NCBI GenBank assembly: GCA_003313425.1
Contig: NHZP01000120.1
Location: 1-48,898 of the forward strand
Length of the DNA stretch: 48,898 bases
Source: Pseudopyrenochaeta lycopersici
Taxonomy: Eukaryota > Ascomycota > Dothideomycetes > Pleosporales > Pseudopyrenochaetaceae
Reading direction: 5' to 3'
Shown: one piece after another, positions 1-48,898 of the stretch
Position numbering within the stretch: position 1 is the stretch's first letter
Layout: every line of letters begins with the position of its first letter
The notes under the pieces: model-generated
The model's input: the letters and a program-made list of their open reading frames with translations, nothing else
The model's database searches: none
What the model was told of the DNA's origin: nothing
Program-made: the position numbers and the translations under genes

Positions 1-519
1 TGCGATTAGGATTCTTTACAATTCTCCCATAGAGAACACCGGCTAGGACCGGCCCGATCCCCCGTGCTACAGCCAGTAGCGAGCTCTTACATAGCGGCAA
101 CACTGCAACCGCACCAGCCGCAGTAACCACTACATGGGCACGCATTACGCGTGAGGAAGATCCTTCATAACTTATCGATGTGTCTCCACCACAAGAGCGC
201 TGGTCTTTCATAAGCAGCCACTTCATTGTGCCACCGTCAGTGACAACACAGCTCACTGAAACACAGTGATGCAGAAGCACTACGTGATGTTCAGCATAGC
301 ATAGATGTACCATGTTCTACACTCACATTCCATGTGTGCTACAACAAATGCAAATGGGACCTCCATCCCATTACCACACCAGCGCTGACAACTGTCACGT
401 ATTTGCTCCAGCCACGCTCTTGCTCGGGCATCCACCCATAAGCGCAAATATCTCTTGCTCCACAACACCGCGACATCTCTCCAAGTCGCATTACTCAAAC
501 GTTCCACATCCCATTTCAT
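1..519 (-). CDS. U0: divergent segment-family protein, spliced, C-terminus cut by window edge
   Basis: Exon 1 is 327-519 (ATG at 519, 64 codons plus one base). A GTGAGT donor begins at 326. A TTTCAG acceptor ends at 256, so exon 2 would run from 255 to beyond position 1 with no stop. The intron is 71 nt and phase 1, the same phase as the family intron. After the junction the protein has a pattern like the family's (a Ser-Cys strand, DG, KWL) and then a hydrophobic stretch that aligns loosely with the family's FAxLS...LP region. Similarity is weak, so family membership is an inference. A TATA box lies 163 bases upstream of the ATG. Confidence 0.5.
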
Positions 520-663
520 AGGAGCCCGTTGGGCGAGGGTCCCAAAAGGGTACCCATAAAGGCCTTCGATGGTGCACTAGGAGCACATCCGTGAAAAGTG
601 TGCCACACAATATCCACCAGAATATTATGCGTATCCCAAGGGAATGTAAACACACTCCGTGCC

Positions 664-778
664 AACAGCAGAGACGCTGTTGTTATATATGTCCCCGTCT
701 TGCGCGCCGCCAAGAAATACCAGTCCCTAGTGGGCAGTATATACTGCCTAGTCCCCGTGTCTATGTTCATAGACCAAT
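664..778 (-). promoter_or_regulatory. U0 promoter
   Basis: On the minus strand a CCAAT box (plus 774-778) is followed by a TATATAA element (plus 683-690) and a leader hairpin AACAGC/GCTGTT (664-682). The rest of the stretch up to the origin at 971 holds the conserved dyads and no gene. Confidence 0.65.
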
Positions 779-970
779 CAGACTAACGTCCTGAAAAAGA
801 GTGGGCAAACCAAGGTCAAACGACCCGCACCGTCCGTGCTCTGGCTTACTTACAGGGGGCAGCGCCTCTAGTCTTATTCAAGACTAACCCTTCGGTACTC
901 GCTCCACTCACAGGCTCTGCTTAATTGTAAAGTGTCTAGGATCAGAAGCGCAAGGCTCCTGACCACTTGA

Positions 971-1024
971 CAACTTTCTAGTGAAAGGAATCATATATAG
1001 GCAGAACGCCACACTAGAAAGTTG
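971..1024. other. Origin stem-loop, start of U1
   Basis: Left arm CAACTTTCTAGTG pairs over 13 bp with CACTAGAAAGTTG. The loop contains GAAAGGAA/TCATATATA, the inferred segment joint, and a small GGC...GCC stem. Confidence 0.8.
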
Positions 1025-1389
1025 AGTCGGGGCCCGTGCCCAACACGAGCCACATCTCCATGTGACCTGGGATCGCCTCCAGCCACAACAAAATTGGACT
1101 TACGCATTTTTTATTTTTTTTTGATGTTCCATCACAGGCCTCACGCCCTTACCAATACAGCTCCACACAACAAATCCTTCGTTTTTCGGATGGCCCTACC
1201 ATTACAAAATCAGTAACTACACCTGATACTAATAACAATTAATCTATCAACGTACTTCACCACAACGTACTAAATACAGCTACTACACAAAAATGTATTT
1301 CTCATCATAACAAGAGTACATAATAACTACTACCTTAGTACACACCCATACATAGGAATAAAGACCAGAAGAACTTACTGGTACCCATC

Positions 1390-2174
1390 TTACCAACAAC
1401 TTCTGCAACTCAGCCATTGCACACGCAACGGATGTATTTCTCCTACCGCATCGCTAATCCCAGTAAACCAATCCGACTTTAACGACCGCTTTATACCGGT
1501 AAAAACAATTCGCCCAAACAAACCTGGACAAGGACTCATCACATACCAATGCGCAGGGCTCACACCTCCTGTGCAGCGTGCATGCGCAGTCTACACGCGT
1601 ACTATAATACCCAAAGCGCAGTTGATGGAACAATGCCTCCACAACTTCGACATCCGGCCTCTGCCCCGACGGCGTTGTGACAAGAGGTAAAATGCGCTCC
1701 ACGACCACATCCAGTGCCTCTACCGAAAGCTCCGCAAACACAACCTGGCTCCGCACTTGATCCCTAACCAACGTATCCACCTTGAGGACCAGGACCGGAC
1801 TGTACTCTACCGCCTCGTTCACAGAACTCCTTGAAGTCATCGAGACACACTGCGTGTTTAGGAGAAACGCATTCGCGAGGAAGCCACCCGCTCTCTTTTG
1901 TTAGCCATACGTCTAAGGCACCATCCGGCTTTAGATGGCAGGTGAAAGAAATCAGTCGCTCCACCAGCCCTGTAACTCCGTAAGTTTGGGGAAACCCAAC
2001 CAGAGGAGAGAGAAAACAGTACTTACTAGGAATGTGCCTCCGCACCTGTTCAATGTTTACAGCTGTCCCAGGGAAGGGGGAGCCCCTCTGACCCGGCCGA
2101 AGCTGGTCGACTGACAGTGATTTACTGTCACCTGTACCCTCCGCATTACTGCACTGTCCCAGGAGCGACCCCAT
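1390..2174 (-). pseudogene. U1: segment-family gene, frameshifted copy of U14
   Basis: This copy matches the intact U14 gene (21958-22740) base for base except for an extra G at 1797-1798 and an extra A in 1501-1505. Both change the reading frame, so the frame is broken within exon 2. Exon 1 (ATG at 2174), the GTAAGT donor and the acceptor are intact. Two more single-base indels fall outside the gene. Because all differences are single-base indels, three in runs of 3-7 bases, and no substitution is seen, they may be sequencing errors rather than true decay. The 365 bases between the origin and the stop hold only the 3' hairpin and AT-rich sequence. Confidence 0.75.
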
Positions 2175-2229
2175 CGCGTTATAAAAGAAGGGAATAAAAG
2201 AGAATGTTCAGTCCCTGCAAACATTCACA

Positions 2230-2350
2230 CTCCATGAACGGGGACATCCTCCCCTCTTATATACATCTCTGTCTTGCGCAATGCCAAAACACGCTAGTCC
2301 CTAGTCGGCAAAGGGCTGCTCACTCCATGACTCTATGTCCATACACCAAT
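2230..2350 (-). promoter_or_regulatory. U1 promoter
   Basis: Minus-strand CCAAT (2346-2350), the CTAGTCCCTAG dyad and TATATAAG (2258-2263) precede a GGGGACATCCTCCCC leader hairpin and the ATG at 2174. Confidence 0.75.
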
Positions 2351-2541
2351 CAGAAGCCTGATTGAAAGAAAATGCGGCAACCCAGCGTCATCTGACCCGC
2401 GACGTCCGTGCTCTGGCTTACTTAAGAGTGCAGTGCCCCTAGCCTACAAGTAGTCTAACACTTCGTTGTTCCCTCCAGTCACAGGCTCTGCTTACAGGTA
2501 AAGTGTCCAGGGTAACCAGCGCAAGGCTGGTGACCACTTGA

Positions 2542-2584
2542 CAACTTTCTAGTGAAAGGAATCATATATAGCACTCGAAAGTTG
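2542..2584. other. Origin stem-loop, start of U2 (short-arm type)
   Basis: The right arm is only GAAAGTTG, giving an 8-bp stem; the loop keeps GAAAGGAATCATATATA. Confidence 0.75.
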
Positions 2585-3059
2585 ATTTCTGGTCTGTGCG
2601 CGCAGAATCCGCGCCACACCACCCCCTGTCCGCTCATCGCGCCACGCTGTCCCAACGTGACTGTCAGCCACACGCCCTGTGGACTTAGCAAATTTTTTTT
2701 GGAAATTCCATCTGAAGGGCTCACACCCTTAACAACTGAGCTCCGCACCCAACATTCTTTGCTCTTCTTCCCGAATCTACAAACCTTACATCGTACCATT
2801 AGTAACTATTCTATAGTTTTTGGGTTATCCTTATTTTAATGAATTTGGAATACTGTAAATAAACAAAAAGTACTTACTATTACCAAATGTACTTTTTTTG
2901 GGTTACTACATCTTAACCTGTCTCTTACTAGATACGACTCTGATAGACCACGTCTTCTTATAACCATCTAGCTGTCCTATAGACATGACTGCTACTCCAT
3001 AACCTTATGGCTGTACTACTCCTACTGTGTTGCTGATCCTACTCAACTACATACGCTTC

Positions 3060-3747
3060 CTATTGAGATAAACTCTATCAAATCCATTGGAATGGGAAAA
3101 CCTCCCTGACGCGGGCCTTATGCGTCTGCAAGGCCTACAGAAACCGAACTCGTTACATCCGCAGTCTACACTGCTGAGGAGGTTTCTCTAGCAGTATATG
3201 GAGCATACTCCATCAAGCTCTACAGCGTCTGCCCTCTGCCCCGACGACAGAATGAGAAGGGGTAAAATACTCTGGCAAGACGATGTCTAATGCCTCTAGA
3301 GAGAGCTTCGCAAATACAACGAGACAAAGAGTCTCGCCCTAGTAGTTCGTATCTGCCTTGAATACAAGGAGCGACTGTTGCGTCCCTCCCTGTCTACAGA
3401 GTTCTCCGTAGCGGTGAAGACACTCCGTGTGTTTTCTGCGAAATGCATTCGCGGGGAGGCTGCCCGCTCTCTTTGGTTACCCACCAATGTCGTCTGCCTG
3501 GCAAATCTGCCTAGGTAGTTAGTGACACACGCCGCTCCACTAGGGCTACTACTCTATCAGTTACAGTACCCAACTGATTGCGTGTCAGAAGAGAAAGATA
3601 CTCACTGTGCACGTGATCTCTCAACGCTGTGGATGTCCCTACAGACACTGGGCAGCGACATCCTGCCTGTACCCCATCTACTATAGATAGGAGGGTGGTT
3701 GTGCAAGCGGACCCCGCAAAAGCACACTATCCAGTATGCGACCCCAT
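3060..3747 (-). pseudogene. U2: decayed segment-family gene
   Basis: The ATG at 3747 has the family's usual start context (M-G-S), but codon 7 is TAG where relatives have Gln (CAG). The rest of exon 1 stays open to a GTGAGT donor in the family position. Exon 2 shows the LVE start, then another stop, then the TKESG and QCIS-like motifs, then frameshifts through the FA-LS and LP-GQ regions. Several independent lesions make this a genuine relic rather than a read error. The left end (about 3060) is approximate. From the origin to here (2585-3059) there is only AT-rich sequence and the 3' hairpin. Confidence 0.7.
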
Positions 3748-3799
3748 CGCAAAGTAGAAATAAAAAAGGATCCCTCAAGGGACTGCCACACTCCGTAGA

Positions 3800-3912
3800 A
3801 ACAGATCCTCTGTTGTTCCTATATACCTCTCTCTCTTGAGCGCTGCCAAGAAATACTAGTCCCTAGTAAGCAATAGAATGCACATTCCATGACTCTATAG
3901 ACATAGACCAAT
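3800..3912 (-). promoter_or_regulatory. U2 promoter
   Basis: CCAAT at 3908-3912, TATATA at 3820-3825 and a CAGAtccTCTG leader hairpin just left of the TATA are intact although the gene is broken. Confidence 0.65.
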
Positions 3913-4123
3913 TAAATCATAGATTTAGCTGGAGTGGGGCCAAGAGTGTCTCCCACGTGCCCACAACAGTCAGATGACCCGCACAGTCCGTGCTTTTGTA
4001 GGCTTACAAGGGGCAGAGGCCCTAGCCTACAAGTAGTCTAACACTCCGCTTCTCGTTCCACTCGTGGCCACAGCTTAAGGTAAAGTTACATGGGTCAGAA
4101 GCGCAAGGCTCCTGACCACTTGA

Positions 4124-4176
4124 CAACTTTCTAGTGAAAGGAATCATATATAGGCTGCGCCACACTAGAAAAGTTG
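4124..4176. other. Origin stem-loop, start of U3
   Basis: Arms CAACTTTCTAGTG and CACTAGAAAAGTTG; the right arm has one extra A. The loop has the standard GAAAGGAATCATATATA. Confidence 0.75.
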
Positions 4177-4565
4177 AGTCGTGGCTGAAAAATTTTTCAG
4201 CACCCCCGGTAAAACGTGACCTCCAGCCACAGCAAAAATGGACTTACGCATTTTTCGAGAGGTTTGATGTTCCATCTGAAGGGCTCCCACCCTTACTGAC
4301 CGAGCTCCGCACTACAATTTCTTCATTGTTCTTACTACTATGCAGAATCTGTACAACATAATTAATTTGTGTTACAATATATACGGATTTTTTTTTTTTT
4401 TTTAAAAAAAGAAACAGGAAATAAAATACCTATACCATGAGACAGGTACTTACCATTCCAAGCTATACAACTTCGTATACATCGACTCAACACCTATATC
4501 TATAGGTATAAAGGACCACCCTCTTTAATTACAATAGAGTACTGCCACTCCATGAGCCACATAAA

Positions 4566-5359
4566 CTACATCCTACTTGGACAAGTCAGCCAGTCAACAC
4601 CATGCGGCTGTACTACTCCAACTGCATTGGTAACACCGCTCCACCAGTTACACCCTGTACATAAGAATAGATTATCAAATCTACTGATCCAAAGGAACCT
4701 CCGCGAAGTATGGCTTACAAACCCACAAGGCTCACACCTTCTCTGCAGCGTACAGGCGCAGTCCACGCACGTACTGTACCACCCATGGTTCAACATAATG
4801 AACAATCTGTTCTCAAATAGGGCATTTGCCAACTGCCCCTCCGGCAATGCAAGAAGAGGGATAACGCGCTCCACCAGCACATCCAGTGCCACTACTGAGA
4901 GCTGAGCAAAAACAACGAAACTCCATACACGCCCATGGGCCGGTGCATCCACCTTAAGAACCAGGAGCGACTGCTGTGCGGCTCCCGAAACACAACCTTC
5001 CTTGTGACCTTCTAGACACTCCATGTGGTGTTGTTCCACACACTCGGCAGGAAAGCGTCCACTCTCTTTGGTAATCCACCAAGATCGCCTACGCGAAAGA
5101 CCTACGTAGACAGTAAGGGACATCCCATACTCCACAAACTCTGTGATGATGTTAGTCGGGGCCCTCCCCCAACTTCTTCCGTGTCTAGGGAAAAGGCAAG
5201 ACACTGACTGGGCACGTGATCTCTCACGCCTTCAAACTCCATGGGCGTCTCTACAGACAATGTACAGGAACTTCCTTCCTGTATCCTATCTATTGCAGAT
5301 AGAAAGGTGGATGTGCTAGTGGTCCCCACATCAGCACCCTGCCCGACACGCGACTCCAT
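4566..5359 (-). CDS. U3: segment-family protein, 241 aa, one intron
   Basis: Exon 1 is 5209-5359 and exon 2 is 4566-5140. The 68-nt intron (5141-5208) starts GTCAGT, has a CTAAC branch-like site and ends CACAG. It keeps the frame in phase 1. The ATG is chosen because it gives the family start M-E-S-R..GQG. Exon 2 shows, in order, the VEYG-SLT strand, W..TKESG, the Cys/His stretch around CVEQHH, LLVLKVD, FAQLSVVALDV, RVIPLLALP-GQ, the C-x-C-x5-C-x2-C cluster (DCACTLQRRCEPC), and a C-terminal WWSG-NAVG in place of SDAVG. Function is unknown. The Cys cluster suggests zinc binding. Confidence 0.75.
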
Positions 5360-5416
5360 CGCAATATAGCAGTAGAACAAAAGAAAACACTACATAATGT
5401 AGGACACATCCGTGAA

Positions 5417-5530
5417 AACAGATCCTCTGTTGTTCTTATATAGACATGTCCATGCTATCTCTGCCAAGACACACTAGTCCCTAGCAGGCAGAGGGCAGCC
5501 CATTCCATGACTCTATATTCATAGTCCAAT
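5417..5530 (-). promoter_or_regulatory. U3 promoter
   Basis: CCAAT at 5526-5530, CTAGTCCCTAG dyad, TATATA at 5437-5442, then an AACAGAtccTCTGTT leader hairpin (5417-5431). Confidence 0.75.
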
Positions 5531-5721
5531 CAGAAGCCTGATTAAATAAAATGTGGGTAACCTGAGATCAGATGACCCGCACAGTCCGTGCTTCGTGTTA
5601 CTTACCAGGGCTCTTGCCTCTAGCCTCTAAAGAGCCTAACCCTTCGGTACTCCCTCCAGTCGCGGGCAAAGCTTAGAGTAAAGCCGTCGTGGTCCCGAGC
5701 GCAAGGCTCTCGACCACTTGA

Positions 5722-5763
5722 CAACTTTCTAGTGAAAGGAATCATATATACACTCGAAAGTTG
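5722..5763. other. Origin stem-loop, start of U4 (short-arm type)
   Basis: Left arm CAACTTTC pairs with GAAAGTTG; loop GAAAGGAATCATATATA. Confidence 0.75.
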
Positions 5764-6107
5764 ACGGAATGGGCCCGTGCCCATCACAACCCGTCTGTGC
5801 GCAAAACGCGCCACAGCAACCCAGCGTGACTCTGCATGACCGTCAGCCACACGGAAAATGGACTTACGCATTTTTTTTTGATCTTCGGTATTCCATCCCA
5901 AGGGCGCCCACACCCTTCCTGACTGACCTCTGCACCACAAATCCTTTGTTGCTCTTACCACCGTACAAAGCCTACGCAATACAATTACTATACTTTACAA
6001 TACACCATAACTTTATTTTAAAGAAACAGAAAATAAAAGACATAAACCGTAAAATAGGTACTTACCAATACAAACTATACTACGTCCCTCTGTAACTCCA
6101 ACGTAAA

Positions 6108-6141
6108 TACTCAGTATTTTTTTTTGTGAATTTACTGAGTA
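6108..6141. terminator. Perfect 9-bp dyad with T-rich loop, 3' of the U4 gene
   Basis: TACTCAGTA (6108-6116) and TACTGAGTA (6133-6141) are exact inverted repeats around a T-rich spacer. It sits in the 711-base non-coding 3' part of U4, where no gene is supported. A role in 3'-end formation is an inference. Confidence 0.4.
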
Positions 6142-6474
6142 CTAACAGAAACAAACAACCGGCATTCACCGTTCCCAGCAAGAGACTAGCTCTGCAGCTA
6201 TATTGTACCATACACCAAACGCTCCCACAGCGCAAATCCTTGACGCAATATGTATAACACCTACACGGTGAACGAAGCCTTAACAGAGGACGCATCCTGC
6301 CTGCCGTGTCCCACTATTGAGACCCTATGCATACAACCCAGAATCGCTGCTCCACAGCTAAGAGAGTCAAAACAACTTATAGAAGCGCACCGTGCTACCA
6401 AAAAACGGAGCATGGTAGGGCATGTTTTTGTTTTGCCCCTAGCAGAAACGACATTGCCGTGAAATGTAGATGCT

Positions 6475-6958
6475 CTACACCAGAGCACGCGCGTAATACC
6501 TTCCCGTGCATCGCCATAAAACCAACGAGAGCGCCACCAGCGCTGCCACAAAAGCAACAACCGCAAGAACGGTTGCTAACAACACATCGCTCGCTCCACG
6601 GCTACCAGTTGAGCCGCCTCCTCCGTTCATACCACTAGGTAGAGGCAACGTAGTCACGTGCGGCCACGACGTGCTTGCCACCCAAGTAGCCACTGTCTTG
6701 CTACTCGTATCATCCCTCCGGAAGAACACGCTTTCATGTGAGCGGGTTGGCGAACCCCCCTCGTCCACACTACGTAAAAGTGTGGTACCCATGGCTATGA
6801 GCATACCATCCGTACGCATTGCGCGCGACAACAGCGTCCCGCGCTCGAGACAATTGGCCAATTCTGTAACACACCTCCGTGTGACGCACCGCAGCTGTGC
6901 AAAAAAAGGCCCCGCATAGCACAGCCAAAGAAGAGAACAGAATCACGGCAGACGCCAT
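6475..6958 (-). CDS. U4: predicted type I membrane protein with one apparent frameshift
   Basis: The ATG at 6958 opens a typical signal peptide (short start, then a hydrophobic stretch ending AFFC). The reading frame changes in or near the A7 run at 6901-6907. A one-base-shorter run would join it to the second frame, which is open from there to the stop at 6475. The second part has Cys residues, a Ser/Thr/Gly-rich stalk, a strongly hydrophobic segment of about 24 residues (VLLATV...VLW) and a short basic tail. That is the plan of a signal-anchored surface glycoprotein of about 160 aa. The shift may be a sequencing error, a real mutation, or programmed. It is unlike the family genes and I recognise no homolog. 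Confidence 0.6.
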
Positions 6959-7018
6959 TCTCTTTATAATTCTGCTACAAGCACAGTCCGTGCAGAAGCT
7001 AAGCGCTAAAGAACACCC

Positions 7019-7117
7019 TATATAGCGCCCTACCGACTGGTCCTCTCTGCCGAGATATACTATTCCATACTTGGCAGGGTTCTGCCCACTCCATGCTGTC
7101 TATGTTCATAGACCAAT
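7019..7117 (-). promoter_or_regulatory. U4 promoter
   Basis: CCAAT at 7113-7117, a TCTATG/CATAGA dyad beside it, and TATATAGG at 7019-7024, about 60 bases upstream of the ATG. Confidence 0.7.
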
Positions 7118-7303
7118 TAGATCACAGATCAAAGCGTGCCACACCATGTCAGACGACCACACGTCCGTGCTTTGCTGTGGTTACTAAGTGCAGCGCCCCT
7201 AGTCTTATTCAAGACTACCGCTTCGCTACTCCTTCCAGTCGTTGGCCCTGCTTACATGTAAAGTGTCAGGGGTCAAGGAGCACGGGGCTCCTCGACCACT
7301 TGA

Positions 7304-7357
7304 CAACTTTCTAGTGAAAGGAATCATATATAGGCAAAACGCCACACTAGAAAGTTG
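7304..7357. other. Origin stem-loop, start of U5
   Basis: Full 13-bp arms around GAAAGGAATCATATATAGGC. Confidence 0.8.
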
Positions 7358-7809
7358 AGGATGGGCCCGTGCCCCCCCCATGTGCCACACATCCATGTGA
7401 CTCAGCTTGGCCTCCAGCCACAGGGAAATTGGTCTTCGCCAATTTTGACAGAGAACAAGTGATTTTCCAAATCACAACGCTCCTAAACTATACCTATTGA
7501 AGCATTAAAATTCATCCTCACCATTTTGGTAGGACTGCAAACAGAGAACACACCCTGATATGAGTATCATACAAGTACATTGTCGCCCTACTATAATAAG
7601 CTACGCATTAAACAAACAGGAAAAAGTAACGCCGTACATTACCACAATCATCGGTTGCAACACCACAATGACCCACTGGCCATGTCCCACAAAGGCACCC
7701 GCCTGCTTATACAACACGTCTCTACATAACATTTCATAGCGTAACGTCCTGTCTCTACCAGAAGAAAAACAAGAACTAATACAGTAGGGGACACCTCTTG
7801 TACTACGTA

Positions 7810-8491
7810 CTAATAACCCACTGAGCGTGCACGCAGCGTTGTAACAAGATAATGTAGTTCCACGTGACTCTCCAAGCCCTCTGCAATATAGCAAAGTATC
7901 AGATTAAAGAGACTCACGACCAATGTGAGCCTCGACAATTGCATAAAGCCGTTCCACTTCTACGCGTAACGCTTCCACCGACTGTAATAGTTCGGTACCA
8001 CCGCCACGCCCTCTTCCGGGCTTACGACAAACACAAACACGCCGTGATGGAGACGTTCTCTCCATACGCGTACGCTTCGCATTCCTTGTCCCATCAGAGC
8101 CCTGATCGGAAGAAGACTCTTCAGAATCTACGATGCACCACCGCTTCCGTCGCGGCTTACCCCTCGCCACCCGGTCTCGTGCAAACAATGGTGATGCACC
8201 TACAGCAGTACAGTTGATACTGTTAGGACCATCCGCCCCATTCGCTTCGCTGCAAGAGGTACCCTGCGATGCATCCAGCACGCACTCATCATCGCCAACG
8301 ATAAACCCATCGAGATCAGTATCCTCTGAATCTCCATCCGGCTCAGTACTAGACATTCCGTCATGGTTACGTGAACGCGCAGCCGCTGAAACCATGTAAG
8401 CTACTCCATATCAAACGCTATACATAACTGTATACAGCTACTACTTACAAGACTCCGTTATAAAATAAGACGCAACACTTGTTTGCGCCAT
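7810..8491 (-). CDS. U5: charged protein with nuclear-localisation-like clusters and C-terminal coiled coil, spliced, about 193 aa
   Basis: The main exon is 7918-8385. Upstream, an ATG at 8491 opens a 14-codon exon (8449-8491) that ends at a GTAAGT donor; the acceptor TTTCAG ends at 8386. Downstream, a GTGAGT donor at 7917 and TTGCAG acceptor give a last exon 7810-7880 (37-nt intron, short, so less certain). All joins keep frame. Without splicing the central frame alone gives 163 aa from an ATG at 8395. The protein has an acidic Asp/Glu/Ser stretch, two basic clusters (KPRRKRW; KRTRMERTSPSRR), another acidic serine run (SEESSSDQGS), a Gly/Arg patch, and leucine heptads at the end. A nuclear regulatory or DNA-binding role is an inference; no homolog is recognised. 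The 452 bases 7358-7809 hold no supported gene. Confidence 0.65.
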
Positions 8492-8564
8492 AACAATAGT
8501 ACGCTGTACACCCACCTCCGTGTACTCTTAGTTAAGAGTGTTGCTGGAAAACATCCGTCCCACC

Positions 8565-8685
8565 TCCGTGAAAACAGAGAAGCTGTTATGATTATATACC
8601 TCTCTATCTTGCGCACTGCCAAGACACACTAGTCCCTACGAGGCAGAGGCGTGCCTACTCCCTATGTCTACATTCATAGACCAAT
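8565..8685 (-). promoter_or_regulatory. U5 promoter
   Basis: CCAAT at 8681-8685, TATATA at 8593-8598, and a leader hairpin AACAG-AGAAG-CTGTT to its left. The distance to the ATG at 8491 (about 100 bases) supports that ATG rather than the one at 8395. Confidence 0.7.
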
Positions 8686-8878
8686 CAGAATTTTATTCTG
8701 AGAAAGAGTGGGCAAGCAGTGATCATCTGATCAGCACGCGCCCGTGCTCTGCGTTGCTTAGTAAGTGCAGCGCCTCTAGTCTTTAAAAAGACTAACCCTT
8801 CGGTACTCCCTCCAGTCGTAGGCTCTGCTTAGATGTAAAGTGTCCAGGGTCTCCAGCACGAGGCTGGTGACCACTTGA

Positions 8879-8921
8879 CAACTTTCTAGTGAAAGGAATC
8901 ATATATAGCACTCGAAAGTTG
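8879..8921. other. Origin stem-loop, start of U6 (short-arm type)
   Basis: Left arm CAACTTTC pairs with GAAAGTTG; loop standard. Confidence 0.75.
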
Positions 8922-9153
8922 AGGGAGGGTCTGTGCGCGAAATCCGCGCCACAGCTAACGTGACTCTGCCTGGCCCTCCAGCCACAACAAAATGGACTTA
9001 CGCATTTTTCGAGAGGTTTGATGTTCCATTAACAGGGCGCCCACACCCTTCATGACGACAGCTCCGCCATACAAATTCTTTTTTCTTGGCTTCTGTACAA
9101 AACCTACATACAATAATTAGTGAATAATACAAACCAATCTAAAACTGTGCATA

Positions 9154-9186
9154 ATACTACTCTATTTCTTTGGCTAGGAGTAGTAT
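9154..9186. terminator. Perfect 9-bp dyad 3' of the U6 gene
   Basis: ATACTACTC (9154-9162) and GAGTAGTAT (9178-9186) form a hairpin in the 432-base non-coding 3' part of U6. It resembles the U4 dyad in placement but not in sequence. Confidence 0.4.
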
Positions 9187-9353
9187 ACAACTCAAATAGT
9201 ACCTCTACCGATAATATGGCGTCCGCAAAAAAACATAAAACTGGCTCTACCTACCAAAATTAACCCATACTGCGTAAAGCTATGAAAAACAAGCCTATTC
9301 AGTAACATACCCTAACGCTTCTACTAAGGCTAGTTTACCAGTAACATCTACTG

Positions 9354-10142
9354 TTACAAGCATAAACCATCAACATAACAATTAACTTCCTCGAGAAGAC
9401 GTGTAAGACGACACATCTCTAAAAAAATGGCCTCTAGCTCCGCAGTAAAAGATACCATCTGCCGATACTCTTGACGTTTCTTATCATCAACAGCGCTCCT
9501 CGTGCTCAACAACGTGTACCCGCCACTATCGTAACGTCGAAATCCCCCACGAACGGCCACTTCATAGCCAGACTGGTTTACGCCGACAGCCTCGAGTCCG
9601 GTGCCAAAACAACCGGCAGAAAAGGGAGCTCCACGACTCCATCGCTCGAGTTCATCGCGGAAAAACTCCTTCCGCACCTTGCCATGACACGGTACCCGCT
9701 CAATAGTAACATTCCACTCGCTCCGCTGCAGATGGAGACGTCGAGACGAATGCGCTACCCGAGTCCGCTGCGCAAACGACACCAACACTTCATACTCCGT
9801 ACAGGAACCTATCGGGGACACTCCATGAGAACCCACGGGTCTCACTGCGGCTACCAACCATGATGGCGCTTCCCAGCGCACCGTACGCCCACCGATACTA
9901 TTCAGAACACCTCCCAGTAGTTGAGCAAACTCAACCTCGCTAAGCGCGGCGGTGGGAACAGACGTCGAGTAACGCATACGCCCACTCTGAAGCCGGGTCT
10001 CCAATTGTCGCATCCTGACAACAACCCTACTCGGAATGCACACTGTGCAGACGCAGAGGACACGCCGACCACGGCGTACAATATGACTAGAACTGTACAG
10101 TCCATGAAGACCGCTCCGCTGCCCACTCTCTAACACTACCAT
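9354..10142 (-). CDS. U6: unrecognised 262-aa protein
   Basis: The frame is open without introns. ATG 10142 is the first ATG of the frame; upstream the frame runs into promoter sequence. The protein is not a member of the segment family. It has no signal peptide. Basic residues are scattered through the first 60 residues, followed by a mixed alpha/beta-like centre. A charged C-terminal part (AVDDKKRQEYRQM, then leucine-spaced residues) looks helical or coiled-coil. No catalytic motif of a rolling-circle initiator (HUH, Walker A) is seen. A structural or replication-accessory role cannot be told apart. Confidence 0.65.
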   Translation of the reverse strand: MVVLESGQRSGLHGLYSSSHIVRRGRRVLCVCTVCIPSRVVVRMRQLETRLQSGRMRYSTSVPTAALSEVEFAQLLGGVLNSIGGRTVRWEAPSWLVAAVRPVGSHGVSPIGSCTEYEVLVSFAQRTRVAHSSRRLHLQRSEWNVTIERVPCHGKVRKEFFRDELERWSRGAPFSAGCFGTGLEAVGVNQSGYEVAVRGGFRRYDSGGYTLLSTRSAVDDKKRQEYRQMVSFTAELEAIFLEMCRLTRLLEEVNCYVDGLCL

Positions 10143-10205
10143 GTGTCCGCTCCACAGACAAATCTCAGCCGGTGTATCCAAACAGCCAGCACTACCAGGA
10201 GTGAC

Positions 10206-10261
10206 TAGTCCCTAGTTGGCAGTGTCCTGCCCGCCCCCCGTGTCTATGTTCATAGACCAAT
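10206..10261 (-). promoter_or_regulatory. U6 promoter without a clear TATA box
   Basis: CCAAT (10257-10261), the TCTATG/CATAGA dyad and CTAGTCCCTAG (10206-10216) are present. Where other units have TATATAA there is only GGATACACC (plus about 10171-10179), and the leader hairpin is absent. Confidence 0.6.
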
Positions 10262-10447
10262 TAGATCGAAGATCAAAGCGTGCCACACCATGTCAGATGA
10301 CCACACGTCCGTGCTTTGCTGTGGTTACTAAGTGCAGCGCCCCTAGTCTTTAAAAAGACTAACACTCCGTTGCGATCTCCAATCGCGGGCTCTGCTTACA
10401 GGTAAAGTGTCAGGGGTCAAGGAGCACGGGGCTCCTCGACCACTTGA

Positions 10448-10501
10448 CAACTTTCTAGTGAAAGGAATCATATATACGCAAAACGCCACACTAGAAAGTT
10501 G
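10448..10501. other. Origin stem-loop, start of U7
   Basis: Full 13-bp arms; the loop reads TCATATATACGC rather than TCATATATAGGC. Confidence 0.8.
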
Positions 10502-10832
10502 TCGGAGGGGCCCGTGCCCCAACTCGACCCATGTCTGCGCTCTCTCGAGCCACACCCCCATGTGACCCAGCCTGTCTTCCAGCCACAGGGAAAATGAACT
10601 TACGCAATTTTTTTTTTGAGAGTTGGTATTCCATCCCAGGGAGGGCTCACACCATTAACAAATTCAGCCTACGCTACCAACCCATTTACATCCCACACTG
10701 TGTACTGTAAACACATCAGAATACAATAACATATAAATAATACAAATCTGTATACTTCCAACGAGAAGTAGAAAACACGATGCTCCCTACATCAGCATGC
10801 GCCCAACCGCAAACACCTACCAGTGTCACATA

Positions 10833-11631
10833 TCAACATCGTAAGACTCGCTGACGAGGACATGACAGCCAGTCTTCGCCTCCCGGGTGTACTTTTCCTA
10901 CGGCATCGCTGATCCCAGCAAACCAACCAGACATTTTATCTGGATATACACAAGAAAACGCATCCCAACGTTCAAACCTGGAGTGAACCCCCAACACTTC
11001 GCTACACGGCTTGCACACAGCCTGTAAATGGCATTCGCATAACGAGCCGCTAGAGAGACCCCCCAGGTCCAACAGAACGAACAACATACTAATAAGAGTA
11101 GCATCCGCAGCCTGCCCATCCGGCAAGACAATAAGAGGCAGCACCCGCTGCAGAAACACATCGAATGTCTGCACAGAAAGCTTCGCAAACGCAACAAGGC
11201 TCCGCACTTCGCCATTCTGGACAACGTCCACCTTTACCACAAAGAGTGCGCATCGACAACCATCACTTGCGCAAAACTCCATGTAGTCCTCTAGACAAGA
11301 TGCGTGTTGTTCGTCCACGCACTGCTGAGGAGGCTTCCCGCTCTCCTTGGTGCACCACCAACGCACCTCGCCATTGAGTGCAAGGTGGCAGGTAATCGAA
11401 ACACCGCGTTCTACAAACACTACACCTACGTCAGATGATCTTGTTTTTAACTTCTACAGTAAAAAGATCAAGACACCTACGGGGCACGTGATCCCTCACA
11501 GCCTGAAAAGTATTACCGCTCCACACAGAAGGAACCCCTCTTTCACCTACACGTAAAGTGTACGGGCAAAATACAACGGATGGTCTACCAACCGTACCTA
11601 CCAGAAACCTTTGTCCAGGCCGCGACACCAT
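10833..11631 (-). CDS. U7: segment-family protein, 245 aa, one intron
   Basis: Exon 1 is 11481-11631 and exon 2 is 10833-11419. The intron (61 nt) runs from GTAGGT to GTGTAG and is phase 1. The start M-V-S-R-PGQ matches the family. Motifs in exon 2: FVERGVSIT, W..TKESG, PQQCVDEQHASCLE, LFVVKVD, FAKLSVQTFDV, RVLPLIVLPDGQAADA, Cys cluster LCECHLQAVCKPC, WFAGISDAVG, WLSC. Function unknown. Confidence 0.75.
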
Positions 11632-11737
11632 CGCTATCACATATACTCCCTAGGAACAAGAGAAGAAGACAAGCGCTACACGCTAATGCTACACAAGCAC
11701 CACATCCATGGATGATATAAAGACAAGAAAAGACTCT

Positions 11738-11832
11738 TATATGTCCCTCCAGACCTTGCGCAACGCCAAGAGCACCTAGTCCCTAGCAGGCAATGTGGTG
11801 CCCCGTCCCTGCGTCCATGTTCATAGACCAAT
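11738..11832 (-). promoter_or_regulatory. U7 promoter
   Basis: CCAAT at 11828-11832, CTAGTCCCTAG dyad and CATATAAG (11738-11742), about 105 bases upstream of the ATG. Confidence 0.7.
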
Positions 11833-12024
11833 CAGACTGACGTTCTGAAAAAGAGTGGGCAAGCAGTGATCATCTGACCCACACAGTCCGTGCTCTGCTT
11901 TGCTTACAGGGGACAGCGCCTCTAGGCTTTAAAAAGCCTAACCCTTCGGTACTCCCTCCAGTCGTAGGCTCTGCTTACAGTAAAGTGTCAGGGGTCAAGG
12001 AGCGCAAGGCTCCTGACCACTTGA

Positions 12025-12078
12025 CAACTTTCTAGTGAAAGGAATCATATATAGGCAAAACGCCACACTAGAAAGTTG
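12025..12078. other. Origin stem-loop, start of U8
   Basis: Full 13-bp arms around GAAAGGAATCATATATAGGC. Confidence 0.8.
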
Positions 12079-12469
12079 AGTCGGGGCCCGTGCCCCCTCC
12101 ATGCGCCACACTCCATGTGACCTGGGATCGCCTCCAGCCACAACAAAATTGGACTTAGCCAATTTTTTATTTTTTTCTGAGAGATGGTGTTCCATCCTGA
12201 GGGCTCCCACACCCTTACTGACCAAGCTGCGCACCACAAATTCTGATTTGTTGTAAGGGCCCTGCCATTACTACATTAATACTCTTTTCGAAGAGATAAA
12301 AATAATTACACTGCTAGTATAACAAACATACCTAGGACGCTACACTACTACTACACACCGATGCGGATTCCTGCACCTATGATTACTAAAAACACACGTG
12401 GATTACAAGATCACACCATTGTTAACAATACCATAGTATACTCCGTACCTTAGATAAACATGATGCCAC

Positions 12470-13246
12470 CTACAGACTGGAACAGGAAAGCCACTCACAC
12501 CGCAAGGGATGGACTTCTCCTACCGCATCGCTGCGTCCAGCAAACCACACGGACTCTCCAAAAGGCCATACACAATGGAATCGGTCTAGACGAACAAACC
12601 TTTGAGATTTATAAGATAAAAACCCACAAGGCTCACATGCCCTGTGCAGCGTACACGCGCAGTCCACGCTGGTGCTATACCATCCATTGTCTAACAACTG
12701 AAGCACTTCGTCAACAACAGAAGCCTCCGCCCTCTGCCCTCCAGGTAGTATAAGAAGAGGTAAAATGCGCTGTACAAGCACATCAAGTCCCTCTATTGAG
12801 AGCTCCGCAAACGCAACAAAGCTCCGCTCCACCCCATACAAGCGTGCGTCTACCTTGAGCACAAGGAGCGACTGTCGAATAAATCTCTGCGCATAACGTT
12901 CCTTGTAGTCTTCCGGACATAATCTGCGCTTATGAGAAAGGCATTGGATAGGAAGGCATCCGCTTTCTTTGGTGAGCCACCAAGACTGTTCTCCCGACAA
13001 TTCCATACAGAAGGTAAGGGACACAGCTTGCTCCACCAGCTCTATTATTCTATTAGTTGGGGAAGCCCAACCTAACGAAAGAAGTACATACTTACTAGGA
13101 ATGTGCCTCCGCACCTCTTGAATGTTTGCCGCTGTCCCAGGGAAGGGGGAGCCCCTCTGACCCGGCCGAAGCTGGTCGAGTGACAGTAAATCACCATCAC
13201 CAACAGCCTTGACCAGGCTAGTTCCCTGCCCGGTATACGATGCCAT
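12470..13246 (-). CDS. U8: segment-family protein, 240 aa, one intron
   Basis: Exon 1 is 13096-13246 and exon 2 is 12470-13041. The 54-nt intron begins GTAAGT and ends AATAG; it is phase 1 and a multiple of three, so the unspliced frame is also open. Start M-A-S-Y-TGQG. Exon 1 has the segment RPGQRGSPFPGT shared with U14. Exon 2 has LVEQAVSLT, WWLTKESG, QCLS, LLVLKVD, FAELSIEGLDV, RILPLLILPGGQ, DCACTLHRACEPC, WFAGRSDAVG and WLSC. Confidence 0.75.
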   Translation of the reverse strand: MASYTGQGTSLVKAVGDGDLLSLDQLRPGQRGSPFPGTAANIQEVRRHIPSKYVLLSLGWASPTNRIIELVEQAVSLTFCMELSGEQSWWLTKESGCLPIQCLSHKRRLCPEDYKERYAQRFIRQSLLVLKVDARLYGVERSFVAFAELSIEGLDVLVQRILPLLILPGGQRAEASVVDEVLQLLDNGWYSTSVDCACTLHRACEPCGFLSYKSQRFVRLDRFHCVWPFGESVWFAGRSDAVGEVHPLRCEWLSCSSL

Positions 13247-13279
13247 CGCAATGAAGTTTTAAAAAACACACTCCGTGCC

Positions 13280-13395
13280 AACAGCAGAGACGCTGTTGTA
13301 GTTATATACATCTCTTCCTTGTGCACCGCCAAGAGAAACTACTACATAGTACGCAACAGGGTGCCCACTCCATGCGTCTACATCCATAGACCAAT
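13280..13395 (-). promoter_or_regulatory. U8 promoter
   Basis: CCAAT at 13391-13395. The central dyad is CTACTACATAG instead of CTAGTCCCTAG. TATATA is at 13303-13308, followed by the AACAGC/GCTGTT leader hairpin (13280-13297). Confidence 0.75.
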
Positions 13396-13607
13396 CAGAA
13401 ACCCGATTGAGAGGGTGGTGGGGCCAGGTGTGTCTCCCACGTGCAACACAAGGTCAGATGACCGCACTGCCCGTGCGTTGTGTTACTTACAGGGGGCAGA
13501 GGCCCTAAACTACTCGTAGTTTAACGCTCCGCTGCCTAGTCCCTAGGCGTGCCCTGCTTAACGGTAAAGCCGTCGTAGCCAGGAGCACAAGGCTCCCGAC
13601 CACTTGA

Positions 13608-13661
13608 CAACTTTCTAGTGAAAGGAATCATATATAGGCAAAACGCCACACTAGAAAGTTG
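13608..13661. other. Origin stem-loop, start of U9
   Basis: Full 13-bp arms around GAAAGGAATCATATATAGGC. Confidence 0.8.
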
Positions 13662-14030
13662 AGGCCGGGCCCGTGCACCCCGTGTGCCACACCTCCATGT
13701 GACCCAGCATCGCCTCCAGCCACAGTTCCTGTGGACTTAGCCAAAAATTTTGGGATTTTTTTTTGACTTACCGTTTTTTTTTTGGTTGTTCCACAACAAT
13801 AACTTACCTTACTGAGTCCAACTAAATTCATACGACGTTCCCCGTCTACTACCAATACGATACTCTTGCACTACCCTTATTATTATAAGGTATATTCCTA
13901 AAAAATTAAATAAAATTTAAAATTCAATTATTCTAAGACACTTACTGTATAAGCGCTCCCGCCCTTACCATGCCAATTCTTAACATCGTAGCAAAACTTC
14001 GTTTATATACTGCATAAAAAACACTCCCAG

Positions 14031-14820
14031 TTAACACTGAGATGCATCCGCATACCAACAACGCAGCCACTCGACCCCAAACGGGTACACTGTACCAGGA
14101 GCATCACTGACCCCAGCGAACCACGCTGAGTCTTCGTTCGGACGTATGCAGTGAAATCTATCCCAACGCTCGAACCGCCACTGCTTTCTCGTGAGCGCCG
14201 CACAGCATACGCAACCTTCATACAAGGTACAACCACACAACGCGCTGCTAGAAAACCGCCCGTTCTCCAACGCAGCGCACACTGCGAGCAACAACTGCAC
14301 ATCTGCAGCGTGCCCTCCTGGCAACACCACAAGAGGCAACACACGTTGCACAAACACATCGAGTGTCTCTTCCGAGAGCCGAGCAAAGAAGACAATGCTC
14401 TGGCAGCGACCACTTATCGAGGTATCCACCTTAAAAACAAGCAAGGCCTGCCGACTATCGCCGAGGGAAATAGAATCAACATGGCCCCTAAGACATCCGT
14501 CATGTTGTTCCTCCACGCACTGCTGAGGAGGCTTCCCGCTCTCCCGAGTGAGCCACCACAATACGCGGCCATCTTCTCTATTATGGCACGTCATCGATAT
14601 TCTTTGTTCCACAAGCTCTGTCCCAGAAAACAAAATCAAGTTAGTTAGTCATCTCTAACTTGTTTACAACGAAAAAGCGCCTACCGTGCAAGTGCTCCCG
14701 CACCCACTGTATATTAACATCAGTCCCTTCAAACGGCTCTCCGCGCACACCTGGTTCCAGTGTGTCTATCGACCGCCTCTTGGTGGAAGCAAGAGAACTC
14801 ACTCCATGCGGCGACTCCAT
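14031..14820 (-). CDS. U9: segment-family protein, 240 aa, one intron
   Basis: Exon 1 is 14685-14820 and exon 2 is 14031-14617. The 67-nt intron has donor GTAGGC, a GACTAACTAAC branch-like site and acceptor GGACAG, phase 1. Exon 2 carries LVEQRISMT, WWLTRESG, PQQCVEEQH, LLVFKVD, FARLSEETLDV, RVLPLVVLPGGHAADV, Cys cluster LCGCTLYEGCVCC and WFAGVSDAPG. It is one of the more divergent members (Arg for Lys in the TKESG motif). Confidence 0.75.
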
Positions 14821-14894
14821 CACCCATCGCAGTCAACGAGGAGTTGACCAAGGAAAGACACCACCTCCGTGAATGGAGGGAGGGCCTCCCGTCT

Positions 14895-14985
14895 TATACA
14901 TCCAGCTCTTGCGCGCCGCCAAGATAGTCTAGTCCCTAGTAAGCACGAGTGTGCCTAGTCCCTGCGTCTACGTCCATAGACCAAT
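14895..14985 (-). promoter_or_regulatory. U9 promoter
   Basis: CCAAT at 14981-14985, CTAGTCCCTAG dyad, TGTATAAG at 14895-14900, and a GGGAGGGCCTCCC leader hairpin. Confidence 0.7.
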
Positions 14986-15176
14986 CAGAAGTCCGATTGA
15001 AAAAAAGAGTGGCAAAGAAGCGTCATCTGACTCACACGGTCCGTGCTCTGCTCTGCTTACTAAGTACTTGCCCCTAAACTAATTCTAGTTTAACGCTCCG
15101 CTGCCCACTCCGTAGGCGTGACAAGTTTAACGGTAAAGCCGTCGTAGCCAGGAGCACAAGGCTCCTGACCACTTGA

Positions 15177-15219
15177 CAACTTTCTAGTGAAAGGAATCAT
15201 ATATAGCACTCGAAAGTTG
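15177..15219. other. Origin stem-loop, start of U10 (short-arm type)
   Basis: Left arm CAACTTTC pairs with GAAAGTTG; loop standard. Confidence 0.75.
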
Positions 15220-15675
15220 AGAGAATGGGCCCGTGCCCATCACAACCCATGTCTGCGCTCCCCGCGCCACAGCTAACGTGACCCTGCGTGACTGTCAGCC
15301 ACAAGGAAAATGAACTTAGCCATTTTTTTCTGGATGTTGGTGTTCCATCCCAGGGCGTCCACACCCTTACTAACCAAGCTCCGCACCACATCCTCTTCAT
15401 TATTCTCACAATAATGTAACCCCTGTACATTATGGTCAGTAACTATACCTATACACTGCTTTTGTTCTAAAATAAAAACACCAAAAAAAAAGAAGTAAAA
15501 GGAAATGCGAAATTAAACATCCTCTTACTACGGTGAAATCCTCTATCTAATATAACACAACGTGTATATCTATACATCAATACTATCCCTCTTTTACCAA
15601 AGACACTACCGCCTTCCTGAAAACGAATTAGACTACATCGGCCGCATCCACTACACAGACGACCCTCCGTACGTA

Positions 15676-16312
15676 CTACACTTGCATAGGCCCGAAACCA
15701 TCCGGTAGATACCGAGGAAGCCAACAGAAACGCTGCCACGCCCTAGACACTTTCTTCAATGCTTCCTGTGAAGACTTATTCTGCCAAATCGTATGGAAAC
15801 CATTCCCAAGAATTTCTGCGACGTCAGAAGAGTACACCAGCTTTCCATATTGCTGATCAAAGCAAGGCAACACCTCTCGCACCAGCGCACACAGCGCCTC
15901 TACGGAAAGCTTCGCAAACGCAATCTTGCGACAATGACTACCGTCAGACAATATGTCATGAATCTCCAGCAAAAGCAGCGGACACGGCCCACCGTCTTCT
16001 GCTCTAATCAGACGATCACGACGTTCCTGGTCGTCTTTACTAATCTTCAAAGGATCGCTAACCCACCATGACTGCCTGCCATCCGGCGTGAGTGAACAAG
16101 TCATCGACATTCGTCGCGATACGAAATCTGCTACTCCGTTAGTTGGGCATCGGCCAACCTATACGAGAACACACAAAGGGGACAAGTATCCACTCACTGT
16201 CCATATACCAACATAACGCTTCCAGCTTCTCCTCTGTTACTACGAACCGCTCCCCCCGGACGCCTTGCACCAGCACGTCTATACAGACTTCACGCTGTTC
16301 CTCGACTCCCAT
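15676..16312 (-). CDS. U10: divergent segment-family protein, 188 aa, one intron, original start apparently lost
   Basis: Exon 1 is 16198-16312 and exon 2 is 15676-16127. The 70-nt intron (GTGAGT ... CCCAACTAACGG ... GTAGCAG) is phase 1. Where relatives have the start ATG in the context GCGATGG.GTCGC, this unit reads GCGATAACGTCGC (near 16390), so that start is gone and the next usable in-frame ATG is 16312. Exon 2 has SMTCSL, WWVSD (no TKESG), LLLLEI, FAKLSVEALCALV and VLPCF, but lacks the C-x-C-x5-C-x2-C cluster and SDAVG tail. It is a shortened, fast-changing member. Confidence 0.6.
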
Positions 16313-16438
16313 CTCGATGCGTACCCACTAACAAAACACTCAAAGTGTTAGCAACGTCTACTCGACCGCCCTTCCCAGGAAGCGACGTTATCGCAATGTA
16401 AAAAACAAATGATGTTGGACATCTACACTCCGTGCCCG

Positions 16439-16556
16439 GGGAAGCCCTCCCCTCTTATACATCTATTGTCCTCCAGACCTTGCGCGATGCCAAGGAATGC
16501 TAGTCCCCAGGGAGCACAAGTGTGCCCCGTCCCTGCGTCTACGTTCATAGACCAAT
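16439..16556 (-). promoter_or_regulatory. U10 promoter
   Basis: CCAAT at 16552-16556, TGTATAAG at 16456-16460, leader hairpin GGGGAAGCCCTCCCC (16439-16453). Confidence 0.7.
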
Positions 16557-16768
16557 TAAATCATAGATTTAGCTGGAGTGGGGGCAGGGGTGCCTCCCAC
16601 GTGCCCACAACAGTCAGATGACCCGCACTGTCCGTGCTTTTGTAGGCTTACAAGGGTCTTTGCCTCTAGCCTCTAAAGAGACTAACACTTCGCTACTCCC
16701 TCCAGTCGTGGGCAAACCTTAAGGTAAAGTGTCAGGGGTCAAGGAGCGCAAGGCTCCTGACCACTTGA

Positions 16769-16822
16769 CAACTTTCTAGTGAAAGGAATCATATATAGGC
16801 AAAACGCCACACTAGAAAGTTG
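16769..16822. other. Origin stem-loop, start of U11
   Basis: Full 13-bp arms around GAAAGGAATCATATATAGGC. Confidence 0.8.
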
Positions 16823-17136
16823 AGTCGGGGCCCGTGCCCCCCCATGTGCCACATCTCCTGCTGACTCGGCGTGCCCTCCAGCCACACGGAAAATGGACTT
16901 ACGCATTTTTTTTTCTTTGGAGATGGTGTTCCATCCTAAGGATGTGGACGCCCTTCATAACTGAACGACACGCAATACACAACGACAATAATGTACACAT
17001 TACCATAACACAGTTAAATAAAATAACTCATACCTACACTCTGTTACTATAACCTACTATTACATTATACACTGTATAAACGCACCTTGTACTCTTTACG
17101 TCTGTACAGCCAAAGAAATTCCATACCAAAACGCCA

Positions 17137-17886
17137 TCACATCGTCCTAACAACCCAGACAGGTTTATCAGGGTCCACCTGCGCATCAAAGCTTCGAAGC
17201 CGACCGTCGCTACTCCCAGTGCAATCAGGGCATACTTCATGCATACAACATACACAGAAGGCGCCTCCACGAAAACCGCCACCAACGAGAACATCAACTG
17301 CGCGCTCCCACTGCTTACACTCCAAGCAGCCTCTTACTAAAGGCTCAAAGGCTACGCCCCATTTAGCGCGCCCCAAAATATTGGTCACCACAGCATCCAA
17401 CGACCGTTGACTAAGCTTAGCATGAAAGAGAGTCTCCCTGACAGCGCATCCACACCAGGGCCCTCCAAGGACCTGCACAACAATGTGAGACGAGGGACTA
17501 CGTTCTCCAAAGACGCCTTCGCCTTCAGCAGTCTCCAAAGCCCGCCACCTGTTCTTCCCCACAGGCCGTAGGGGCAACCGAGTCAACCACCACGTAGCAC
17601 GGTTTGCGGACACAACGCAGACCAACGACACATCCTGTTCCACCAAAGCTGTGTGTCTATCAGTTGGGCTCCCCAACTTCTTCCGTGTCTAGAAAGGATA
17701 ATAAAAGAGACACTTACCAGGCACGTGATCTCTCACGAACCGTACTTCGTCAGCGTCCTCCAGCCTGACCACTGCGTCTGGCATAGGCCACGTATTCAGC
17801 CAAACAGAAAAGCTTCTCAGCAGTCGCGCCGCATCCTCGCATGACGTCCTTCGTTCCGAGACCCATTCAGACAACGTCCTCTTCAT
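17137..17886 (-). CDS. U11: divergent segment-family protein, 226 aa, one intron
   Basis: Exon 1 is 17718-17886 and exon 2 is 17137-17648. The 69-nt intron runs GTAAGT to CACAG, phase 1. Exon 1 keeps VRDHVPG at the splice site but its start differs from the family. Exon 2: LVEQDVSLVC, WWLTR, then a basic stretch instead of ESG-QC, VVQVLGG, FHAKLSQRSLDAVV, and Cys cluster FCVCCMHEVCPDC. The SDAVG tail is missing. A 40-codon frame between TATA and ATG (about 18030-17905) could be an upstream ORF; I do not call it a gene. Confidence 0.65.
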
Positions 17887-18049
17887 AGCTCCGCAATGTT
17901 AACAAGAAAAGTGCCTATAGAGACACTCTCACGGCTACGATCCACATCAAACCACTTCCGTGTCGCGCGCAAAATGCGTCCCACCAGGAAACAGCATACG
18001 CTGCAGTAAGAGAATCCCCCAGGGGAATAGAGCCCATGCGCGGGAGAGG

Positions 18050-18152
18050 GGGCTCCCCTCTTATACATCTCTGTCTTGCGCAATGCCAAGACCACCTAGT
18101 CCCTAGCAGGCAATGTGGTGCCCCGTCCCTGCGTCTACATTCATAGACCAAT
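18050..18152 (-). promoter_or_regulatory. U11 promoter
   Basis: CCAAT at 18148-18152, CTAGTCCCTAG dyad, TGTATAAG at 18062-18065, leader hairpin GGGAGAGGGGGCTCCC. Confidence 0.7.
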
Positions 18153-18344
18153 CAGAATAAAATTCCGAAAAAGAGTGGGCAAACCAAGGTCAAACGACCC
18201 GCACCGTCCGTGCTCTGGCTTACTTACAGGGGCTTATGCCTCTAGTCTTATTCAAGACTAACCCTTCGGTACTCGTTCCACTCGTTGGCAACGCATACGT
18301 GTAAAGTGTCGAGGGTCTCCAGCGCAAGGCTGGTGACCACTTGA

Positions 18345-18398
18345 CAACTTTCTAGTGAAAGGAATCATATATAGGCGGAACGCCACACTAGAAAGTTG
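18345..18398. other. Origin stem-loop, start of U12
   Basis: Full 13-bp arms; loop has GGCGGAACGCC in its right half. Confidence 0.8.
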
Positions 18399-18598
18399 AT
18401 TTCTGGCCTGTGCGCTCTCCGCGCCACACCCCCAGGTGACCCAACGTGCCCTCCAGCCACACATGAATTGGACTTACGCAATTTTTTTTCCAAAAATTTA
18501 AAATGATTTTCCAACACAATGTATATTCTATACCAATCCTAACTCCGTCTATCCCAAAACATAAAAAACTATACTAACTAAGTAAAACACAACCTGAT

Positions 18599-19660
18599 TC
18601 AGACACGGTAATACACCTTCGCAACAACAGCTTCCAATACACCTCCAACCCAGATCTGCCCTTTACCAGTACCATCGTCGTTTACAACAGAAGTAGGTGT
18701 TACCATAACCCACAACTGGAAGTGATTGTTATCAACGGGACGATTATCCTCCTCAATCTCAAACTTTAACGCTTCGTTGAGAGTCCAATGAGCTTTAATC
18801 CTCTGGACACAAGATGTCGCACCCGTCGAAGAGTGCGCACCGAACGCGGGCTGGGGTACACTGATATTTACAGTCGTACACCCCTTAGACTTAACATACC
18901 CAGGTTCACCCCTCTCGCCAATACTGTAGTCCACAGTACCAATAGGCCCACTAGTACCCTTCTTCGTGGAGCACTTAAAAATGGTCCCATCAGGAGAGTT
19001 AAGGGAGTGACTAAAGACAACCTTCCCCTCCATATCCACGCTCTCCCGCTTCGTATTCACTTCGTAGGGGCCGTCCGGGGTATCAAGCCCAGTCTCGTCA
19101 AGACGGTAAAGACGTTGTTGGTCCTGCTCTTTGCAGCCAATGAGAAAGTCACTCGGGACTCTATCCACCCCGGATTCAACACCGGCGAGATGACCTGGGT
19201 AACTGCGACACAGCACCGCGCTGAGCTCGAACCCAAAGGAATATGCGACCTTCAGATTGAGCGTGACACCTGTCACAACCACTTCTCGGCGTTTACGGTA
19301 CTTGTCCGACAAGTAAGGCGCTGCCAACATTGGGCCTTGCGGTGGGATCCCCATAGACACTGGCACCGCAAAATAACGCTGCTGATACTGCTCAGTGCTC
19401 GTCGGTGCGACGTAAAAAGGCCGCGCAGGGTACCCCGTCAGAACAACCGTCTGCTTCTGCCCTTGCTCCATTTCTTGGAGCTTCCGCTCCATACGAGCAA
19501 GCCGCGCTGTGCTAACGCCAGACCTCCGCACCTTCGGTCGAAAGGCCTTACTGTACTTCCTCGTACTCCGTCCCGAAGAACCAGGCTTCGCTTTGGCCGA
19601 ATAGCCTGAATAGCGCCCCTTCCGGCCATACCCATACTTACGTGATGTAGTGTAACCCAT
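18599..19660 (-). CDS. U12: putative capsid protein, 353 aa
   Basis: The ATG at 19660 is about 55 bases downstream of the TATA box, so it is preferred over the open frame that continues upstream through the promoter. Residues 1-55 are rich in Arg, Lys, Tyr, Gly and Ser (SRKYGYGRKGRYSGYS...), a DNA-binding arm typical of small ssDNA-virus capsid proteins. A short helix with ARMERKLQEME follows. Then comes a region with alternating hydrophobic residues (REVVVTGVTLNLKV; FELSAVLCRSY) as in jelly-roll strands, and a late HWTLNEALKFEIEEDNR ... HFQLWVMVTP block. Length fits the class. No intron. I infer capsid from this arrangement, not from a match. Identical in length and apparent sequence to U19. 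Confidence 0.65.
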   Translation of the reverse strand: MGYTTSRKYGYGRKGRYSGYSAKAKPGSSGRSTRKYSKAFRPKVRRSGVSTARLARMERKLQEMEQGQKQTVVLTGYPARPFYVAPTSTEQYQQRYFAVPVSMGIPPQGPMLAAPYLSDKYRKRREVVVTGVTLNLKVAYSFGFELSAVLCRSYPGHLAGVESGVDRVPSDFLIGCKEQDQQRLYRLDETGLDTPDGPYEVNTKRESVDMEGKVVFSHSLNSPDGTIFKCSTKKGTSGPIGTVDYSIGERGEPGYVKSKGCTTVNISVPQPAFGAHSSTGATSCVQRIKAHWTLNEALKFEIEEDNRPVDNNHFQLWVMVTPTSVVNDDGTGKGQIWVGGVLEAVVAKVYYRV

Positions 19661-19713
19661 ATTGCTCCACAAGCTGTCTGTCCAGACAGAAGAGGCGGGG
19701 GGAAGGACCCCTT

Positions 19714-19720
19714 TATATAT
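19714..19720 (-). promoter_or_regulatory. U12 TATA box; CCAAT block missing
   Basis: GGATATATAAAGG precedes the capsid ATG by about 55 bases. The CTAC-TCC-GTAG dyad is present, but the CCAAT box and the TCTATG/CATAGA dyad found in most other units are absent. This unit has the longest gene (1062 bp). Confidence 0.7.
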
Positions 19721-19951
19721 CCACCCATGTAGGACACAGAGTAATCTTTGCCAAGATACACTACTCCGTAGAAAGAGGCACACTGCCCACTCCATGTGTT
19801 CCCGCCTCCACGTGACAAAAAGGCTAGCGCTTACAGGGGGCAATGGCCCTAAACCCCAGGTGGTTTAACACTTCGTTGTTCGCTCCACTCACAGGCCCTG
19901 CTTACGTGTAAAGTGGCAAGGGTAACCAGCGCAAGGCTGGTGACCACTTGA

Positions 19952-19993
19952 CAACTTTCTAGTGAAAGGAATCATATATACACAAGAAAGTTG
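19952..19993. other. Origin stem-loop, start of U13 (short-arm type)
   Basis: Left arm CAACTTTCT pairs with AGAAAGTTG; the loop reads TCATATATACACA. Confidence 0.8.
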
Positions 19994-20396
19994 ACAGAAT
20001 GGGCCCGTGCCCATCACAACCCGTCTGTGCGCAGAACCCGCCACAGCTAACGTGACCCTGCGTGACTGTCAGCCACAGGGAAATTGGACTTAGCCAATTT
20101 TTTGAAGACTCGATGTTCCATCCTGAGGGCTCCCACCCTTACTAACCAAGCTCCGCCATACAAATTCTTTGTTACTCTTCCTACTGCCGTATAACCCCTA
20201 CATTATAACGTTAGTATATATTAGACTAAATAGTAACTCAATTTTCAAGGAAAATAAATAAAATAAAAGACATATACAACACATACTTGCTATTCAAAAA
20301 TCTACACCCATAACCATAGCTTTAAAGGCGCCACCGGTCCCTTACTAAGACATGACACTGACTGAATACGTCCTCCTATAACAACCTGCCTATTCT

Positions 20397-21181
20397 TCAT
20401 AGCCGGCACGTTAACCACTGCTCTCCTTCCGGCTGCATTATCCCTACTGCATCACTGATCCTAATAAACCAATAAAGCTTTGACACCGGCCTTACAGAAG
20501 AAAATCCTTCTGAACGATTAAACCGCCGTTTTTCATAAGACACTGACTCGCACTCTTTGCAACGCTTATCGAGCTTGCACCCGCAGTCCACGGAAGTTCC
20601 ATAACACCCAAGGTCTAACCCGTAAAACACTGTAGTAACAACAGAGACATCCGCCGTCTTGCCGGAGGGCAATACGAGAAGAGGTAGGACGCGCTGCACA
20701 ACCACCTCCAGTACCTCTACCGAGAGCTTCGCAAAAGTAACATGGCTCCGCACCACCCTATCCTGATGGAGCGCCTCCACCTTGAGGACCAGGAGCGACT
20801 GCCGGGTAACCCCCTCTGCACACAGTTCCTTGTGGTACTGTAAACACTCCGTGTGCTTCTGAGAAACGCATTCGCGAGGAAGCCGTCCACTCTCTTTGGT
20901 CACCCACCAAGATTGTCTCCCCGACAAATCCAAGGAGAGAGTGAGAGAAATACCGCGTTTCATGAATACTGCACTCATGTCAGATAGGCTCCCCTACTGC
21001 CATCGCCAACGACACAAAGAGATCACCTACCCGGCACGTGACCCCTCACTACGTTAAACTCTGCCTCTGTCTCTACCGACACCGCGCAAGAAGATCCTTC
21101 TTGCAGCCCATCTATCGTCGATGGGAGGATAGGGGTGCCAGCGAAACCCGCCTCAGCCTCTTGCCCAGTGTGCGATGCCAT
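20397..21181 (-). CDS. U13: segment-family protein, 240 aa, one intron (copy 1 of 3)
   Basis: Exon 1 is 21031-21181 and exon 2 is 20397-20968. The 62-nt intron runs GTAGGT to GTGCAG, phase 1. Start M-A-S-H-TGQE. Exon 2: FMKRGISLT, WWVTKESG, PRECVSQKHTECL, LLVLKVE, FAKLSVEVLEVVVQRVLPLLVLPSGKTADV, Cys cluster DCGCKLDKRCKEC, WFIRISDAVG, WLTC. The 403 bases between origin and stop hold the 3' hairpin and AT-rich sequence with AATAAA-like motifs. Confidence 0.78.
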
Positions 21182-21230
21182 CGCAGTGTAGAAAAGATGA
21201 AACTACACAAAGTAGAACACTCCGTGCGCG

Positions 21231-21345
21231 GGGAGGGGGCTCCCCTCTTTTATATGTCGATGTCTATGCTGTCTTTGCCAAGAGACACTAGTCCCTAGCA
21301 GGCAATAATGTGCCCCTTCCATGCTGTCTACGTTCATAGACCAAT
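21231..21345 (-). promoter_or_regulatory. U13 promoter
   Basis: CCAAT at 21341-21345, CTAGTCCCTAG dyad, CATATAAAAG at 21248-21255, leader hairpin GGGGAGGGGGCTCCCC (21231-21246). Confidence 0.75.
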
Positions 21346-21538
21346 CACAGTACTGATTGAGAGAAAAGTGGGCAAGCAGTGATCATCTGACCCGCGACGT
21401 CCGTGCTCTGCTTTGCTTACAGGGGCTTTTGCCTCTAGCCTCTAAAGAGCCTAACCCTTCGGTACTCCCTCCAGTCGTGGCAACGCATACAATGTAAAGT
21501 GTCAGGGGTCAAGGAGCGCAAGGCTCCTGACCACTTGA

Positions 21539-21592
21539 CAACTTTCTAGTGAAAGGAATCATATATAGGCGGAACGCCACACTAGAAAGTTG
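21539..21592. other. Origin stem-loop, start of U14
   Basis: Full 13-bp arms; right half identical to the U1 origin. Confidence 0.8.
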
Positions 21593-21957
21593 AGTCGGGG
21601 CCCGTGCCCAACACGAGCCACATCTCCATGTGACCTGGGATCGCCTCCAGCCACAACAAAATTGGACTTACGCATTTTTTTATTTTTTTTTGATGTTCCA
21701 TCACAGGCCTCACGCCCTTACCAATACAGCTCCACACAACAAATCCTTCGTTTTTCGGATGGCCCTACCATTACAAAATCAGTAACTACACCTGATACTA
21801 ATAACAATTAATCTATCAACGTACTTCACCACAACGTACTAAATACAGCTACTACACAAAAATGTATTTCTCATCATAACAAGAGTACATAATAACTACT
21901 ACCTTAGTACACACCATACATAGGAATAAAGACCAGAAGAACTTACTGGTACCCATC

Positions 21958-22740
21958 TTACCAACAACTTCTGCAACTCAGCCATTGCACACGCAACGGA
22001 TGTATTTCTCCTACCGCATCGCTAATCCCAGTAAACCAATCCGACTTTAACGACCGCTTTATACCGGTAAAACAATTCGCCCAAACAAACCTGGACAAGG
22101 ACTCATCACATACCAATGCGCAGGGCTCACACCTCCTGTGCAGCGTGCATGCGCAGTCTACACGCGTACTATAATACCCAAAGCGCAGTTGATGGAACAA
22201 TGCCTCCACAACTTCGACATCCGGCCTCTGCCCCGACGGCGTTGTGACAAGAGGTAAAATGCGCTCCACGACCACATCCAGTGCCTCTACCGAAAGCTCC
22301 GCAAACACAACCTGGCTCCGCACTTGATCCCTAACCAACGTATCCACCTTGAGGACCAGGACCGACTGTACTCTACCGCCTCGTTCACAGAACTCCTTGA
22401 AGTCATCGAGACACACTGCGTGTTTAGGAGAAACGCATTCGCGAGGAAGCCACCCGCTCTCTTTTGTTAGCCATACGTCTAAGGCACCATCCGGCTTTAG
22501 ATGGCAGGTGAAAGAAATCAGTCGCTCCACCAGCCCTGTAACTCCGTAAGTTTGGGGAAACCCAACCAGAGGAGAGAGAAAACAGTACTTACTAGGAATG
22601 TGCCTCCGCACCTGTTCAATGTTTACAGCTGTCCCAGGGAAGGGGGAGCCCCTCTGACCCGGCCGAAGCTGGTCGACTGACAGTGATTTACTGTCACCTG
22701 TACCCTCCGCATTACTGCACTGTCCCAGGAGCGACCCCAT
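21958..22740 (-). CDS. U14: segment-family protein, 241 aa, one intron (intact copy of U1)
   Basis: Exon 1 is 22593-22740 and exon 2 is 21958-22535. The 57-nt intron has donor GTAAGT and acceptor TTACAG, phase 1. The intron is open in frame, so an unspliced 260-aa product is possible. Start M-G-S-L-LGQ; RPGQRGSPFPGT shared with U8. Exon 2: LVERLISFT, WLTKESG, PRECVSPKHAVCL, VLVLKVD, FAELSVEALDVVVERILPLVTTPSGQ, Cys cluster DCACTLHRRCEPC, WFTGISDAVG, WLSC. Confidence 0.8.
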   Translation of the reverse strand: MGSLLGQCSNAEGTGDSKSLSVDQLRPGQRGSPFPGTAVNIEQVRRHIPSKYCFLSPLVGFPQTYGVTGLVERLISFTCHLKPDGALDVWLTKESGWLPRECVSPKHAVCLDDFKEFCERGGRVQSVLVLKVDTLVRDQVRSQVVFAELSVEALDVVVERILPLVTTPSGQRPDVEVVEALFHQLRFGYYSTRVDCACTLHRRCEPCALVCDESLSRFVWANCFTGIKRSLKSDWFTGISDAVGEIHPLRVQWLSCRSCW

Positions 22741-22794
22741 CGCGTTATAAAAGAAGGGAATAAAAGAGAATGTTCAGTCCCTGCAAACATTCAC

Positions 22795-22916
22795 ACTCCA
22801 TGAACGGGGACATCCTCCCCTCTTATATACATCTCTGTCTTGCGCAATGCCAAAACACGCTAGTCCCTAGTCGGCAAAGGGCTGCTCACTCCATGACTCT
22901 ATGTCCATACACCAAT
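22795..22916 (-). promoter_or_regulatory. U14 promoter
   Basis: CCAAT at 22912-22916, CTAGTCCCTAG dyad, TATATAAG at 22824-22829, GGGGACATCCTCCCC leader hairpin. Confidence 0.75.
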
Positions 22917-23107
22917 CAGAAGCCTGATTGAAAGAAAATGCGGCAACCCAGCGTCATCTGACCCGCGACGTCCGTGCTCTGGCTTACTTAAGAGTGCAGT
23001 GCCCCTAGCCTACAAGTAGTCTAACACTTCGTTGTTCCCTCCAGTCACAGGCTCTGCTTACAGGTAAAGTGTCCAGGGTAACCAGCGCAAGGCTGGTGAC
23101 CACTTGA

Positions 23108-23161
23108 CAACTTTCTAGTGAAAGGAATCATATATAGGCAAAACGCCACACTAGAAAGTTG
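23108..23161. other. Origin stem-loop, start of U15
   Basis: Full 13-bp arms around GAAAGGAATCATATATAGGC. Confidence 0.8.
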
Positions 23162-23536
23162 AGGGAGGGTCTGTGCGCGAAATCCGCGCCACACCCAGCT
23201 GACCCAACGTGCCCTCCAGCCACAACAAAATTGGACTTAGCCAATTTTTATTTTTTTTCGACAGGATTGACGTTCCATCCTGAGGGCTCCCACCCTTACT
23301 GACTGACCTCCGCACCACAACTTCTTTAGTGTTCCTGCTTTCTGCGGGGCCTGTACGCTACCGTTAGTATATCGTAAAATGTACAATGACTTTATTTTGG
23401 GGGAAAGAAAATAAACCATATACTGTATAAAATACATACTTGCTGTTACAGGCCGTACTACGTCCTATCCTACTACTCAACACCTATCTCCATAGATTTG
23501 CTAGATATCTGTGTCTTACTCTTCCTATCGCTGTCC

Positions 23537-24322
23537 CTATACACAACTCAGCCAGTCTTCGCCTTCCGGCTGAACTTCTCCAACAGCGTCACTGATCCCA
23601 GCGAACCAGTCAGACCTTCCGAATGGCCATACCTCATAAAATCTATCCAGCCAGTGAAACCTCGATGAAATCCGTTGCGCACACGCACAAGGCTGACAGA
23701 TCCTATCGAGAATACATGCGCAGTCCACCCGCGTACTGTAGTACCCTTCCTCTAAAACGTAGAACAATCTACGTACCGTAACAGAAGAAGCAACCGCAGC
23801 TTGCCCACTAGGCAATGCGATAAGCGGCAGTACCCGCTGCAGAAACACATCTAGTGTCTCCAGAGAGAGGTCCGCAAATGCAACGCGGCTCTGCACTACA
23901 CCCCTAACCAAGGTATCCACCTTGAAGACCAGGAGAGACTGCCGGATGGGACCCTGTGCACAGAGTTCCTTATGAGCGTTTAAACACTCCGCGTGCTTCT
24001 GAGAAATACACTGTCGAGGGAGCTGCCCGCTCTCCTTGGTCAACCACGCGGATTGTCTCCCCGACAAATCGAAATAGAGAGTAAGAGATACTCCACGCTC
24101 CACCAGCTCTACTACTCCGTCAGTTTGGGAATCCCCAACTACTTCCGTGTCTAGAAGACAAAGACACTGACTGTGCACGTGATCTCTCACGCGGTGCAGT
24201 TCCACAGCTGTCTCTACAGACAATGAACAGGAACTCCCTTCCTGTAACGCATCCACAAGGGATAAGAACGTTCTTGCAGCACTAGGACCCGCCATAGTGC
24301 CCTGTCCAGAGCGCGACTCCAT
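23537..24322 (-). CDS. U15: segment-family protein, 240 aa, one intron
   Basis: Exon 1 is 24172-24322 and exon 2 is 23537-24108. The 63-nt intron begins GTCAGT, as in U3 and U20, and ends AGTAG; it is open in frame. Start M-E-S-R-SGQG. Exon 2: LVERGVSLT, WLTKESG, PRQCISQKHAECL, LLVFKVD, FADLSLETLDVFLQRVLPLIALPSGQ, Cys cluster DCACILDRICQPC, WFAGISDAVG, WLSC. Closest to U20 in exon 1. Confidence 0.78.
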   Translation of the reverse strand: MESRSGQGTMAGPSAARTFLSLVDALQEGSSCSLSVETAVELHRVRDHVHSQCLCLLDTEVVGDSQTDGVVELVERGVSLTLYFDLSGRQSAWLTKESGQLPRQCISQKHAECLNAHKELCAQGPIRQSLLVFKVDTLVRGVVQSRVAFADLSLETLDVFLQRVLPLIALPSGQAAVASSVTVRRLFYVLEEGYYSTRVDCACILDRICQPCACAQRISSRFHWLDRFYEVWPFGRSDWFAGISDAVGEVQPEGEDWLSCV

Positions 24323-24369
24323 CGCAATGTAGTAAAAGAACTACATAGTGTAAAACATGTCCATGAACA

Positions 24370-24483
24370 CAGCAGAGACGCTGTTGTAGTTATATACATC
24401 TCGGTCTTGCGCACCGCCAAGAGAGCCTAGTCCTTACGAGGCAGGGTCCCGCCCATTCCATGTAGTTATATCCATACACCAAT
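24370..24483 (-). promoter_or_regulatory. U15 promoter
   Basis: CCAAT at 24479-24483, TATATAA at 24391-24396, leader hairpin AACAGC...GCTGTT left of the TATA. Confidence 0.7.
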
Positions 24484-24674
24484 CAGACAACTGATTGATA
24501 AAAAGAGTGGCAAAACATGAGTCACCTGACAACATATCCATGTTCTGCTTTGCTTACAGGGGGCAATGGCAGTAAACTCTAAAGAGTTTAACGCTCCGCT
24601 GTTCCCTCCAGTCACGGCCAAAGCCTACGTGTAAAGTGACAAGGGTAAGGAGCGCAAGGCTCCTGACCACTTGA

Positions 24675-24716
24675 CAACTTTCTAGTGAAAGGAATCATAT
24701 ATACACAAGAAAGTTG
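24675..24716. other. Origin stem-loop, start of U16
   Basis: Same right half as U13 and U18 (TCATATATACACAAGAAAGTTG from 24694); the left arm belongs to U15. Confidence 0.8.
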
Positions 24717-25119
24717 ACAGAATGGGCCCGTGCCCATCACAACCCGTCTGTGCGCAGAACCCGCCACAGCTAACGTGACCCTGCGTGACTGTCAGCCACA
24801 GGGAAATTGGACTTAGCCAATTTTTTGAAGACTCGATGTTCCATCCTGAGGGCTCCCACCCTTACTAACCAAGCTCCGCCATACAAATTCTTTGTTACTC
24901 TTCCTACTGCCGTATAACCCCTACATTATAACGTTAGTATATATTAGACTAAATAGTAACTCAATTTTCAAGGAAAATAAATAAAATAAAAGACATATAC
25001 AACACATACTTGCTATTCAAAAATCTACACCCATAACCATAGCTTTAAAGGCGCCACCGGTCCCTTACTAAGACATGACACTGACTGAATACGTCCTCCT
25101 ATAACAACCTGCCTATTCT

Positions 25120-25904
25120 TCATAGCCGGCACGTTAACCACTGCTCTCCTTCCGGCTGCATTATCCCTACTGCATCACTGATCCTAATAAACCAATAAAG
25201 CTTTGACACCGGCCTTACAGAAGAAAATCCTTCTGAACGATTAAACCGCCGTTTTTCATAAGACACTGACTCGCACTCTTTGCAACGCTTATCGAGCTTG
25301 CACCCGCAGTCCACGGAAGTTCCATAACACCCAAGGTCTAACCCGTAAAACACTGTAGTAACAACAGAGACATCCGCCGTCTTGCCGGAGGGCAATACGA
25401 GAAGAGGTAGGACGCGCTGCACAACCACCTCCAGTACCTCTACCGAGAGCTTCGCAAAAGTAACATGGCTCCGCACCACCCTATCCTGATGGAGCGCCTC
25501 CACCTTGAGGACCAGGAGCGACTGCCGGGTAACCCCCTCTGCACACAGTTCCTTGTGGTACTGTAAACACTCCGTGTGCTTCTGAGAAACGCATTCGCGA
25601 GGAAGCCGTCCACTCTCTTTGGTCACCCACCAAGATTGTCTCCCCGACAAATCCAAGGAGAGAGTGAGAGAAATACCGCGTTTCATGAATACTGCACTCA
25701 TGTCAGATAGGCTCCCCTACTGCCATCGCCAACGACACAAAGAGATCACCTACCCGGCACGTGACCCCTCACTACGTTAAACTCTGCCTCTGTCTCTACC
25801 GACACCGCGCAAGAAGATCCTTCTTGCAGCCCATCTATCGTCGATGGGAGGATAGGGGTGCCAGCGAAACCCGCCTCAGCCTCTTGCCCAGTGTGCGATG
25901 CCAT
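25120..25904 (-). CDS. U16: segment-family protein, 240 aa (copy 2 of the U13 segment)
   Basis: Exons 25754-25904 and 25120-25691, the same structure as U13 shifted by 4723 bases. The encoded protein is the same as in U13 and the unit has the same 1587-bp length. I saw no difference in the parts compared. The preceding unit is different from that before U13, so the copy was joined independently. Confidence 0.78.
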
Positions 25905-25953
25905 CGCAGTGTAGAAAAGATGAAACTACACAAAGTAGAACACTCCGTGCGCG

Positions 25954-26068
25954 GGGAGGGGGCTCCCCTCTTTTATATGTCGATGTCTATGCTGTCTTTG
26001 CCAAGAGACACTAGTCCCTAGCAGGCAATAATGTGCCCCTTCCATGCTGTCTACGTTCATAGACCAAT
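25954..26068 (-). promoter_or_regulatory. U16 promoter
   Basis: Same elements as U13: CCAAT 26064-26068, TATA at 25974-25978, GGGGAGGGGGCTCCCC leader hairpin. Confidence 0.75.
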
Positions 26069-26261
26069 CACAGTACTGATTGAGAGAAAAGTGGGCAAGC
26101 AGTGATCATCTGACCCGCGACGTCCGTGCTCTGCTTTGCTTACAGGGGCTTTTGCCTCTAGCCTCTAAAGAGCCTAACCCTTCGGTACTCCCTCCAGTCG
26201 TGGCAACGCATACAATGTAAAGTGTCAGGGGTCAAGGAGCGCAAGGCTCCTGACCACTTGA

Positions 26262-26314
26262 CAACTTTCTAGTGAAAGGAATCATATATAGGCTGCGCCA
26301 CACTAGAAAAGTTG
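26262..26314. other. Origin stem-loop, start of U17
   Basis: Right arm CACTAGAAAAGTTG has an extra A, as at the start of U3. Confidence 0.75.
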
Positions 26315-26705
26315 TCAGAGGGGCCTGTGCGCGACCCGCACCGCCACCCAAAAATGAACTTAGCATTTTTTTTTTCGAGAGATGGTGTTCCATCCCAAGG
26401 GCGCCCACACCCTTCCTGACCGAGCTCCGCCAAATAACCATTCCTCTTCGTGCGACGCACAACATAACACTTACTACGTATAAAATACACAACTCCTACT
26501 CAAAAGAAAAGTAACGAATAACCGCTTTTCTTTACAGCAGAAGAAAATAATGTACACATCATACTATTATAAATCATGAATGCTTACTATACTAGTATAC
26601 AATCCGTTACATAAAATGACCTGAATAGTAGGAACCCAACTGCGCACCCCATGCACACATCCGTGAAGCCAACTTACTAGCAGCAACAACGGTTACACCA
26701 AAAAA

Positions 26706-27347
26706 CTACACCTGCTTTACTACTTGCTCTAGAATAAAGGCATCGCAATTAGCAAATACACTACATTGAAACAGGATAATCGATCTTACCGTGTCTGCCC
26801 TACACGAAGTAGAACTACGAGACTCAAAGGCACCAAGCTTGAAAAGGCCAATCGCTAATTCAAACTCCGCCAAGTAAACACTGGCATCTACCAGTGCCTG
26901 TAAAGATTCCAGAAGACCGACAGCCGGCCGAAGCGCACCAGACGCACCAAGACTGTTCAGCGTCCCAGTAGTCTTCGACGTGACAGTAGTATCCGGCATC
27001 GCCACACGAGGGACCTCGACAACACCGCCGCCACTGGAACACTCTCGTGATGTGCGTCCACCAGTAGAATTCGCTTTAACTATGCCACTCCTAGTTCCCT
27101 GGAGTGCATCCCTCGAGGTCAAAACCAACTTATACGCTTCCATCGCCCCGCTCTCACAGGATCGACTGAATCCTCCGCCCTCACGTCCGTTCAGATCAAA
27201 GCCTACGACTTGAAAGGCCATTCCCTGACCCACTCTACGCCTCGGCACGCTGCACGTGATAACCGACCCATAGGGTGAACGCGGCTTCGCGCCCTGCTTC
27301 GCGCGCTTCGCTACCGAACGACCAACTATTCGCCGCGCCCGCGCCAT
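26706..27347 (-). CDS. U17: unrecognised protein with basic N-terminus, 213 aa
   Basis: The ATG at 27347 starts MARARRIVGRSVAKRAKQG, a strongly basic arm; the frame is also open 17 codons further upstream but without ATG. The remainder has a Ser/Thr/Gly-rich centre and a hydrophobic-helical C-terminal third (LLESLQALVDASVYLAEFELAIGLFKLG). Not a member of the segment family and without enzyme motifs. A basic arm plus mixed body would suit a DNA-binding or minor structural protein, but that is a guess. The leader is unusually long (about 235 bases from the TATA), so an upstream intron or exon is possible. Confidence 0.55.
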   Translation of the reverse strand: MARARRIVGRSVAKRAKQGAKPRSPYGSVITCSVPRRRVGQGMAFQVVGFDLNGREGGGFSRSCESGAMEAYKLVLTSRDALQGTRSGIVKANSTGGRTSRECSSGGGVVEVPRVAMPDTTVTSKTTGTLNSLGASGALRPAVGLLESLQALVDASVYLAEFELAIGLFKLGAFESRSSTSCRADTVRSIILFQCSVFANCDAFILEQVVKQV

Positions 27348-27582
27348 CTCTTTCCAAGAAGAACCAAACGGCCAACAGCCGATTCCCAAACGCGACACTG
27401 CGCTTTACAGAATGCTTCGCAACAAAGGACACCCCTTTGGATGGTTAGGGCGAGTACTCTGTATATCCACGTCCGTGAAACCACAACATAAATTGCGCCG
27501 ACTCCGTCTATGGCGGGGACAGCTCCACAGAGGAAAAAGGTAGTTATAAGATAACCACCCAGGAGAGCGGAGGGACCTCCCT

Positions 27583-27633
27583 TTATAGTTCCCACATAAC
27601 CGCACCTCCATGCATCTATATCCATAGACCAAT
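27583..27633 (-). promoter_or_regulatory. U17 promoter
   Basis: CCAAT at 27629-27633 and CTATAAAGG at 27583-27588. The CTAG dyad between them is missing, which shortens the promoter by about 40 bases. Confidence 0.65.
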
Positions 27634-27828
27634 CAAATCAGAAAACTGATCTACCAGAGCGGCACAGCAGCGTCATCTGACACGCCACGTCCGTGCTCTG
27701 CTTTGCTTACTAAGTGCATGGCCCCTAGTCTTATTCAAGACTACCGCTTCGCTACTCGTTCCACTCGCCGGCCCTGCTTAAGAGTAAAGTTGCAAGGGCT
27801 GGCAGCACGAGGCTGCCGACCACTTGCT

Positions 27829-27870
27829 CAACTTTCTAGTGAAAGGAATCATATATACACAAGAAAGTTG
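27829..27870. other. Origin stem-loop, start of U18
   Basis: The left arm is preceded by CACTTGCT instead of the usual CACTTGA, a U17-specific change. The right half matches U13 and U16. Confidence 0.8.
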
Positions 27871-28273
27871 ACAGAATGGGCCCGTGCCCATCACAACCCG
27901 TCTGTGCGCAGAACCCGCCACAGCTAACGTGACCCTGCGTGACTGTCAGCCACAGGGAAATTGGACTTAGCCAATTTTTTGAAGACTCGATGTTCCATCC
28001 TGAGGGCTCCCACCCTTACTAACCAAGCTCCGCCATACAAATTCTTTGTTACTCTTCCTACTGCCGTATAACCCCTACATTATAACGTTAGTATATATTA
28101 GACTAAATAGTAACTCAATTTTCAAGGAAAATAAATAAAATAAAAGACATATACAACACATACTTGCTATTCAAAAATCTACACCCATAACCATAGCTTT
28201 AAAGGCGCCACCGGTCCCTTACTAAGACATGACACTGACTGAATACGTCCTCCTATAACAACCTGCCTATTCT

Positions 28274-29058
28274 TCATAGCCGGCACGTTAACCACTGCTC
28301 TCCTTCCGGCTGCATTATCCCTACTGCATCACTGATCCTAATAAACCAATAAAGCTTTGACACCGGCCTTACAGAAGAAAATCCTTCTGAACGATTAAAC
28401 CGCCGTTTTTCATAAGACACTGACTCGCACTCTTTGCAACGCTTATCGAGCTTGCACCCGCAGTCCACGGAAGTTCCATAACACCCAAGGTCTAACCCGT
28501 AAAACACTGTAGTAACAACAGAGACATCCGCCGTCTTGCCGGAGGGCAATACGAGAAGAGGTAGGACGCGCTGCACAACCACCTCCAGTACCTCTACCGA
28601 GAGCTTCGCAAAAGTAACATGGCTCCGCACCACCCTATCCTGATGGAGCGCCTCCACCTTGAGGACCAGGAGCGACTGCCGGGTAACCCCCTCTGCACAC
28701 AGTTCCTTGTGGTACTGTAAACACTCCGTGTGCTTCTGAGAAACGCATTCGCGAGGAAGCCGTCCACTCTCTTTGGTCACCCACCAAGATTGTCTCCCCG
28801 ACAAATCCAAGGAGAGAGTGAGAGAAATACCGCGTTTCATGAATACTGCACTCATGTCAGATAGGCTCCCCTACTGCCATCGCCAACGACACAAAGAGAT
28901 CACCTACCCGGCACGTGACCCCTCACTACGTTAAACTCTGCCTCTGTCTCTACCGACACCGCGCAAGAAGATCCTTCTTGCAGCCCATCTATCGTCGATG
29001 GGAGGATAGGGGTGCCAGCGAAACCCGCCTCAGCCTCTTGCCCAGTGTGCGATGCCAT
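28274..29058 (-). CDS. U18: segment-family protein, 240 aa (copy 3 of the U13 segment)
   Basis: Exons 28908-29058 and 28274-28845, the U13 structure shifted by 7877 bases, with the same protein. Followed by the second capsid unit. Confidence 0.78.
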
Positions 29059-29107
29059 CGCAGTGTAGAAAAGATGAAACTACACAAAGTAGAACACTCC
29101 GTGCGCG

Positions 29108-29222
29108 GGGAGGGGGCTCCCCTCTTTTATATGTCGATGTCTATGCTGTCTTTGCCAAGAGACACTAGTCCCTAGCAGGCAATAATGTGCCCCTTCCATG
29201 CTGTCTACGTTCATAGACCAAT
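29108..29222 (-). promoter_or_regulatory. U18 promoter
   Basis: Same elements as U13: CCAAT 29218-29222, TATA 29128-29132, leader hairpin to the left. Confidence 0.75.
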
Positions 29223-29415
29223 CACAGTACTGATTGAGAGAAAAGTGGGCAAGCAGTGATCATCTGACCCGCGACGTCCGTGCTCTGCTTTGCTTACAGG
29301 GGCTTTTGCCTCTAGCCTCTAAAGAGCCTAACCCTTCGGTACTCCCTCCAGTCGTGGCAACGCATACAATGTAAAGTGTCAGGGGTCAAGGAGCGCAAGG
29401 CTCCTGACCACTTGA

Positions 29416-29469
29416 CAACTTTCTAGTGAAAGGAATCATATATAGGCGGAACGCCACACTAGAAAGTTG
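29416..29469. other. Origin stem-loop, start of U19
   Basis: Full 13-bp arms; right half the same as at U12. Confidence 0.8.
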
Positions 29470-29669
29470 ATTTCTGGCCTGTGCGCTCTCCGCGCCACAC
29501 CCCCAGGTGACCCAACGTGCCCTCCAGCCACACATGAATTGGACTTACGCAATTTTTTTTCCAAAAATTTAAAATGATTTTCCAACACAATGTATATTCT
29601 ATACCAATCCTAACTCCGTCTATCCCAAAACATAAAAAACTATACTAACTAAGTAAAACACAACCTGAT

Positions 29670-30731
29670 TCAGACACGGTAATACACCTTCGCAACAACA
29701 GCTTCCAATACACCTCCAACCCAGATCTGCCCTTTACCAGTACCATCGTCGTTTACAACAGAAGTAGGTGTTACCATAACCCACAACTGGAAGTGATTGT
29801 TATCAACGGGACGATTATCCTCCTCAATCTCAAACTTTAACGCTTCGTTGAGAGTCCAATGAGCTTTAATCCTCTGGACACAAGATGTCGCACCCGTCGA
29901 AGAGTGCGCACCGAACGCGGGCTGGGGTACACTGATATTTACAGTCGTACACCCCTTAGACTTAACATACCCAGGTTCACCCCTCTCGCCAATACTGTAG
30001 TCCACAGTACCAATAGGCCCACTAGTACCCTTCTTCGTGGAGCACTTAAAAATGGTCCCATCAGGAGAGTTAAGGGAGTGACTAAAGACAACCTTCCCCT
30101 CCATATCCACGCTCTCCCGCTTCGTATTCACTTCGTAGGGGCCGTCCGGGGTATCAAGCCCAGTCTCGTCAAGACGGTAAAGACGTTGTTGGTCCTGCTC
30201 TTTGCAGCCAATGAGAAAGTCACTCGGGACTCTATCCACCCCGGATTCAACACCGGCGAGATGACCTGGGTAACTGCGACACAGCACCGCGCTGAGCTCG
30301 AACCCAAAGGAATATGCGACCTTCAGATTGAGCGTGACACCTGTCACAACCACTTCTCGGCGTTTACGGTACTTGTCCGACAAGTAAGGCGCTGCCAACA
30401 TTGGGCCTTGCGGTGGGATCCCCATAGACACTGGCACCGCAAAATAACGCTGCTGATACTGCTCAGTGCTCGTCGGTGCGACGTAAAAAGGCCGCGCAGG
30501 GTACCCCGTCAGAACAACCGTCTGCTTCTGCCCTTGCTCCATTTCTTGGAGCTTCCGCTCCATACGAGCAAGCCGCGCTGTGCTAACGCCAGACCTCCGC
30601 ACCTTCGGTCGAAAGGCCTTACTGTACTTCCTCGTACTCCGTCCCGAAGAACCAGGCTTCGCTTTGGCCGAATAGCCTGAATAGCGCCCCTTCCGGCCAT
30701 ACCCATACTTACGTGATGTAGTGTAACCCAT
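29670..30731 (-). CDS. U19: putative capsid protein, 353 aa (second copy of U12)
   Basis: Same frame, start and protein as 18599-19660, shifted by 11071 bases; both units are 1607 bp. The duplication covers exactly one origin-to-origin unit. U12 is preceded by U11 and U19 by U18, so it is not part of a larger duplicated block. Confidence 0.65.
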   Translation of the reverse strand: MGYTTSRKYGYGRKGRYSGYSAKAKPGSSGRSTRKYSKAFRPKVRRSGVSTARLARMERKLQEMEQGQKQTVVLTGYPARPFYVAPTSTEQYQQRYFAVPVSMGIPPQGPMLAAPYLSDKYRKRREVVVTGVTLNLKVAYSFGFELSAVLCRSYPGHLAGVESGVDRVPSDFLIGCKEQDQQRLYRLDETGLDTPDGPYEVNTKRESVDMEGKVVFSHSLNSPDGTIFKCSTKKGTSGPIGTVDYSIGERGEPGYVKSKGCTTVNISVPQPAFGAHSSTGATSCVQRIKAHWTLNEALKFEIEEDNRPVDNNHFQLWVMVTPTSVVNDDGTGKGQIWVGGVLEAVVAKVYYRV

Positions 30732-30784
30732 ATTGCTCCACAAGCTGTCTGTCCAGACAGAAGAGGCGGGGGGAAGGACCCCTT

Positions 30785-30791
30785 TATATAT
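30785..30791 (-). promoter_or_regulatory. U19 TATA box; CCAAT block missing
   Basis: Same GGATATATAAAGG element and same absence of the CCAAT block as U12. Confidence 0.7.
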
Positions 30792-31022
30792 CCACCCATG
30801 TAGGACACAGAGTAATCTTTGCCAAGATACACTACTCCGTAGAAAGAGGCACACTGCCCACTCCATGTGTTCCCGCCTCCACGTGACAAAAAGGCTAGCG
30901 CTTACAGGGGGCAATGGCCCTAAACCCCAGGTGGTTTAACACTTCGTTGTTCGCTCCACTCACAGGCCCTGCTTACGTGTAAAGTGGCAAGGGTAACCAG
31001 CGCAAGGCTGGTGACCACTTGA

Positions 31023-31076
31023 CAACTTTCTAGTGAAAGGAATCATATATAGGCAAAACGCCACACTAGAAAGTTG
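31023..31076. other. Origin stem-loop, start of U20
   Basis: Full 13-bp arms around GAAAGGAATCATATATAGGC. Confidence 0.8.
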
Positions 31077-31449
31077 AGGGAGGGTCTGTGCGCGAAATCC
31101 GCGCCACACCCAGCTGACCCAACGTGCCCTCCAGCCACAACAAAATTGGACATAGCCAATTTTTGAGAGATGGTGTTCCATCCTGAGGGCTCCCACCCTT
31201 ACTGACTGACCTCCGCCATACAAATTCTTTACTACTCATACTACTGTAGTTAGCACAGATTCATACAGTATACAATGACTTTATTTTAACAAAAAATAAA
31301 AAAATTCGATACACAATCGTTACTTACAATTACCAAATATACCCAAACAAATTATCTCCATAAATATGCTAGGCACCCATCTCCTACTGAGATATATTAT
31401 TACCATTACATGGACACAGGGACTAGGTAATCTTACCATCACGATATTC

Positions 31450-32241
31450 TTACCAAGAACGAGTGCAACTCAACCAGTTCCTGCCAGACGGTAGTACTGC
31501 TCCCACAGCGTCACTGATCCCAGTAAACCAGTAACACTTCCCGAATGGCCTTACCCCAGAAAACCCATTCAAACGAAGAAACCTCGATGAAATCCGGTGC
31601 GCACACACACAAGGCTGACAGATTCTGTACAAAGTACACGCGCAATCCACCCGCGTACTATAGTACCCAATGCTTAAAAACTGCATTAGTCCCTCCATGC
31701 TTACAGCATCTACAACTTGCCCACCAGGCAATCTAATTCTAGGCAGTACCCGCTGTACGACAACATCCAGTGTCTCTAGGGAGAGCTTCGCAAATATAAC
31801 ACGGCTCCGCACCACGCCATTCCAACTCGTATCCACCTTGAGGACAAGAAGCGCCTGCTGGGTACCCCCCGAGGCACTGAGTTCCTGGTAATCCTCAAAA
31901 CACTCCATGCGTTGTTGTTCGGTACATTGACGGGGAAGGCGTCCGCTCTCCTTGGTAATCGACCAAGCTTGTCTTCCCGACGCATCAACATACGCCATGA
32001 GAGAGACATGCTGCTCCACCAGCACTGTGATGACGTTAGTTGGGCATCGGCCAACCTATCGTGTGTCTAGGGGAAAAGAAAAACACTGACTGTGCACGTG
32101 ATCTCTCACGCGTTGCAGTTCCACAGCTGTCTCTACAGACAATGAACAGGAACTCCCTTCCTGTAACTGACGCACAATAGATAAGAAGCTTATGGTAGCA
32201 CTGGCTCCCGCCATAGTGCCCTGTCCAGAGCGCGACTCCAT
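31450..32241 (-). CDS. U20: segment-family protein, 241 aa, one intron
   Basis: Exon 1 is 32091-32241 and exon 2 is 31450-32024. The 66-nt intron begins GTCAGT and ends CACAG, phase 1. Start M-E-S-R-SGQG, nearly the same exon 1 as U15. Exon 2: LVEQHVSLM, WSITKESG, PRQCTEQQRMECFE, LLVLKVD, FAKLSLETLDVVVQRVLPRIRLPGGQ, Cys cluster DCACTLYRICQPC, WFTGISDAVG, WLSC. Confidence 0.78.
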
Positions 32242-32284
32242 CGCATGTGTAGTAAAAAAACTACATATTGTAAAACATATCCAT

Positions 32285-32398
32285 GAACACAGATCCTCTG
32301 TTGTTATTATATACCTCTATCTATGGCACCGCCAAGAGAAACTACTACATAGCAGGCAGTGTTGTGCCCCTTCCATGAATCTATATCCATAGACCAAT
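32285..32398 (-). promoter_or_regulatory. U20 promoter
   Basis: CCAAT at 32394-32398, dyad CTACTACATAG, TATATA at 32308-32313, CAGAtccTCTG leader hairpin. Confidence 0.7.
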
Positions 32399-32592
32399 CA
32401 AATCTTAGATTTAACAAATGTGGCAACCCACAGATCAGATGATCTCGCGCTACGTCCGTGCTTCGGCTTGCTTACTAAGTGCAGAGGCCCTAAACCCCAA
32501 GTGGTTTAACACTTCGTTACTCCCTCCAGTCATGGGCTCCGCTTACGTGTAAAGTGACAAGGGTAAGGAGCGCAAGGCTCCTGACCACTTGA

Positions 32593-32646
32593 CAACTTTC
32601 TAGTGAAAGGAATCATATAAGGGCGAAACGCCACACTAGAAAGTTG
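32593..32646. other. Origin stem-loop, start of U21 (variant loop)
   Basis: Arms are the full 13 bp, but the loop reads TCATATAAGGGCGAAACGCC instead of TCATATATAGGC.... Confidence 0.75.
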
Positions 32647-33282
32647 ACGTGGCTGAAAAATTTTTCAGCACCCCGGTAAAACGTGACCTCCAGCCACAAC
32701 AAAATCGGACATAGCCAATTTCTGAGAGATGGTTTTCCATCTTCAGGGCTCCCACCCTTACTGACTGACCTCCGCCATACAAATTCTTCGTTGCTTTTCC
32801 TAACGCAACACGTTACTACACATATATATAGAGAAAATATTTTATAGTTAAAAAAAAAAAAAAAAAATAATCCTAGTCTATTCTACATAAACAATATACA
32901 TAGTAAGAGTATTTTTACAGAATACTACTACTAAACAATAGTTCTAGGTATCCGATACCTACATAACTACATTAAAACACAGTCCCTATGATAGAAGTAT
33001 AGGCCCATTGCCTACCTACATAAGTCATGAACACATTCAAGTACTCTACTACAATACTCCATAAACCTAGTCCCCAAATATGCACCTACCATACATAAGA
33101 AAAAGTGTACACACTAACAATAGATAAAGACACACTTACGTGACTACAAAACATGTCTTCATAAGCCCTTATCGAGATAGGCCATCACGATACTCGCAAC
33201 ACGCTCCACACCTTGCGCACAGGGACAAACCACTCCATACGTTATCAGCCCTATGTCTACTCCGCACATCCATACGGAACAA
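32647..33282. other. U21 3' non-coding region
   Basis: No gene is supported. It holds the 3' hairpin, an uninterrupted A tract at about 32850-32867 and AT-rich sequence with AATAAA-like motifs on the minus strand. This longer spacer offsets the very short gene and keeps the unit at 1576 bp. Confidence 0.5.
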
Positions 33283-33745
33283 TCAACTACGTAACGTAAA
33301 CGGTACACTCGTTTGCTTTGTAACCAACGTAGCCCGTGGAGCTCTACCAAGCGCTACCTCTAGTGACACCAAGAGAGACATGGCAGCGGTGACGCGGCTG
33401 TCACCATCTTCTCTCGCAATAATCTCCCATTGATCCTCCCCGTCTCGCGTGTACACATGTACTAAACACGCTTCCCAGCAACTTTGCTTATCGTCGGTAA
33501 TCCAAGTGACCTCCCACTCGCCCGACATGGGCATATACAACAGTGAAGCGACGCCTACACGCCGCAACATTAGTAACCACCCTGCAAACAGTTCCACACA
33601 CTCCGCAATACACGGAGAGATTACACATACTGATCGCCTGATCGGCAATAGTGCGAGCCTCACGCACATCAGACAACATCATGTTGATAACAACAGAGCA
33701 CGATAAAAGCTCCGCTACCCAAAGCAACGCCGTGGCATGCTCCAT
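33283..33745 (-). CDS. U21: short, divergent segment-family protein, up to 128 aa
   Basis: Exon 1 is 33631-33745 and exon 2 is 33283-33554. The 76-nt intron has donor GTATGT, a TTACTAATG branch-like site and acceptor GTGTAG; phase 1 as in the family. Exon 2 opens with VASLL...MSGEWEVTWITDDKQ, which aligns with the family's VSLT...SGRQSWWVTKES. The protein then shows LVHVYTRDGE (LLVLKVD position) and LLVSLEVALGR, and stops before the Cys cluster. The start is uncertain: a TATA-like element lies at 33909-33912, and 33682 is the next in-frame ATG after 33745. Confidence 0.5.
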
Positions 33746-33908
33746 TTATAGGCAGTCCTGCCAACAGCACTCCATGCTCAAGCGACGCCCGCACCTAAGC
33801 TTAGCGTACGGTAGGAACGGCCACTCCAAGAGGCCTACCAAAGGGACTGCGGCAGTACCCAACTGATACCCTCCGGGACAACTACCGCAGAGCATCCACT
33901 ACAGTCTC

Positions 33909-33945
33909 TATACCAAGACTATTATTCCATAATGCGCCCACTCCG
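33909..33945 (-). promoter_or_regulatory. U21 weak promoter
   Basis: GGTATAGAG (33909-33912 core) sits where TATATAA is found elsewhere. The dyad is ATTATTCCATAAT in place of CTAGTCCCTAG, and the CCAAT box is absent. Confidence 0.45.
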
Positions 33946-34168
33946 TTGTGTCCATAACTATGAACATCTGGTCCGTGTGAGGGCAGGGGTGCTCCTCACG
34001 TGCAACCTGAGGTCAGATGACCCGCGACGTCCGTGCTTCGGCTTGCTTAGCTAGTGCTTATGCCGTAGTCTTTAAAAAGCCTAACGCGTCCGCTTCTCGT
34101 TCCACTCGTTGGCAAAGCTTACAGGTAAAGTGTCCAGGGTAACCAGCGCAAGGCTGGTGACCACTTGA

Positions 34169-34222
34169 CAACTTTCTAGTGAAAGGAATCATATATAGGC
34201 GGTTCGCCACACTAGAAAGTTG
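34169..34222. other. Origin stem-loop, start of U22
   Basis: Full 13-bp arms around GAAAGGAATCATATATAGGC. Confidence 0.8.
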
Positions 34223-34484
34223 AGTCGGGGTCTGTGCGCACGATCTGCGCCACAGCCAACGTGACTCTGCATGGCCTCCAGCCACTGTGAAATTGGACTT
34301 AGCCAATTTTTTTGAAGGTTCGATGTTCCATTAACCACCCTACGCTAATGTCAGCCTTCGCTTCCCAGAATATTGCACAGTACTATGCCGTACCACAGCC
34401 ATGCATACCTTAACAACAGAATTCTACTACCGCACGTACTAATGCTACAAATCAACCATTCTTCCATGGTCTATCCAACAAAAC

Positions 34485-35380
34485 TCAATCATTCCTAAAT
34501 ATAGTCATCCATAGTAACTCATCTACAGAACAATTACTAAGTGCACCGTCAATAGACAAAGTAGACGATAACGCAATATGCGGACATGTGAGCCAGTCAA
34601 GCGCCAACGGTTGTACAATTCCAACCGCATCACTGTACCCAGGAAACCAGCCGTCTGGACCACATGGGAATGGCCCACTGAACATGTCCCATCTCGTGAA
34701 ACGTTGCCGATTAAAACGCAACGACAAACAGGACAGACAATGCTCTCGCAATGTGCACCCGCACCCCACGCTACTGGAAAATCCGCCTACGTCTAGCAAA
34801 CCAAACAGCGTATCCACGTCCTCCGCCTGCACAAGATCCCTATCACGTGTATACACACAAGGCAGCACGCTTTTGATGAATACATCAAATGTATCGGAAC
34901 AGAGCTTCGCGAACACAACCATGCTCCGCACTTGATTGTATTCTCCTACAACATCTGCTCTCCAGACAAGAAATGCAGTCAGGGCATTGTCGGCAGACGC
35001 ACAATTTCCAAAATAGCACCCACACACATTGGGCGCAGAACACTGGCGAGGAGCCTGCCCGCTCTCCCGAGTGAGCCATACGTCTAAGGCGCCATCCGGC
35101 TTTAGATGAAACGTAAAAGAGATGCCTTGCTCCACCAACTCTGCTACTCCGTTAGTTGGGGGACCTCCGCCCAACTACTAAAACATCTACAAAAAGAGAA
35201 CATACTGTCTATGTGCGCCCGCACACAATGTAAGCTAGATGCACTCGCTGCAATAGCTTCCCCTCGAATTCCTTCTACAAGGCAGTCGATCCCCGACAAA
35301 ACACGCTCCAGCTGTACGCTAGAAACACTTCCATCATGCTCCGTAGAGATGTGCACTCTGGGTGACGACGCCATCGTCAT
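34485..35380 (-). CDS. U22: segment-family protein, 276 aa, one intron
   Basis: Exon 1 is 35206-35380 (a second ATG at 35374 matches the family start M-A-S-S). Exon 2 is 34485-35140. The 65-nt intron runs GTATGT to TAGCAG, phase 1. Exon 2: LVEQGISFT, WLTRESG, PRQCSAPNVCGC, FLVWRAD, FAKLCSDTFDVFIKSVLPCV, Cys cluster GCGCTLREHCLSC, WFPGYSDAVG, WLTC, then a 33-residue extension not seen in relatives. Its KPDGALDVWLT segment matches U14 closely, suggesting recombination or gene conversion between segments. Confidence 0.75.
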
Positions 35381-35409
35381 TTGGAGTAAACCAAAAACAT
35401 CACTTCCAT

Positions 35410-35530
35410 GGGCGGGGGAGGCCCTCCCCTGCTTATATACCGTGATATCCACGCTGTCTTCGCCAAGAGTTACTAGTCCCTAGTTAGCAGAGGGCTGCCC
35501 ATTCCATGTTGTCTACATTCATAGACCAAT
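35410..35530 (-). promoter_or_regulatory. U22 promoter
   Basis: CCAAT at 35526-35530, CTAGTCCCTAG dyad, TATATAAG at 35434-35439, leader hairpin GGGGGAGGCCCTCCCC to its left. Confidence 0.75.
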
Positions 35531-35724
35531 CAGACAACTGATTGAAAAAAAAAGTGGGCAAGCAGCGATCCGATGATCAGCACGCGCCCGTGCTCTGCTA
35601 TGCTTAGTAAGTGCATTGCCTCTAGTCTTATTCAAGACTAACACTTCGTTGTTCCCTCCAGTCACAGGCTCTGCTTACAGGTAAAGTGTCCAGGGTAGGC
35701 AGCGCGAGGCTGCCGACCACTTGA

Positions 35725-35760
35725 CAACTTTCTAGTGAAAGGAACCCTAACCCTAACCCC
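35725..35760. other. Half origin joined to telomere repeats
   Basis: The left arm CAACTTTCTAGTG and GAAAGGAA (to 35744) are as in every other origin. The right half of the loop and the right arm are replaced by CCCTAACCCTAACCC (35745-35759). In the minus direction the chromosome's G-rich strand (TTAGGG)n runs straight into TTCCTTTCACTAG. Because both sides have TT at the joint, the exact break is uncertain by up to 2 bases. Confidence 0.85.
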
Positions 35761-36300
35761 TACTATATCGTATCGCTTCGCTCTCCTCTTTCTTTCTCCT
35801 ATTCAAAGCGGTTAGCGAATCCCTACCATCTTTCTCCCTCTATACTATATTATATTACTTTACTCTCCTCATTTATAACCCTATAAAACCGGTTAGCGAA
35901 TCCCTACTTCCTTCTACTCCCTATACTATATTGTATTGCTTTACTCTCCTCTTTATATCCTTATAAAACCGGTTAGCAAATCCCTACTATCTTTCGCCCT
36001 CTATACTATATTCTATCGCTTCGCTCTTCTCTTTCTTACCTCTATAAAACTAGTTAGCGAATCCTAACTATCCTTCTCTCTTAATACTCTATTATACTAC
36101 TTTACTCTCCTCTTTCTTAACTAAATAAAACTAGTTAGTAAACCTCTACTATCTTTCTCTCTTTATAAAACTAGTTAGTAAAACCTAACTATCTTTCTCT
36201 CTCTATACTATATTATATTACTTTACTCTCTTCTTTCTTACCCCTATAAAACTAGTTAGTAAAACCCTACTATTTATCTCCCTTAATACTTTATATAATT
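35760..36300. repeat. Degenerate subtelomeric tandem repeat, period about 81 bp
   Basis: The motif GTTAGCGAAT and its mutated forms (GTTAGCAAAT, GTTAGTAAA) recur at 35811, 35892, 35972, 36053, 36134 and 36254, with an extra short copy near 36174. Each is preceded by ATAAAAC and followed by CC-TACTATC-TTTCTC. Copies decay away from the telomere. Confidence 0.7.
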
Positions 36301-38039
36301 ACTTTACTATTCTTTTTCTTTTCTCTATAATACTACTTACGAGAACCTTACTATTTATCTACTTCTATACTATTACTTCTATACTATTACTTCTATACTA
36401 TTACTTTGTTTTCTTAACTCTTAACTCTATAGAACTACAAACTAAAACTCTACTATCTATCTCCTTCTATACTATATTAAATTACTAATCTCTTTTTTAA
36501 CTAACTAAAACTATAAACTATATACCTACTATCTTTCTACTCTTATACTATATTCTATTACTTTCCTTTTTTTAACCTTAATAACATAAAACTACTTTCT
36601 ACTTACTACTATCTACTTATACTAACTTTAAATAATATTTCTTAATAAATTTAAAACTATTTCTACTATCCTATTTTCTTTAAATTCTAAACCTTAATTT
36701 TCCTACTTCTACTATACTACCTACTCTACTACTTATAACTTACTATTCTTCTCTACTATATTATATTACTTTACTTTCGTTTTTTTTATAAAACTATTTA
36801 CTACTTAGTCTTTAACTACTTACTACTTACTTTAATTATTCTTATTAACTTTAAAACTATTCCTACTATTTTATTCTTTTTAAATTCGGAACTTTTATAA
36901 TATTACTTCTACTATACTATCTACTCTATTACTTATAATATCTCTATGTACTATACTCTTTTATATTATTATACTATCTTTTTTTTTCTAATTAATACTA
37001 CTTACTATCTATTCTTCTTTAACCTCTATTTTATTACTTCACGCTTTTTAACTTATCTTTTATTACTTTACTCTTTTTAACCTCTTTCTTTTAATTATAC
37101 TTACTTATTATTTACTCTTCTTTATACTATATTTTAATTCTTTTACCTTCCTCTTCTTTTTTCCTATTAATACTACTAACCTATTATTTACTTTTACTTC
37201 TTTTACTACTACTTTATCTACTTTTATTTTATCTACTTACTTATTAACTACTTTACCTACTACTTAACTTACTACTTTCTTATCTACTTCTTTATCTACT
37301 ATATTACCTACTACTATATTATCTACTCTTTTACTTACTACTACTTTAGCTATACTTTTACTTACTATCTTATTTTCTACTATCTTACTTTCTACTATCT
37401 TACATACTACTATCTTACATACTACTATCTTACATACTACTATCTTACATACTACTATCTTACATACTACTATCTTACATACTACTATCTTACATACTAC
37501 TATCTTACATACTACTATATTATCTTCTACTTTACTTACTTCTGCTTTACTTACTGCTACTTTACCTACTACTTTCTTCTTTACTACTATTTTATCTACT
37601 TTACTTTAAAAACTATTCTTTACTATAAGATTATTAATTATTAACTCTAATATTTTTATTCTTCTTTTCTTTTTATCTTTTAACTTTTATATTTTAATAA
37701 CTTCTTATTATACTACTATAAAAGTTATACTACTATATTTCTAGAATAATTTTATATACTATAGCTTCTTACTATTGTTATTTATATAGTATTTTCTACT
37801 AAGACTTATATATAAACTTAACTTTTCTTAAAATTAACCTAATTATAGCTATTTTATATATTATTTAAAGTAGCTAGCTATTCTTTACTCTCTTTCTTCT
37901 TTTTCTTATTTAACGTAGCTAGCTATTCTCTACTCTCCTTCTAATATCTTATATTAAATTACTTTACTCTCTTCTTCTTTTTTCTTATTTAAACTAGTTA
38001 ACTATTCTTTTATAAATACTATATAAAATATATCTATTT
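36300..38039. other. AT-rich, G-poor subtelomeric DNA without genes
   Basis: About 1.7 kb in which the plus strand is almost only T, A and C. The next two repeats lie in or near it. No open frame of note on either strand. It looks like old, mutated repeat DNA. Confidence 0.6.
37392..37515. repeat. 15-bp minisatellite
   Basis: About eight near-perfect copies of TACTACTATCTTACA in a row. Confidence 0.8.
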
Positions 38040-38770
38040 TCTTCTTTGCTCTTCTAAGATACTATATATAATACTAGCTACTCCTTTACTAGTAATATCC
38101 TTAAAAATCCGCCTATCTTGATATACCTCTCCTATCCATCTACCTAGCTCCTCCTTACTATCTACCTGCCCTCAATATCCTACCTCCCAAAGCCTACTAT
38201 CTTGAATTCCTCTACCTACCTCTAGCTTTGCTTTTGCCTCTGCTGCTGCTCGTAGCCTATATAGTACTGCTATCGTTACGTTCGGCCATGCGCAATCTGC
38301 CTGCCTACTACTCTGCTTGCTGCTCTGCTTGCTGCTCTGCTTGCTACCCTGCTTTCTGCCGCAGAGATACTCCATCATCCCACACTTCCAGCACGTTTGA
38401 ACCTCCTTTTTATACCTTACTCTGCTCCGCAGCTCATCTATCTCTCAGAAACCCTCCTGCCCTAGCTGCGGACACTGCCACAGACTGTGCACTGCTGCCT
38501 CGCGCTCCTGCTGCTCCTATCGCCGCTTGTATTGCTGCTACTTAGCCTGCTGCTTAGTCTGCTGCTCGGCCTGCTGCTCAGCCTGCTGCTTAGACCGCCC
38601 CTCGTTACGGTTACACCTTCTTATAAGTTTACTACTACTCTAGTCGCTAACTCCTTTTTTGCCCCTACTCTAGTTGTTTACTCCTTATTTACCCCTACTT
38701 TACTACTTTCCTTCTTATTTACCCCTACTTTAGTCGTTTGCCCCTCTTTTACCCCTACTTAACTTACCCT
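38040..38770 (-). pseudogene. Relic of a repeat-rich protein gene, possibly of a transposon
   Basis: On the minus strand one broken frame shows, in order, a 10-residue repeat of the type VGVNKExxxK (period 30 bp, 38651-38762), Gln/Ala repeats (KQQAEQQ), EIDELRSRVRYKKEVQ followed by CWKCG....C, Lys-Gln-Ser repeats, and two blocks that read like real protein (ADCAWPNVTIAVLYRLRAAA; EELGRWIGEVYQDRR). At least three stops interrupt it. The CWKCG block hints at a gag-like zinc knuckle, but the His is not seen, so the assignment is weak. Confidence 0.35.
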
Positions 38771-39789
38771 AACCTTTAACCTAAATACTTTACTACTATT
38801 ACTTACTTTACCTACACTTTTAAAATCTACTTATAACTCTTCTTTATCTTCTAATCTTCTAATCTTCTATAGAACTCTAACCTAACCTCTATTACCTAAT
38901 TTATAACCTATTACTTCTTCTTCTTCTACTAATATACATAACTCTTCTCTTATAATACTAAATACCTCTATGCTTATCCTTCTACTATTACTAAATTAAA
39001 TTACTATATCATTCTAATTAATAACTTATCCCCCTTGTTATATAAAATAACTATTTACCTAAACTAACCCCAAATTTATTATTATTACCCTAGTTGCTTT
39101 ATTATGTCTTCTCTATTAAAACTCTTTTACATGCCCTTCTACTAACTAGTTCTACTTAATACTTGTGCTACTATCTAGCCTCCTTAAACTTACACATTTA
39201 TATCTAATAAGAATACTCTTAATCTTAATTTTAATTAATCTCTTACTGCTACTAATCTACTCTCTATTATATCTTAACACTTTTTAACCTACTCTTATTA
39301 AACTCTAAAATAACTTACTCTTCTTATTAAATATAAGGAGAACCTTAGAAGTACAGTATAGGAAGGACTAATAACTATTACTAATTAACAGAACCTTTAG
39401 AAGTAGAGGACATATAGAAGAAAGTAGGAGACAGAACTTAATAAGGAATATAATTATAATCAACACACAATTAATTTATCGTAATTATTAATTCTGCAAA
39501 GCGTATTTTAGTATTTTATCTAACACTTCTATACCTTTTACTTAACTCTACCTTATTCTTAATTAACTCTAAACCTACTCTCTAACCCCCTAAATAATAA
39601 TACTATTACTACTTACCTCTAATACAATCCCTTACCCTTCTTTTTACAATTCTTTTTTATGCTTTATACACTGCTTTTTATTACTCCCTTATCTATAGTA
39701 GCTTGTTACAACCCTAAATAAATCGACTTGCTTATTAACAATCTATATTTTGTACTTTACTCGCTTGTAGAAACTACTAACGATCTATC
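38771..39789. other. AT-rich subtelomeric spacer
   Basis: No gene seen. The G-poor bias of the plus strand breaks at about 39340-39440, where it turns purine rich, which may mark the edge of an inserted element. Confidence 0.4.
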
Positions 39790-41015
39790 TTAGAAATCTG
39801 CACCAGTGAAGTCTAAATCTGCACCAAACTCCAAATCTGGTCTAGCTGAGTCGCCATTACACGCTGACTCAACCCCCACCTGGCAAATCCCTGCCTGCCC
39901 AAGTCTACCACCTTCCTGGCCTCGCTGTGCCTCCCTCTTCGCCACTGGTTGCGCCTCCTCAGAGCTTTGGTCTTGTATCGTCTGTCCGATGAAGATTCCA
40001 TCTGCCACCCCGCCAATACCCTCACTTACACCCTCAACCACCCCACCAACACGACTACCTCGCCCGCGTCCACCACGTCCCCGGCCTCGCTGCGGCTCCC
40101 TCTTGGCCACTGGCTGCGCCTCCTGAGAGGTCTGGTCTTGGATTGTCTGTCCGATGAAAATTGCGTCTGCTGCGCCGCCAATCCCCTCACTTACGCCCTC
40201 CACAACACCGCCAACACGACTACCTCGCCCGCGTCCACCACGTCCCCGGCCTCGCTGCGGCTCCCTCTTCGCAACTGGCTGCGATTCCTGAGAGGTCTGG
40301 TCTTGGATCGTCTGCCCAATGAAAATAGCATCTGCTGTACCGCCGATACCTTCAGTTACGCCCTCAACGACGTCGCCAATACGACCAGCTCGCCCGCGTC
40401 CACCACGTCCTCGGCCTCGCTGTGGCTCTCTCTTCGCTACTGGCTGCGATTCCTCAGACGTCTGGTCTTGGATCGTCTGTCCGATGAAGATTCCATCTGC
40501 CACCCCGCCGATACCTTCAGTTACACCCTCAACAACACCGCCAACACGACCCGCCCGGCCACGTCCACCGCGGCCCCGGCCTCGCTGTGGCTCTCTCTTC
40601 GCCACTGGCTGCGCCTCTTGAGATGTCTGGTCCTGGATCGTCTGCCCGATGAAAATTGCGTCTGCTGCGCCGCCAATCCCCTCAGTTACACCCTCAACAA
40701 CACCGCCAACACGACCCGCCCGGCCACGTCCACCGCGGCCCCGGCCTCGCTGTGGCTCTCTCTTTGCAACCGCCTGGGCCTCCTCAGAACTCTGGTCTCG
40801 GATTGTCTGGCTCCTGATGCTGTTAGTAACCTAGTATATTGTTCGCTGTGTGGGACCTACAGATCATCAACACCTGCAGGTACATCAAGGCCAACCGTGG
40901 TTAGAAGCCCAGACGGGAGGCTATCAGAGAGACCCTCTGAGAGGACAACAGGTGCGGCATTAGCAGTCATGCCTGCAGTAAACGCCAAAATGGCCGCGAC
41001 CGTTGATGCTCGCAT
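39790..41015 (-). CDS. Secreted repeat protein with Lys-Arg cleavage sites (Kex2-processed type), 392 aa, one intron
   Basis: Exon 1 is 40861-41015 and exon 2 is 39790-40813. The 47-nt intron starts GTAGGT, has a perfect TACTAAC branch site (plus 40822-40828) and ends CAG. The join keeps frame and places SQTIRDQSSEEAQ exactly where the repeat unit has GQTIQDQSSEEAQ, which confirms it. Exon 1 encodes a signal peptide (MRASTVAAILAFTAG...ANA). The rest is about five repeats of roughly 54 residues, each with AKREPQRGRGRGGRGR, a Gly/Val part and GQTIQDQTS. Lys-Arg in each unit would be cut by a Kex2-like protease in the secretory path. Products would be Gly/Arg-rich peptides with no Tyr, unlike dikaritin cores. 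Role unknown; signalling, effector or antimicrobial are all possible. Confidence 0.75.
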
Positions 41016-41157
41016 AGTGAACGGGGCTTTGTTAAGGATTGGTAGTCTTGAAGTTAGGGAAAAGAGCGCTGAGTGAAATCATTCACAGAAGATGCGTGTC
41101 TAGAAATGAAATAGAGAGATGCTAATGATATGAGTTCTAATTAGGGTAAAAGATGCT

Positions 41158-41168
41158 TATTTTATATC
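41158..41168 (-). promoter_or_regulatory. Possible TATA box of the repeat-protein gene
   Basis: ATATAAAATAAG on the minus strand, about 150 bases upstream of the ATG at 41015. Confidence 0.35.
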
Positions 41169-41241
41169 CTTTCAAGATACCTCCTATAAGGACGAAAATC
41201 GTGCCCCTAACATGCCAAGCTGCTTGCATCGTTTCGACATG

Positions 41242-41756
41242 TTAGCTACCAAGCCAGACGCATAAACGATAGCCCTTCAAACCTATCTGTTTGTCAGCAA
41301 AAACAATCGTATAATAAGGGAGGCTCTTGAAGAAACTCGTAGGGTTTGTTCTTGGCAGGGACGTCGCGACATAGACGACAACAATGACTAGACCCGCATT
41401 GCCTTGGCATGAACGGTACTTCCCTAGCACCCCCAGTGCACGGCCTATTCGGCATAACGCGGCCGAACTTGACACAATCGCGCTAATTAATCACCACACT
41501 GAACAGAAGGGGGCATAAACGAAGCAGCCGTATTGGGTAACAGGATCAGCGGCTAAGAAACACCTGTCTGGTCTGTGTAGTGTTTCAAAGCCTTCTAGAA
41601 GCTGCTGTAAGTGTCTTAGCGCAGCTCGTGCATTTACTCCGACCTCTAACAGTCTGTGCGTCTCCACTGCACCTCCCTTGGCGAACTGTTTCAACCGCTG
41701 GTTCTCACTTCCCCAACACAGGCCCAACAGTCGGGATTTACTGACATGCTAGTTAC
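41242..41756 (-). pseudogene. Possible decayed gene fragment
   Basis: Two adjoining minus-strand frames (41491-41756 and 41242-41475) have protein-like composition but no good start; one begins at a TTG and the other frame is separate. The first contains ETHRLLEVGVNARAALRHLQ. I recognise no family. It could equally be an exon of an unresolved gene. Confidence 0.2.
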
Positions 41757-42083
41757 TTGGACGTTTAGCTATTCTCGCTATGCTGTTTTGTTGACAACTA
41801 AGGTCTTTGCATGATGCAGCAGGGACGTAGAGAAACGCTAGTGTTAGGTATGCTGTCTTTACCTTGTGCTGCGCTTTACACCAAGTCCGTATGCGATATG
41901 CGGCAGCGAGGTAACGGCTACAAAAAACCGACGCTCTTTCGGCATCTGTCTCTGCTGCATTTCCTTCATCTTTGGATTCGCTGTGCCCCTTTCTCTTTTC
42001 TTTCGTCTATTCTTACCTACCCAGCCTAAACGTCCTGTCCTCCTATTTGTCTATCTATCTCCTCTTACGCCTGCCTACCAAAA

Positions 42084-42887
42084 ATGCACTTCACTTGTCG
42101 TACAGTTCTGATGGCTGGCCTTTTACAGTCTGTAAGAGGCATAGCCATGGATAATCTTACCGTAGAATTCAACACGGCGGTTGCTAGTGGCGGTGTTGGC
42201 ATCCCCGTGGAGCGTGAGTTGCTATCTACGCTGTGCACAGCAACATGACCCTAACACGTAGGCCCCGCAGCCACCATAGATCCTGCCGTGGCTGTAAGGA
42301 TAGGCACAGAGCAGAGGCTTCCTGGCTCCTACACGCTCCTTCTGGTTGATGAGGCCAGATGCAATGCATCCTCTCCGTCTCTTTGCTCTATGCAGTCGGG
42401 TCTGGTGTCCTCCCATCAGCTTACGTTTCTCGCGGGCAAGATGGTGTACGAGCTTGTCAACCCAAAAAAGCCCTCCTCGCAGGCACCTTATGCTATGGAA
42501 TTGCCAACTAGTAACCTGCCTCTACTGGATGGCTCTACACAGCTTCTTCTAAACACAACAGATGGCCAACCTGAGGACCCGGCAGCGTTGTTTGTGGAGC
42601 CGTGGGCTAGCCTACACACCGTCGCAGGGAACGTGTACAATGCACCAAGCAAACAGGAGGTAAAAAGAAGCCTGGAACGATCAAAAAGCAAGAGACCTAC
42701 TAGGACTGGGTCTGAGAAAGCGCGCAAAACTCGGGAGGCTAGGCCCAAGTCAACGAGGCCGGCTATGAATATTACTGTAAACTTTGACAGCGAGAACAAG
42801 AACGAGAATAAGAACCACGGCGAGTTACTACACAGCACACCTCTTGTCTGGCTTTTTGCAGCTCTTACCGTGTTAGTAGCTGTTTAA
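42084..42887 (+). CDS. Secreted protein with possible GPI-anchor signal, 251 aa, one intron
   Basis: Exon 1 is 42084-42213 and exon 2 is 42262-42887. The 48-nt intron has donor GTGAGT, a CCCTAAC branch-like site and acceptor CGTAG; the join is phase 1 and in frame. The ATG opens a secretion-signal-like start (MHFTCRTVLMAGLLQSVRG). The middle has two NxT/S sites, a paired Cys region (ARCNASSPSLC), and a basic Lys/Arg-rich stretch near residues 175-215. The last 17 residues are hydrophobic after a polar Asn/Glu run, as in GPI-anchored proteins. Unknown function; cell-wall or effector-like. The upstream 42000-42080 is pyrimidine rich, a common fungal promoter feature. Confidence 0.7.
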
Positions 42888-43188
42888 ATTACACAGCGTA
42901 GTCTTACAAGCATATTGTGGATAATCTTCCTTGTGTGGTCTTCGCTCAAGACCAGACCCAAAGACTGCATTAGTTCGCGGACGCTTCTACTTAAATATCC
43001 TGCCTATAGACCTTGACAGTCAGCAGCGGAACAACGACAGTATCTCGCATTTAGGCAAGGTTTTTCGGTTAGACGTGGTCCCGGCCACTTAAGAGCCCGT
43101 CCCAAAAACTCAGCTCTTAATAACAGCTACCTATGAGCTTTTTTTTTTGCGTCTGCCGTTAGGGTTAGCTCGTCTTAGCTGCTGCGGC
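42888..43188. other. Intergenic region
   Basis: No gene seen. Contains a hairpin GAGCYYGT...AGCTC around 43093-43141 followed by a T tract (43141-43149). Confidence 0.4.
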
Positions 43189-43719
43189 TTAAGGGATGGA
43201 ACCTTTGTCGTAGATGTCACCAATCCACCACCGCCCCCTATGCGCAGACTGAGAACCATGCAAATATTCCTTTAAGGCCTCTACTCGATGGTTGCACGCC
43301 ATAGGTTCTGCCCTCTGTCCAACAACGCTACTCCAGTCTTCGAACGATGGCCAATCCGCATCATCTCCTCCCTCAGTTCGCTGGCCACTACGATCGCTCG
43401 GAACTCCGCTTTCTCTCAGCCTGAGATAGTCAAGCATCTGGTGCACTTGCGCTTTTGTGCAAGCAACCCGCAGTCGGCGGCTTTCATTTCTGCGAAGGAC
43501 GCCTACTTCTCTGAATGTCTGGCAGAGGCGGCGCTTGTGGTGTTCGTTGATGGACCGGTTGGTGCCAGTCGTCTACTCTGAAGTAAGCACATCGATTGGA
43601 AACCTAGCAGTAGCCAGTCGATATGGCTCAGCCTGCTCGTGAACGGAGTCTACATCTTTCACCTCTACTCGTTGCTTCTTCCTTCCCTTAACAGCCGTTT
43701 TATCGCCTTTGCGTTTCAT
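43189..43719 (-). pseudogene. Small gene with one in-frame stop, distantly DUF3723-like
   Basis: An ATG at 43719 opens a frame with a basic Lys/Arg start (MKRKGDKTAVKGRKKQR). It reaches a single TAG about 49 codons in, then stays open in the same frame to the stop at 43189 (177 codons in all). After the TAG comes HHKRRLCQTFREVGVLRRN, which recalls the start of the fungal DUF3723 family (order: conserved N-terminal Arg-Leu-x-x-x-Phe and Gly-Leu/Arg-Arg). The match is from memory of the pattern and weak. The single stop could be a recent mutation. Confidence 0.4.
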
Positions 43720-44329
43720 AGGAGCGGTTTTTGTATAATAGAGCCTAGGAAAATAGCTTCTTATGGAATAGGCACGCTATAGAGTGGTAGGTGGGAAGGC
43801 TATATAAAGTTTTGAAGTTCGCGAAGCTACGTTGTTCGCACAGGCATCTTGCCCCTAGGGGCAGGCATTACTTCCCACGCTTGTTAACCCCCCTAGGGTC
43901 TTGCCCCCGGAGGCCAACTCAATTCTTGCCCCTGGGGGCAACCTAACATAACCCTAAAGGTACAGTTTAGGTACATAGTATGATGCTGCAGGGGATACGT
44001 GTCGAGATTAACGACTGCAGTACCATGCTGCTTGCAGACCAAGACGCCAAAGTCTTCAAGAAAGCATTATCAAGTAGTTCTAAGCCTTTGTCTACCTGTC
44101 CGAAGGTTAAGGATGCGTATTCTACACGAGTAGCAATAGAATTACAATGACATCGCGTAATGTAAGCAACCGTATATTTTGATCAATGTCTTCGCTCCTT
44201 CTCGTAACAGTACATTTTTAAGGGTACTTATTAGAAGAACTAGGGCTGATATGCTGCAGCATCATTGTACTCTAGCTACTTGGTAGAGATCTAGCGTCGT
44301 TATGACGACCCCAAAAGTACTCTAAAATC
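43720..44329. other. Intergenic region with GC-rich palindromes
   Basis: No gene seen. See the separate entry for the palindromes at 43849-43941. Confidence 0.5.
43849..43941. repeat. Cluster of TTGCCCC/GGGGCAA palindromes
   Basis: TTGCCCCTAGGGGCAG (43849-43864), CCCCCCTAGGG (about 43888-43898), TTGCCCCCGGAGGCCAA (43901-43917) and CTTGCCCCTGGGGGCAA (43925-43941) are four versions of one dyad in 93 bases. Confidence 0.7.
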
Positions 44330-47300
44330 TTAGTACTCTAAGCGTGCCTTTTGTAGCATTTGCGTCCATACCCAAAGCTGTCGCAGCATCTCAGTACCTT
44401 CAACGTTGGCAACAACCAACTTCCTACATAGCCACATGGTCACGTCAACATCGTCCAGGTCACGGTACTCCTCCTCACCCTCCTCTTCTATCGTTGTCAA
44501 CAAGTCGAAGGCGTACCTTGTATCGGTACATTGGTATAGCCCGACAACTGTATCGTATACCAAGCGCCCGTATTGACAACGTTCCAGAGGTTGCTCTCTC
44601 CAGACTCCGTCGCTTGATTTTGCCCACCTGTCACAAATTTCTCGAGGCACAGCGCACCTCGCACAACCACCTTTCGCTTTGAAACCTTCAAGAAAGATGG
44701 CTTCGCCCATGCGGATCGACCGCTGTGTTAATCCCCCGCGCCTACAGTTGCTCAAACTGTGATTGATCTTGGTATCTTCGAGCCCGCGTCCAGCACAGAA
44801 TCCACATTTTCCCATCCACCACTTCAACGTGTTGTGCCAGCCCTGTACTTCATCGTCGTTGTCCCAGCCGTAACCACATAGCAGTGGGGAGATTACGCTT
44901 GAATTAGGGCTCTTTGTCGCTGATGGCTGGGATCGTCTGAAGTTGAAAGCACTTATAAGCATTTCAAACACGAAAAGAAGCCTCAAGACTGCACTGCCAC
45001 CCAGAGAGACGCGTTGCCGGAACCAGAACTCTACCTGATTCTTCGCCATGATATCTACTCCGTTCTCCTCACTAAGTCTTTCCATCAAAAAGGCTCCAAG
45101 GATGTGTTCATCGTAAGCACAAAGTGCAGCAATAGTCCTCTTTACTACCAGCTTCATTTGGCATTTCCCATCCCCGTCAAGCGACTTCTCCGCCTGCTCT
45201 CTCCAATAACTTCTTTCGGCCTCGTGCTTGGCGTCACCTAGCCGGACGCCTGTAATGATATCTGCACACACAAATTCAGTCATGGAGCATAAATCGCACC
45301 AGCTAGCACCCCTTGAGCGCCGTGGAAGCTCGAGCGCTTGAAGCCAATCGAAAATTTGTCGAGCTCTTGCGGAGCTACGGTGACGGTTGCAGTGCTCAAG
45401 TAGGTGATCGGGCTCCATCTTCCCACTGTCCGCGTAACAAAGCTGGCAGCCAACGTTTCTCCAGCGTACGAACTCTTTATCTATACCGTGCAGCCGGTGG
45501 CGGGAATCAAAGCGTCTGTTGAGTTCTGCTTCTTCGCTCGTGATGTGGGCCAAAATCTTTTTCCTCTCCTCGATCACTCTGTCGCGCTCGAAGTGACTTG
45601 GGCGACTAAAGATAGGCATACAACCTAGCCATGCTTGTTTTAGTGTGCTTTTGTAAAAGGCAACTTCGACTTCCTTCGCCCACGGGCCTTGGCCGATCTT
45701 GTGTGGCATGGGCTTGAGGAGGGCTTGCTCATTCGGTGGGGATGAATCTATGCCCGTTCGCTGAGTGGTACAACGCCGTTTTGGAGAACTATCGCTGGAA
45801 GAAGACGGCACCTTACGCTTTTGACCTTCGATCGTCTCGATACAGGCGTTGTGAGCTGCTGGTTCTAGCTGCAGAAACTTGTGCCACTCGTTCGATGCCC
45901 ATTCGTAAATATTGAGCAGCGCAGGTTGAAGCGTATCCGGGAATGCACCGTCAATTCCATATGACATGCCTCTTTGCAGTGGTCTGTGCCCACTCTGCCA
46001 TGCATATGCTACATTCGGATCTGCCTTTGTGCTTCGGTCGTCATGCCTGTTGAAAGGTTCTGATATGTGTCGAATATGTTTATCGGTTACTGCAATCACT
46101 AGCTGTCGATATGTCCTAACGCTCAATCGGAAACCCACAGTGCTCGTGGTTTGACGCTCGAGTGCCTTCGTAAGCACCGACGTCTTCAATGGCTCTTTTG
46201 GAACAGTCGGCAATGAAAAGAGAAGCGTGCTATCGATGTCCCCTGCGTGGAACTCTCGATGGAGCATGCATACAAATGGCCGAATGAACACAAGATAATA
46301 GTAGAGAAGCCGACCAACTTCATCTGGCATGAATCTCACCACGTAGAACTCATGATTGGTCGAGCGCCGGGACTTGGCGTGCCTGAAGATCAGCGCCATC
46401 TTACGTGAATATACACACACACCACGAGATGTCGAAGATCCGTTGCAGTGCTCGAGCGCTGACAGTTCTGTTCCCCTTGGAGCCTGTCCTCCCAGCAAAT
46501 ACAGCGACAACATCATCAGCTCGGTCATTTGACTGTATAGCTCTAGGTACCGGCGGACCGCTTGGTCGTCCCAGTCATCATCAGCCAGCAGTCCATTAAC
46601 CGTCGCCAAGGAAGCCCTGCGAGATAGCTCTAGGTACGATTCTGAGAGGCCATTCGCACTGTCAGTCACGAAGGAATAGCCGGCGGAAGTATCAGCAAGA
46701 TGGTCACGAATGCTACCCAGATCGATTGGCGGACTCCAACCATACATAAGTTCACTGCATACTGCCAAAGTGTCCTGAATAGAGTCGTGGCTGATCTGAC
46801 GGAACTTCGCCATGGAAAGGCTATGTTTTTCCCAAGAGACGACCTGGCCGTCTTGGCTCCAAGTCACGCGGAATGAGGGCCCTTCTGAGCGACTGCTTAC
46901 CCTCCCGTAATCGCGTAGGCTAAGAAGCTCATTCATTGGCGTTGGCGATCCCAGGCACAAATTTTTTCCACGGGCCTGATTGAGGAGCTCCACTTGTCCA
47001 TGGCGTGGTCTAACGCTCCAACCCAGGCCAACATGAGCAAACCGAGGAAGAGTAGCTTCGAGGATAATCATTCGAACGCAATAGATCATGGCAGACAATT
47101 TTGACGTATAATTCCCCGCGCGTTCGAATGTAGAGCCACCTTGAGTCAAGCCAAGAACACCGCTGGAGTATATCAGAAGGGTGGAGGACGGCGTGCCATC
47201 CTCATATTCCTCTGTTGATAGAAAATATACAAAGCGGAAGAGCATATCTTCCAGTAGGCTACTCCATGTCGCCTCCTTTTTTTCAAAGGGTTGAGGAGTT

Positions 47301-48723
47301 TCATGATCCCTTCTCGAATCCAGAGCACTTGCAGCGTGGCCATACTAGTGGACTGGCGGCGCTTCATGCGCTCAGCCCGGGAAAGAGCTTCTCTGCCATT
47401 CCTTTTCGAGAAACTATGACTTTTGGAAGGCTCCTCAAATTCTGATGCAGTCATCAGTAGACTTTCTGCTGATTCGAACTCTTCCTCACCATCGTCTGTG
47501 ATGACGGAGGCAGACTCGTCGCTCTCATCTTCCGAAATCGATTCCCAGGTTTCCAAGTTTGGAGGGCCTGATTTTAATTGGTATGCGCGCGGCTCTGCCT
47601 CCTTCGTCTTCATCTCGGGCATAAGGGACCATGCCTGGTCAAACCACAGTTGGTGCAGCGACTCATCTTGCTCTTTGGGAAGAGACCTGCGTAGAAGGTT
47701 TTGTCGTGCGCACTTGTCCAGCCTCCAGAAGCGCACACAGAAACAGAAAACCATCTTGAAGATCCTTCTGTATCTTTGGGTAGTTGCCTTGCGACCAACC
47801 AACTCGAAAGGCGCCTTGTACGTGCGATCGGGGTATGAACTACGAAGCAGACACCGGATTGAAACATCGGTATAGCGGACTGTGTCTTCACATCGATCAA
47901 AGACTTGGTCTAGCGCTGCGACTAGAAGGCTTAGTCTATACTCATCTTCCTTGCAGCTGTACAGATCCACGCCTCCGTAGAGTCCGAGGTGCAGATTCCG
48001 CACCGTGACGACGGGGATCTGCGCGAGCTGCACGAGGAGCCTGCGCTCTGCACCAGCGAAGGTTTCCGCCCATCCAGTGCGTCGCATCCAGTTCGTGTTC
48101 AAAGCCATGTCGCAACCGCCAAGGTCATTGGTTGCATTTCGTTCGACGACGATTCATGCGTTCAAGTTCTTTAAGATGTAGCTGTTCGAGGCGCTGCAGC
48201 GCGGTGCAGAGGTCTGTTGCAAGCTGCTGTCGACGACAGAACTGCGAGTAGCAGATGTACGATCCTGTTTCACAATCCAATAACCGTACGCCCCATTATG
48301 GTCCCAGCTTTGGAGCATCAGGCCTCGGCTGACATGATCGTGGAGCCATGTCAAGGACTTGCGCTTCACGCCGTGCTTAGCAGATAAATGGCGACCCATA
48401 AGGTCGATGCTCGTCGTCTTAATGGCCACAATGCTTACACGCATTTCCAAGGTGAATTGGCAAGATAGGGATGGGGCGGAGAGTGGTCTGGTCGCAGGCG
48501 GAGCTCTCTTGGGCCTAGGATGTTGTACGGTTTGAGAAGTTCGCGTAGCTGCTTCGTTATATACCTGGAATGGTTGTGTTTTTTCAACCACATGATCAGC
48601 GATGGACTTGCTGGTGCCATGCAGAGCAAATTTGCACAGGCGACAGATGATGACTGGCTCAGGCTCGTTGACGTGGAGATTGAGCTGCTCGAGGAGCTCT
48701 CTTAATCCGAGTTGAGCCGTCAT
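44330..48723 (-). pseudogene. Telomere-linked OrsD / recombinase-like / zinc-finger gene, broken by frameshifts
   Basis: Three consecutive minus-strand frames make one protein of about 1450 residues. 48723-48154 starts with a C2H2 region of the OrsD family (VIICRLCKFAL; RHLSAKHGVKRK). The expected piece between them, with SPPHPYLA, is in another frame at 48629-48435, so two compensating shifts are present. 48108-47173 has the conserved TDVSIRCLLRS and APFELVGR blocks. 47245-44330 contains GGQAPRGTEL, GHRPLQRGMSYG and four C-x2-C clusters. The RGTE Arg and later His...Arg...Tyr recall tyrosine recombinases. Similar proteins sit at fungal telomeres next to RecQ-type helicases; no helicase is present here. 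The second shift lies in the T7 run at 47277-47283, where one more base would restore the frame. Confidence 0.65.
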
Positions 48724-48898
48724 AGCAGCTCTACGGCCAGTAAGAAGTACGAGGAGTACGCAGTAAGATAGAGCTAATCAGTAAGCTGTAGTAGTCGGGA
48801 GAAGGATGTTCGTGATAAGTTGGCAAGCAAAAGCGCGTTGACGCGTAACATGTGTGCGCGTAGAGAGGTCGCATGAGATGCGGGGTTTGGCTGGAAGA
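48724..48898. other. Upstream of the OrsD-type gene
   Basis: No gene or clear promoter motif seen before the window ends. Confidence 0.4.

Follow-up and report, generated by a model that had tools for sequence, protein, structure and literature searches.

Which kind of element places equally long single-gene units head-to-tail at the end of a contig, and how did these units come to lie there? The window addressed here (the whole analyzed stretch of 48,898 bp) carries such an array, which a first-pass annotation had read as a multipartite ssDNA virus or minicircle system with at least 19 segment types. Our analysis of this array and its counterparts elsewhere in the genome indicates that it likely represents a fungal ssDNA virus of the CRESS type with a multipartite genome, whose single-gene segments were likely joined successively to the telomere by Rep.

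The window carries an array of head-to-tail units with a common stem-loop

In the window, a 25-mer is repeated exactly 22 times between positions 961 and 35715, and 23 origins are detectable when one mismatch is allowed. Cutting at these 23 origins, with the unit border placed after ...GTGAAAGGAA, yielded 22 complete units and one partial unit, and together with the 25-mer count this confirmed the 22 origin-to-origin units of 1556–1607 bp reported previously. A gap of 3154 bp comprises two units with a variant origin flank near 27821. Typing by similarity grouped the 22 complete units into 18 types, or 19 when the partial unit is included: U1 and U14, U12 and U19, and U13, U16 and U18 are of the same type, respectively, and U1 is a broken copy. 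The layout is as follows:

1–990, minus strand: partial outermost unit of a 19th type, truncated by the contig end (from unit cutting and similarity typing)
991–35744, minus strand: 22 complete head-to-tail units of 18 types, 1556–1607 bp each, with genes on the minus strand
21538–21595, no strand: example origin with a 13-base inverted repeat, CAACTTTCTAGTG / CACTAGAAAGTTG, flanking the loop with the presumed nick; 22 further origins in the array
26282–29435, minus strand: two units (26282–27848 and 27849–29435) initially counted as one, with the variable origin flank near 27821
35745–35759, no strand: array base, telomere repeats CCCTAACCCTAACCC fused to the origin loop
35760–39800, no strand: G-poor subtelomere directly inside the telomere seed

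All 21 aligned window origins conserve the hairpin, which folds in all four cases tested; z values for the example are -5.9 on one strand and -5.1 on the other. A conserved stem-loop is expected of CRESS-DNA replicons, and the one found here is a candidate origin of rolling-circle replication. A 22-base origin pattern allowing up to two mismatches matched 893 times in the 62.7 Mb genome, while the reversed control pattern gave no match, and therefore these matches are not due to chance.

Units are constant in length but carry genes of variable length

Eight arrays of the genome were read unit by unit. Their 102 complete units represent 60 types, more than could be seen in the window. Over these 60 types, unit length is 1577 +/- 9 bp (CV 0.6%), whereas the longest ORF on the gene strand ranges from 81 to 421 aa (CV 32%), and the two lengths are virtually unrelated (r = 0.10). 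Thus, the proposed uniform size despite variable genes holds on the larger set, and the combination suggests packaging. The idea that each unit has its own promoter and one minus-strand gene was borne out in part: 56 of the 60 types have CCAAT within their last 350 nt, but only 31 have TATATA within their last 450 nt, and in three types the longest gene-strand ORF has 100 aa or less. Among 29 ORFs picked by motif, pN was below pS in 406 of 406 pairs, and the 103 of these pairs with dS below 1.5 gave a median dN/dS of 0.37; this set retains t21, perhaps a chance pick.

The type counts (32, 18, 7, 2 and 1) compare with 31.7, 18.6, 7.2, 2.1 and 0.5 expected for 87 equal types, and thus fit a genome-wide set of about 87 equally common kinds (estimate 85–90). 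The 61 pairs of same-type units comprise 41 identical pairs, and 57 pairs reach at least 99.5% identity. No neighbor is shared in 59 of these pairs and one neighbor in the remaining two, in agreement with shuffles (mean 1.2).

A Rep segment, a capsid candidate and further proteins

The Rep segment type is absent from the window but present in arrays of this kind at other places in the genome. Reading of ORFs revealed an intact frame of 392 aa with HYH, YCFK, GPSRLGKT and VTCN, which we take to be CRESS Rep motifs; judged by these, the protein is a predicted Rep that combines HUH endonuclease and helicase motifs, as CRESS-DNA replicons possess. Nine full copies are identical and intact and two are broken. 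The 60 types share the origin, and the genome has one intact Rep type plus one diverged partial frame. Matches of this Rep to geminivirus Rep domains of Pfam are weak and below the cut-offs, but stronger for its relatives (8, 6 and 5 of 15 sequences). A Rep profile matched six Rep sequences of the PDB (best E 4e-6). Relatives of the protein include Reps of the geminivirus type as well as proteins from Pyrenophora and Colletotrichum, and 7 of 14 relatives reside on contigs of 1.2–1.6 kb. A search of the genome with Viral_Rep (PF02407) gave no match, which is uninformative because control genomes likewise gave none, and scans of IMG/VR with Rep, a closer Rep alignment and two origin patterns found no relative. 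A Helitron was also considered and rejected: Rep has 392 aa and geminivirus-type domains, and there was no Helitron family among the Pfam matches. The Rep relatives in the two fungal genera, along with an OrsD match, point to a fungal host; the OrsD match, located in the window area, lies below its cut-off. Taken together, the common origin, the uniform size and the intact Rep segment elsewhere in the genome strongly support a CRESS-type replicon that is multipartite and has 19 or more segment types, in line with the multipartite system of the first-pass annotation.

The following proteins of the array were inspected:

9354–10142, minus strand: protein of 262 aa, from a small second family comprising 3 types
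12470–13246, minus strand: 258-aa member of the largest paralogous family
18599–19660, minus strand: capsid candidate of 353 aa with a basic N-terminus (unit 18365–19971)
21958–22740, minus strand: 260-aa member of the largest paralogous family
23537–24322, minus strand: 261-aa member of the largest paralogous family
26706–27347, minus strand: 213-aa basic protein
29670–30731, minus strand: identical second capsid candidate (unit 29436–31042)

The protein of U12, called capsid-like in the first-pass annotation, is basic and strand-rich and present in eight full, identical copies. The net charge of its first 50 residues is +15, the top value of 46. A search at E <= 0.001 detected no sequence relative. 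The structure model is poor (pLDDT 35.6), and Foldseek with this low-confidence model gave weak matches that are often capsids (best E 4.9e-3, TM 0.22; among the 50 matches listed, 16 were named capsid, three of them from RNA viruses). These weak data make a capsid the likely identity of the protein, whose fold may be a jelly roll.

The largest paralogous family accounts for 36 of the 60 types. At E <= 0.001, its protein had no relatives, and its structure model is poor as well (pLDDT 45.4). Within the stretch inspected, 12 of 35 members contain donor-like words, i.e. a possible intron. Four array proteins had no match below E 0.2 in PHROGs, and Pfam detected no reverse transcriptase among the array proteins scanned (10 from the window area, 6 in a second set).

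Arrays are joined to telomere repeats at the origin loop

Attachment of the arrays to telomeres had gone unnoticed in the first-pass annotation and is the most surprising part of the system. Arrays are present at many chromosome ends of this genome. In all eight arrays, the base is joined to CCCTAA repeats within the origin loop at the same base, and unit orientation is uniform with no inverted origin. These arrays comprise 98 direct joints between units and three seeds of 1, 1 and 4 telomere repeats; whole repeats (1–5) separate some units, bordered by exact unit ends. Genome-wide, a phase-free pattern found 41 distinct origin-to-telomere joints, 40 of which are in one phase, and 17 of 19 telomere-to-unit joints are exact. 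The exceptions include a base joint carrying one additional C (C4) and an outer joint in a different phase (C131). Telomere and unit have two T in common, and therefore the cut site is ambiguous by two bases. Contig C120, which carries the window, has runs of units in common with two places in C61, and the flanks of the seeds in C81 are the same as those in C119; because of these shared runs and flanks, copying between ends is part of array growth.

A model for array growth and its alternatives

In the model that we consider likely, the segments would form a pool of circles in roughly equimolar amounts. Within the gene strand, Rep would nick at roughly TATGATT^CC, remaining on the 5' CC. The single-stranded 3' end of the telomere (...GGGTT) resembles the 3' end at the cut origin, and therefore Rep would join a segment to the telomere. 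The new 3' end (...GATT) could then be extended by telomerase or receive the next segment, and repeated joining would build the arrays. A more far-reaching version is offered tentatively: a virus of ~87–100 segments could be archived on telomeres, with Rep welding randomly drawn segments to the ends, telomerase capping them, and Rep later freeing circles by cutting two neighboring origins. The ends would then be the inherited form of the virus, which would rebuild the chromosome ends of its host.

Alternatively, the units could belong to a capsid-less, CRESS-derived transposon family confined to telomeres, which is added by Rep without forming virions; the presumed capsid would be some other basic protein and the equal size would reflect a replication limit. 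The weak capsid evidence (no sequence relative, poor model, weak Foldseek matches) fits this explanation, and geminivirus-like transposons are described for the fungus Tuber melanosporum in the part of PMC3198968 available. We nevertheless regard it as unlikely, given that unit length is so constant relative to gene length (CV 0.6% versus 32%), that the basic, strand-rich U12 protein is identical in eight copies, that half of the Rep relatives (7/14) lie on contigs of 1.2–1.6 kb, and that accessory types are many.

Few ancient joinings to telomeres, followed by spread and reshuffling through recombination between ends and involving no active segment pool, would explain the unit runs common to C120 and C61 and the seeds with the same flanks in C81 and C119. 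However, absence of a common neighbor in 59 of 61 same-type pairs, 12 seeds of 2–5 whole telomere repeats with exact unit ends on both sides, the mostly identical copies and the intact Rep render this scenario very improbable. Least credible of all, and hardly tenable, is the reading of the units as an ordinary satellite or as an artefact of assembly. Equal-length tandem units at contig ends do resemble a satellite and the draft assembly has 188 contigs, but identity between types is 89.6% at most (next 76.0%, median 52.6%), genes are intact with dN below dS, and the same joints recur at many places. Accordingly, the satellite reading, named beforehand as the outcome that would overturn the virus, fails on the divergent types and intact genes.

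Comparison with known systems

Segment number of multipartite ssDNA viruses is thought to be limited, because the host must gather all segments. If the viral interpretation is true, a system of ~87 segments of roughly equal frequency would put this limit to the test, and storage at telomeres would offer an answer to it, because every nucleus would inherit a random segment library. It would also be an instance in which a viral Rep attaches DNA to telomeres step by step, the order of events being recorded by the seeds. Dominance of one family in 36 of 60 types raises the question why a single gene family spans so many segments. Polydnaviruses likewise have many segments, expanded gene families and chromosomal copies, but their segments are large dsDNA circles of wasps, and we know of no telomere addition by them. 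The Nanoviridae of plants share with the present system one gene per segment and a common stem-loop region, their Rep acting on all segments, but their segments, each roughly 1 kb long, number about 8 at most compared to 60 or more here; to our knowledge, they do not form telomere arrays.

A literature search in PMC, as far as its texts were available, found neither telomeric CRESS arrays nor a CRESS virus with more than 8 segments, in keeping with the presumed novelty of 19 or more segments in a fungal system; subscription papers and preprints were outside its scope. FBNSV, a member of the Nanoviridae, has 8 segments according to the accessible part of PMC10731770. This source describes a virus with four single-gene segments of 1669–1707 nt that have common regions and encode Rep, a capsid protein and unknown proteins, and whose stem-loop origin carries the nonanucleotide TACTCTT^CA. 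Compared by description, it resembles our system in its equal-size single-gene segments and in the form of this motif (TATGATT^CC here), but differs in having 4 segments rather than 60 or more; the term "telomer" occurs 0 times in that part of the text. Fusarium graminearum gemytripvirus 1 (FgGMTV1), a multipartite circular ssDNA mycovirus, likewise has Rep, capsid and accessory segments, but three in total, and telomere joints are unmentioned in the text available ("telomer" 0 times; PMC11708013); here, all copies seen are chromosomal. The geminivirus-like transposons of Tuber, which encode Rep plus a transposase, are similar in that a Rep-like gene of CRESS origin is amplified in a fungal genome, but neither segments nor telomeres are described in the accessible text ("telomer" 0 times; PMC3198968). 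Terminons and other telomere-attached retroelements attach to the G-rich end, according to the part of PMC6431247 available. They are reverse-transcriptase elements of up to 40 kb and attach via complementary telomeric repeats rather than a rolling-circle origin, but, like the arrays described here, they lie head-to-tail at telomeres and include short tracts of telomeric repeats (PMC6431247).

Origin-to-origin units form a head-to-tail array in the window

The source genome comprises 62.7 Mb in 188 contigs, one of which (C120, bases 1-48898) is the window. The first-pass annotation had noticed an array of origin-to-origin units with at least 19 segment types. The array holds as observed, and the type count is confirmed, since the complete units represent 18 types and the partial unit adds a nineteenth. 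The following features were located:

1-35744: head-to-tail array of 22 complete units and one partial unit, with unit boundaries set in the loop of a conserved inverted repeat
35745: junction of the array with CCCTAACCCTAACCC
44330-48723, minus strand: three ORFs of 971, 311 and 189 aa

Beyond CCCTAACCCTAACCC, about 4 kb of G-poor subtelomere give way to ordinary sequence, in which OrsD was matched below cut-off; among the three ORFs, only the 189-aa ORF has a Pfam match, namely this one. A coding-like 165-bp tandem repeat (5.5 copies) occupies positions 39903-40809.

The genome carries many more segment types of uniform size

The origin pattern (22 bases, up to two mismatches) matched the genome 893 times, the reversed control pattern not once. 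Unit-by-unit reading of eight arrays, one in the window and seven at other contig ends, yielded 109 units, of which 102 were kept after leaving out seven incomplete outer units. These 102 units fall into 60 types. Same-type pairs number 61; 41 of them are identical and 57 share at least 99.5% identity. Typing hardly depends on the threshold, because the lowest within-type identity is 98.17%, whereas identity between types (one member each) peaks at 89.6%, followed by 76.0%, with a median of 52.6%. Types were observed one to five times in 32, 18, 7, 2 and 1 cases, where a model of 87 equally common types predicts 31.7, 18.6, 7.2, 2.1 and 0.5; 70 or 120 such types fit poorly, and the Chao1 estimate is 86. 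Nine full copies of the replication protein (Rep) gene and eight of the capsid candidate among the 893 origins agree roughly with about 100 equally common types.

Across the 60 types, unit size averages 1577 bp (CV 0.6%), and the longest ORF varies with a CV of 32% and correlates little with unit size (r = 0.10). One family (single linkage) contributes at least one ORF to 36 of the 60 types; its cysteines are conserved and it is under purifying selection, and protein search (E <= 0.001) found no relatives. The product of unit U12, present in eight identical full copies, is a likely capsid protein; it has 353 aa, and the net charge of its first 50 residues (+15) is the highest of 46 compared.

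Contig C61 shows plus-strand matches to array units from about 1 kb to 296 kb, with its Rep copies on the opposite strand, as expected; this stretch, read in parts, may be either one very long array or several joined.

Units join each other and telomere repeats mostly at one exact position

The array base is alike in all eight arrays: ...AAAGGAA, telomere repeats and host DNA follow in that order, with one extra C at the C4 joint and a single repeat before ordinary sequence at C5. No inverted origin occurs in these arrays. Of 101 unit-unit joints, 98 are direct and three contain 1, 1 and 4 whole telomere repeats. At the outer ends, telomere repeats meet the unit exactly at its first base in C18 and are joined within a unit in C5 and C54; in five arrays (C120, C4, C10 and both ends of C23) the contig ends inside a unit.

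A genome-wide joint pattern open to any phase returned 63 rows, corresponding, by manual count, to 41 distinct origin-to-telomere joints, 40 of which share one phase. Of 19 telomere-to-unit joints, 17 are exact; the C50 joint is exact after a degenerate repeat, and that of C131 has a different phase. Twelve seeds (telomere repeats at an array base or between units) flanked by exact unit ends contain 2, 2, 3, 3, 3, 3, 3, 4, 4, 4, 4 and 5 repeats; the genome-wide pattern also returned five further one-repeat joints. The C81 and C119 seeds have flanks in common and may represent a single event.

On the CCCTAA strand, the subtelomere is almost G-free in the window (35760-39800), at both ends of C23 and in C10, C4 and C18. 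At C23 left and C10, the kilobase adjoining the seed on its inner side contains 0.0% G; the window has 1.3-10.6%, and GC skew reaches -1.0. Among the contig ends compared, C5 and C54 lack such a subtelomere.

Independent addition of units versus copying of arrays

Among the 61 same-type pairs, 59 have no neighbor in common and two have one; shuffled unit orders gave a mean of 1.2 sharing pairs, and two or more in 46% of shuffles. Typable neighbors all differ around six Rep loci (3 left, 2 right) and six capsid loci (4 left, 4 right). However, a run of units is common to C120 and two places in C61, and therefore some arrays were copied between ends.

Rep and a proposed joining mechanism

The window contains no Rep. 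One type, read at C23:1005353-1006925, carries an intact 392-aa ORF with Rep motifs; nine full copies encode one and the same protein, and two more copies are interrupted. Three further places hold a diverged Rep-like stretch, in frames of 226 aa, that shares 46% identity with Rep across about 120 residues:

C92:44965-45330: second Rep-like stretch
C119:20485-20850: second Rep-like stretch
C131:25421-25786: second Rep-like stretch

Fourteen Rep relatives were found, seven on contigs of at most 1.6 kb; named sources are Pyrenophora tritici-repentis, P. seminiperda and Colletotrichum sojae. A profile built from Rep and these relatives matches six PDB Rep sequences.

On the gene strand, unit-unit joints read ...TATGATT^CC, and both strands fold into a hairpin at the origin. 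A cut after TT fits both kinds of telomeric joint, which are ...GGGTT|CC at array bases and ...GATT|AGGG at outer ends; two T are common to telomere and unit. For comparison, the BcssDV1 nick is written TACTCTT^CA (PMC10731770). The 5' CC held by Rep would join a telomeric 3' end, and the new 3' end would then be taken by telomerase or another segment. Judged from sequence, these steps could account for the one-way orientation of units, the exactness and phase of the joints, the random order and the whole-repeat seeds.

Relation to known systems

The multipartite reading of the first-pass annotation was right in kind, but its number of segments was too small, given 60 types in 102 units here, and the telomere was overlooked. 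We extend membership only to the level of "CRESS-type". In the excerpts of their descriptions, the mycoviruses BcssDV1 (PMC10731770) and FgGMTV1 (PMC11708013) likewise consist of equal-sized segments with common regions, namely Rep, capsid (a candidate here) and accessory ones, but they differ from these arrays in segment number and telomere habit. Telomere-attached retroelements, as far as the excerpt describes them (PMC6431247), form similar arrays but employ another enzyme.
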